Shown here in pieces: positions 1-64,000 of a stretch of DNA of 64,000 nucleotides (position 1 is its first letter; the number at the start of each line of letters is the position of its first letter). The translations under genes and the position numbers were made by a program. Location of the stretch: NCBI GenBank assembly GCA_002189035.1, contig NEEC01000013.1, positions 1,798,001 to 1,862,000 of the forward strand, given 5' to 3'. The notes beneath the pieces were generated by a model that saw only the letters and a program-made list of their open reading frames with translations, made no database searches and was not told the DNA's origin. Source of the DNA: Utricularia gibba. Taxonomy: Eukaryota > Streptophyta > Magnoliopsida > Lamiales > Lentibulariaceae.

Positions 1-49
1 AATAGTTAAAATTTGAAAGAAGATATCATTCCATATTAAAGAAATTCAC

Positions 50-1183
50 CTTGTCCCTCAATCTGGCTGTTGTCTGCGGAGGTGGGCATTTAATCTCAAA
101 TCTTGAGCAATATTCTACAAGATGCTTGTTTTTTCTTCCCTGGTTAGGTCCCTGGGTATGTCAAGATTGGTCATCCTCTCTAATTCTCCTATCGTATCAA
201 CCCGTCTGCAAGAGAAGAAGGAAGAAGTGAATGCCAGATAAAGGAAACCTGATGGGGCAGCTTTAGAATAGGAATGCATAATAGGCATAGTGTCAGCCAC
301 AAAAACCTGAAAGGGGGGCGTGAAATCAATTTCACTAGGAACTTCACCCAACCCATTAGCATGGTATTTTATTTTATAGCCGCCTGTAATCTCCTTGACC
401 ATCCTTTTTGATCGGTAATTTGCATGAGAAATATGAGATGAACAGCAAATAGAATTACGTAATCACCAACCGCTGAGCATTTCTTCAGTCATGGTATCAG
501 CAAAAGCCATGCAGAACCGGGTATATCATCTTCATCATGGGAGTTTCAACCTTTTCGAGAAAGCAGTCAACAAAACACGCTGAAAAAATCCAAATAATGA
601 ATAAAACACGTCAACAGCACAGCATTACCTCCAAGAAGTCACGTTTGTGAAGGAAATTCCAGATATATGAATGACTCTTGACCTGGTCCAAATAACTTTG
701 TGAACCTCTGCATTTAGCATCAAATCCAAATAGCGCAGTCGGTAGAGAGTTTCCTAGCATAGCAATCTTTTCAGTACATAGGAATCAAATTTCTGACTGT
801 TCTTGGAACCCACAAATCAGCCTCCAGCTGAATCATTACTATTATTATGGAATGAAATAAGGAAATGTGGGAAAAAAAAACTACCAATCTTGCTTCATTG
901 CTCTCTGATCCCAGACCACTTTTCTCTCATGGCACCATGTGGAGACAGTGTGAGAGAGCGGTAAAAATCTTGGGAAAAATGCTGAGCTCGCCTCATTTAC
1001 TTTTTCCAATACATTGAAACAGGATACGTAATCACATACCTAAACCTCCATACCTACTCACATACTCCGGTATGCTCGATCCAGCCTCAAACTTATGAGG
1101 ATAAATATCATCTCCAGATTCCCTCTGAACAGCAAGTGCCCACACCCTATTTTCAAAGTATTGATGAGAGACAAATGAGAACA
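50..1183 (-). pseudogene. Lysyl-tRNA synthetase pseudogene (decayed, introns retained)
   Basis: Pieces of plant cytosolic lysyl-tRNA synthetase lie in the right order on the minus strand. They are: YFENRVWALAVQ and SIPEYVSRYGGLG (about 1165-1040); a GELSIFPKSF-like block (about 1000-870); YVLK then LRYLDLMLNAEV and FLEV (about 830-630); MAFAD..TEEMLSG (about 515-465); VKEITGGYKIKYHANG (402-315); RRVDTIGELERM and CPPPQTTARL (205-50). The damage is multiple. There is an in-frame TGA after the HMVP block, where an Arg codon is expected. There are frameshifts before FLEV, in a six-C run near 312-317 and before NKHLVEYC, an in-frame loss of about six codons in the MAFAD segment, and no usable acceptor AG before YFENR. 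Introns persist, so this is a decayed duplicate, not a retrocopy. It may run off the left edge of the window. Confidence 0.85.
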
Positions 1184-2459
1184 TAGCCGAACGATGATAC
1201 CACCACACAATAGGTGGATCAAAGTCCCTCATCCTCAGCAGGCGCAGCCTTGGCTACCCAAGCACCTGGTTTTCCTGATGCCTGAAAAATTCGCGCCATA
1301 CCAAAGAACATTACAACTCAAAAACCCATCCGCCACAACTTGCTCTCTTTACAACATGAACCGATCACAGAGATGACTTGTGTTCAATAAATGAACACAC
1401 TACCATTGAAGGAACCCGGCGCCAAGATAAGGTGGGATGGGACAGAAAACGACGAAGAAACGGTGAGAAGTGGACCAATGTTCGCTCCGGCCACGACACC
1501 ATGGCCCAAGAAATCAAACGTGTACATTCTTACCACATCATTTAGCCCAAGTCGAAGTAGAGGAAGGTGGGACTACTGTTCTATTTCGTAAACCCCTTGT
1601 TAACGATATCTCATATTAATTATAAATGTAACATGTAACGTGCTTTGATAAAATGATCTTATTAATCTTGCATGATACGTTTTTCTTGAAAAAGTAAAAC
1701 GTAAAAAATATTCAAAACAAACAATATCGTGTAAATAATGAATGAATACATCTAAAATTTAGAATATACTTTCAAATATAATATATATTTATTTAAATAT
1801 TAAAAATTACTATATATTATAGCATTAAAATTAAAAATATTGTTTAGTTATTTTATAAATTACTATATATTAGAGAATGTTATAAAATTTCCCTTAAGCA
1901 AGGGTGATCGCATCATTTTACATGAATCCTATATTGGTTTACGAAATAAAATAAAAAAAATGAAATAGAATAATCACGTAAATTTTGTGTAAAATTTTTT
2001 CTCGAGTAAAACAGAGAATCTTGGATAAAAACTTCAAAATTAAACGTATTTCGTATTGAATAGTTCTAAACATATATTTGTTGAGATGTACCAACAAGCG
2101 GATTAAATGCAGCGTTATTCAATGCATCGACAAATTGGACCGTTTTTTTCTAAATAAATAGTAAATTCTATAAAGAAAGTTCAAAAATAAATATTTAAAA
2201 ATATACATATTTGTTTATTTTCTATAAAAAGTAGGGAGCAATTTGGTGAGACTAGGAAAGTACGTAGGTACCCCTCAGCCGGAATATATAACGGAGCAGG
2301 GCTTCTCTTCCCGGCATTTTTTTCCTATCGACGCAACAGAGGAAGAAAAACAGAGAGCGCACACAGCGAATAACTTGTTCTTCGGCTTTCTTGTTGCGTT
2401 GGTTTCACATCAATCGGCGCCGTGGAAGCAGGTGGGGGGATGTGAATTTTGAAGGGATT
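1184..2459. other. Intergenic, AT-rich
   Basis: Between the pseudogene and the DUF1639 gene. From about 1600 to 2220 the DNA is very AT-rich with no coding signal. About 2230-2459 is probably the 5' leader of the next gene. Short frames at 1194-1591 match nothing I recognise. Confidence 0.5.
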
Positions 2460-3302
2460 ATGGCGATGGGCACAGAGAGATCGAAACAGTTGCACAATTT
2501 CACGATGCCGTGTGATTTGAGGTGGGGAAATCAGCGATTTCTCCGGTGTATGAAGGTCGATCCTGATGGGGGGATGCCGCCGTTCCAGCGATTCACAGAG
2601 AATAATCTGGGATCCAGCGATCGTCAACGAGAGCAACGGCGGCGGACGACGAGGGATTGGGATGGGGAATTGATGCTTTCCGAGTTTGTGAATGGATCTG
2701 AAACTCCTGCAGTTACTCACAACTCAGAGGCGGAGGATGCGGTAGCAGCGGTGAGGGAGAAAGCGATGTTGGACCTCCAGACGGCGGCGGACAAGATGAA
2801 AGAAGCGTTTGCGACCCAAGCTCCAATTAAAACCTCCCGTCCGCCGCCTCCGCCGTCGGTGGACGCCGAAGCCCATCGCCCCTGGAATTTGAGAACCAGA
2901 GCAAGTGTATTCCACAAGCCGCCGGTCATCGCACAGGCCAGCCCATCCCTCGCGAAATCAGACGCGCCGCCCCAACCCAGATGCGGTCTTCTTCGACCGC
3001 CAGAGCTGACCCAAATCAACGACCGAAATTCTCAATTCCCCTCACGAAACATCAGATCGAAGAGGATTTCTTCTCAATGGCCGGTCGCCGTCCCCCCCGC
3101 CGACCCAAAAAGAGAACAAGAATCATTCAGAGATCGCTAGATGTAAGCCCCCACAAATCACCATTTTGAATCAACCCTTTGTTCAATCCTTCCCAAATTC
3201 ACAACTTTGATCTCATTTTCACATCTGCAGGATTTGTTCCCAGGGCTGTGGCTCACAGAAATCACAGCAGACAAATACAAGGTTTCAGTAGCGCCCCCTT
3301 GA
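2460..3302 (+). CDS. DUF1639 family protein (two exons, one apparent frame break)
   Basis: A plant-specific protein of unknown function. Exon 1 is 2460-3142 and exon 2 is 3231-3302, joined at a phase-0 GT-AG intron. The N-terminus has the family signature ERSKQLHNF followed by WGNQRFLRCMKV. Further motifs are RPWNLRTR near residue 145 and a C-terminal DUF1639 block, RRPKKRTRIIQRSLD plus DLFPGLWLTEITADKYKV, that spans the splice. I chose ATG 2460 (MAMGTERSK) because relatives start with the same motif; an in-frame ATG lies upstream at 2391. The N-terminal half and the KFSIPLTKHQIEEDFF/RPKKR half are in different frames. One base seems missing between about 2900 and 3000, possibly in the CCC at 2976-2978. 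Both halves are conserved, so a sequence error is likelier than decay. Confidence 0.85.
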
Positions 3303-5195
3303 GTCTCTCTGCATTCAAACACCAGAGAGACTTAGAAATCTAGGCGCATTTATTCTTTTTCTCTTTGTTTCCCAGATTTGTTAAGAGCAGAGCTGCTCCT
3401 TGTTCCCATTGGCAACCTGCAAAACTTGTGATTAATGTCTTCATTCATTCATCAACTTCTCTGTTCAAGTTCAAAACTCTGTCCTCTGCTATGCCTCTCA
3501 GTCTGAATCTTCTTTAAACTCCCTCCCCTTCTTCTGTAACAGCTGGTTCACTTTCTCTATAAGCGAATGGGGATTTGAGGAGTATTTTTCTAACAAACCA
3601 TATCTGTCTTCATGTCCTTATGATATTCATTAATTTTAATGTGGATGTTTTTTTTAAAAAAATATTTATTTTAAATTATTATTCATAAATTCGGACCAGT
3701 GGCGATGCGTTTGTTTACATGGCCCAGTATTTCCACCGTGTCACGTGGTCATCTTCACACGAATAGACGATGTTTTTCTCGTGGGGAAAAAAAGGAAGAA
3801 AGACCCAAATTCCGGGGGGTCCACCTAGTGTTACATTTTCTTTTTTTTTAATTCAAAAAACGAAAAATTACACGTGTTTTAAAATCCTAAAAAATCTTAA
3901 ATAGTTTTCATATTTATTTATAATGAACGATTATACATTTGTAATTATAGGGATTATTTCATATTTATATGTAAATAATTTTAAAACATACACAATTATT
4001 TCACATAACCATGATTTAGGATGGATTTGATGAATTTTGTTTTTTTTTTAAAAAAAATGGTGTTAATTCAGAGGTTTTGCCTAATTAATATCATTAATAA
4101 CTAGACTAGACTATACCTTTTATTCGTCCTGGGTGCGCCAAGGCCCCCTTTTTTCAATTCAATATTAGAAAAACTATTTTCAGAAAGAATTAAAGAAGCT
4201 AGAAAATGTACGAAATTTATTTTTGACACGTGGGTTCCGACATGGACACCGTTCTTGATATAGTAATATATTTATCCACGTGTTTTTCGAAAGCGAATAG
4301 CATATATTAATATATATAATCGTGAAAAAAGATTTACCTTCAATTGTTGGATTTGTTTAGCAAATAGTATATTTAGGATTATTTTTTATATAAATTAAAT
4401 TACTCAATATTACTTAAATAACACCATATATGAAAACAAAATCTTAATAAATCTTTTGTTTGCATGAAAATTAAATCTATTCACATTTAATTTTTTATTT
4501 ATGACAATTGAAATGGATTAAACAAATATTTTATGAATAGATTGAATTCGTTATTCAATTTAAAATAAAATTATATTGAATTCTTTTAATAATAAATTGA
4601 CTATCTTAATAATTTTTAATTAGGATACTTGACTCCATTCATTCCCATTATTTTTTGTTCTCATGTTTTGAATATTAGTTATAATTGATCCCTAATATTG
4701 AAAAATTAAATATATTTGATGTTTATTTTTTTTATAATTTGATAATATCAATCCCTATTCTCCGACCGACCATCACCTACGGTCGCCCACGCCGGTGGTG
4801 GGCGGCGGCATGCCTGCGACGGTCGGCGGCGCCGGCAGGGGTGTGCTGCCGGCGATGATCAATATTAAAATAATGTTTATGATTATCAATTATGACATTT
4901 AGTTAAAATAAGGAATATTCGTGCAATTTTACATTTTTAATTATATTTTGAAATATCTTTTAAAAAATAAAATTATTATTTAAACAAGGTAACGTTAACG
5001 GTAACCGAGTACCGAGTGAGGGGGCTGCGAGGTGGATTCTATGGGCAGATGTTGGAAAAGGTAGTTCTCCGTATGTACCTGTCGACTTGGTTCAGCAGCG
5101 AAGAATTAATTCGGCCGACAGCCAGATCCTCGATCGGAGCTCATGTCACGTGTAGAGATTCCCATCGAGGACTCCGCCGGGCAGGGCATCGCCCT
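3303..5195. other. Intergenic, AT-rich with a GC-rich island
   Basis: 3' flank of the DUF1639 gene, then about 1.5 kb of AT-rich DNA without coding signal. A sharply GC-rich block sits at about 4760-4858, described in the findings. Confidence 0.5.
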
Positions 5196-5196
5196 G

Positions 5197-5205
5197 TTTA
5201 TAAAC
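5197..5205 (+). promoter_or_regulatory. Probable TATA box
   Basis: TTTATAAAC about 210 bp upstream of the ATG at 5406. It precedes a leader that appears to contain a GT-AG intron (donor near 5271, acceptor near 5391). Confidence 0.45.
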
Positions 5206-5405
5206 GCAATCTCCGCTGAAGCAGCGCCTCGTCCATCGATTTCTGCTTCGATCGGCTTTTGGAGTTTCAGGTAAAACGCAAATCGTTGTTCCTTGCGGTT
5301 TCAATTTGCCGGAATAGTGCGGATCTGGAGGGTTTGAATTCATCGATTGGTGATGCTTGAGTTTGTTGGGGGAAAAATGGTGTGTTTGTAGTCGAATTGA
5401 GAAAA

Positions 5406-6009
5406 ATGGGGCATTATGCGGGGCCGGGCAATCGGAGTTTAGCTGCGGCGTCTTGCTGGTCGGATGAAGTTGTTTGCCCTAAGCCGAGGCGGCGACGGCT
5501 TGCTTCTCCTTCCTTCAATGATGTTGTTACTCTCAGGCCGATGAGATGGTTCACCAGGTAATCAATCACTTCTGCTTGTTTGAAATTTCAGAGAAAAGTG
5601 CATCTCAACTTCTGCTTGTTTGATGTTAAAAAGCAGTCATCACCAAGAGTGTTTTGGATCTGAAGCAGCTGAAAATGGATTGTCAGAGATAATTCTGTTG
5701 CAGGTTAGCAAGTTTTTGCATAAACAAAGGACGACAAGGCCATTTCTGAGTTCCACTGTTGTGTTCACTCTTAACAATAATCTGATATCTGATCAGGGAA
5801 GTGGTGGCGGTGCCGACACCGAGACTGATGAATCCGGCCAACACCTAATGGCATTCGGGTTATCCGGGTCACCGCCGGCGAGAGTTTCCAATCCACATAT
5901 CCAAGATCCCCGTTTCTTTGAGGTTAAATCTTGGAAACCTGCGGTCAGGATCGAGGGGTTCGATCCTCCTCCTCCTCCTCCCGGTAAAATCAGCAGCACT
6001 CTCCCATGA
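5406..6009 (+). CDS. Small conserved plant protein of unknown function (GSPPxRVxNPxxQDxRF motif)
   Basis: Exon 1 (5406-5557) encodes MGHYAGPGNRSLAAASCW, a CPKPRRRR stretch and LRPMRW. Exon 2 (about 5797-6009) encodes an acidic linker, then GSPPARVSNPHIQDPRF and a proline tract. I recall a family of small plant proteins that start MGHxxGPGNxSLAAA and end with this GSPP..NP.QD.RF motif; no biochemical role is known to me. The donor at 5558 leaves phase 2, while the conserved exon-2 frame starts in phase 0 at GGAAGT. Frame is restored if the G run after the acceptor CAG is one base longer. Taken literally, the splice gives a 67-residue protein lacking the motif. Confidence 0.55.
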
Positions 6010-7052
6010 CTTCTCCGGCTTAGAGAGGTATCCACCTGTATCATTGTCGACGTTTTTTATCCATTTTTTTGGGAAAATGTACATAATTCACTGCAATGAG
6101 AATGAAAATAGGTGCTTTTCTTCAGTTTGTAACGAGACTTCCTTGAAAAAGGGAGACCGTACAGTACATTGCTCCTCTTGTCCTTGTTCATACTCCATGG
6201 ATTGGGCCATAACTCTAATCCATTTTAGTTTCGATCCAGCCCGTTTTTCGTAATGGGCTTCCCATTCTTCTTACGTTCAAGCCCAATACATAATTTTTAA
6301 GTTTCTTATTCTTGAATATTTGAATTTTTCTTTTAAATCATAATAAATTAAATAATTTTCAAATATGACATCATAAGTATGAGAGTATGTTTGATAGTAT
6401 GATATAGAAAACTTGTATCCAATTTTATATATATACTGCTATTTGATTAACTAGTATATATGTGTCGGTCTTATATAATTATACCCTTTATATACTCATT
6501 TTTAAATATGTAATTAGCATACACAAATAGAGCAGACTAATTATATTTATATCATTCGTATACTCAGACTTCTATTATCAAATATCAAACATATATACAA
6601 TTGAGTATTCATATAGTTATATTATACTATACTTAAATATACTATCAAGAGACCTGTTAAAAATATCCCAATTGAATCATCATTAAATTGTTTTAGATTA
6701 TTAATCATTCATTAAGAAATTTGAATTCAAATCATTTGAATATACAAAATTATAAATAATTTAATCGATTCAATTATAATATGATATTTTTTTGAAAAGG
6801 ATAATATAAAAAAAGATATTCCTTTTTAAAAAAAATTAACAGTTTAATCAGGATTTGAATTGAAATTAAACTATTCACATCACAATGATTTTTTTTAATA
6901 TTTGAAAACAGTTATTCGACTATTTAAGGTAAGGAGATACGCCAACTGGATTCATCCAAGCCCGATCAAGTGGGGCGGATGCCACTATAAAAATGACTCC
7001 ACGCGCCCACCCACTTCAAATAATTTCCTCTTCTGTAGAAGAAAAAGCTGCA
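6010..7052. other. Intergenic, AT-rich
   Basis: No coding signal. The last 100 bp form the LBD promoter, with a TATA-like CTATAAAAA at about 6985-6993, some 60 bp before the ATG. Confidence 0.5.
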
Positions 7053-7810
7053 ATGAGTTGCAATGGTTGCAGAGTTCTTCGGAAAGCCTGTCCCCAAAGC
7101 TGCGCCTTACGGGATTCCCTGAAATGGATCCAATCCGATGAAGCCCAGGCCAACGCCACCAGGTTTCTTGCCAAGTTCTACGGCCGGAGCGGTCTCATCA
7201 ACCTCCTCGCCGGCGCCGGGACACGCGCCGACCGTCGCCGTACGTTTTATATCAAACCCTAACTTCTTCCGATTTCGCGTCGCTGATTATGGATTTTGAT
7301 GTTCTCAGAAATCTCTCAGTCGCTTCTGTACGAGGCTTGTGGCCGGATTATTAGCCCGATCTATGGATCTGTGGGACTGTTCGCCGACGGCAAATGGCAG
7401 CGGTGCCGTTCCGCCGTCGAATCGGTTCTCAACGGAACCCCCTGCTGAAAGTGATCACCGTGGAGGGAGAAACGGAGAAAGAGTTGGCGGTGTCCCCGAC
7501 CCAAGCCTGCGAAATCCGACACGTCTCCAAGGAGTCAATTGTCGATCGCCACATCCGGACTCGGAAGCGCGCAAGAAAGGACACGTCGATGAGCCAGAGT
7601 GAGCTACACCAGTTACTCTCCGTGGTGAATCTCCCAGTCCCCCAAGAGAAATTCACTCTTACTGGGTGGGATTGCAAGGAGATGAATAGATCAAAACCGT
7701 TTCCGGTGGAGACGACGCCGCCGGGCGTGGAGGTCAGCCCCCACTGCGGCGGTTCTATCGAACTGGAGTTGACGTTGGGCCCGAGTCATCTCCTTCTACA
7801 CTGTTCCTGA
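7053..7810 (+). CDS. Class II LOB-domain (LBD) transcription factor, one apparent frame break
   Basis: A plant-specific DNA-binding regulator of the class II LBD group (LBD37-42 type); members of that group are linked to nitrogen and anthocyanin control. Exon 1 is 7053-7239 and begins [17 protein letters not shown], the Cys block CX2CX6CX3C. It continues with [20 protein letters not shown] and GLINLL. Exon 2 starts at 7309 with [18 protein letters not shown] and a [15 protein letters not shown] block. The frame then breaks in the five-C run 7438-7442. One more C would continue into the conserved tail, with RTRKRARK and a final ELELTLGPS motif ending at 7810. As read literally the protein stops at the TGA directly after the run. 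The start is fixed by the conserved MSCNGC. Confidence 0.9.
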
Positions 7811-10800
7811 AACCTCCGATTAGTTTCCACAGCAAAACAACATTTGGGTCTTCCGATTCAACGTCAGTTGAAAGAATATTCATTCCATGTACGTGTGGTG
7901 TCCCGTCTGGTCTTTATGTGTGTTTTAGGTGAATATTCTCCATTCCATTCCATTCCATGTACCGTGCAACCTTTCTGCAACTTGAGACAAGGTTTTCGCT
8001 GTCAGAAGCTTCATCCCAGGTGTCGTCCATACGAGGAAGAAAGCATCAGCCCATGAGCACTTGACCAGCACATCGCTATCGCTTCTGTACAAGCATTTTA
8101 CACTTATAATGGATCATATCTGCGACCTCCATCTTCAGTTATCGTTGCATGATCAGGACCTACGTTGCACGATTCCCTGCGATTTGTATGAAATCACGTA
8201 TAGAGTGTCTGATTCGTCGGGTGAATACAAGATGCAATTCTTGCATACTTTTTTAAATTTAAAATTTCTAGTGTGTTATTTCATTTTTTATGGTATTGAC
8301 TTTTAGTTATTTGATAAATGAATTTTATTTTATTTGTGATTGTATTAATTTGTATCTGAAATTAACGAATCTCGCACTCACACTACGAAAACTCATCTTC
8401 GTCTTATATGATATTATTCATTTTAGGAGTCAAATCTTAACAATTTTATGTTCTTTTTTTAAGAAAAAGGAATCATGCAAGATAAAAAATATATCTTTAT
8501 TAAAATATGTCTCATTTTCTATTCGTAATCAATATGAAATACTGTAACCATCATAATATCACCCAAAATCTTGCACCTCGCACCCATTTTGGTGCAACCT
8601 TGTACAAGACATACCCACTCCGAAATTAAATTATCCTGCCCTAATGATACATTTGTTCTATGAATATGATCCATACATTAGATTCCGATGTGGAAAGATA
8701 TTTAAGTGGACTCCGACACCCAAATTAGGGCGTGTCAGCCCCTGGTTTCTTCTTCTATTTATAGTAATGGTTTCCCGATTGGGGTTTGTTTGTGTGGGAG
8801 TTACGTGCGGATTCGGCCTCGACGGCAAGTCCATATCCGGAAGGGGATTCAATTCACAAGTATCGCATCTCTTATCCTAATTTGAGGGGGGTGGGCTTGC
8901 GTGTTCGGCACCGTGTGGGGCCCACGTCCCGGATTCTAATTTTAGAAAAAAGGGATTGCGTGGTCGTGATTAGGCGGCTAAAATGCGCATCATCATCATT
9001 AGTGGATCCGACGTGTCTCATGGGATGCACCTAATCAGTTCCCAAAACCACCCCATCCGCACCACCTGCGGTCTTCCTTTCTGACAAAATTAAAATAACT
9101 TATCTTACATTACAGTCTCCATAGTAACAAACATGTCCCAACTGTTCAAACTTCAAATTAATATATTAATATTAATAATACTATTATCATGTATTTTGAA
9201 AAAAAAATAACACAGTAAATATTGGATATTAAAACAAATAATATCGTATAAAAAATATGAACATTAATATATAATTTATTCGTCATTCTACCAAGTGGGA
9301 GTCTAGTATTAATCTCTAAAGAATCAGCTCTTTTTTTATTTTTTATTTTTGATGATAAGAATGCTAGATATATTTAATTTGAAGTATAAGATTTAAATAA
9401 CAACTATACTATATAATTACTTAAAATATTAAATGGATAAATTAATTATTCATACCAACTTAAAATACTACATATGGTGGAACCTCTTGTGCGTAGCCAT
9501 TGGTACGTCATATATTGTAACTTTGATAATGAGCATTCGACTTGTTTGAAACGTTTGATATTTATTTAATTCTAAATAATCCAAAGAATCAACTCTTAAT
9601 TAATCAGTGATTTGGAATGATCCTTCTCACATATTTCTGAAAATTTAAAATGAAATGCATTTTATTTTGTATTCTCTTAAAGAGCATGAAGTTCATTCCT
9701 ATAGGCTATAATTCATATGTTAAGCAGTTTTCTATAAAATTTTTAAAATATATTTCTACTTTTTAGAAGTAAAAATAATTTTGTTTTAGGACAATTTTAA
9801 TTATAAAAGTAATTATATCAAAAACAATTTTAAAATTATAACTACAAAAATTATTTTTTGAAAAGTAATGAATTGCTTACTTTTAATTTTTATTTTTACT
9901 TTTCAAAAGTAATTTTAAAAATTAAAAACAGTTTTCAAAAATTTTCCATAACAATACTTTACTTACAAAAGCTAATTATTTAGTTTTAGCTGTGTTCTGC
10001 CACGTCATCCCGTGGCATGTGCCCCCATGTGTCGGGCACACGCCACAGACGCTAATAATAATTCTTTAATATACGTTGGTCCCAAATTTTTGAATAATTT
10101 AAAAATCTGACCATCTAAATACTCTTTCATACATACTACATTAAAAAAAATACACTAAGAATGATTATATTTCTCATGCAGTAGTAAGTGGGTGGTCCGA
10201 TTTCTAAATACCCTCAAATTTTTTGAATAATTGAAAAATTTGATAATATATCAAACATTGTATTAGAAAAATGGTCAATTATAATATAAATTTTCAATTT
10301 AGTATGTAAGAGCGAGTATAAGTATAGCCATTTTTGTAAGTGACCCAAATTTTTATATGAATGACATTTATTTGCATAATAAATTACCTTTTAATTTGCT
10401 CGATATGAAATTAAATTGAGGTTATTTTGCACATTTGAAGAAAATTGAGTATGTTTCATAGAGCTTCTTATTTGATTGAGAATTTTACATATAACATTAT
10501 TAAAATGGTAATAATTAAATAATGTTTTTTATAATATGAAAATAGGCTACATAATATAGAAGATTGCCAAAATGCTCATCATTTGAAGTGCATTTGTATG
10601 AAATATTAAATATAATCATCAATTTATTCAGAAAAAAGTAATAAGTGAAGGGAAAAACTTTGTATACTAAAAGATTTTTGCCTTCATGTATTTTATGGTA
10701 TTTTTTGATGGAACCTATGATATGTGCGGTTGAAATAAATCATGTCTTTTATTTATAAATTAGATTTGATTTATCCAATAGAAATGTTGCTAGATTTAAG

Positions 10801-11625
10801 GAGACATTAGAAAATATAATATGCATCACATGATTTTTTTCCATAAAATATAAATAATTTTAAAATCATAAATAAAAATATAAATTTACTATTAAATATT
10901 AATTTTAAAATATAAAAATACGAACAAAATGTATGTTATCAATTACTAAATGAATTGGGTGTGTTTGGTCACCCTTTTGAACTGGTAAGCAAGGAACGGT
11001 AAGATTTGCATGGCATGGCCCCCATTTCCATGTGGTATTAGTTATATTTAGGATGCTGATATTTTCTTGTCGGAGTGCCGTACAGACACGGGCTGGTGGC
11101 CCGGACACGGTTTTGGACTCCGCACACCATTTTGGGAGGTGGTTTTGTGACCTCACCGGACACCCAATCATCTTCCTGTGATTACTTTACCCGAAATGGA
11201 AAAAATCCTTGCAAATTACTCCCCCCTTTTCTTTTAGTCAATTATGTCATAATTTGACCAAATTGCCCAACTTTAACTATGTGGTTTTCTATCATCCTAG
11301 TTCTCAAAGATTTATAAATATTTGGTATTTTAAAAATTTAGAAAACTCAAATTTTTCTTTTTTTTGTGAGAATATTTTGAAAAATTATTCTCGTGAATAT
11401 GAAGTCTTTTTTTCAAGAACGCAAAATCGTAAAAATTGGGTGTTCAAAGCGGATAATATATCACTCATTAATAAGTTGTATTATTGATTAAATTAAGATA
11501 AATCATTGGTGTTTTTTTTCTCAAGCAAAATTAGAAACACAATAAAGACTGAGAAAACTGATTGGGCTTTTTTCTTATGTTGTAGGGTTTGTGATGGGGG
11601 GTTGCAGTGATTGGGTTTTTATGAA
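7811..11625. other. Long AT-rich intergenic region
   Basis: The first about 300 bp are the LBD 3' flank. The rest has no convincing gene. About 9720-9960 contains imperfect inverted copies of an ACTTTTxxAAGTAAAAATA-type sequence, possibly a decayed AT-rich foldback element. Isolated short frames near 8644-9034 and 10905-11257 look random. Confidence 0.4.
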
Positions 11626-11699
11626 AGGCCCATACTGAAAACTTACTGGGCTTATCACAGGCCCATACTGAAAACTTATTGGGCTTAACGTAGGCCCAT
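11626..11699 (+). repeat. 33-bp tandem repeat carrying GGCCCA/TGGGCTT promoter elements
   Basis: Two full units and a third partial one with an exact 33-bp period (starts 11626, 11659, 11692). Each begins AGGCCCATACTGAAAAC and contains TGGGCTTA. These are site II-type (GGCCCA/TGGGCY) elements typical of plant housekeeping promoters. The array lies just upstream of a possible plus-strand transcript. Confidence 0.7.
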
Positions 11700-11836
11700 G
11701 TATACGATGCAGGCCGATTTTGAGAAGCCCAAGCCTACTTAACGGCATAAAGCCGAGCAAGTGTTGTTCAGATCTCTGCAGATCCTGTGTTTCCAAGCAT
11801 TGTGTCGTCGTCCCCAACGTCTGTTTCCGCATCATT

Positions 11837-12031
11837 ATGATTCTAATCTTGAGTTATTTCATAATTAAACAGCAGAAGAAGGGAGCGAAGGCGTTGTTGG
11901 AATTGGGGAAGAATTTCATTATGATACAGAATGGGATAACAGAGAGGGACACGATCCATATGTACATTGCAAATTTACAAGGACGGGAAGCTAGCAGGAA
12001 GAAGAAGAAGAAGAGCTGTTCACAGAGATGA
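11837..12031 (+). CDS. Possible small ORF downstream of the GGCCCA repeat promoter
   Basis: ATG at 11837 opens a frame of about 64 codons with a hydrophobic start (MILILSYFII) and a very basic end (SRKKKKKS). It is not a family I recognise. The only support is its place about 140 bp downstream of a strong site II promoter array. It converges on the ERF gene. The transcript could equally be non-coding. Confidence 0.2.
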   Translation: MILILSYFIIKQQKKGAKALLELGKNFIMIQNGITERDTIHMYIANLQGREASRKKKKKSCSQR

Positions 12032-12069
12032 AACACAACGACTAGGAGTTAGATTAGGGTGGGATCCGC

Positions 12070-12692
12070 CTACTCACGGCTGCGGGAGTTGGAAATGGCC
12101 TCATACTCCGCCGCAGCGATGATACTGAGATCATTGAGACGGCTGAAATCCCCCATCATGAACAGCCCATTCCCGTTGACGACATCGCCGTCTTTGTCCT
12201 CGGAAACCTTGTCACTGCGACACCCGGAGTCATGCGAAGATTCCCAGGATTCAGTTTCGAAGACAGAGGAAGGGGATTTCTGATTCATGTCGGAGCAGTT
12301 TTTAGCCCTCAATTTCTCCTCAATGTCAAGCTTCTTCGCCACGTAGGCCTCCGCCGCCTCCTCCGCGGTGGCGAATGTTCCCAGCCAGACACGCTTGCCT
12401 TTGCGCAGAGGATCCCTAATTTCCGCCGCGAATTTCCCCCACTTCCTGCGCCTCACCCCACGAAGCTCCGATTCCCCTCCTCACGCCAACGCAAATCCTT
12501 CAAATCCCTAAAATCACCCGATTCCCCCTTTTTGCGAGCAACTCTCGCCGGCGCCCGTCGCAGCACGATTTCGTGGACCTTCCTCTTCGAATTGGTCTCA
12601 GATTCGTCAGAAGATGAATCAGTGGCGTAGGGATCGGAATACGAAACTCTGATTCTCGTCGCGGAGTAGAATTTCAGCTTCAGATCGTCCAT
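12070..12692 (-). CDS. CRF-type AP2/ERF transcription factor, one apparent frame break
   Basis: A DNA-binding factor related to cytokinin response factors / Pti6-type ERFs. The N-terminus (ATG 12692, [10 protein letters not shown]) has a CRF-like block [18 protein letters not shown] followed by basic KRKVHEIVL. The AP2 domain follows: [43 protein letters not shown]. The C-terminal region is acidic and Ser-rich with WESSHDSG. The two parts are in different frames: FVG is followed by TGA where [10 protein letters not shown] is expected. One more G in the four-base run 12456-12459 (C on the plus strand) restores the domain exactly. No intron, as usual for this family. An upstream in-frame ATG at 12734 exists, but the MDDL start fits better. 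Confidence 0.88.
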
Positions 12693-13080
12693 GAACACAG
12701 CAACCCAGACGCAGAGAAAGAAATACAACTTCAAGCTTCGGTTACAAATTGGAAGGATCTAGATGTTCTTACAACGAGACAAAGGACCCCCCTCCCCCCT
12801 ATTTATATTTTTTTCAAAATTCAGAAAAAACACCACCCAGAAACAAAGAATATTCCATCCGCATATCTACCAGCGGTTCCAATGTCATCAACACATGAAT
12901 GAATGTGGCATCTAATTTAATGCAATATTTTTTCCATGGTTCTGCATTTTCCTCATTATTTCATATTCAAAAAACCCAAAAAAAAAAAAAAAATGAATCG
13001 ATCCCCTATATTTCAAATGCCATTTCAGTCCAATATCAAAGTGCACACTATGATTTCTTTCCCCTGTAGTAACAGCAAAT
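12693..13080. other. Promoter/5' flank of the ERF gene and 3' flank of the transporter
   Basis: Includes a TATA-like CTATTTATATT near 12799-12809 that could serve the minus-strand ERF, and an A15 tract near 12980. No coding signal. Confidence 0.35.
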
Positions 13081-13192
13081 CATGAATGCAAACTGAGTGA
13101 TAAGCGTACCTATGAGCTGTTCCTTGAGCTCCTGGACAATGGGGTTGTCCCCTGATCCATCTTTTGTGGAGAGAAAATGCAGGAAGCCTGAT

Positions 13193-15639
13193 TTAAGCAA
13201 CAACTGCTGACTGCATCTGTGCATCTATCCTGCCTTCCATGGCGCGGGCGCTTCTGTGTTGCAGGCGCTGGTGCAATTTATCTGAGAGCTGGGAGTGGAA
13301 GGTGGAGTCCCACCTTCTTATCAACGAGGGGTCTTCAGCAAAGCAGATGTATATGGATGTCACAGCGCTTTCGACGACTACCATTGCCAGACCAACCTGC
13401 AAACATGGGAGGGCAAGATGGAGATGGGAGTCAGGTGTTTGGCATTTCGTGGAGGTGGTAGGATGTGGATCTTACCAAGATCATTCCGATCAGCATGGAT
13501 GTGGAACCAACCATGGCGGCTCTCTCAGGATGCTTGAAGTTAGCCCAAATGGATGCACAGGTTCCAGCGCTGAGGCCGCATAGCATGGTTCCCATGAAAA
13601 GAACAGCGCCTGAACAGTCATATGCTATGAGTGCTTCCACGCCGGTTGACTGGAATAGTTCCCAGGCATCTCTTGCGGAACGATTGAAGCTCTTTCCATA
13701 GACTGCAATCTGGTTTGGAGAGGAAATGATATATATGTTAGACAAAGAAAGAATTCTAAGAATTTCTGTGGATGTAATCACATGGCAATATCTACCTTGA
13801 CATATGCGTACTTATTGAACCAGCGAACCAGGAACTCTACAATGTGAAACAAGAAGTCGACACAACATAACAGACACTCATTGCTTCCGATTTTTGCCCT
13901 CAATCCCTGATCTGTGAGAAGAAAAAGCTATGTGGTGATTGTTGCATCCGATAAAACACTAGAATACATCTTGTTTGGGACTGAGTTCGTTTTTCCCCAA
14001 TAAAATCTCACCTGCCACCGAAGCGTCCGTATGAAAGCCGTAAAAAGTGATCCATAGCATATACTACCGAAAGAAGAGGTCAAAGCATATCGCAATGACC
14101 TGAGCACTGCCTTCGGAGGCATACTTTCTTCTTGATCACCATGAGTAAGGACAAGGAAAACCACCCCAGAGACCATAACATGGATAACATTACATAAAAC
14201 TGCACCAGTCCAAAACAAACTCACGGATAATACCTGGAGTGCAAGCAACATGATAAGCATTGGTGTCGTGACTGATGTGCATGCCATCAATAAATGATGG
14301 TACTAAAAAAAAAAACTTGGCACCTCACCGAAAGGAGCCACCAGCTACCACTACTACCGATGCCTAAACCCATAACTCCAGCTGCACCGAACGTCCAGAG
14401 AGCAAGCCATAAGAGCATTACAAGCATCAATAAGCATGCGGCTCTCAAGAGATTGGGTAGTTTCCAGAGCATTTTAACTGCCCTTAGCAAAACTACCATG
14501 GTAAATGGAAGCCTGAAAGATAGCAGTAGTACAATCAAGGTAAGGAAATAATTTATCTTCAATTCAAAAAAATTAAATTCGAATATACCGAATTGGTTAA
14601 CGTTATATTTGATGTCCAAAAAAGAAGAGAACTTCATCATAAACCAGCAGAATTTCAAGTTCCAGAACCAAAAAGCATTGTATTTGTCAAATAAAATAAC
14701 TAATTTCCCACAACTGGGGATACTAAAAAATAATACGAAAGAAGAAGACAATTTACCTGTCAATAACGGCTAGAACATACAAGAACTGCAATGCTGCACC
14801 AATTGCAAATGCAACGCCCCAAAAAAACTGCTTGGCCCAAAAACATAGAACACTGATGACTGCTAGATATGAAGTCAGTAGGTGTATTGAGAACTTCATC
14901 ATTTGAATTGCATTTGAACCAAGCAACAGGAGCCACGCACATCCCATTAGTGCGCCAACTCCACAAGCAATGGAGTAGAAAGGCCAGTATTCTTCTGTTA
15001 AACCGGATTTATCTTGAATAAATCCCATGGTATACTTGCTAATGTTTAGCCTATTTGGAATTCTAAACCTGTTCAGTCCAAACACCCCCAGAGCAAATCC
15101 CACGACAACCAAATGCACCAAAAACATAAGCAACCAGAACACATCATGCCAGCGCCTTGGCAGTGTTGAATCTACTCCCGGGGAATTCAATTGGCTCCCC
15201 ACAACATTCTGCAATTCAGAATGGCATCGCGATTCATAAGAAACGCCACATAAGCCCCACATCCTAAATTTCTAAAGAATCATTTGTTATGAATATTCAA
15301 ATTTCGCAAACCGAAGTCTTGCACAAATTTCAACCCCCTTAAACATTAAAAAGGTACCATGTTAAAAACTGGACAGGTATCCAAAAAGATGGATTTTTCT
15401 TACAAGTCAACGGCAATGGACAATCATTTCCTAGCAACCAAGTTTTGCAATATTAACCCAATGAGCACATAGATCACCGAAGTTATCATCATAAATTAAC
15501 CCTCAATTCCTTCACAAAACAGTCCAGAACACTGAAAAAAACACAACACCGAGGAAGAATCAGGGTTTCGGTTCCTCACCGATTGTGGGGCCCCAATGGC
15601 GGAATCGTAGGAGGATACGGACATCGGAGAGGCGCTCAT
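13193..15639 (-). CDS. Choline transporter-like (CTL/SLC44, PNS1-like) membrane protein
   Basis: Seven exons splice in perfect frame to about 509 residues: 15639-15580, 15271-14757, 14512-14329, 14233-14012, 13906-13796, 13709-13476 and 13396-13193. Motifs of the plant plasma-membrane choline transporter family are RRWHDVFWLL, GLNRFRIPNRLN, VLSVSLFWTGAVLCN, SLRYALTSSFGSICYGSL, FNRSARDAWELFQSTGVEAL and AYDCSGAVLFMG. There are about ten hydrophobic spans. The tail is RLQHRSARAMEGRID. The family is thought to move choline or act in membrane lipid and vesicle traffic; the substrate here is inferred. The start is the first ATG of the spliced frame (MSASPMSVSSYDSA). A T-rich false acceptor just after exon 3 would give a 26-nt intron; the real acceptor is 14234-14235. 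Intact. Confidence 0.93.
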
Positions 15640-18600
15640 CCCTCCGCCGCTACAAGCAACTTGTTTTTAGTAGCCAAGCCAGTACACCGAAGACTTGCAG
15701 TTTCTCAGACATCAGAAATCCGTTGCTTCCTCTAGGGTTTATGAGATTTGACCTGCGTCAAGGAATTTGCAGTTGGGAACAGGCAGCAACTTGCAAGACA
15801 ATCCGACCGAGTTAACAACGACGAAGATTCTTTCTTTCTTCTCCCACTCTCCGTTCCCACGTGAGGACAATTAATTTAAAAATGCAGTAAACGCTGTTCA
15901 ACTCCATAAACCTTACTACATACATTTTTCGCGTAGTCCGCCTTACTTAAATACTTTTCATTAAAGAGACATGACGCGGCGGCATCGGAACCTCCGGCGA
16001 CGGAGTTGAAATCGGGGAGCCGCGACAAGAAAAAATGTGCACTTTCCTCCGGTAGCCAAGTAAACGACGTCGCACCGGATCTGAACGATGCGCTCCGGCC
16101 CAAAACCCATGGCCCATGTATGCTTTACGGGCTAAATGGATAGCCCATTTGTAAAACCGGGTTACACGGCGAGGCCCAATAGCATTAGAACGTTGTGGGC
16201 CAGAGTATCCATTTTATTTTTTACCCGCAGCTGAGTTATATGCAGTGGCAGTAACATCACTGGGGCGTTTCCCTCGAAAGTGACAGCGGTAATTTTTTTC
16301 ACCGATGACGTGGCCTCTCCCCGGTGGCCCTCGCTTTCTGATGCTCACCCACCTTTTTTGTCCCAGGGAAATATATGCCCACGGTTCAGAATATTATATT
16401 AAAATTATTATTTTAAAATGATAGATATAATATATGATTTAAAAATATGTTCAATTTATTTAAATATCGTCAGTACATTAAATTATCTTTTTCCAAAACA
16501 AAATAATGTAATTAGTAATCAAATCAACCACCTCCCATAAATACTCCACATGGCCTGTGACACAAGATAAATAAAATAATTCCAAGGGCAGCAGAAGGTA
16601 TGAGCCTGGAGTTGTTTCCTGAACACTGTTGAGGATGTTGGCGAGGGCAATTTGGACATCAACAAAATCCCTTTTTTAAATAAGTTTAAGAACGCGTTTT
16701 TGCATTATCAAATTTATTAAATTTATTTTAATCCCCTAATAACTAATATTATTATAATAATCCATGTGATTAGTGTTCATTGAGATAACCAAACACGCCA
16801 CGTGGTTAAGCCCGGGGGTTAAGTGGAAGGACGACGTCGTATCAACAAACCCCACAAACATCATAAATGATGGTAAATATGTTCAGCCATCAATCTATTC
16901 TACGCGTATCCCACCCCTCACCACACACCGTTTTATTTATTAAAATGCGAAAACCACGCCCACAAGAAAATGAAATGAAAACTCCCTATTTTTCTTCCAT
17001 TTCTCTTTGAGAAACATAAGTAAAATTATTATTACAGTAATATATGAGCCACCTATGGAAGTTTCTAGAATTAATTCTATTTCGATAGAAGTGTTTATAT
17101 CTTTCAATCATATATTAAATTATATTTTACGAGAACTAGTTTTTGAGAATTATTTAAAATTTATGAAAAACATGACATAGTAACTTATCTATAAGAATTA
17201 ATTATAATATTGAAATTATAATTATACTCATTTTTATAGATAGTTTATAATAATAATTATTATAACTTATTTAGTTAATTTTTAGTTAAAATTTTAATAT
17301 AAATATGTTTAAATTAAAAGTATTACATAAATTATAATTCAAAAAATCATATAATATTATATAATTAATAAATATGTCATTTGATTATTAAAATCAATTC
17401 TCATTTTTTACACTTCAAACATTAATTTATTCTTTAATAATCATTTTAAAAAATACTTTCAAACATATTGATGACACACATTTTTCCTAAATTTCAAAAT
17501 ACAAAATGGTTATATTTTATTATGGTTTAAGTTAGATAAATGTGATTTTTCATGCTTTAGTGGTGTTTATGTTAATCCTATGTGATTATGTTGAAAAGTG
17601 GACTAAATCCTTTGATTTAGTACACAACTCATGTTATTGATGTCTCAGTAAGTTCAGCAGGGAGATATGCCGAAAATCAGACTTGCAAGCGTGTAAAACA
17701 AGCGAAAAAAGGCGCAAAATCCGGAGAAGGAAAAAGAGCATTGTTCTGCTGCCACCGCAGTCTGCAAGTTTAGGCCAGGAGCAGTACTGACAGTCAGGAA
17801 CAGTACTGGCAGACAGAAATAGTGCAATGGAGTGAAGCAAAAGAAAAGGAAATTAATTCGAAAAAGAAAGAGGAGAGCGAAAAGTGGAAGCGAATAGCAT
17901 GGGGGACGCAAAAGGGGGGTCTTCTTCGCCAACACAAAAAACACCTACCAGAAGGGAGAAGGAGGGCCTTCACTACCAAGAGTAGCACCGGAGCCTAGTC
18001 AAGCGCTACTGTTCCGGGCTGTGAACAATAACTAACAGGCGGAAGGACAATTTTTATTTACTTTCTTGTTTACTGAACTTATTTACCACTGTTAATTCGA
18101 GCTTAGACTAAGACTTACTGTTATCCGAAATTATGCATGTACTAAAACACTTAGCAAGCACAAGTTCTTTGTGATCGACCCTGATTCCACTATACAAGTT
18201 TTTTAAATTTTTATTTTGTGTAGATTATGGATTATAAATTTATTTGATACAGATTTTCTATTTTTATTTGCATTGATATTAGGAAAATTCCATTTATCAC
18301 ATATATCAATTTTCATTTTATCAAATTCAATTTTACTAAAATCAATTTTGAAGAGATTTTTCGCTTAACGTAGTTATGATTTTCCAAACGTATGCAATAT
18401 AGCGAAAATTTTACAAAATTATTCAAGAAAAAACTTAATTGTGAATGAGATTTACGTTATCAGAAAGCCTTCAAAAGCTTATAATTTTATGAGTTTTTGA
18501 ATTGGACCTTTTGCTCTCATTACATAAATTTTAGTATTATTAATAAATACGATATGAATAATTTTGTTATCGTATTAAAAATGCAGAAATAATAATTAAC

Positions 18601-19106
18601 TTTAAAAACTCGAAGAGATTCGAGTTTTATTTTATTAGAATGAATTATGAAAAACCATTATTCGAGAAGTATAATTAAATATAACCTTATTTTTCCATTC
18701 TCGGTAATAATAATAATATTATAAAATGATATTAACTTTTCGTAAATAATATATATAATAAAAAATGAAACTCGTGGGCAATAACCCGAGTTTGGACCGT
18801 GGGCTCGCATTATGTAATGTATATAGATATATTGGAGTAATAATTACAATAAATATAATATAATAAATACATTATGTCGGTTTTTTACGTGTATAATAAT
18901 TACATTAGGAAATGGGCTTCTGGTTTCCTTTGCACTTCCTCCTATTTATAGCGTTCTGAGGGAGTGGAGGAAGTAAAAAAGGGTATTTATGGAAATTTTC
19001 GTTGTTCCAGAGCTAGAGCAGTAGGCCTATTTGTACAAGCAGCTGAACGAGCACTTCTCTTCTTCTTCGAGGGCTCAGGAGATTAAAAAAAAGAAAAGAA
19101 ACGCAG
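15640..19106. other. Intergenic region between divergent genes
   Basis: 15640-16250 holds the transporter leader and promoter, with GGCCCA/GGGCC elements around 16100-16200. 16380-19000 is AT-rich. A more balanced stretch at 17630-18200 ends with a GATCGACCCTGATTCC-type sequence reminiscent of DNA beside plant LTR retrotransposons; I see no open gag or pol. CTATTTATAGC at 18952-18962 is a likely TATA box for the PADRE gene. Confidence 0.4.
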
Positions 19107-19759
19107 ATGGGGAACTGTCAGGGCGTGGACGCTGCGGCGCTTGTGATACATCACCCAATGGGAAGCAGCAGAGGGTGTACTGGCCCATCTCCGCCGCAGA
19201 GGTGATGAGGATGAACCCCGGCCACTATGTTTCCCTCGTAATCCCGATTGTCCACACCGGAGATCATGGCCCAGGTGATGATACTAGGCGGCGCGTGAAT
19301 TTCACGCGCGTTAAGCTTCTCCGGCCCGCTGAAACGCTCCACCTCGGACAGGATTACCGTCTCGTTTCTACCCAAGGTGCTCTCTCTTTCTGTGTCTGTT
19401 TTCATTCTCCTTCCTTGTTCTTTTCCTTGACTGTTGGTGAAGGAATTTTGTGGGGTTTTGTTGCAGAGGTTTTGAGAGTCATCGCAGCTAAAAAGACGGC
19501 GAATTTGGAGAAGTCGAGGAAGAAGAATCAGGAAGATCTGCGTAAACTAGAAACCCAGATGAAAAACACTAGTGTACAGTATACCAATCGGATTTCTTTA
19601 AAATGCTCTACTGCGTTCACTCACCGGATTCAACATTTTTTTGTTCCATAGGTTTCAAGGTCTGTGAGAAATCAGCCGAGATGCTGTTTAGGTTCGTCGG
19701 GAAGAAGACACAAATCGTGGCGCCCATCTTTACAGAGCATCTCTGAGCTTGAATCCTGA
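19107..19759 (+). CDS. PADRE (DUF4228) domain protein, one apparent frame break
   Basis: A small plant protein of the PADRE family, often stress- or pathogen-responsive, with no known reaction. The start MGNCQGVDAAALVIHHPMG (ATG 19107) is the family N-terminus and a potential N-myristoylation site. Next come VYWPISAAEVMRMNPGHYVS, VKLLRPAETLHLGQDYRLV, a basic EKSRKKN stretch and the family tail RPSLQSISE. Exons are 19107-19375/6, 19467-19573 and 19652-19759. The frame breaks in the GGG at 19160-19162. As written, ATG 19107 stops soon after SSRGCTG; one more G gives MGKQQRVYWP and links all downstream blocks. A longer alternative open frame (from 19031) lacks the conserved start. Confidence 0.87.
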
Positions 19760-20299
19760 ACAGCAACCACAACACAGCAAATTAACAAACCCGACTAATT
19801 TCCCTTCCCGTTTCCGCGATGCCATCGAGATTTGTTTCTCGATTGTGCATTTTCAATGTAAATAATTAGTTGTCGACTTGGGGAGGTGAAGTGTGTCCAT
19901 AAACCCAGTTCGAGTTTCGAAAATGTAATCTGGAATAGCGAGTTTGCAGACAGCAAATCGCCAGTGCGCCGCTAGGCGGCGCGGTTTAGTGTGATCGGAA
20001 AGTGACGTCATTGGAATTCTCTGTCGTCCGCAATTTCATATGATATATGAAATATGAAAATGGGCTTGAGGCCCTTAAGGATATCTCAAATACCAGAGGC
20101 AAAGGGTTTGATGGGCCCACCCCCGTCATGTTAAACTGGTGGCCCGTTTTCAACTTTTCGGCCCAATATGGCCCATATTTTGCAGTCAAACTCGTGATTG
20201 AGATGAGAATGTACTCGTACTCGTAAATTCAACGTTTCCCGATAGCAATCCCACGGCGGCGGTGGATGATCGCTCCGGCGGTAAGGAGCTGACAAAGAA

Positions 20300-21072
20300 A
20301 TGAAAGAGACGCTCGAGCGGAATAAGGAGGTTTCCGCCGTCGGCGTTGAGAAAGCAAAGGTTTTCGCCATTGTAGGTTACCAAAGGACGGAGCGCTTGGC
20401 GGCGTCAACTGGATCAAAGTCAAGTGCAACGAAATCAAGCTATTTCGGGAGAAGACGTAAGGTTTTAGAGACAGATTTTCATTGTTTCGATGCACATTCG
20501 TTCTTGATTGCTCCAGATAACAGCAATAATCGTGTGATGAGGTTTCGGAATTTGACTTTTATTCTTACGTTCGTTTGCATTTGTTTGATACCAGTGAGAT
20601 CTGGTAAATCGTTAATTCATCTTCAATTCAACCATTTGATTTGCCTTACTGTTTGCAAATCCGGTATGTTCAGACATCCTTTCTGAACAGCCATCCAACA
20701 TTCCAGCCTCTCCGGTAGCTCTCTCCCCTCATCATCTCTCCACATCAATCAGCTTCACTCCGGAGTTGATCGGGAAACCTGACTTAAGTTTAGGGTCCCT
20801 CCAAAACCGGTTAGTGACAGTATTCCAGTGCTGGAATTACCTTCTACACCGGAAGATGGAAGCCCCGAAGCTTGGAATTCAAGTAAGTGACACGGTTCCC
20901 GCATGTTACGGTTGGAGCTCGAGACGAGGTCCCTGATGGATTCTTGCTTGAAGGCACACACTTTGAACTGAACGGCGGTGGTGTGATTCCGGCCACGTAA
21001 GTTATCTACCCTTGTCTCAGAGGAGGAAGCGTGGCACAGGGTTTTCATATCTGTTCCTTAATTTTGTATTAA
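20300..21072 (+). CDS. Unrecognised plant gene, three exons, one apparent frame break
   Basis: I do not recognise this protein. Exon 1 (20300-20456) encodes a basic N-terminus, MKETLERNKE..., ending SSYFGRRR before GTAAGG. Exon 2 (20674-20996) joins in phase and reads HILSEQPSN, FTPELIGKPDLSLGSLQNRL, VFQCWNYLLHRKMEAPKLG and IQVSDTVP. It then continues in the next frame as HVTVGARDEVPDGF, LLEGTHFELNGGGV. Dropping one C of the CCC at 20898-20900 joins them. A possible exon 3 is 21021-21072. GGCCCA motifs at about 20060-20175 suit a plus-strand promoter. A 97-codon minus-strand frame overlaps exon 2, so strand is not certain. Confidence 0.45.
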
Positions 21073-21283
21073 CGCATACACTTCGTGTCCAACTGCGTGT
21101 TAATCTCCCTTACTAATCACTACAACGACCCACTCTCATTGAAGTTTCATAAATGATTGGTGATTTTTTGGTATGAAAAGACAAAAAAGGTAAGATTTTT
21201 TAAGGGAAAAAGTCGAATAGTCGATAGGGGTCTTCAGGGCTTCCGTTGTCTGACGGCGGTTTGTTTTCTGCCGATTCTTGCTA

Positions 21284-23507
21284 ATGGGTGTCATAGAGTG
21301 CTTCGCCAGTGGCTCTTCGTGCACTTTCGTAGATAGGCCGAGGTATTCCCCTTATTTGTCTCGAAATAGGATTGGATTTATCCTTCCGATTGCCGCCTCT
21401 GCCTCCGCGGCGGCTCCGGTGAAGGAGGACGGCCAACTTGAAAATGGGGGGCGTTTGTTGACCGGAGATTCTTTCATTCGTCAGCATATACGGAATCTGT
21501 CTCCTTATCAGCCAATCTTCCCATTTGAAGTGAGATTCTTGCGCCCATTTTTTGAATTTCTCATCTGCCTCCCTATTGATTACGCCTTTTTTGGGGTTGA
21601 TTATATGTTTGTCGTATTCCATGCTTGCCGCTTCTGTGATTTTTGGGCGTCGTTCAAAATCTTCCTTTGTCAAGTGATCTCATTTGTGACTTGAAAATTT
21701 TCATTCTATTTGATTGTTGGTATTAAGACTAGTAGCACATGTTAGGTGTTATCTGCTCGGCTTGGTCGAAAACCAGAGGATATCGTAAAGTTAGATGCAA
21801 ATGAAAATCCATACGGTCCTCCTCCAGAGGTGAGCATATTGTGTTATCTGGGTTCCATTGAAATTTCGATTACTAGCTTGAGTTATCATCTCCATTGTCT
21901 GGAAACATCTTTAAGGTTTTTGAGGCTTTGGGAAATTTAAAATTCCCTTATATTTATCCCGATCCTGAAAGCCGCACATTAAGAGCAGCACTTGCTTTGG
22001 ATTCTGGCCTTGAGTCTGACTATATTTTAGCTGGCTGTGGTGCGGATGAGCTCATTGATCTCATTATGCGGTATGCGATCTCAACTATATTTGCTTCTTG
22101 GTTGTTTCCTAAGTATCATTGGTATGGTATTTGATGAATGAATGGGAAATTTTATCACAAACAATTCCACCTTTTTAAGTGTAACATTCAACAAATCTAG
22201 TTTCTGTTTCATTTTGAACTTCAAGCATCAGAATTTGATTAGGTTTTCAGGAAAAGGCAGCATTTTTTTGGAGTTCGTTTTCTTCAATATCATCACTGTG
22301 TTTGATCCTGCAGATGTGTGTTAGAACCTGGTGACAAAATTCTGGACTGCCCACCAACTTTCACAATGTATGAATTTGATGCTGCAGTTAACGCTGCAGG
22401 TGTAATCAAGGGTACATTCTTCTATCTGCTTCCTTTTCGTTCTCCTTCTCTGTCTGTTGTGATGGTATCGTTTTCTTTAATGTTGGCTCCTTGAAATTTC
22501 AATGCCAGTTCCTCGCAAAGTCGACTTCAGTTTGGACTTGGAAAAGATTCTTGAAGTTATTGAGCAAGACAAGCCGAAGTGCATATTCTTGACATCTCCA
22601 AATAATCCAGATGGAAGGTACGCTGTTTTCCTTTATTGTAAAATGTACGTGGGAGTCTTAATTTTGTTTTTCTTGTAGCATCATCGACGATGAAACACTT
22701 CTGAGAATACTGAAAACCCCTGTCCTGGTTATCCTGGATGAAGCGTATATCGAATTCTCCGGAGTTGAATCGAAGATGCAATGGGTCAAAAGGTTTGAGA
22801 ACCTGATAGTTCTTCGTACATTCAGCAAAAGAGCAGGTACTTACCATCTACACTAGAAGAACTACATATTTCATTGCATTCCGGATGATACAGTTCTGGG
22901 ACTTCTTCAAAATCCTGCCCGGTTGCATTTGTTGTAACAGCATTAGCCGGCCTTCGAGTCGGATATGGAGCATTTCCTCTGAGCATCATCAAATACATGT
23001 GGAGGGCTAAGCAACCGTATAACGTTTCTGTGGCTGCTGAAGTTGCGGCATGCGCAGCACTACAGAATCCTGAATACTTAGAGGTGCGAACCGCAGCTTC
23101 CTCTTTCGAAGATTCCACTTTCAGGAGTGTGTTCATATTGAATCATTTGTTTGATGTATCCCAGAAAGTGAAAGTGGCGTTGGTTCAAGAACGCAACCGG
23201 CTCTTCGATCTTCTGCAAGAAGTTCCCTTCCTTCATCCCTTCCCCAGCCATTCGAACTTCATTCTGTGTGAAGTCACTTCGGGAATGGATGCTAAGGAGG
23301 TGAAGGTAAGGAAGCCCACCATCTTTTGTTGTGTCAGTCATTCGTCTGGTAGTAACACCTTTGGAACCTCCATAGGAATATCTTGCCGAGAATGGGGTGA
23401 TGATCCGCCATTACAGCAAAAAGGAGTTGTCTGGTTATGTCCGTGTCTCTGTAGGGAAGCCGGAGCAGACGGACGCGCTGATGGAATGCCTCAGGAGCCT
23501 GTACTGA
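21284..23507 (+). CDS. HISN6: Histidinol-phosphate aminotransferase, plastid type
   Basis: PLP enzyme of histidine synthesis: imidazole-acetol phosphate plus glutamate to histidinol phosphate plus 2-oxoglutarate. Nine exons splice in frame to about 421 residues: 21284-21529, 21746-21829, 21916-22070, 22314-22411, 22509-22617, 22679-22836, 22941-23083, 23165-23305 and 23376-23507. The first about 45 residues (Ser/Ala/Arg-rich) look like a chloroplast transit peptide. Fold-type I motifs: [55 protein letters not shown] and the PLP-lysine segment [18 protein letters not shown]. The C-terminal [15 protein letters not shown] is also typical. Intact, with no odd residues. Confidence 0.95.
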
Positions 23508-24030
23508 GCAGCCTCGTTGAAGCGTGACCTTTTACTCCGAACCAGTGTTTTGACAATCAAATCTTCTAGCATTCCATCATTAGGATCATCCGAGGTTAGG
23601 GATGCTGTAAATGATTCAGTTTTCTTAAAGGAAACTGTTGTCGCCGCCATTGGTGGTGGTGAGCTTCTTCCGTCGTGACTTTGCTGGATCAGGCCGTGGC
23701 GTATCGCCATCTGATCGACGCTCGTTCAGAAGAAGCCGACTTTTGTTTCGCCTGAAAGTCCGGTCACATTTCCGGCGAGCTATACTCGGTCGCATTCGAA
23801 GAGTCCCGAAGTGCACATTGTGACGGCGGTGAAATGTAACGGAAGGTTCGTCTATAAAAAAATAAATAGCAAGCTGACGAGATAACGGAACGGCTGTGAA
23901 TTGTGACGGCCGTTTGTGTAAACACAGAAGGGGGGAAATAAAACCCTAGCCGTGTGTGAAGGCATAGGCCGTTAGAAATTGAAAAATCGGCTTTCGAAAA
24001 TCCAGGTTCCTGGATCGAGAAAGAAAAGAG
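23508..24030. other. Intergenic
   Basis: 3' flank of HISN6 and promoter/leader of the next gene. Short frames on both strands here match nothing I recognise. Confidence 0.4.
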
Positions 24031-25005
24031 ATGAGTTACGTGCTGCGTGTGCGATTTGCGTCTTTCTTCACCGGCGCAGCTGTGGCTTCCGGAGCGGGCC
24101 TGTATTTTCTGCAGAAAGATTACAGTGCTGCGCACGACGCCCTTTCTAAGCAGGTTTTTCTCTTCCTCTAAATTGATATAAATCGTTTGAATTCAACGTT
24201 ACGCCAGGGATTTTTTTTTATTTACATCTGGAACTTGTGTTTTTGAGCCTTTACAGGGGCATAATTATTGTCACTTGGATCAGTTTGGTGTTTGAATGAA
24301 ATATGAATAAGTCCATGAACGGAACTTCTTTCGGTTAGGTTTTTATGGACTTCTCCTTGAATTCTAGAAAGGAGTTAGTTTGCTTGAAGAACTCTTGTTC
24401 CAAATGTCATTCAATGCACTATTAGTTTGTAAGCGAATGGCCTACAATTATACCGGCATTTTCTTTGTTTCATATTTAAAATCCGGATTTAGAATGAGTA
24501 AACTTGAGCCGTTAGCTAATCTTGTAGCTCACGCACTTTTCCTAGCGTTGTTCATTTCTGACAAACAAAAGTGTGCAAAGGTTGTGATGCATTTTTTTTT
24601 ACAAGGGAGAATTGTGTAGTATTTAGTATGATATCATGCATTTTTTGGCTGGGAAACACAAGGTGGAATTGTGTAATCTCTGATATCGGGGTTGCCATTT
24701 GAAGCTTAAGTTTCTGTTGTTGATTTACTCATAAGTAGGAAGAATAATCGAGTCATTAAGATCTTGAAGCTGAAACATGTGCCAGTGAGCATGCTCCATA
24801 ATCGCCATTATCTTATCTTTGCACCAGCGTTTCTCATTATTGCCTTGTTGTTGTTGAAAAGAGTAACTTTTTTGGTGTCATCCAGATGAATAGCCTTTAC
24901 GAATCCTTGGATGGACGTCTATCAGAATTGGAGAAGTTGAGAGCAGTTGAGGCACCTAGGAACGCAGAAGCAGAGGCTCCCAGAAATGCAGATCCAGATG
25001 AATGA
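24031..25005 (+). CDS. Small conserved plant protein with one membrane span
   Basis: Two exons (24031-24153 and 24886-25005) join at CAG|GT..AG in phase 0 to give 80 residues. The N-terminus MSYVLRVRFASFFTGAA continues as a short hydrophobic span (VASGAGLYFLQKD). A helical stretch MNSLYESLDGRLSELEKL, an Ala/Glu-rich repeat (APRNAEAEAPRNADPDE) and the stop follow. It resembles a family of small, probably mitochondrial plant proteins with the pattern SYVLRVR..SFF.G, Y.L.KDY.AAHDA and LE.LK. The function is unknown, and mitochondrial location is inferred from the short basic plus hydrophobic N-terminus. Confidence 0.7.
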
Positions 25006-25495
25006 AACCTTTCTTTGCAGATATAAGTTTCTGCCCACCATGTTGATTTTCGATTTCATCATGCTTCAAATAAGATACCTGTCAACCATGAGTGATGTTT
25101 ATACACATTGTATGAAGGAAAAAGTTTAACGAGAGAGACATATGTTCCATGTTGATCTTTACTATGATTAGTGCATGTAGCCAGTGTATGAAGTGCGAAG
25201 GAAAAGTTTAACCCATGTCCTGTATAACGAGATGCATGTTAGCTACAAGTACAGGGATAGATCATTTCCTGAATGCTAATTGGCTTGATCAAACCATGGG
25301 GCTGCTTAATCCTCCTTCCATCATCAACATGATCCAATTTGGTGCCCTGGATTTAGAGCAGCATTGCTGCCATCTGCTGAAACAATGCTCGAGTTTCATA
25401 GTACCAATCTGCTCCACAAGTTTTCATCTTCCTTCTTTCCGCAAGGTGGATTCTTTCACCCGCTGGCTGCAGAATTTGCATGACTGAGATGAGAT
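25006..25495. other. Intergenic
   Basis: Probably the 3' untranslated region of the preceding gene. I see nothing else. Confidence 0.35.
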
Positions 25496-25681
25496 TCATA
25501 GTACCATGCCACTGAGTCTCTGGTGCAGACCTTTGAGGGCATCCAGTTCAGCCAACAGTGCATCCAACCTTCTCTTGAGAAGCTCGTACTCTTTCACCAG
25601 CTGCTTCTTCTTGGAACCACACGGAGGTGTTGCCTCCGACGTAGCCTCCGCCGTGGCTCCCGGCGGCGGCCCAACTCCCAT
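25496..25681 (-). CDS. Possible small coiled-coil protein
   Basis: A 61-codon intact frame from ATG 25681. It has a Pro/Ala-rich head (MGVGPPPGATAEATSEATPP) and a basic KKKQLVKEYELLKRRL stretch running into a leucine-heptad helix (LDALLAELDALKGL). Composition is coding-like and no intron is needed. I do not recognise a family. The foldback element at 25759-26052 sits about 80 bp upstream of its start, so it would supply most of the proximal promoter. Confidence 0.35.
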   Translation of the reverse strand: MGVGPPPGATAEATSEATPPCGSKKKQLVKEYELLKRRLDALLAELDALKGLHQRLSGMVL

Positions 25682-25758
25682 CAGCTAGGTTGGGAGTTGC
25701 CCTGGTACCACCACATATGGGTTTGGGCTCATTTTTCTTGTTGGGCCGCTGCGGCTAC

Positions 25759-26052
25759 AACATTTTTTTATTTTAAAAAAACAATTTCCTTACAGGGTAG
25801 TGGGTACTCAACTCCTACGTGGGTGTCAGATGGTGACTTGCCCACAGAGTGCGCACGTGCCTAATCGTTGCCCTTGCCAACCCTAGCGCGAATCATTTTC
25901 TTTCAATAAAAATAGTAACTTTATTTTCCACGGGGGACGATTAGGCACGTGCGCGCTCTGTCTCCAGGGCAAGTAAGAAATAGGCAAGTTACTGGAGACC
26001 ATTCCCTGACACCCACGTAGGAGTTCCTTGTAAGGAAATAAAAAAAAATGTT
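25759..26052. mobile_element. Foldback/MITE-like element with long inverted arms
   Basis: The two ends are imperfect reverse complements over more than 100 bp. The left arm reads AACATTTTTTTATTTT, TTTCCTTAC, then AACTCCTACGTGGGTGTCAG and GCGCACGTGCCTAATCG. The reverse complement of the right arm has the same blocks in the same order. The centre, about 25870-25935, is AT-rich. No transposase is encoded. Size and structure suit a non-autonomous DNA transposon. I could not identify a clean target-site duplication by eye. Confidence 0.75.
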
Positions 26053-28430
26053 ATTTTATACATATTTAATGTTTTTTTTCGAAATAAAATTATAGATTTA
26101 GGTTTAGATTTAGATTTAGAGAGAATTTATTTGTTTTTAAATTACGTGCCAGCTTTCACTGTCAGGATTGTGGGGGCCCATGTTGGGGGCTGCGGGACGC
26201 CACTAGGGGGCCCACTCCGAGCCCAAATTATATGACTGGAAGAGCAAAAAGGAATTAAAGCCCCATGTTTAATAATTTTTTAAATTAGGTACGATTTTCG
26301 TACAAATTATTATTTTAAAATAATTTAGGTTATTTAAATCCACACCTTTTTGTTCGTTTTGCTTTTTCACCTAAATATCCGGATCCCGACCCGGTTTTGT
26401 ATCCGAGTCCAAGACACTCTATAGCCTATGAAATAAATTCTTATGGAAAAATATTGTAAAAAAGCATTTTTGTTATCAAACACAAAGAATTATTATTTTA
26501 AAAAACCATAAATTTTAAACCTTTTATTATTTTTAAGAACCCAAATTATGATTTATTGTAACCATTTTTCAAAAATTATTTTTTGAGAAATAGAATCTAA
26601 TTAAAAAAAACTCAAGAATATGGTTAAGACCCACCGGTTTGACCCGATACCGGAACCGTTCATACTATCAATTAGAGGTGATTATTAGGATTAACCGAAT
26701 TAAAACTAAACTTAAATCAAATCAAACCAATAACCAAAATCGAACGGAATTTTTCGATTTAGGTTCGGTTCAATGTGTTCGGTTAATTGGTTTTTTCGAT
26801 TACTAACCTAAATTTGTTCAGCCCTCCTACCAATTTGAAGCTTAGGTATGCATCACTAACCACATTAATTATTATTAAATAATGCTAACGAAGTTATCAA
26901 TTATTATTAATATTTATTATTAATTTTGGAATAAAATTTGGGATGGGTGAAGAAGGCCCGGTAGGTACGCCATAAAGCCTAGCAGTAAAAAAAAATTACC
27001 GTTGGTGATTACCAGAGAAAATAACCCAGTTCACTGACATAAAAAACCTTTACACCTTAATAAAAACACATTCTTTTTTTGTTTGTTTTTTGCAAGCTGT
27101 GATATTTATTGTTTTTGTATTATAAAATAAATAATGCAGAAAACAGGATATTAATAATTAAAAAAAATGAATTTCCCCCAGTAGTATTATTTTTATTAGG
27201 TGGGTCTATTGGAATGGATTTTACTTTGAGTAGGAGCAGGGTGGTAGATAACAGTCATGTGGGGCCATAAATTCGAGCTTCCGTACGGATACAGAATTAA
27301 ATACATCACTAATGACCATGCTGATTATTGAGACATAATCCAGAGCTCGTCGTCGTCTTCCCCTTTGGTCAAGCGCCTGCGTTGCTGCTGCGTTTATTTG
27401 TATTGGTGCAGATTAAGCAGAGTGTGTACTGGGTTTAACAGGTTGAGTTTCATTTATGTTTTTTTGTAAGAAAAAAAGAAAATGGTAAGGTGTTGTTTAG
27501 GAGAGAGCAAGGAGAATTTGGAAAGCTATTGCACTGGGGTTTCTTTTCGTTTGCGCGCACGCAAAGCCAAAATGGCAAGCGTATAGCGAAGGATCTCTGG
27601 GAACCCGTTAAAGGAAAGAAATAACGGAAGAATTAGTTGTAGTTTTTCAGAGGGTATTAATCCAAACCCCCTGCTTTCCATCTTTATCCTGACACTTCTG
27701 TATCTTATCACTTTGCTGCTGCTGGGTGGATGGGCTCTGGTTTATCCAAAATTCAAATGTCGAAAATGTAATATAACTCCACCCCACGACTGGTTTTTTA
27801 CTGGATGTGTGTTACTCCTTTGTTGTTGATGGTTTCCTGGTCAGAGTTCCTCTTATTTGCCCCACTATGAGCCAGATCTATCGATTTAGGCCCGTTGGGG
27901 AGCCAATGCGAGATGGGTGCTGTGGTTTTTGCTCCCTATTTTTGAATCTTCGAGGAGTATTGGAAGCCGGGTGTGTGTCGATCTGATTTCTGGAGATTTT
28001 CTGTTCCGAAAGTTTTGATTTTTATGGAGTTTTGGTATGCAACTCAATGTGGTTTCTTTTCTTTTTTTTTTCTTCTTCAGTTTCAATTTCAAGTAAGCTG
28101 CTCTTACAAATTGCTTTATCTGTATCTAACTTTTTGACCATTTTGGGAGAGTTACCGGATCTCGTGTTCCAGGAATATAATAAGCTGCATTTGGGTTCTT
28201 CAGTGCTGTTACTGCCTCCTCCTGTTTCTCTGTATTTCGGCAATTCAATGAATGTGCAGTAGTAGAATTGGGATGTAATTGGATTACCAAAGCGCCCCTC
28301 TCTGATCCCAGAATTCTATGCTCCTGATTCCTTTGTTCTGAATCCGATTCACACATCTTCATTTGTTGTGTTTCCCTTGTGCAGCTGGTGAAGCAGGAGG
28401 AATATGCATATCAGCTTTGGATCCATTAAC
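26053..28430. other. Intergenic region and leader of the F-box/kelch gene
   Basis: 26053-27300 is AT-rich. A TTCGGTTCAATGTG/TTCGGTTAATTGG-type block near 26760-26790 is reminiscent of transposon-derived DNA. About 27330-28382 appears to be a transcribed leader with at least one intron whose acceptor (GTGCAG) ends at 28383, just before the kelch start. Confidence 0.4.
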
Positions 28431-29726
28431 ATGCTGGAAGATAGGAGCTGTCTGGTTTCCAGGATCTGTGAGCATACCTGGCTATGCCGGAGCTACAGCC
28501 TCGGGAAGGCAGCCGGCGCTCGATGGAGCAAGCGGCCAGTGGAGGAGGGGATGAATGAGGATCTGGTGGAAAGGGAAAGCAAGCAACCAGACTCTGAGAT
28601 CCCTGGTGCGTTCTGTTTGTCTCAATCAGCCACACAGTTCCATCGCGGCGAAAACTCCCATTTGAGTTCCTTGATACCCGCCATTGGGAGGGATAACTCC
28701 ATCAGCTGTTTGATCAAATGCTCAAGAGCTGATTATGGTTCAATTTCTGCGTTGAACCGGAGTTTCCGATCGCTTATCCGGAGTGGGGAGCTCTACAAGC
28801 TGAGAAGGTTGAACGGCGTGGTGGAGCATTGGGTCTACTTCTCACGCCAGTTGCTGGAATGGGAGGCTTTCGATCCGGCTCGGCGGCGCTGGATGCATCT
28901 GCCAAGGATGAATCCTAATGACTTTTTCGTGTTCTCTGATAAGGAGTCCTTGGCGGTTGGCACTGAGCTGCTGGTCTTTGGCCGGGGTCTCACGTCTCAT
29001 GTCATCTACAGCTACAGCTTGTTAACAAATACATGGATAACAGGGAAGAACATGAACTCACCAAGATGCTTGTTTGGGTCAGCAAGTCTCGGCGAGGTTG
29101 CGATTCTGGCCGGCGGCTGCGACTCTCGTGGCCACATTTTGAGCTCTGCGGAGATGTACAACTCCGAAACCGGGGTCTGGACCACGATACCAAGCATGAA
29201 GAAGCCAAGGAAGATGTGTTCAGGTGTTTTCATGGACGGTAAATTCTATGTGGTGGGAGGAATAGGAGGTGCCAATTCTCAGCTCCTCACATCCGGAGAG
29301 GAGTATGATTTAGAGACCAGAACATGGACTGAGATCCCCAACATGTCTCCGGTCGGCACCCGTTCTGCAAGAGATAACGAGCTCCCGGCGACATCAGAAG
29401 CACCACCCTTGATTGCTGTTGTCGATAACCAGCTCTATGCAGCAGATTATGCTGAAATGGAGGTGAAGAAGTATGATAAGGTTAGTAGAATCTGGCAAAC
29501 TGTAGGGCAGCTACCGGAGCGAGCTGATTCTATGTATGGCTGGGGGCTGGCTTTCAGGGCATGTGGAGATCGCCTGATTGTCATCGGAGGCCCTCGCAAT
29601 GCCAGTGAAGGTTACATAGAAGTCAACTCCTGGACTCCTCAGGAATCCTCTTTGCCACAATGGGAATTGCTGGGTAGCAAACAGTCCGGGAGTTTCGTGT
29701 ATAACTGCGCTGTGATGGGATGCTGA
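28431..29726 (+). CDS. F-box/kelch-repeat protein (SKIP11-like)
   Basis: Single coding exon, 431 residues. F-box/kelch proteins are substrate receptors of SCF ubiquitin ligases. The start MLEDRSCLVSR (ATG 28431) is the conserved N-terminus of the SKIP11 / At1g74510-type group; an in-frame ATG nine codons upstream is less likely. The F-box region is SSLIPAIGRDNSISCLIKCS, SRADYGSISALNRSFRSLI. Then come EHWVYFS..LLEWEAFDP and kelch repeats with double-Gly signatures: AILAGGCDSRG, YNSETGVWTTIPSM, FYVVGGIGG, YDLETRTWTEIPNM, LIVIGGP. It ends SFVYNCAVMGC. The leader is spliced. Intact. Confidence 0.94.
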   Translation: MLEDRSCLVSRICEHTWLCRSYSLGKAAGARWSKRPVEEGMNEDLVERESKQPDSEIPGAFCLSQSATQFHRGENSHLSSLIPAIGRDNSISCLIKCSRADYGSISALNRSFRSLIRSGELYKLRRLNGVVEHWVYFSRQLLEWEAFDPARRRWMHLPRMNPNDFFVFSDKESLAVGTELLVFGRGLTSHVIYSYSLLTNTWITGKNMNSPRCLFGSASLGEVAILAGGCDSRGHILSSAEMYNSETGVWTTIPSMKKPRKMCSGVFMDGKFYVVGGIGGANSQLLTSGEEYDLETRTWTEIPNMSPVGTRSARDNELPATSEAPPLIAVVDNQLYAADYAEMEVKKYDKVSRIWQTVGQLPERADSMYGWGLAFRACGDRLIVIGGPRNASEGYIEVNSWTPQESSLPQWELLGSKQSGSFVYNCAVMGC

Positions 29727-30140
29727 TGATCGATCCATCTACAGCACCATTTGTTATAGAGCACAGAAGTCATATAATCTTTCTTCAATTATTTAGGAAA
29801 GCAGGTACTGAAATCACATTCAAATTCTGGTCATGGATGGGATATGTTAAACGTGCACTCAGAACTTCCACATCTTCCTTTCTTATTAAAGGAATTCTTT
29901 GAATGGAACCTGGGATCTTGTGCTTTGGAATTGGTTTGAGATGTTCTGCTGGCTTGGATTCTTCGTATTCCTTCATTTCTGACAAGAAGATAGTTTTTGT
30001 AATGAAAACACTTGGTCATCACATAAATTATAAACCTTGAGATCTTATGTTGTTCGAACACAGGTTATGTGCTTTATTTTTACCATTAGTTCAGGGTACA
30101 ATTGCTTCAAGCAGTGATACAGCGATCAGCCTGGCCTTGA
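29727..30140. other. Convergent 3' flanks
   Basis: Untranslated ends of the kelch gene (+) and the HAD gene (-). No other signal seen. Confidence 0.4.
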
Positions 30141-31493
30141 TCACAAAAGGATCCTATTCTTGATGTCTGAGAAGTTGCCCACATCTGTTCCCCATAACCT
30201 GTATGTGCAAATTCAACTACTTTGCTTTGAAGTTCTTCTGTAAACCAGAGAAAAATTTGAATATAAAATGAAGGAAAAGCTTACCAGCAATGAATCCCCA
30301 CAGCATTAGCTCCCTCTTTGTCAGCCGTTACATCATCTCCAACATGAACTGCTTTCTCTGCCTCCACAGAAATCGCATCTAGTGCTGCTTTAAAGATCTT
30401 CTTGTCTGGCTTTTCGTATCCAACCTCTGAAGATATGATGACTGCATCAAATCTTTAATAAGGAATTTTCAGAATCCCTGATCACCAGAGCTACTGTTGT
30501 AGATAAGCAGCTAGAAATGAAATGACCATGGAAACTCACAGATGTAATACATTGAGGTCCTCGAGTAGCTTCCTCAGGCGGGAGTCAAAGTTGGATACTA
30601 CCGCAAGTTTTACTGCAAAATCATTTAACTAATCACACTTTCTGATGCCAAACTTCATGATCGAGGTGCTGATTTCTTCAAAAAATGGTTGATGCTCACT
30701 CACCCCCATGGTCGTGAAGACACAGGAGAGTATCAGAAGCCCCTTCAGGAAGACGCCATGCATCTCCATGAGCATAGTACTGATACAGATTGCATAGTAG
30801 AAACAGGGTTATTACTAAAAAAAAAAAAAAAAAAAAAAAAGGATCTGCCCGATAAAGAAACCAACAATCAAACACCTGATAGACCTCTTCGAAGTAATCG
30901 GGATTTTCACTGCCAGTGGCTTCAGAAACCACAAGCTTCCAGAATGGCTTACCATCTCCCTATTAGAGCAGATCAGTATAAATAATTCTTTGGTCAAATT
31001 TCATGGTTATGTTTCGAATCCAACAAATGAAGATTGAAGATTTTGTAATTCAGAAGGAGAAAACCTGATAACGCAGTTTCCCGGACCATGGAGCGGAAAA
31101 AGCTTTTCTGAAACCTTGTTTGATATCAGCTGCGGTAGCTTCTACCCCTGCAATCAGAGATTGTTCAGAAACTATACTATATCAAAGAAACCGCGGTGAA
31201 TGAATTACCCACCGTATTTCCGGCCGATCCTCAAGTAAGTTTCTTCAACAGGCTTCGCTAATTGCAGCAATGTTCCTCCCGCATCCAGCAGCAATCCATC
31301 ATACCCCTTCTCAGCTTTCGCTCTTCACCTAGTCACAAATTCATTCAAACATCGTACACTGCATTGGATTCAAAGGATCAATGAAACCTGTAAGAATTCC
31401 GGAGCAGGAAGAACATCTAATGGGAAATGAAATCGGCATCGGCAGGCGGAGAATCGGAAGTTTGAATATCCTGGAGACGGAGAGGGCTTGCAT
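30141..31493 (-). CDS. HAD-superfamily hydrolase (HDHD3-like), organelle-targeted candidate
   Basis: Eight exons splice in frame to 251 residues: 31493-31388, 31320-31213, 31147-31065, 30959-30876, 30779-30704, 30612-30540, 30452-30285 and 30198-30141. Motif I is [12 protein letters not shown]; the usual second Asp of DxD is Gly, as is common in this plant subgroup. Next are [11 protein letters not shown], the cap EDYFEEVYQ-like block, motif [17 protein letters not shown], motif [21 protein letters not shown] and motif [20 protein letters not shown]. The tail is [17 protein letters not shown]. The first about 35 residues are Arg/Ser/Pro-rich and look like a transit peptide. The substrate is unknown. 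Intron 4 contains a 24-base A run (T on the coding strand). Exon 2 begins at CGAAAGC; the nearer AG breaks frame. Confidence 0.9.
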
Positions 31494-31711
31494 TGATTCA
31501 TAGAAATCTCCCAGTTACGTCAGAGGAAGCCCTAAATTGGATTTAGTTTAACAAGGAGTTTCTTCTATGACACCATTCATATTGTGGAGATTCCACAGTA
31601 AAAAAAACACAGCTTTGGAGTACATAATGAACTGATACAACATTACAAATGAATTCTTTGTTTCTCCTGATTCTTTTTCATCCATGGCCGCTAGTCAGAA
31701 GCTTCATTGCG

Positions 31712-33958
31712 TCAGTGAGCAGATGTAGAGTTACCAGCAACCCAGTATTGCTTAACAGCAACCAGAATTTTCTGAGGTACAAGAGGGCCATCTTCGTGAT
31801 CAACCATCTTGGAGTCCCATCTCATGCCTCCTAACATCTTCTTCACCTTTACGAGGACGTCCACATCGTCGCGGAGTAGGACGGCCCCTTCCGGCCGGAG
31901 AATCCGGTCCATCTCCAAGAGAATGTCTCCCAACTCACACCTGTGAAACTTAAACTTCAGCATGATGCTAGCAGAATGGATGCTAATCGAGATATGCTGT
32001 TTTCTCATGTCAATGGTGACTTACTTGTCCTTGTACAGCCTGAAGACACCATCACCATGGATGAGATCATACGTCCTTGGGTATGTTGAAAAAGCTTCAC
32101 ACCTGATCAGGTGAAAAAGAATCAGCAGAACTTTAAGCAGTACAGGCGGAAAATCTTGTTGCAATGAGGAAGACATACCAGTCATGATAAATGCCAATCA
32201 ACCCTCTTTCGTAGATTACACCAAGAGTGTTTTTTTCTGAGATTGTAGGTACGACATTCATGACCCACGATTTGGGGGATTGGAGGGCAGCAGCGAATCC
32301 TCCAAGGCCAGCATTCATATCAAGGATGTTCCGGTAGCGTCCAGTGTCAAGCAGCTTGTTGATGTTTCTGTAGGCATTAACGTGTTTCTTCCATTGCTTG
32401 CTATCATCTTTGTAGGTCTCAGCTGATACTCCAGAGTTGGAGCCACTAGCAATTCTTGGTGGAACAGCATAGAGCCTCTCAGGGAATGGTTTTAAATCCT
32501 GTGATGTGTCACCCGCAGTAGCAGCAGTGATGCATTGCTCCATTTTCTTATACCTGGTTACACCAAGAAGATTTGAACAAAGATTGAAGCATAAGATCTT
32601 TTCAGATATCAATGGAACAAGAGATCCTTACCAAACATTATCAGCATCTTCTGGTCGACAGGCTTCTACTCCAGCATTCTGTTGTGCTGCACGACAAGAA
32701 TCGGCATTCTTGGACTTCTGCCACACAGCGATTTCACCATGCTCAAATTTCTTCTCCCAGCAGAGAAGTTTAGCGATTTCCTCAATCTTCCTTTGTTCTT
32801 CTTCAAGCTCTTCTTTTGGTCGTTTCCATGCAACATAGTTCGTCTTCCAATTAATAGGAGGGCCAGACAGAACCCAATAACCACCAGGCCTGAGTACACG
32901 ATCGACTTCCTTCATATAAAGTCCATCTGCAAACAGAAGCCATTAATGACAAAAAAAAGTAACTTCGGATCGAAAACTTCAAAAGCTATTACTCCCACCA
33001 TTTGCACCCCATGGTATAAGACAACGGGAGCAATGTGCCATGTCAAAAGCCGCAGATGGATACGGCATCTTTATTGTTCCAAGAACACCAATGACAGCAG
33101 GTACCCCCCTTTCAAGAGCAAACTGTACCTGAGCTTCATGCGAGTCTCTTGGTGCAAAGGACATTGCTATGACATTTCTTTTCCAAAGATATGCACCCCA
33201 GCTAGCAACCTTGCGTAATTATTCATAAAACACAGCATTAAGAACAGTTACGAAGGCAGTCCTCACAGTTAGAATAAGAACCAAGAAGCAAGATAGAAAC
33301 GATGTGATTAAAAACATACCCCACACCCAGTATCGAGGGCAGTCCTCACAGTTCCATCTGCAATTGGTATAACTGATGCAAGATTATCGATGTACTTATC
33401 GGCACCTTGAGGGAACTGTGTCCCCCCACCAGGAAACCGAAATACATTGCCTTCATATTGAACCCAATTTTGAATAGCCTTCTCCACAGTCAGGCTTTTG
33501 TAAGGGGCATTGGCAAAGGGGACATAATCACGACTCTTGGGCCATGGAAATGGTGTAACATACCCTTGAGGAGCAGGAATCAGGCAATGCAACTTTTCAC
33601 CTTCAGGTGGGCAGTGTCTCTCACGGTAGATCATGTTTTCCCTTGGAAAGGTCATTGCACGGCCTTGATCATGGCAAGGCGTGTAATCTGTGTACCGTGA
33701 ATGACATGGCTTGTAGATGACTATTTTAGAATCGGATTCCTCAGCTTTACCAACATGATGGGTTTCGAAATCAAGGTTGGGTAGAATGTTACACTTTGTG
33801 GCAGTCTGAGTTACTGCCAATGCAATGCTGTCTCCTCTCCCAATGCCACTCTTTTGCCATGCTCCAATGATGTAGAAGAAAAGGCACAAACCAGACACTA
33901 TGAAAATCGATAAAGAACTCCTGATCTTACTGTTACCTGACTGAAACCTGTTCGCCAT
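31712..33958 (-). CDS. Golgi-type putative methyltransferase, PMT2/DUF248 family
   Basis: Type II membrane protein of the QUASIMODO2-like PMT family, implicated in methylating pectin or other wall polymers in the Golgi. Six exons (33958-33320, 33209-32999, 32926-32632, 32553-32179, 32102-32025, 31940-31712) give 608 residues with no break. There is a short cytosolic N-terminus [15 protein letters not shown], a span [17 protein letters not shown], a Cys-rich segment ([26 protein letters not shown]) and the SAM site [10 protein letters not shown]. Then come [70 protein letters not shown] and [15 protein letters not shown]. It is closest in my memory to Arabidopsis PMT2. The leader is spliced and starts near 34700. 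Confidence 0.94.
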
Positions 33959-35391
33959 TGCAGCCTGTAAAGAATGATGTTAAAACTAAAAAGCGCAAAA
34001 TGTTGAACATCTTGCAATAAATATGCAATCAACACCTGTTATATTCAGCTAAGTTAATTTCCCGAATGTAGAAATACAAACATTCTTCAGATTGGATATA
34101 TTAGGTAAAAGTTGGGAAAACACCAGGCAAATGGCATTTTCAATTCATCACAACTAGGTATCAGTTTCATGAAGAACAAAATAGTACAGCCTCAAAACAA
34201 GTAGACGCAGCAAAACAATCGCATAAAAAAAAAGTCGTCTTTTATCTCATAATAAAAAAAATCCAGAAACTCAACAAATCTGCGGAACGGAAAGCGATAA
34301 GAAGACGAAGAATCACACTTGCCCAGACAGAACAATCCCAACTAAAACCACAAACAGTACAAAAAAGAAGCTTTCCGCGACCCCGATGAAACTTCTACAA
34401 GAAACATGACACGGTGAATCAACATACCAGTCACATCAACTGAAGCATCAACGCGGACTCTCCTCGAGCGTCTCAGTTACAGAAATGAGAAGAAGGTTCG
34501 ATCTCCAAAAATGGAATAAGCCAGAAAACACACTCTATAGCTCCAAGAAGGAATCCTAAATCCGTCTCCTCGCCGGAGAATTGCAGTGTGTAACCATCGA
34601 GCTTTCAGAGTCCGTGAAATTACTCCTCCATTCTTCCCGTCTTCTGAGTGAGTTTTTGTAATCGTATTTAAAACCAAAAAAAAGAAAAAAAATTCTTTTA
34701 TATTTAAATAAATGACGATGTGCACTCCCTTGTGGGCCCCATCTAGGGAAATAAAAACGCGCTCTGGAAAGCGGTTACCATTTCGCTGTTGTTTTGCTGG
34801 AAATATTATTTAATTTATTACAAATTAAATCATATATATATATATATATATATACTGAAAATTAAATAATAAATAATAAAATTATCGGAAATTAAAAGTC
34901 AGAACATTGGTTTCCAGGTCAAAGACGCGATCCATTTACGGATGCAACATCTCATTCACACCGACAAATATCGTTGCGGGGTCTGCTTCGGGTGATGGCG
35001 GAAATCGACGGTTGAGATGGAAGTCAAGATGGGATTACATTAATCGTGACTTTGAGTGGATCAAACCCTGGCCCACGGATCCAATGGGCCCATTAGTATT
35101 CGGTATAGTAATGGGCCCACTGGACCAAATGAAGGCCCATTATCGGCGGCCCTGTCCCTATCCATGTACAATAAAAATGGATTCAGTTTCTTATATTAAA
35201 CGAGCGTGGGGGACAGAACAATATTCGAATTTTGAATTTGATTTAAAAAATAAAAATTAAAAAAAGATCAAATTTGGAAAAAAAAAATACAAAATTTCCA
35301 CGAAATTTTGGGACGCTTATATTGATATACAAGGATTGCTTCCAGTTTCCATGAACAAAATACACAGTTGGGTTATTCGGGTGGTTGATGA
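33959..35391. other. Leader/promoter of the PMT gene and intergenic DNA
   Basis: 33959-34700 is the spliced 5' leader. An AT microsatellite lies at 34832-34854. GGGCCCA/GGCCCA motifs cluster at 35080-35150. 35200-35390 is AT-rich. Confidence 0.45.
34832..34854. repeat. AT dinucleotide microsatellite
   Basis: Uninterrupted AT repeat of about 23 bp upstream of the PMT gene. Confidence 0.9.
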
Positions 35392-36993
35392 TCATGTGTT
35401 TTGTAACTGTTCTGGTTGCTCGTTTCCTCTGTTTCTTCTTCGAGCTCTTGTTGCCATTTTCTGGCCATACCGAGCAAATATATCTGCCATATCAAACAAC
35501 CCAACTTCTCTCAACTTTGCATCCATTGCATCAAACATTGCAATGCTTTCTTCATTGGAAAAGCAATGCAGGAACTTGTTGTAATCAAATCGCGGCACTT
35601 CAACACCCCTGTCCATCACCCTCTCCACATACTTAGTTGCCTCTAGTAACTTCCCGGCCTTGATCAGGCCTCCTACGAAGATGGTGTCGAAGTTTACCAG
35701 CGGATCGTCACCTCGGCGCCCTCTCTTACCCAGATGGCCCTGCAGGAGCATCACGTAAGTATGCATTGTCGGTTCACATCCTTGTTTTATCATCTCCCTG
35801 AAAACTTCTGTGGCTTCACTTGGTTTCTTTAGCTTCAATAGCCCCTTGATCATCCCATGATATACTGATATGTCAGCATTTTCCACTTGTTTTAGAACAT
35901 TATAGGCCTCATTCACCCTTCCTCTTGTCAGAAGCATGTAAATGATGGAGCCCCATATCGCATTATCAGGTTTTATTCCCCTCATTTGCAGCTCCTGGAA
36001 AACTCTGTAAGTTTCCACCGTTTTACCTTTCTTGCATAGCCACTTGATCACCAGCTGATATGTAGAGAAGGCCATGTTTTCTTCTTTAATTGATTCGAAA
36101 AGACGAATTCCTTCATCGATCTTATTGTTCTTGAACAGGGTTTCCAGCATTGCCTCCACAGCACCAACATCTGGATCAAATCCTTCTTCTACCATCAAAT
36201 TCCACATCTTGGAGGCTTCAATCAGATCACCCACGTCGCAGAAACCATTTATCAAACACCTGTAGGTTTCTCTATCGGGAGTAATCCAATCTCTTGATTT
36301 GAAAACCACATGCTTTGCCTCCAGCACAAGCTTGTTTCTGCACAAACAATCAATCACCTTGTTGAAGGTCTCAGCTTTACACTCATACCCAAAACCTTTC
36401 ATCAGATGAAAGAATTCGACGCATTTCTTTAACTCCCGTGCAGAAGCTAGAGTTCTCAAGGCAATTATACATGTCTTAAGGTTGACCAAACGTTGTTCTC
36501 CCATGTCCCTGCACAGATCCCAGAAAAGATCAATATTTCTCGACTTCCCCACGGCATCAAGCATCTTGTTGAATGTGATCGAATTGTGGGCAAAATTCCG
36601 CTGAGAGATCGAAAACAAGTGAAATCTGTAAATGGGTCGCCAAGAGTATGAGAATTTGTTGCAAACTTGGAGGAAAAACTCGTGCGTGAGGTCGAACTCT
36701 GTTTTATCAAGGTTGGAGTGAAGTTTGGCATCAGGAGAATGCTGCTGTTGGTAGAGAATTGTCCAGACTCTGAGGAGGTTGGAAGCAGACACCGGACCCT
36801 GTGGCCCTGGAACAGGTGCCGGAGCTGCATCGCCGCCATTAACTTTTCCGGCTGCGGCGGTGGAGTTTCGGAAGTGGAGTTGTACTCGGGTTTTGGCTGC
36901 TGTTGTCAAAATTTTGGGCCGATGCATTTGAGGAGAAATTTCGCTGGTGACTTTGGAAATGTTCACCTCCTCAATGGCTGATGTGGCTTTCAC
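35392..36993 (-). CDS. P-type pentatricopeptide repeat protein
   Basis: Intronless frame of 533 residues. PPR proteins bind organelle RNA, usually in mitochondria or plastids. The N-terminal about 70 residues are Ala/Pro-rich and lack PPR signatures, consistent with a targeting region. About ten 35-residue P-type repeats follow, for example TFNKMLDAVGKSRNIDLFW, TFNKVIDCLCRNKLVLEA, TYRCLINGFCDVGDLIEASK, TYQLVIKWLCKKGKTVETY and IWGSIIYMLLTRGRVNEAYN. There is no E, DYW or SMR domain. It resembles the At1g26500-type group, from memory only. It shares the 37-kb promoter region with the eS8 gene. Intact. Confidence 0.92.
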   Translation of the reverse strand: MKATSAIEEVNISKVTSEISPQMHRPKILTTAAKTRVQLHFRNSTAAAGKVNGGDAAPAPVPGPQGPVSASNLLRVWTILYQQQHSPDAKLHSNLDKTEFDLTHEFFLQVCNKFSYSWRPIYRFHLFSISQRNFAHNSITFNKMLDAVGKSRNIDLFWDLCRDMGEQRLVNLKTCIIALRTLASARELKKCVEFFHLMKGFGYECKAETFNKVIDCLCRNKLVLEAKHVVFKSRDWITPDRETYRCLINGFCDVGDLIEASKMWNLMVEEGFDPDVGAVEAMLETLFKNNKIDEGIRLFESIKEENMAFSTYQLVIKWLCKKGKTVETYRVFQELQMRGIKPDNAIWGSIIYMLLTRGRVNEAYNVLKQVENADISVYHGMIKGLLKLKKPSEATEVFREMIKQGCEPTMHTYVMLLQGHLGKRGRRGDDPLVNFDTIFVGGLIKAGKLLEATKYVERVMDRGVEVPRFDYNKFLHCFSNEESIAMFDAMDAKLREVGLFDMADIFARYGQKMATRARRRNRGNEQPEQLQNT

Positions 36994-37841
36994 CCCATTC
37001 TCTTTAAGGTGCTTTGGCGCCTTTCGTCATCGGTTGTGCACAACCCTCTTCCCACTCGAAAGTTATCATTCCATTTACCGAGAACTTTTTGGGAGCAAAC
37101 TGCACCTTTTTTTCCATAATCCACAGTCAACAAATATTGCAGAAAGAGATTATTTAAAAACCACGTTCATCTGAACACCAGCAACTGAGGCTCCACTGAG
37201 AAACCTATACTGATGGTGAGCATCAACATACTAATTCCAGTTGCATCCGAGCTTCTACTTCCCAGTGCAAACTTTTGCAGATGAAGAGATACAAATCACA
37301 CAACAAGATTTTTCACAACAGAGTTCAATTCCATAAACGGAGGCCCCAACAGAGTAATACGCAGATTCCCAAACCCAATCTCCAACAGCCTCCAAATCTG
37401 ATGATGGGTAGGTGCACAAAAGTGAGCAAGAGAAAATGAAAAATGGAGAAGAAATCCCAATCAACCTTGTAGCAGCAGAGAGCCCTGAATGCGCGAAACA
37501 AGAATTGAAGAAGGGGTTTAAGAGAATTCAATTGAGAAACAAAAACCCTAGCTGAAGCGATGATGAGAGGGTATTTTGGGTATTCGCACTCCATCAATGG
37601 GCTAGGCCGAGAGTAACTAGTCAAGTAGGCCCAAATGTGGCCCAACTATTTTCAGCAACAAAACTGCGCAAGCGGAATTCTGGCTTCTACAAGAAGCCCA
37701 AACCAATTTGAAAGGCCTGATCCTTTTTGAAGCCCCGCCCATAATTGTTTTAGGGTTTCTATTCATCCCATTTCAGCGGCAGCACTCAGACAACACACAA
37801 CAACAGAGAAGGATTGTTAGGCAGCCGCCGGGTGATCAATC
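36994..37841. promoter_or_regulatory. Shared promoter region of the divergent PPR and eS8 genes
   Basis: About 850 bp separate the two starts. The PPR leader occupies the left part. At 37590-37700 lie several GGCCCA/AGCCCA site II elements (TAGGCCCAAA, TGTGGCCCAAC). At 37749-37759 a telo-box-like TTTAGGGTTT appears, the classic pair found in plant ribosomal protein promoters. Confidence 0.65.
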
Positions 37842-39074
37842 ATGGGTGAGTTTTTGTTTAATTGTCGCCTACATGTATGTTCGCATCTACATTGTTGATG
37901 TTTCAATGGCGGATTTGCAGGTATATCTCGTGATTCCATGCACAAGAGGCGGGCCACTGGTGGCAAGAAGAAGGCCTGGAGGAAGAAGCGAAAGTTTGTT
38001 TTTTTATTTCATTTTAGGGTTTTAATCCGAATCTATTATGTTTTTAACGGAGATTTGCCTTTTCATGTTTCATTTTCCGAGATGTATGCGGATGGCTGGT
38101 TTATGAGTAGTTTTGTTTGTGTACTGTGCTGTTTGCTCGAGATTTTGTTTGTAAATGGTATTGATTTGACTGTTATAGATGTGGATCCACTTTATCGTAG
38201 TGTTTTTTCTTTTATACTGTTCTGATAGGAGAATCTGCCCGCCATGTTTTGCTTGTTGTATCGGTTCTTTGAATACGAGCTTGAATTGATTGTTCTTCTC
38301 TTCAAGGTACGAGCTGGGGCGCCAGCCAGCAAACACCAAGCTGGATACTACCCAGAAGACAGTTAGGAGAATTCGTGTTCGAGGTGGAAATGTGAAGTGG
38401 AGAGCCCTGAGACTGAACACTGGGAATTTCTCATGGGGAAGCGAGGCTGTGTCTCGAAAGACTCGTATTTTGGATGTTGTTTACAATGCCTCCAACAACG
38501 AACTTGTTAGAACGCAGACCCTGGTTAAGAGTGCTGTTATCCAGGTTGATGCTGCTCCTTTCAAACAGTGGTATCTAACCCACTACGGGGTCGAAATTGG
38601 TAAGAAGAAAAAGGCTGCGTCCAAGAAAGATGAGTCTGAGGTACTATTCCATACACCACATTCTCAATACTGCTTTCACTTTATGGCATCCGTTTAGTAC
38701 ATTTTTGATCGTCCATGCCTCTAACTGCTTATCCCATATGACCAACGTAACAGGAAGCAGAGGTCAGTGCAGCAGATCTTAAGGCTAGTAATCATGTCGA
38801 GAGGAAGAGGAAGAGCCGGCAGGTGGATCGGAAAATCGATCCCCATGTCGAGGAACAGTTCTCTTCCGGTAGGCTGTTGGCTTGCATTTCCTCTAGGCCC
38901 GGGCAGTGTGGACGAGCTGATGGGTAAGTAGTATTCTTCATCCTTCACCCCATAATCGTAATGAATCAAACCCTTAATCTATGTTCCAAATGCTGCAGAT
39001 ACATCCTGGAAGGCAAAGAACTTGAGTTCTACATGAAGAAAATCCAGAAGAAGAAGGGCAAGGGTGCTGCTTAA
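37842..39074 (+). CDS. RPS8: 40S ribosomal protein eS8
   Basis: Small-subunit ribosomal protein. Five exons splice in frame to 218 residues: 37842-37845 (only ATGG), 37921-37993, 38307-38640, 38754-38923 and 38999-39074. Signature blocks: [84 protein letters not shown]-type and [12 protein letters not shown]. Later blocks are [20 protein letters not shown] and the C-terminal [20 protein letters not shown]. The four-base first exon is a known feature of ribosomal-protein genes in plants. Intact. Confidence 0.97.
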
Positions 39075-39473
39075 TGTCTTCGTATGTTCTATGATCCACC
39101 CCTTCCTCTTTGCTCCTAGTGTTCTCTGGATGTCTTTTCTTGTTGATTCTGTTACGGTTTTCCATGTTCCCTTCTCTGAATTCATTGCTACTTCATCTTA
39201 TATGGATTCCCATTTGCCTTCAAGCGTTTACTCCACGAATTGCATGTTGCTCCCCTCCTGTTCATCTTCGTGGTAGAATGTTGTCCGAATTCGAACAATA
39301 AATTCGACTTGCACCCAAAATGGGTATATTATTCTTTCTAATAATCTGCGAGTATTTTATTAATTCAAATACACTAGAGGGTCATTACGACAGTTTTAGA
39401 GACAACTTCCATCTCCGACAGCAATAAGCAGTTCCGGCGTACGGAAGACCGGCTCGGCCGCAGGGTGTCTAGA
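39075..39473. other. 3' flank of eS8 and of the peptide gene
   Basis: Convergent untranslated ends. No other signal seen. Confidence 0.4.
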
Positions 39474-40379
39474 TCATGGATTCGGGGTATGTTGATCATT
39501 AGGCCCGTAGCCCCGGTAGTCGTTGAGCTCAATCTCTACCCTACGGCTAGGAAGCTCGCTTTGGGACACACGTGTTGGTTCCCTCTGAATCCTCGCAGGC
39601 TCCACCCTCTGGTTTCCATGGACGAACCCCGAAGCAAATACATGCAGGAGACGAAAAGCCATGATTTTGATTAGGAAAAAACCAACGCAAAACAACCCAT
39701 CTCGAAATTTAACATGTCTGTCTGAGCGGGTTAGCTAAAGCTTCACAATAGGATCTATGTCTATGATATCCCACCCCACGGAAGTGGCGGAAGGAAGGAT
39801 CTTAACCAAATTCCACATCAATCAATCATGTACGGGGGGAGAGGATGAGTTTAAGAGTGACCATGCAAATCTAGTACGAATCTTTTTCCCCATCATGATG
39901 GAGTATACTTCACAATAACTCCAGAGTTAAGCGTGCTTGGTCAATGGTAATGTGAGGATGGTGACCCCGTGGGAAATCAAATCGTGAGAATTGAATATCC
40001 AAAACATTGATTGATTGGTGTGCACGAATTGTTACAACTGGAGTATTTCAACTATGGCTACACCCATTCCTACCCATTACTTTTCCAGAGGAAAGAAAAT
40101 CTACAAAACAGTATATCAAAGCACACAAGCGTACCTCTTTTCTGCCTTGTGTCGAAGAAAAACCAGCAGCAAATCTGTAGTCCACATGTTCAGCTCCTAC
40201 AACAATGAAAACAACAGAAACATGATGTGCATGTACTTCCTTCACCCCGCAAGAGGTAACTCAGAAACAGTGGAAAGAAAAAGAAGAAGAACAGGAAGTG
40301 TACTCGAAGCGGAGAGGAGCAGATTGAAGCTCAGAATCATGAGAAGAAGAACAAGGGAGCTGAGTGGTGCCACAGCCAT
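39474..40379 (-). CDS. PSY-type tyrosine-sulfated peptide precursor
   Basis: Three exons join in frame to 90 residues: 40379-40304, 40196-40135 and 39608-39474. Exon 1 is a signal peptide (MAVAPLSSLVLLLMILSFN, LLLSAS). Exon 2 gives AEHVDYRFAAGFSSTQGRKE. Exon 3 runs through a variable basic region to RRVEIELNDYRGYGPNDQ and HTPNP, then stop. The C-terminus fits the PSY pattern DY-x5-N-xx-H-x-P exactly, with Asp-Tyr as the sulfation site; PSY1 of Arabidopsis has the same spacing. Known PSY peptides are secreted growth-promoting ligands. A continuous minus frame over exon 3 starts at 39695 but lacks a good signal peptide, so the spliced model is preferred. All three junctions are GT-AG and phase-compatible. 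Confidence 0.78.
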
Positions 40380-40908
40380 CTTCTGTTCACCCATTCTGAT
40401 TACTTCTCTTGACAACTGAAAGCTTGTGGATGATCTAAGAATAAGAATGAAAGAGATAGAGAAGGGTTTTTGGGGTTCAGGAAAGCAGCAAAGCAGCGAC
40501 AGCCGCAGATTTCGTTGACATACTTAATAAGCTTTTTTAAGCAAAAGTCCACGACAAGATCGATTTTGGGTTTCGACACGTCTCTGGTGCACTTGCAAAA
40601 AGACAAGGTTGGGCTAAAAGTCAACGCCATTGAACATCCCTTGCTTCTGGGTGAGACAAATGCGCATGCGGAATGGTACACAATAATGACGTTTAACATT
40701 TAAAATTAGAATTTAATTCAATTTAAAATGTAATAAATCTATTTTTTTTTTTGCCCATTTGCAAATGGAGCAAAACTGCTAATGTTCGAAAATTACACAT
40801 TCGTCCCAAGGTTTCACTAAATTACAAAATTGTACTAAAGCAGGGGTCTTCCAATAAATTCAATGTATATGCTAGATGTGAACTGGAGTCCGTCTTTCTT
40901 CAGCTTCA
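40380..40908. other. Intergenic
   Basis: Upstream region of the peptide gene (minus strand) and 3' flank of the zinc-finger gene. A minus-strand short frame here matches nothing I recognise. Confidence 0.35.
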
Positions 40909-42125
40909 TCAGGAGCACTGAGTAGGAAGATTGAGATCAAGCCAACTGGGCCTCGCTCCCGGACTCCGATTGCCACTGTTCCGGTGCCCGCGAGGAAATG
41001 AGACCTCTTGTGGCCGCCAAGCGCCTGTCCATTCCTGAAAACTCTGTCACAGAAAGGGCAAGCATGGCCCTTGCTCTTCTTTGCCTTGCTTTTCGCTTCA
41101 TATAGTGTCTTCCCGCCTGGTTTTGCATTGGTTGTGAGCTGAGTCGAGATATGGTGACTGCTCTTGCTGCTGTGTTCGCAGTACTCATTGCTTCGCTGGT
41201 GGCACGGTCTGTGCCCTCCTAGCGCCTGGTATGACTTGAAAACTTTCTTGCAGTTGAAGCATTCATACTGGCGTCTCTTCTGAGAACCTTCCCTGCTTCG
41301 TGTCAAGTGGCTGTATCCAGAACTCTTGCGCTGGGAAGTTATTGATAAAGTGTAGTTGGCTTTGCCACATTCATCCAAGAAGTACCCTGAATCAGAATCA
41401 TTAGTCTGAGCTGTTTCTGATTCCCATTCCGTTAATGTGCTGTTCTTAACTACAGCATTCACCTTTCTGCTTTCTAGGATGACTGAATTGTTATCAGAAG
41501 ACTCAACTGAGTTCAAAACACCCCTGAAGGTCGAATCCCTCGACAACATCATTAAACACAAAGCTACCTCCTCTTGCTCATCACCATCAATCTCAGAAAC
41601 AGACGACGAGTAGCCATTGTTAGCCAAGGAGAAGGAGAGACATTTGCTGCTTTTAAAGGATCTTGTTCTGATGATCCGTTTTGAAACCTCCTCCGTCTCC
41701 GAATGACTATCCATTTCTAGCTTCTGAGTATCACTGTTCCATGACTGATCGCCCTTGATCCCTCTATACCGATCCGAGTGGCAAGCCATATGCCCACACA
41801 AGGCTTTTAGAGACTGGAAATTTTTACCACATTGCCTGCATACTCTCTCTTGTTGCAATGTGAAGCCTGCGGCCACAGCCCTCCATGATTTTCTGGGATG
41901 CTCTCTGAGTACATAACTGGAATGGGCATTCACGGATTCTTCGGTTTTCGGCTCATTCAGCAGCAAAGATCCAATCTTTTTCCAGTGTACCTCAGCTTTT
42001 TCATCAGAATCAGCTGAATTTACCACAATGTGAGACCTCACATGCTCTCCCAGAGACTTTCGACAGGGATGCCTTTTGTCACACATCTTGCAGACAAACT
42101 TCAACTCTTGACTCTCATCTTCCAT
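40909..42125 (-). CDS. C2H2 zinc-finger protein, ZAT type, EAR motif put out of frame by one base
   Basis: Nuclear DNA-binding protein with four plant C2H2 fingers: CKMCDKRHPCRKSLGEHVRSH-type (partial match), CRQCGKNFQSLKALCGH, CFNCKKVFKSYQALGGH and CPFCDRVFRNGQALGGH; the last two carry QALGGH. A Glu-rich region and ALCLMMLSRD lie between fingers 2 and 3. I chose ATG 42125 (MEDESQELKF) over the upstream in-frame ATG at 42170, whose extension is hydrophobic and not family-like. The frame as written runs to 40872 with an atypical tail. The adjacent frame reads RPSWLDLNLPTQCS and stops at 40909. LDLNLP is the EAR repressor motif expected at the end of ZAT proteins. One more G in the run at 40958-40960 restores it. 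Confidence 0.9.
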
Positions 42126-43388
42126 AATATTCCACAATTGAATCAACAAAACAGCAAATGCACAACACAATAACCAAGATCAAGTAGCTAAAACTGAAGT
42201 CCTACCGCAGCAACCGAACTATCATTAGCTCATCCCAAAATCAGAGAAAAAACGAACCCCAGATCGAAAAAAATTCAGCAAAAAGCACTGAAACAAGCTC
42301 AAAATCAAAAATCGGTATACCTCAATACTCTCGATCAGTAAGCGACGGAAGCGGGGAGAGTTCTCGGGAAGTGGAAACCAAATAAATAACGACACCCATC
42401 ACAAAAACGTAGAGCAATCTTGAATCCCGAATCAATGTAATCCTTCTCAACAAAGAAAAAAGGTGTACGAATCATAAATGTGGCTTCGTCCCAGTATTAA
42501 AGTTCCAAGATTTCGAAGAAATTAATGCCAGAACACAAAGAAAAACGAAACCCATCTTGCGCCTCAATTCGACAAATCACGATTAAGGAAAACAAATCAA
42601 GCACAACCCTCAAAGCAATCAACTCTTCTTCTTCCCATCACCACCGTGCTGCGACACTTAGGCACACAGAGTGTGTAAGTAGGAAAGAAATTTCATGCAT
42701 GGGAGCGCAAAGTCTGAAGAGAGAGAAGCAGAAACTGAGGGCCGCATACGTGTACTCCTGAGCCGAGACATCGGTGCACCGGAATCGGACGGTCAAGATC
42801 TGCAGCTTCACCAACTGTAAAATATGACCACATAACTAAAAATAAAAAAAAAATTATACCTTCTTAATTGCAACAACAAATTCCTCACAATCATCCAACG
42901 TTTGTAATTGCCCTATTTACTCATTTCACATGTGACATTAATGTCATTTAGACAAAAAAAAATATGATCATTTTTTTCACACAGTGTTCATTTTTTAATA
43001 TTATCATTTTAAATTTATGTAATTAATTGTCATTCTTACATTTCATTATGAATAATAATATAGTATATTGTTTGGAGTATACAACATTAACCTTCGTCGG
43101 GTGTCAAATTATTGCATATTAAATAATGAAATTTAACCATGAAATTGATGAAATATTATATTCAAGACTATGTTTGTTTCTGTTTATCAAAAACTTCTAT
43201 GTTTAATAAAATAAAAATTGTGTATATTCAATTTATTAAAAATAAAAAAACGTTTTTAAATTTTTATTCTTTTTTAAAATAAAATTCGCTTATATTTGAT
43301 AATAAAATTATTTATTTAAACAATAATTATATAGTATTTTCCTAGCATTTTGATATTTGATACGCCACGTGTTTGGTTTTTGTAGCAG
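42126..43388. other. Intergenic
   Basis: 42126-42780 is the leader/promoter of the zinc-finger gene, probably with one intron. 42800-43370 is AT-rich without coding signal. Confidence 0.4.
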
Positions 43389-46180
<2,792 letters not shown>

Positions 46181-46937
46181 TTCCGGCGATGGTTCTGCAG
46201 ATGGGATGGCGGAAATGGAATGGCGCCGCGGGGGCGGTTAAATAGGGGCGCCGGATGAATGAATCTCTGTTGGTGCATTCCACGCGCTTTGCTTTTTCAC
46301 ACTGGGAATGATGGCTTGAAAATCACAATTTATATTATATATTTTTAATAATAATTGATAATTTTAATTTAAGATGTGCTTGGTAGTATAATTTAATTAA
46401 TATTGTACTGCATTATTTTTAAAAAATGACAAACAAAAATTTAAAAATATGATCAAACATATCAAAACAATAGTATTAGATATTAATAAAACATAAATTG
46501 ATAATTTTGGCATAAGGTCTGCGCCAAGTGTCGATATTCCATATCGCATACCAATGATAAAAAGAGTGTGTTTAAATAAAAAGACCAAATTAATTTTACA
46601 TTATATCTTTTTTTTAAAGTGATGAATGTAAAAGTTTAAAAATTAGGTATATGAAACGAATAATATCATACAATAAAATTATAAATGACATGTTTTATGG
46701 TTACCTATAATCTTTTGGGTGCGTGTACTCATTCATATTCTTAAATTGCACGTTTGTATTTTGTCATTTATGTAGCTTGTTTTCCAAAGCAAGATTTTCC
46801 TCTTAAATTTTTAATAATATTTCCAAATAAAAGTTTTCCTGTGCCACCTAACTCATGTAATAATTAGAAAAAATAAATTTTTTAGGGTAAATTATATGTA
46901 TAATAATGGACTCTTAAATCAATTTTGTATTTCTCAA

Positions 46938-46970
<33 letters not shown>

Positions 46971-47793
46971 GGATTCTTTTCTGAAATTGGGTGATGGGGT
47001 TTGGTCCATAAATTCAGCGTTATAAGGCCCACTTGGCCCATTTATGCCCTTCAATATTTTATTTGTTGCTGGAGACAGCGGTTGCGATGTGGCGTCAGCC
47101 GTGAGGTTCTGGCGACGGTTTCTTAGGTTAAACGATCGTTTGATACTACGTCAGAGACCATTGGAGAAAGCGTCATTACAGGATATGTCGGCGCCGGAAG
47201 TGTACTGTGAGCAAAACCATTTGATTTTTGTTGATTGATTTTAATTTGATTCAATTTCTGTTGTTTTGCGTCTGATGGAGAATCTGTGCGTTGTTTTAAT
47301 TGCTGAACTATATATGTTGAATGCGCAGCATTGTAGGAGAATAATGTGACGTGATACTCATGGGTGGAAGGAAATAGGATTAAAGATAAATGATGGAGAA
47401 GGTGGGGCAGGGCGCCTGAGGAGGAGGGGTTGTCCTTGGTAATGGATGCCTTTGTTGCACTGTGAAGCATAGTTTGTTTCACTCTTAAAGATGAAGATGA
47501 ATAAAGTAGATCCTTAGGTAAACCTTTTTGGAACATTTACAAAAATTGTAACATTTCATGTCGTCTTTACATGTAAATAAATAATGACTACAAGATGTTT
47601 TTGGTTCTTACCTGGAAGCTTATGTGCAATGATAGCTTCCAGTTTCTAATAGTCTTAGCTCTCTTTCCTTTGCGTTTGCTTTTGTTCTGCTCTACCACGA
47701 GATCATGAACTACCCAGATAGGTGATGATGCCTCTAGAACACTACATGGTTTTACTTCATTCTACGACAATGGAATTGAATCCTAGAGTTTAC
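46181..47793. other. Intergenic
   Basis: Promoter of the beta-glucosidase gene, then AT-rich DNA with an ATT microsatellite at 46939-46970. GGCCCA elements occur near 47025-47040. From 47040 the DNA is more balanced but I see no gene that I can support. The last stretch may hold further decayed 14-3-3 sequence. Confidence 0.4.
46939..46970. repeat. ATT trinucleotide microsatellite
   Basis: About eleven ATT units. Confidence 0.9.
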
Positions 47794-47945
47794 AGGGCCT
47801 GCCACCTGGCTAAGCAGGCTTCTGATGAAGCCATTGCTTAGTTGGATATTTTGAGTGAAGACCATGCAAAGACAGCACTTTGATTATGCAGCTTCTACGA
47901 GAGATCCTCACTCTCTACTCTCTGACTTGCCGGAGGATAGAGGTA
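47794..47945 (+). pseudogene. 14-3-3 protein relic (C-terminal part)
   Basis: A short stretch matches the last conserved helices of plant 14-3-3 proteins. RACHLAKQASDEAIA is followed by an in-frame TAG (47839-47841), then LDILSED. In another frame comes KDSTLIMQLLREILTL, and in a third SDLPED. The intact family reads through these blocks continuously. So there is one nonsense codon and at least two frameshifts within 150 bp. No helix 1-7 sequence was found upstream. Non-functional. Confidence 0.82.
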
Positions 47946-48811
47946 CTACAATCTCTACTTACTCTTTACCAAACACTTCCACTCGCGTATCAGGGAAAGA
48001 TCACTCACTCGTTTGTGCAGGTGACGAGAACTACAAAGGCGAGGAACCACCACCCGAGTTGCAGAAAGATTAATAGCTCGTGCTAAGTAAGATTAATAGC
48101 TTCAGTTGGTTTGCCATGGCATCTTCAAAACTGAGAATCAAGAGTTAACACATTCGTGGCAAGGTTTCCCTCCTGTTAATTACCGTTTACTTTAATTTTT
48201 ACACCCACTTTCAATTTAACAGTATGCTCAAATCCTTGAGTAAAAGTCTACAATTTTTCTCGGACTATTTTTCCAAAATGCCGGTGGTTGCCCCTACAGA
48301 ATGCATCGACGTGGGGCTCGTTGGGGAAAAAACATTTGGAGTTGTCTTTTTCTTTTTCTTGAACTTTGAAGCTGAATAATAAATAAATTATTTGCAAGTT
48401 TATATTATTTTTAATATTCAATTATTTATCATACGCTCGCCTGTTTCAAAGCAAGCTCCAAATTGGCAAAGAGCACGGTGTTCGATGCGGTGTGCATATC
48501 AGAATAATTGAAAATAAGTTAATATTCCTTTTAATGTTTATTTTACGCAGGAGCAGGACACGTGTGATCCTGCGACAGGTTTAAATGAGGGTCTACACTG
48601 GAGGTGAACGCACACCGTCCTCACCTTTCACATTACAGGTGTCGGTCTTGGGCGAGTGCTGTGTGAGAGGGATCTTTTCTTCCTTCTCGTGCCTTGTTTT
48701 TCCATATAATGTTTATTTACTCGTTCTGTTTAAAAGTTCTTTTTCAGCATTGAAGCTTCTCATTCAAGATCCCATTTTTTCCTTCCGGGAAAACCAAACA
48801 GTCACTTGTCC
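47946..48811. other. Intergenic
   Basis: AT-rich; the right end is the promoter and leader of the X8 gene. Confidence 0.4.
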
Positions 48812-49713
48812 ATGGCTGCTGCTGCTGCTGCTGCTGCACTTAGTTTCTTGCTCTTTCTGGGCATGTTTAGCTATTCTGGTAAGCACAAAATCTTGTAGAA
48901 TACAGTATTACTCCTTTGCTCCAGTATTGTGATCACTTATTTTTCTGTTTTTTATTTCCTCTCGTGTCTCAAAATCTGCAGATGCAGTTTACTGTGTATG
49001 TAATTCTGGATTGAGTGACGCCATTCTCCAGACAAACATAGATTATGCTTGTAGCCATGCTGATTGCTCGGCAATTTTACAAACTGGGCCTGTTTTAATC
49101 CAAATACTGTCAGAGATCACTGCAATTATGCTGTCAATAGCTTTTACCAGAGATCGGGACAAGTTGCTGGAAGCTGTGGTTTCTCTGGAACTGCTACTGT
49201 GACTCAAACTCCTCCCAGTAAGTAACTTCGACAGAATATGTTCTTTTTACTTCTCCCCGAGTTTTGAGTTTCTGTTCTTTTTGATGTGCAGCTGCTTCTC
49301 CTGGATGTGTGTATCCATCTAGTCCCAGGTTTGAACTACCTTTCTTTACATAAATTTTTGTGGGTGTCTCTGTGTTGCATTAGACCCGAGTTTTATCTTT
49401 GATGTAAAAATATCTTTGATTTCTCCTCAAAAATGTGTCCAGCACTGGTGCAGTATCCGGTCCACCGGCTGCAACCACCCCAACAGGAACCACCCCACCA
49501 GGTGTAACCGGTGGGGCAGGACCATTAAGTCCGCCAGGAGCAACACTAAGCCCACCGGGCTTAGCCGGCACCGGCGGCTCATTTCCAGGTATATCTCCAC
49601 CGGGTTTTACGGGGTCAACATCATCCAGCGCAGGCTCTTCTGGCAGAATCCATGTCCTAATGCTTGCAGTGACTTCATGCTTTGCCCACTCCCTGTATAG
49701 TGTTATGAATTAG
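48812..49713 (+). CDS. X8-domain, GPI-anchored callose-binding (PDCB-like) protein, one apparent frame break
   Basis: Cell-surface protein that binds callose, often at plasmodesmata. Exons are 48812-48878, 48982-49217, 49292-49328 and 49443-49713. The signal peptide is MAAAAAAALSFLLFLGMF, with its Ala run encoded by repeated GCT. The X8 domain begins YCVCNSGLSDAILQTNIDYA, CSHADCSAILQTGP. It continues in the next frame as FNPNTVRDHCNYAVNSFYQ and GQVAGSCGFSGTATV. One base (probably a T, giving CCTTGTTTT) is missing near 49091, which also removes the conserved Cys of GPCFNPN. Exon 4 encodes a Pro/Gly/Thr/Ser-rich linker and a hydrophobic GPI tail ending AVTSCFAHSLYSVMN. Confidence 0.88.
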
Positions 49714-49949
49714 TCTGTCTCTACGGGAAGATCCATTTTTTGGGGGTGTTTTCTTTCTGAAAGGTGGGGGAATCTGATTCTGCTTTTAAAAGTAGTTGGG
49801 AATGTTGTAATGGAGAGGCATCATCTTTCTGTCATTCGGATTCGTCGAAATCTGTACTATCACTGCATCATACTTGTTAAATGAGAAATCTGGATGATGA
49901 TCATTCCCTCCAAGTGTTCCCAGTCCCAAACATACTTTTCACTGACGTG

Positions 49950-52170
49950 TTACAGATCTCGGACAACCTCAAGAGGAACTGAGCTTCTTCTTGAGGCTAT
50001 TCCCCTCTGATCCTGAGCAAACTCCACGATCAACTTGCAGGCGGCAGCAGGCTTCTCCACATGAGGAAGGTGACCACAGTTTGGTATCGCCCGGAAAATT
50101 GCATTTGGCAATTCACAGTGTAATCTCTGTTAAGAATACACCACTGTCATGTGGTGCAAAATTTGCAGCATATGTTTCAATGAACACAGAGCTTACCACT
50201 CCAAGCTTGTAGTCGATGATCTTATCGTCTTCACCCCATATGATGAGTGTCTCCTGTGTGACCTGCACAGGAGCCACAAATTCAGCTTGGAATGGAACTG
50301 CTGGAGAAAGAGGATTCAGTGAACCTGTTTGATATCAGCAACAACATTGTAGCCTCCACTTCTCATGAAATCTACATTTGCATCAGCCCACCAAGAAAAA
50401 AGACAATGCAGGCGACCAATCTTTGGTGTCAACAATGTTTTTGAGACCACAATAATGAAAAAAATGTTAACCATCTTCATCACAGGGTATGAATGCCAGA
50501 GAATGAACAAAAGGATGAAAATCACAGTAAAACACCATTCAAGAGTTTCACTCACATTTGTCCAGTCCACTAGTGTATCCCATTCTAAGCCATTGAAACC
50601 CAATGAAACCGCATAAAGGCGCAACGGTAGGCTCCCCAAAAGAGATACCTATTCGATATTATGGACCAAGTTTAGGTGGATTCAGTTGTATCAGAAAATG
50701 GAGAATGAAAAAGATCATCAGGAACTTGCCCCAGCATATGCCACTGACTTGGGCAATGTGGAAAGTTTCCCTGTTCCTTCTGCATACACACTTGCATCGA
50801 TCAAAACCAGCTTTTCAACCTGCAAAAGGGGATCCATCATTGCTAAGATCATGTGAGAAATGATGAGTAAAAGGATGAATGAAGTTACAGCTTCAGGATG
50901 CTTGACTGCAAAATCTATGGCAATCGCTGCTCCGAGACTTGCTCCTACCAATATCATTGGCCTTTTGATGTAGGAATTCCAGAACTAAGGATTGAAGGGG
51001 CTCATTATATCATGGTATGACAAATTTTTGTTCAGGATAGATAAATGATAGCAAAATTTGATTATTACAGTATAGGAAGTTCAAAAATGGAGAGAGCAAA
51101 CACCTGATACAGATGATCACGTTTGGATTCTACACTACAAGAGGGGCGCGGGCGCATCTCTATTGACACAGAGAATTTCAAGGTGAGTGAGATCAAAGTA
51201 ATTCAGTAACGAACATGTTAAACACTGAAAACATGAAAAAAGTGAACATGCAACAAAGCTCCACGAACTAAGCTCGGGGATGCTTTGTTACTCTATGAAA
51301 TGAATCTGAGCATATCTCGCCAAAAGAATTGAATACAGTTTGATGGAAACTCGATGAACATCAAAGGAGCTGATTCAGGAAACATGCCTAAATCAGAGAA
51401 GCCCCATCCAAGGACATCAACAGCCCATGGCTCTAACTCTGCATCCTCAAGCATAGGGAACAAATATCTCCATTCCAAGCATGAGCTGCAAGGCAATAGA
51501 GGATGAAGTATGGATCCAAAAGTAGATGTCTTTCTGCAGAGAATCGAAAATCCAAAAACTTCTGAACCTATCAAATCCATGAAGAAGAACTACTGGACTT
51601 GAATCTAACTGCTTTCTTGGTATCACACAGCTACTCTTTACACAGCAGTTTGACAAACTTAGCTATAAAGAAAAAAAACCATTCTGAGATTACAGATGAG
51701 ATAAATAAGCAAGAAACTAAAGGCCAATAAAACAACGATTTACATACAAGTGAACGAAAAGAATCATCCTTCAAAATGGGAACTTTGAAAGAACACCTTG
51801 TCTCCCAGAAAAAAAAGAAGCGCAGTTTTGCTGGGATGGGCATCGCAGTTGACGTTTGCCATACACCCCACGCCCGTCATAAAATTCGTAAATGCAAACC
51901 ATTCTGAGAATGTCGGGATCATTGGATTATTAAAAGTTCCAATGATGAAGAATGGTGTGCAAAAAAAAAAAAAAACACCCTTACGTTAACAGGCACCCTC
52001 TCAATTCTGGAGGCCAACTTTCGAGCAAATGGATCTTTGATATTCTCGACTTCCTTGGGAAGAAACGCCGGAAATCCGCAGGAGATCACTTTCAAATAGC
52101 TTCGTGATCCTTTCAACATTTCTTCAGCTGATTTCGGCCCATGAAAAAGAGGGGCCGCGAGTCGGAGCAT
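49950..52170 (-). CDS. Alpha/beta-fold hydrolase, plastid-type plant family
   Basis: Ten exons splice in frame to 350 residues: 52170-51985, 51662-51568, 51485-51388, 51159-51104, 50984-50889, 50819-50730, 50648-50556, 50420-50325, 50262-50197 and 50126-49950. Motifs: PVVLLHGFDSSCLEWRY (oxyanion HG), VDVLGWGFSDL, the nucleophile elbow LVGASLGAAIAIDFAVKHPE, LIDASVYAEGTG, LHCLFSWW, the acid LIIWGEDDKI and the His NCGHLPHVEKPA. This completes a Ser-Asp-His triad. The substrate is unknown. Introns 3 and 6 use GC donors (TTAG|GCATGT and GGG|GCAAGT). The N-terminus lacks a typical signal peptide. Intact. Confidence 0.9.
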
Positions 52171-52316
52171 GACGACGTCCGACTAAGATTGGCTGACGGA
52201 CGACAAACGGGTACTATGGTGACCAAAAAAACCCAAAGCGAGACCTGAGCCTCCTGCTCCTCCGCAGGGTAGACAACGACGTCTGTCGATTACCAAGAAG
52301 ACAAAAAACATGACAC

Positions 52317-52339
52317 GCTAGAAGGAGGGCTTGAACCTC

Positions 52340-52372
<33 letters not shown>

Positions 52373-52389
52373 AACTGAGCTATTCCAGC
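52317..52389 (-). tRNA. tRNA-Asn (GTT anticodon)
   Basis: 73-nt cloverleaf without intron. The 7-bp acceptor stem is GCTGGAA/TTCTAGC, the D arm is TAGCTCAGTTGG, the anticodon loop CTGTTAA has anticodon GTT, and the T arm is GGAGGTTCAAGCCCTCC. All stems pair. Confidence 0.96.
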
Positions 52390-53108
52390 ATGTGATACTT
52401 ATTTTATTCATTTAATATTTATTACTTACATATTTCTTAGCAAAACAATGACGCCTGCATTGAGAGCTGGGAAACGCTGTCGTGTTGTGGGGATTGGACA
52501 TGAGCCTGTGCTTTTTTGACTCAATTCTAAAAATCCCAGGGATTCATGTGGTTGTAGGATGTAAAAGCTGCTGTCTTTTTCGTTCCTCTGGAGAATTAGC
52601 TTAATTTAATCCTTTTCCTTGTATTTGAATATGATTCATGGCCAGTATCCATGAAGTCGTAGTTCTTTCTATACGCCTATTTATGATTACCATGTTTTAT
52701 TCCACACTAAACCTTCCGTTTTCATCTGTATGCTTATGGAGATTTTCTCTGTGTTTAGCTTGCATTTACTTGCAATTCAATGGGAAAAAGTAGGAAGAAG
52801 TCATGAAAAAGGAGGTCATATCTGATGACTGGCTTGAGATATTCAAACAACTTGAATGTGTCTGAACAGTTGAATACATTGGAAATGGTGGAAGGCAAGC
52901 CACAATTACAAAACTACAGAGATTTGTAGTTATACTTGTGCATCTGGCCGCAAAATTTGCACAAGTTGCATATATGCCGATTTTTTATGTTGTGAATTGG
53001 CAGACATTGCAGGAAAAAAAAAGGGGGGGAAAGGCTACAAAAACTATACCTCCCATCTGCGTGCATTCATGGGAACTTCATTCTTGATAGCTGCACAGAA
53101 AATGATAG
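52390..53108. other. Intergenic
   Basis: No gene seen. The right end is 3' flank of the SOFL gene. Confidence 0.4.
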
Positions 53109-53489
53109 TTAAATTTTGGTGGGTCTTCCAAAAGGCTTCATCTTTTCTGCCTGAAGATGTCTTTTCTTTTCTTCCCGCTGATTATGCTTCTTTTCAACTC
53201 TGTTTCTGAATACCTGCCCTACGTGGCTTGGACCAGATGATGCATCAGAAGCCATTGAATCATCACTTTCCACAAGGTCATCTTCAGAAATTTTCTTTGA
53301 ATCATGTACGCTTCCGGTTGAATTGTCGTAGACAGAGTGATCATATTCTTGCTCCGGTGACACAATGTACGCTGTCCAGCCGGATTCACCGCTACTGCAC
53401 TCCCCAGCAGGATCATGGTGGAGGAGTCTTTTACCGGAGTCCATTGGCAATGGAAGGTCAGAAAACAATGGAGGAAGAGGTAGATTCAT
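53109..53489 (-). CDS. SOB FIVE-LIKE (SOFL) protein
   Basis: Small plant protein; family members raise cytokinin levels when over-expressed in Arabidopsis, and their biochemistry is unknown. The frame of 126 residues contains both SOFL signatures: ECSSGESGWTAYI (residues about 30-42) and DDSMASDASSGPSH (about 76-89). A Lys/Arg/Glu-rich region VEKKHNQREEKKRH follows, possibly a nuclear signal. The spacing resembles the shorter SOFL5/6 type. The start could be ATG 53489 (MNLPLPPLF) or the internal MDSGKRLL. The last dozen codons are unremarkable, so a further small exon cannot be ruled out. Confidence 0.85.
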   Translation of the reverse strand: MNLPLPPLFSDLPLPMDSGKRLLHHDPAGECSSGESGWTAYIVSPEQEYDHSVYDNSTGSVHDSKKISEDDLVESDDSMASDASSGPSHVGQVFRNRVEKKHNQREEKKRHLQAEKMKPFGRPTKI

Positions 53490-55113
53490 GCCCTTTTATC
53501 TAGTTTAAACTCTGCATAAGAAATACAAACTATTCAAAGAGAAAATAGTACTTGCTTAGCTGTCTTTGGATAATAAATTTCTCTGGCTTTTATTACCAGG
53601 GGGCACACATGATGCAGTACAGCATACAGGTGACTGAACTTGCTAGCTATACATGTTGGTCTTTTTTTTTTTTTTCCTTTAGTTGGGGTGCTTTACTCAA
53701 ACATAGAACATTTTGTATTAGGTAGTGACTCAGGTGAGATAGTAGTGTTGAATTCATTCTGGAGTTCAGTTCCTGAAGTTAACTTACTGGTGCATTCTTG
53801 CTCTTTATTGCAACATTTGCCTCACTTTTTGGTAATATCTAACATTTATTTCTCTACTTTTTTTTGAAAGGCCAAACTTCAGAATCATGATATGCTACTC
53901 CTATGTTGTTTGCTTTTGCCAAAATGCTACTTACTTCCAAAGTCCCTCATCCCTTCTCCCCCACATCTCCACCTGCGCCTCTGGGATCTTCATAAATACA
54001 AAAGCTGCTTTGCTTTATAAATGAAGATTGCAGATGAGGCCCACTCTACAAAATGGCAAGGAATGCGCAACAACAACAACGATATTTCAAAGAAGCCCCC
54101 CACCCCTCCCCCTTGTTCAGTGCAATTCTTCGTCTTCTTATTTATGAAGGAGCTTTAATTCTCTGTCTTGTCATGAACCAGGACCAGGATGCTATCATGT
54201 GATCCATGCAGTGAGGACGGATCCAATCCAACTGTGAGTTTTGGCTTGTTGCATCTGGTGGATATCTGAATGGAGGGAATCAAGATGCATACTTGTTCAT
54301 TTCTTCTCACTTGCACCTCCTCCATCCGATTGCTGCTGCCGTTGTCATCTTCTTCCTCCTCACAAATGCTCATCTCCCCTTAATTTCCTCTGTGTATGGA
54401 TTGTGGATGTCCCCTCCTCTTTCCGCAAATATGGCGTCAAGCACCCAGGTATTTCATGATTCCAAGCTCGGAGTTATCTGCATCTTCACCACATGGTGAC
54501 TCCAGACTCTCACCGCCAACTTCAGCTTCAAAGACGACTGGCTGCTCTGTGATTCCGACGAGGATCCCTGAGATCCCCTGTTTGAGGATCATACATAGAA
54601 ACTTGCATCCCAGAAAACAACAAGATTTCACCATTCCTCCGTTAAAAAACAGTTGAAAATCGTTAAATTATTGTAATTTACAATTTAATTTTATATTATA
54701 TTATAAAACAGTTGTACAATATTAAAATTAATTTTATTCTATATAATATGAAACACAGTTTCGAATTTAGAATAAGCACTAATAATCATATTAAATTATA
54801 TAATATACTTTATATTAAAATAATTGTATAATATTAAAACTAAATCTATTATAAAATATTAAAATTAATTATATTCTAGTAAAGTAAAGATTTAAAAAAA
54901 GAAGAGTCCATGATAACATATCTTCAAGATGACTCGAGGAGGACACGTTGCGACACCGTGTCCGGTCCCACTTTACAGGCTGCTTGGAAAGAGAGACGCC
55001 GCTAATCGTCATCTTTGCCACCATCTTTTAAGCCGACGAAGGACGTTTGTTCAGTTGAAATGCTCCCAACAAAACGTTTTCCCGTTTGTGTGTATAGACT
55101 TGTCTATTTGAGA
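53490..55113. other. Leader of the SOFL gene and intergenic DNA
   Basis: Minus-strand frames at 54155-54373 and 54437-54634 are intact but match nothing I know; they could be SOFL leader exons. 54660-54900 is AT-rich. About 54920-55113 is the leader of the next gene. Confidence 0.35.
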
Positions 55114-57540
55114 ATGAGACCCCATCTGCTTCCCGTTTACAAGCCAGGTACTCAACCCACATCGCAATCCGCATCTGGGTCGTTTGCAGCGTCTCCAGCA
55201 ATGCGATTCGGATCGGAAAAGGATGTGGGTATGGGGACAACGAGGATTTTGATTCCTTCTGCTGAGGAAATCAGCAGAAGTGAAACGAAACCCTTTATTC
55301 AGAGGACCTTTAGTTACACGCAGCCATTCTCGACATCGCCCGATGCGAGTTCGTTTCATCAGAAGCGGAGACGGCGTGCCGCCAGCGAAAATTCACTGGG
55401 CGATTTACAGTCTGGCGACGGTGGCCGTTCTTTCCAGGGAGATGTGGGCAGGGCTGCTTCCGATACTTATCTTATTGCGCGGCTTAGTTTCACATTGCTG
55501 CGGTATTTAGGGTAAGAGATTCTTGATTTTTTCAAAGTTCCCCCTATCAAGATGTGGGCTTCTCTTGTGCTTTTTGAGTTTTTGTTTTCCCCTTTTCAGA
55601 GTAGGCTACAGATGGGTATCCAGCTTTCTTGCTCTGGGTTGTTACTCGCTCTTTATTTTACCTGGCATTGTTCAAGGTCTTCATCTAAACTTCGGCACTG
55701 CAGTTTTGTAGATCTAGGATTTGTTCTATCTAACCTACACTGAATTCAAGGAAATATTATTGTTAGAGCTGGCTAATGTTGCTCTTATAGCTTGACCGTG
55801 TGTTGTTTTATGACTTCATTGCAGTTGGATATCAATATTTCTTCTCAAAACAGATACGTAGGGGTATCGTTTACGGGGATCAACCAAGAAACAAGTTAGC
55901 CTCCACCTTTTTTGTGTTATTATTTTCCTTTCTTTCTTCACTTGCCTGTTTTTGAATGAGTAGTATTTGTATCCAGACTCGATATCTATTTGCCAAAAGA
56001 CAGCGCCAAATCAAAGCCAGTTATTGCATTTGTGACTGGTGGAGCCTGGATCATCGGGTATACTCCTGTTTCGCGTGTATTTTCTGTGGACTATTGCACC
56101 AGTAACTTGACATAATTTGAAGAATTATCATTGGCAGATACAAAGCGTGGGGTTCTCTTCTAGGATTGCGGTTACTGGAAAGAGATATTATAGTAGTTTG
56201 CATAGATTACAGGTGACAAGATGTTAATTGTTGTGGGAATCATTGGCAAACTTCATTTTGGATAAAAGATCATTGTTGCCTAGAGAAGGATGTGAATTAC
56301 ATTTGGTTGCTAGTTTCCTTGCAGAAACTTCCCCCAGGTAACCATCAGTGATATGATTCAGGACGCTTCTCAAGGTGTCTCCTTCATTTGCAATCACATT
56401 GCCGAGTATGGTGGTGATCCTGAAAGGTAGTTTCCTACCATTTGCTATTTAGTTATCAACGTCAGTATGTTGATGATTTGATTTTGTTACTTGTTTAATA
56501 GGATATATCTTATGGGGCAGTCAGCTGGTGCCCATATTGGTGCCTGTGTTTTGCTAGAGCAGGCAATCAAAGAAGCTTCTGGAGAGAAGATTTCGTGGAG
56601 CGTATCACAAATCAAATCTTACTTTGGCTTGTCTGGAGGGTAAGCCGTCTGGCTGGTGTTTGTGTGTGTGTTTTTCTGATGTCTGATAATGTTTTCACCA
56701 TAAATAAACGTGTGTATTTCATCAAACCCGGGTTTTGGTGGAATTCTTGTGCAGGTACAATCTTTTTCAAATGGTAGACCACCTTCGCAGTCGAGGTTTA
56801 TACCACAGTTTAATTTCTAGGTATGACATTGTCTGTTTCTCCATCCACAACCTGTGTTTAATTGATCTTCAAAATCTTCATGAAGAATTATGGAAGGGGA
56901 AGAATCTTTTGAACGTTATTCGCCGGAAGTCATGGTGCAGGATCCTGAACATAGGACTGCAGTTCCTCTGCTTCCTCCTATGGTACTGTATCATGGAACT
57001 GCAGATTATTCACTTCCTTGCGTTGGCAGGTGCGAATCCTATGTTAGAAACCATTTGACGCTAAATTTTAGACTCTTAATTCAATATTGCAAATGACGAT
57101 GATCACTCTACGTCTGTACTATGCAGCAAAAGTTTTGCTGAAACCCTCCAGAACTTGGGAGTTCAAGTTGAGGCAGTTATGTATGAAGGAAAAACACACA
57201 CAGATATCTTTCTTCAGGTATCTGGTCCTGCCTTGGGATGTGCACAGTTAGTTCCTTTTAAGTAGAATTTATATGAATGTCATTGTATAATTTTTCTATG
57301 GAAAGCATAATTTTAGAATGGCCAATCATATGTGACAGTTATAGATTCCAACCATGGTCTTATTTTCTGGGAATTCAGGATCCAATGAGAGGTGGAAGAG
57401 ATGATATGTTTGAAGATTTGGTTTCAAGGATCCATGCAGGAGACCCGGTAGCTCTGGCCAGAGATGCCCAGGCTCCACCAGGAAAGCGCCTAGTCCCTGA
57501 ATTCATGCTGAAACTGGCTCGCGCTGTTAGTCCTTTCTGA
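55114..57540 (+). CDS. Isoprenylcysteine alpha-carbonyl methylesterase-like (ICME family)
   Basis: Serine hydrolase family that removes the methyl ester from prenylated C-terminal cysteine; Arabidopsis ICME affects ABA signalling at ER/Golgi membranes. Eleven exons join in frame: 55114-55511, 55600-55676, 55825-55894, 55977-56057, 56138-56212, 56325-56426, 56502-56639, 56754-56820, 56886-57029, 57127-57217 and 57379-57540. After a Ser/Arg-rich head ([14 protein letters not shown]) come a membrane segment [17 protein letters not shown], the oxyanion motif [24 protein letters not shown], the nucleophile [12 protein letters not shown] and FGLSGGYNLF. Then follow [14 protein letters not shown], the acid HGTADYSLP and the His MYEGKTHTD. 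It ends KLARAVSPF. The triad is complete and the gene intact. Confidence 0.94.
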
Positions 57541-57825
57541 TCTTCATTCCTTTAGCTGGTATTAGCCTGTAAGTATGAGTCAAGCGCGATGTATTGTATA
57601 CTACTTCAACCATTCTTTTAGGAAACCTGAAAACTCTGTAGCTAACACCAGTCATCTGAACATAGTCATCCTGATGGTGTTTGATTATGGTAGTTCTCTG
57701 TAAGAAAGCATTCTTATTTTTGTCGAATCATAGACTGAACAGCGATATGATTCAAACCAGCACACCCCACTACAGATAGCAAGGTCACACTACAGCCATA
57801 GACGCATATGCTGTTCTACAGATGC

Positions 57826-58062
57826 TCATTTCTTGCCTGAGGACTTGCCAGATGCAGCCTGCGACAAAAAGGGGGCCACCATTCAGACATCTTATCTCCC
57901 ATGTGCAACACAGAAAAGCAGTAGAATGCCAGGTACCTTCTTCTTCGAATCTCGTGGTTTGAGCTCGGTCTTGTTCTTGGGAGCTGGCCCTTTGGAGGCT
58001 ACCTTCTTCCCAGGAGCAGCTGTTTGAGGTGCAACTGGCCTCTCAGCCTTCAAAGAAGCCAT
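57826..58062 (-). CDS. Small Lys/Ala/Pro-rich protein (52 residues)
   Basis: Two exons (58062-57937 and 57858-57826) join at a short 78-bp intron in phase 0. The product starts MASLKAERPVAPQTAAPGKK and ends AASGKSSGKK. It is very basic and low-complexity, like a histone H1 tail, with no recognisable domain. I know of similar short Lys-rich plant proteins but no function. Support comes from the clean splice sites, the frame that continues to a stop, and a leader upstream. Convergent with the ICME-like gene. Confidence 0.5.
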
Positions 58063-59194
58063 ACTCCTGTTTTATAGCGAAGCTAAGCTCTTCCTTATTC
58101 TGGATTTCCTTCAGTTTGCAGTGAAGCATACTTATAGATGAGTGTGATTCCAAAGGGACAAGTTTCGCAACTGCTGTCCATTAAAATGGAACAAACAACC
58201 CTCAATGAATCAGATCCTGATGGAAGAAATTCTCTTCAGCATAAGAACCTCGAATTCCTGGTACACATTAATCTAAAATCAATATCCAAATCCATCATTC
58301 GAATTTATACCTAATACTTTTATCCATATTGTGATAAATTATCGATGACACGAAATGTCATGACTCATGATTCTCATTTTATGTTCTGGACATCTAATTC
58401 ATACGACTTTATATTTTATTTCTTTTTTTAAAAAAATATTATATAAGATTAGAAATATTATACACATGAGTTATAAAATATCTATGTAATCCTCTTATTC
58501 ATATTTTTAAAAAAAAATTATTATATCGTATAATATAAGATGTGTTTAATTAAAAAATAATAATTCAAACATACCATTAATTAAATTATTAGTAAAAAAG
58601 GCAACGCTGTGTCACCTCAAGCGACCTCCAGTCAGCGAAGCTGTTGGGGGAAGTCAAGATTTTCGCTGATCCGTTGACTGCTTTTTCGACAATAGCCCTC
58701 TATTTTCTTCTTAGTTGTTCATCCTTTTCCTTTAAAAAAAATAGAAAAAATTATGATTTTTAATTAAAAATAATTATAATAAAATATAATGATGATAATA
58801 ATTATAGCCCAATCTACCAACCATCTCATCTCACGGCTTTCAAAGAAGAGACAAAAGTTGAGGGCCGCAGTGAAGTAGACTGGACTTGTGCGATCAGATG
58901 GGTAGCTTCAGAGCGGCGGAAATGGCGTGGCCACGTGTCCAAGCTAATAGCGTCGCCGTCGCAGGGTAAAATTCAACATAAAAGAGGTTCCTTCATTCAA
59001 TTTGTCTTCAGAGTTTGCTCTCGCTTTTCCCCACCGGCGCCACTGTGTCTTCCTGCGCGTGTCATCTCTTCCCCTGTCCTCCATTCACTACAAAGTGCCA
59101 AAATTTTCGTCCTCTTAGGTGCAGCTGCCCACCTTCTCCCTTCTTCGTCTAAATCAAATAACCCCACTTCGGTTTTCGGCTCTTCGACCGGAAT
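58063..59194. other. Intergenic
   Basis: 58280-58610 and 58730-58810 are AT-rich. The part from 58900 is the promoter and leader of the MIZ1-like gene, including a CACGTG-type CCACGTGTCC near 58931. Confidence 0.4.
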
Positions 59195-59982
59195 ATGAAG
59201 TCCATTTTGGCCAGAGATCCGCATGAGCGGTTCTCGCTTTCACGGAGGTTTTTTGGGAGGAAGTTTGTTCTGGATGAGGAGGAGGAAGAGATGGGAGGAT
59301 TTTGGGGGTTGGGATGGAGAAGTGTAACTCCGTGGGGCTGAGGCATTCGTTGTCGGGGCGTTCGCCGCCGTTGCCGGGGGCGAAGAAGAAGTCTTCTTAC
59401 TCCTCGATTTTCGGCATTTCGAAGCTCCGATCGGCTCTGTGTACGGCGAAAATCCATTTCTCTCCAGGTCAGGGGAGTAAGCTCGTGGGCACTCTGTTCG
59501 GGCACCGCCGCGGCCGTGTCCAGCTCGCGTTTCAGGAATGTTTCAAAACAGCGCCGTGTTTCCTTGTCGAGCTTGCCACTCCGACGAGTGTGCTCGTGAA
59601 GGAAATGGCTTCCGGGACGGTGAGAATCGCGTTGGAGTGCGAGAAGAAAAAGAGTGACAAAAAGGGTGTGAAGCTTCTTAAGGAACCGATCTGGAGGGCG
59701 TATTGCAACGGGAAGCGATGCGGTGACGCGATAAGTAGGAAGTGCAGCCCGGAGGATTGGAAGGTTTTGAGCGCGCTGGGGCCGATTTCAATGGGCGCCG
59801 GCGTTCTCCCCGCAGCGCAGGCCGGCGCAGGGGAGGCGGAGGAAGAAGGGGAGATGATGTACATGAAGGCCAAGTTCGAGAGAGTCGTCGGGAGCAAAGA
59901 TTCCGAAGCCTTTTACATGATGAATCCCGACGGCAGCAACAACGGAGGCCCTGAACTTAGCATCTACTTGCTCAGAGTTTGA
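59195..59982 (+). CDS. MIZU-KUSSEI1-like (DUF617) protein, one apparent frame break
   Basis: Plant-specific family; MIZ1 of Arabidopsis is needed for root hydrotropism and sits at the ER surface. ATG 59195 gives MKSILARDPHERFSLSRRFF and an acidic stretch DEEEEEMGGFWG. After a frame change at the five-G run 59304-59308, the rest reads SKLVGTLFGHRRGRVQLAFQ, FLVELATPTSVLVKEMASG, VRIALECEKKK, EPIWRAYCNGKRCGDAI, WKVLSALGPISMGAGVLP, EGEMMYMKAKFERVVGSKDS, EAFYMMNPDG and GGPELSIYLLRV, the invariant tail. The domain half is open on its own from 59302. One more G joins the two halves. Intronless, as usual. Confidence 0.9.
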
Positions 59983-60776
59983 AATGCTCCGCCGTTTTCA
60001 TCCCTGCGTTTCGTTTTCATCCTTTTGTCGAGCCCGAGTTAGAGGACGACGAGCCCAATATGAATATTTATCTTTTTCACCTTTTGCGTAGATTTTTTTC
60101 CTTTTTTTTTTTACCGCACACCTATCCACAGTGATCTTCTTTCTAAATTACTGGCAGTGCTGGAAAAGGACATTTTACTATTATAGAATATGATTATTCT
60201 TTTTGTTAAAAAAATTTGTAACTAGTGTGAAAATATTTGAATAAAATAATAATATTTAATAAAAAATATTAAAAAATAGCTGTTCCCTTCATACGCTAAT
60301 AATTAGTTACTGTTTTGTGGATGGGAATGTGATAAAATAATTTTAATTTATTTGGGTTTAATTTTTTTTAAGTAACATTTAATTATTAGATTAAAAATAA
60401 AATTAATTGATTTTAATTAAATTAATAGAAATATGTGATTTTAAATAAATCTATGTATATGATGTTAAAAAATAATTCCAATTTATTTAAATAGATCAAA
60501 TAAATATATTACAATTTATAGTACTGTGTTTTTAAATTAAAAAATACCTCATTAATTAACATAAATCCATATTGTGTAATTATTATGTATATTTGCCTTA
60601 ATTTTGATATTTGAAAAATTACTGTTTTATCCATGATAATTTCACTCGAAATATCGCCACCCTATTCACACGTGTCTAATGTGCGTGAGTGGTTACGAAA
60701 CAGAAGCATCGATCCTAAGCAACGAAAACATGGTTATTTCAAAAGAGGTAGCCATTGTGGGTGGCTTCATGTTCTT
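59983..60776. other. Intergenic, AT-rich
   Basis: 3' flanks of two convergent genes and AT-rich DNA from 60180 to 60640. No coding signal. Confidence 0.45.
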
Positions 60777-61233
60777 CTACTTGTTTAGCTCGGAGGAGAA
60801 GGAGATGACGGAGGAAAATCTCTTCGACCCCGGCAACTCCGGCACCTGGTTCCCGGCGTTGTCGTAATACACCGCACCGGAGAAACGCGGCGGCTCGCAT
60901 TTCTCCCCCAGCAGAATGGACTTCTGCCACAAGGCTGTGTCCTCCTCCCGCCTCCTATCCTCATCATCTGTCGTCACCCACCGCACATTCACAGGAGTTT
61001 AACGTGCTTGTAAAGAGAAAACGGAAAAGAGGGAGGTCACTAATTCATTCACCTTTGGTGCGCGTTGGAGTGGCCTTTGGTGCAGTGACGTAGGCTCTGA
61101 TTGCATTTCCCCTGAGCTTCACGCACAGAAGCACGGCGAGTGAAGTCAAAACGCCCAAAATGTAGAGACAGACGGCCAGAATGATCAGGAGGTAGAGGCG
61201 TATTGTCATGGGGCTGTTCATCTTCAGATCCAT
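60777..61233 (-). CDS. Small single-span membrane protein, conserved in plants
   Basis: Two exons (61233-61053 and 60967-60777) give 123 residues. The N-terminal span is TIRLYLLIILAVCLYILGVL and TSLAVLLCVKL. After the splice the soluble tail reads EDTALWQKSILLGEKCEPPR, FSGAVYYDNAGNQVPELP, ending SVISFSSELNK. I recall a family of short plant membrane proteins with the LWQK.IL.GEKC.PP.FSG.I.YD..G motif, of unknown role. The start is the first ATG of MDLKMNSP. A weaker acceptor further upstream would break the frame. Confidence 0.78.
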
Positions 61234-61906
61234 GCCCCCCAAGTGTTCGACGACTCGCCCCAGAGGTGGTATGTATCTGTGGCAACAACAGGGGATGGAT
61301 GAGGAGGTGCGTGCATTTATTAGTTCATCTTCAACCTCAAGTACAAGCAATCACATTAATTACTCACCGTACTTAGCCCACCATCTGAAGATAATCATAT
61401 ATTAATGTGCATTATGAAATCCCCAGTTTTCAACTTGTGGGCATTTGGGGATTGCCAAGTTGTGGCCTTTCGCAAGCCAGCCGGGTTCTGCAAGGGAGCA
61501 AGAAAGCCGGCTTTTTGGGTAATCTCATGTCCAAGCTCTGATTTCCTCCACATTCCTTAGGTTCATGTTTCATAGCAGCAAAAGAATAAGGAGATTAGTA
61601 CAGTTAGGGGGCGTGGGTGTACGGGGGCTTGTCTGTCTGAGTAATAGGAATGTTTGTTTGTAATAATAGTTGACATTTGGGTATCCGTTGCACAAGTCAA
61701 CTGGTGCAAATGAGATGTGGTGGTGATAATCAACACTCTGCTCATCCATACCGTTGGTGTCATGGGTAATATGGATGCAAAAAATAAGTTTTATTATAAA
61801 TAATAGGTTTAAATTAATTATAGAAATATTAATTTATATTTTTAAAATGCATTATTTAAGTAAATGTTTTTACAACAAAACATGCCAAAAAGTAGAAAAT
61901 CGTACT
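61234..61906. other. Intergenic
   Basis: Promoter of the membrane-protein gene. Minus frames at 61563-61763 look random. Confidence 0.35.
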
Positions 61907-61986
61907 GTTGAGAGTGGGATTCGAACCCACGCCCTTTCGGACCAGAACCTTAATCTGGCGCCTTAGACCAACTCGGCCATCTCAAC
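61907..61986 (-). tRNA. tRNA-Leu (AAG anticodon)
   Basis: 80-nt type II tRNA without intron. The acceptor stem is GTTGAGA/TCTCAAC, the D arm is TGGCCGAGTTGGTCTAAGGC, the anticodon stem CCAGA/TCTGG has loop TTAAGGT (anticodon AAG), there is a variable arm, and the T arm is GTGGGTTCGAATCCCAC. Confidence 0.95.
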
Positions 61987-63557
61987 TGTTGCGTGATGAT
62001 TTCGACAAAAATAAATAAATTTAATTAAACTATCTGTGCGCCAAAATTTCAGGCTGGAGGCTGGCCCATGGATTAATTGGTTTATAAGGTCCAAGAGAAT
62101 TCCACCCCCCATAAATCTGTTGAAAAGGATGGTTGAGAGTGGAACTTGGCACCAAGTTATAGTGGGCCCCCACCCGCTAAGTGCTAACAGGGTGGAAGTG
62201 ATAACTCAGCAGAATGAGAATATGCAAAGGGCATTATCTCTCCATTTGTGCTTCGTTCGTTGGATTGCACCTGAAATCTCTTCATCCAAACCTATGCTTT
62301 TCTTTCACTTCTCCCTCGAATCATGCGCATACTTTTAGCTTTTTTTATTGTAAAATTAAATTGCTTCGACCATCTGATTCAAGGCAGGAGTTGCCCACCC
62401 CTAAGAACATAAGACAACATTGTATCTTATGCCCCCCTCCCAATCATTCATTATCATTCATTCTGAATAAATATCACGTTTTATATTGTTCGTTTTGAAT
62501 ATTCAATTTTCACAATTTTATAATTTTTATATTTAAATCAAATCTTCACCCTTATCTATGATGCACGTGATATATTGTCACAATCAACGCTTCTCTTGTA
62601 TAATAATGTTCAGTGTAAATAACTAATTATCATGATTTTATATTTTTTCTTTTAAAGAAAATGAGTTATATAAAATTAAAAAAGTTTATCTATTTAAACA
62701 ATTCTCTTTCTTTTTTTGTGACCAATTTAGTATTAGAGCTAAACTTGAACAAGTGCCAATGGTGGGATGATAAGTGTCTAAAAATAATAGAATGTAAAGG
62801 TAGAGGCCATATAATGATATTTCAGATGAGGGAATAAATATATTTAAATAGATGAATTCTTCTAATCTTGTATAATATATTTTTTTCGAAAGAAAAGAAT
62901 ATAAAATATAAGTCTAAGTGTAGGTTTTGATAAATATCGATGTCGTTCGGATAGGACCTTTCACTTGCTGATTAGTATGGTTTATCAGCCAAAGCTTAGT
63001 GTTTTATTTAGTTCTATTTTTCTATAAAAAAAACATCGTAAAAGAAAAATGTATTTAAAAGGGGACACGGGGAGACCGGCGTGTCGGGGGAGGGATGTGT
63101 CCATTAGGTGGGAATTTATTTCATTATTTATTTGGAGGGAAATAATTGTAATTATGTTTTCAATAATTTTGTTAATGGGAATGCGATGAGATTCCCTACC
63201 CGCACCATCTCTACTATAGACATTCTACTTGCAGTTTGGACCCGGGAGCTGTGACTCGGTCGGATACGGGTCGGATGTGACAACCGTTTTCGCTGTGGGA
63301 GCAACGGAGACGACAGACACCTCACGTTGGTATGTTCACGGGTTGGACTGAATGCCATCTTCCCCTCTTCTGCTTCTGCTCCCTAGATTTACTGGTTTCT
63401 AGGGGTTCTTTGTTTGCTTGTTTTTTTTTTTTTTTCCGGGCGGGCTCGCCGCTGGATTTTGGCATGCAGGGGCCTGGGATTCTCTGTTTTTACTTGCTTT
63501 TTGCTGTTTCTTGTTCTTCAGACTGAAGCGATGCCGAAGGACGAAACTTGAGTTCCG
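61987..63557. other. Intergenic and leader of the receptor gene
   Basis: 62340-63060 is AT-rich. About 63330-63557 is the probable leader. It contains a T run (63421-63435) and a short upstream ORF at 63531-63551. Confidence 0.4.
63531..63551 (+). promoter_or_regulatory. Upstream ORF (six codons) before the receptor start
   Basis: ATGCCGAAGGACGAAACTTGA ends six bases before the main ATG at 63558. Whether it is on the mRNA depends on the true transcription start. Confidence 0.4.
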
Positions 63558-64000
63558 ATGTCCCGGGGTTTGCTGCTCTTCCTGTTTCTTTTCTGTTTTC
63601 GCTCTTCTCTGTCTGGAGCAGCTCCCTTCAGTAAGTGGCGATTTTCGGTTGATTTGGGGATTTTGTTGTTTTGTTGGCCGGTATGCATTTTTCTTTACTG
63701 GGGTTTGTTTCTTTTTTTTGCAGATTATAGTATTCACATCGATTGCGGTGGCCACGTCGACTCCACCGATGCATTCCACACTACCTGGATTTCCGACCGA
63801 TTCTACTCCGGCGGCGTTGCCTCCATTGTTTCCGAGCCTCTCCGATTCCAGCACCAGCAAGAGAAAACGCTCCGGTATTTTCCCATTTCATCCGGTAAGA
63901 AGAATTGCTACAGCATTCCTACGCCTGCTGCCGGGGTCGATTCTTTCTTCGGACATTCGTCGTCTACGACAATTACAACGGCAAGTCGCACACGCCGTCG
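63558..64000 (+). CDS. Malectin-like receptor protein, N-terminal part (RLP4-like), one apparent frame break, cut by window end
   Basis: Secretory receptor-like protein. Exon 1 (63558-63630) encodes a signal peptide MSRGLLLFLFLFCFRSS. Exon 2 (from 63724) begins the malectin-like domain: YSIHIDCGGHVDSTDAFHTT, TWISDRFYSGGVASIVSEPL, FQHQQEKTLRYFPISSGKKN and CYSIPTP. From the GGGG at 63933-63936 the conserved text continues in the next frame as RFFLRTFVVYDNYNGKSHTP. One more G restores continuity. The text resembles Arabidopsis RLP4 (malectin-like plus LRR). LRR and membrane parts would lie beyond the window, so whether it has a kinase cannot be told. Confidence 0.85.
   Translation, partial: MSRGLLLFLFLFCFRSSLSGAAPFSKWRFSVDLGILLFCWPVCIFLYWGLFLFFADYSIHIDCGGHVDSTDAFHTTWISDRFYSGGVASIVSEPLRFQHQQEKTLRYFPISSGKKNCYSIPTPAAGVDSFFGHSSSTTITTASRTRR

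Follow-up and report, generated by a model that had tools for sequence, protein, structure and literature searches.

Frame breaks in conserved genes of a Utricularia gibba contig are very probably single-base consensus deletions at short G/C runs

Why does a single stretch of plant DNA hold so many otherwise conserved genes in which the reading frame changes partway through, and does the damage lie in the plant or in the file? The stretch considered here (the window, 64,000 nucleotides, C375:1798001-1862000) belongs to an assembly of 100.09 Mb in 516 contigs, with an N50 near 3.4 Mb provided that no larger contig went unseen. The published genome of U. gibba was assembled by HGAP, with Quiver polishing as its last step, from 88x PacBio data and comprises 581 contigs with a contig N50 of 3.4 Mb (PMC5793159). 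The two match in size and N50, and they differ in contig count (516 vs 581). We infer the sequencing method, and the assembly analysed is very probably this HGAP/Quiver PacBio genome of U. gibba. As an observation on the assembly itself, the sizes of contigs C1, C2, C409, C505 and C507 are exact multiples of 2,500 (8500000, 6192500, 2492500, 3452500 and 642500), which is odd for natural contig ends.

An earlier note on this DNA had listed eleven broken genes. Each of them was tested by Pfam, by same-genome relatives and by a purpose-written frameshift-aware protein-to-DNA alignment; a break was regarded as confirmed when an uninterrupted same-genome relative, or a Pfam domain, crosses the point at which the window copy changes frame. 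Nine of the eleven breaks are upheld by this analysis (DUF1639, LBD, CRF, PADRE, ZAT, beta-glucosidase, X8, MIZ1-like and malectin receptor), and every one of these genes is a single base short, with the frame break lying between conserved blocks (Table 1).

Table 1. Genes named as broken, and other features observed, in the window (positions are those of the window).
Feature	Position	Strand	Observation
DUF1639 gene	2460..3278	+	one base short at ~2970 (CCCC 2970-2973); normal intron at ~3143-3225; Pfam DUF1639
GSPP-motif gene	5406..6009	+	no break needed
LBD (class II LOB) gene	7053..7810	+	one base short at CCCCC 7438-7442; LOB domain; duplicate C142:1558424-1559225 open across the point
CRF (AP2/ERF) gene	12070..12692	-	lacks one base between RSF and RGVR (~12459-12464), where no long run lies; AP2 domain
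Repeat	17465-18320		at least about 40 genome-wide copies at 80-93% identity; possibly part of a mobile element
PADRE gene	19107..19741	+	one base short at CCCAA 19154-19158 (break range 19154-19159); PADRE domain
20.3-kb gene	20301..20890	+	claimed break only
ZAT-like C2H2 gene	40875..42128	-	one base short at GGG ~40986-40988; zinc-finger domains
Beta-glucosidase exon (GH1)	44605..44850	-	one base short at GGG ~44684-44686 (break ~44681-44686); Glyco_hydro_1
X8-domain exon	48980..49220	+	one base short at GGGCC 49086-49090 (break range 49086-49092); X8 domain
tRNA-Asn(GTT)	52315-52390	-	
MIZ1-like (DUF617) gene	59195..59982	+	one base short within 59278-59341, a span holding GGGGG 59304-59308; DUF617
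tRNA-Leu(AAG)	61906-61986	-	
Malectin-like receptor gene	63556..64000, runs off window	+	one base short at GGGG 63933-63936; Malectin_like

The relatives define the lesions closely. For DUF1639, the paralogue L002 covers the whole gene and reveals a sole frame change, which precedes the intron. Paralogues are uninterrupted across the break of CRF (C255:1573355 and C451:3020904) and of the beta-glucosidase (C3:4032705, C412:1211150 and C414:2614020), and those of the MIZ1-like gene (C451:1033768 and C2:5098700) are uninterrupted over the N-terminal part; in all three genes, the two parts once joined give the expected Pfam domains. The remaining five have duplicates on contig C142, all of them open: beside that of LBD, these are the duplicates of PADRE (C142:1590453, 80% identical), X8 (C142:1631941, 74/82 identical), ZAT (C142:1622858, uninterrupted through LDLNLPAPEEAEE) and the malectin receptor (C142:1673930, with GGGGG where the window has GGGG). 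ZAT additionally changes frame at about 40917, this time in the opposite direction (+1 or -2).

That the breaks merely reflect a wrong choice of splice sites or frames, with no break present at all, is an explanation that holds for the GSPP gene: exon 1 reads in frame into the GSPP block with any of five AG acceptors, which place the start of the second exon at 5709, 5730, 5739, 5751 or 5802, and a Pfam search of this gene returned no match. It is refuted for the nine confirmed genes. In LBD, PADRE, X8, the malectin receptor and ZAT, the one-base gap against the duplicate sits inside an exon and leaves no space for an intron, and as a general account a mistaken splice choice has next to no probability. 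For the 20.3-kb gene, neither a Pfam match nor a same-genome paralogue spanning the claimed break was found. Two long single-exon reading frames, checked from about fourteen genes claimed to be intact, are both open (kelch, 444 aa; PPR, 544 aa).

The five duplicates on C142 form one block at 1.55-1.68 Mb (C142:1558424-1674214), in the same gene order as in the window, and each is open where its window counterpart changes frame. Because these copies are intact, duplicate loss after polyploidy is a serious rival: the genes would be real pseudogenes, the window copies having been lost by frameshift after whole-genome duplication, in a plant that is a fractionated polyploid. Several observations nonetheless make it very improbable. 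The GRAS gene L036 on C142 is itself broken, as is its relative L035 on C375, hence the C142 side of the duplication has itself not escaped breakage. The lesions are, moreover, essentially of one type, a single base lost at a G/C run, where genes decaying freely would be expected to show mixed lesions, nonsense codons among them along with indels of both signs and several sizes.

Selection on the two sides of the breaks also argues against decay. Ka/Ks values before and after the break, which are averages over both duplicates and could thus miss the very recent death of a single gene, are 0.025 and 0.033 for the HSP70 gene L044 (0.028 in the intact control), 0.12 and 0.09 for the GRAS gene L034, 0.125 and 0.148 for X8, 0.04 and 0.15 for PADRE, 0.24 and 0.09 for the malectin receptor, and 0.13 and 0.28 for LBD. 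In most genes tested, selection after the break is about as strong as before it, and the relaxation that marks a pseudogene is not seen. It is very unlikely that many genes died equally recently, each through the loss of one base at a G/C run. One HSP70 case speaks for true decay. The near-identical HSP70 copies C304:2235549-2237462 and C241:16598-18511 have one break in common and a Ka/Ks of 0.57 after it, the value obtained for C304:2235823-2237462; they may represent a truly decaying gene, and not every break need therefore be an error. The exception suggests that the Ka/Ks test can tell dead from intact genes. This pair was also considered as a second test of redundancy between contigs and set aside, since the differences between the two are mostly substitutions and point to a true copy or an allele.

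The same fault recurs across the genome. Intronless GRAS genes offer a fair genome-wide test: about 25 copies are matched unbroken, and well over a dozen in pieces. When 30 GRAS loci were aligned to each other, about a dozen events proved robust; each was compatible with the lack of a single base, and no nonsense codon was among them. Considering GRAS and HSP70 frame changes together, from coordinates alone, 18 of 21 are one base short, and one of the other three (L034) consists of two losses close together. The CCT chaperonin family, used as a control of essential genes, contains at most one candidate break, in genes where breaks are difficult to spot, the exons being small and numerous; the break rate is accordingly not uniform. 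We estimate it at one in every 4-5 kb or so of GC-rich coding sequence.

Position relative to G/C runs was assessed with break positions taken from protein alignment alone, against random positions within the same genes as expectation. Among 16 breaks, which include GRAS sites at one conserved position and are hence not fully independent, 15 have a G/C run of at least 3 no more than 5 nt away (4.0 expected) and 8 have one of at least 4 at that distance (1.0 expected), while A/T runs are depleted (1 vs 5.1 expected). In six further stretches of 29-30 bases, their positions set in advance from match coordinates, a G/C run of at least 4 occurs in five and one of at least 5 in four, compared with 13% and 2.6% of 30-mers in intact GRAS genes. 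The pattern lies far beyond chance. As a statistical statement, the claim that almost every break falls in a G or C run is right, but some of the runs, those in PADRE, X8 and CRF, are just 2-3 bases long. The identity of the missing base was usually ambiguous by protein score. Within the window, broken genes have a GC content of 53% vs 47% in the intact stretches compared, and G/C runs are also more numerous in them; a run-length histogram of the window alone was uninformative.

Contig redundancy provides a direct comparison of two consensus sequences. When 20 kb of the window was used to look for a redundant contig, nothing but the repeat in Table 1 matched. Elsewhere, part of C412 recurs in contig C316 (38 kb). 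In the roughly 3.6 kb compared, up to a diverged stretch, C316 lacks a single G or C at three places, and the two contigs differ by one substitution. Natural variation is expected to consist mostly of substitutions. One of the losses, a missing C, cuts a GRAS gene, so that an open reading frame of 615 aa in C412 is reduced to 412 aa in C316. It is the one case in which the longer run was found in an independent consensus of the same locus, and an allele or a recent copy is another possible reading of C316.

The comparison likewise bears on the idea that the bases are truly absent and that programmed ribosomal frameshifting, or slippage in transcription, at short G/C runs still allows many genes to be read, the DELLA-like GRAS genes at one conserved codon pair included. 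Selection kept after the break would agree with it, as would the finding that the same conserved PGGPP codons are the break point in several GRAS paralogues. The run lengths differ between these paralogues, though, and close GRAS paralogues are in frame at the homologous place. Breaks that recur at PGGPP are what a conserved run would give if the consensus under-called it repeatedly. With runs that are short and vary from gene to gene, no common slippery signal seen, and the same gene whole in C412 yet cut in C316, we give recoding hardly any credence.

Collectively, the one-base-short bias, the G/C-run bias, the selection preserved in most genes tested, the genome-wide recurrence and the gene found both intact and broken in two contigs support homopolymer-length error in the assembly, which the earlier note had proposed as the simplest reading. 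Judged from the sequence, we are highly confident that the frame breaks in the window represent single-base deletions left behind in the consensus of an assembly probably built from PacBio reads alone, and very probably the one produced by HGAP/Quiver for U. gibba. In this consensus, short G or C runs would lack one base; genes that are GC-rich, have long exons and abound in such runs would then be cut in two in the file, the plant DNA being most likely intact, and the reads would be expected to show the extra bases. Lesions that are single-base and mostly deletions, as in the nine window genes and in the GRAS and HSP70 set, are those of PacBio consensus homopolymer errors.

A fault of this kind would make healthy genes look truncated or dead. 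If the same rate applied genome-wide, a large share of GC-rich genes in the assembly would be cut by false frameshifts, and any gene loss, truncation or decay of duplicates inferred from that assembly consequently needs read support. The published truncation of DCL3 is a case to consider. Four loci with paired RNase III domains are present in the assembly, and a Dicer dimerisation match lies near three of them. Near the fourth, a DCL-like locus with its two RNase III domains at C213:2761967-2762970, no such match occurs, in keeping with the truncated UgDCL3 described in U. gibba from RACE (PMC8333044). That the published truncation is the same consensus artefact is not supported, the arrangement at C213 being in agreement with the RACE result.

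Regarding known systems, there exists an analogy to Streptomyces albus SM254, whose Quiver-polished PacBio assembly contained 205 indels, almost all of them in homopolymers of G or C, before short reads were brought in (PMC4832174). Common to both are single-base indels concentrated at G or C runs, left after Quiver, that create false frameshifts in genes; the U. gibba case differs in its much higher rate, its shorter runs and its plant genome. The Kastor example (PMC12007338) similarly involves indels that cut open reading frames and mimic pseudogenes, but it comes from nanopore data and concerns mostly A/T runs, as opposed to the G/C runs of U. gibba. With post-polyploidy pseudogenes the window shares the broken copy beside an intact duplicate; it departs from them in the absence of relaxed selection in most genes tested, in the uniform lesion type and in the G/C-run context. 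Taken against these systems, the breaks are almost certainly consensus errors of an already known kind, and not a true feature of the plant.
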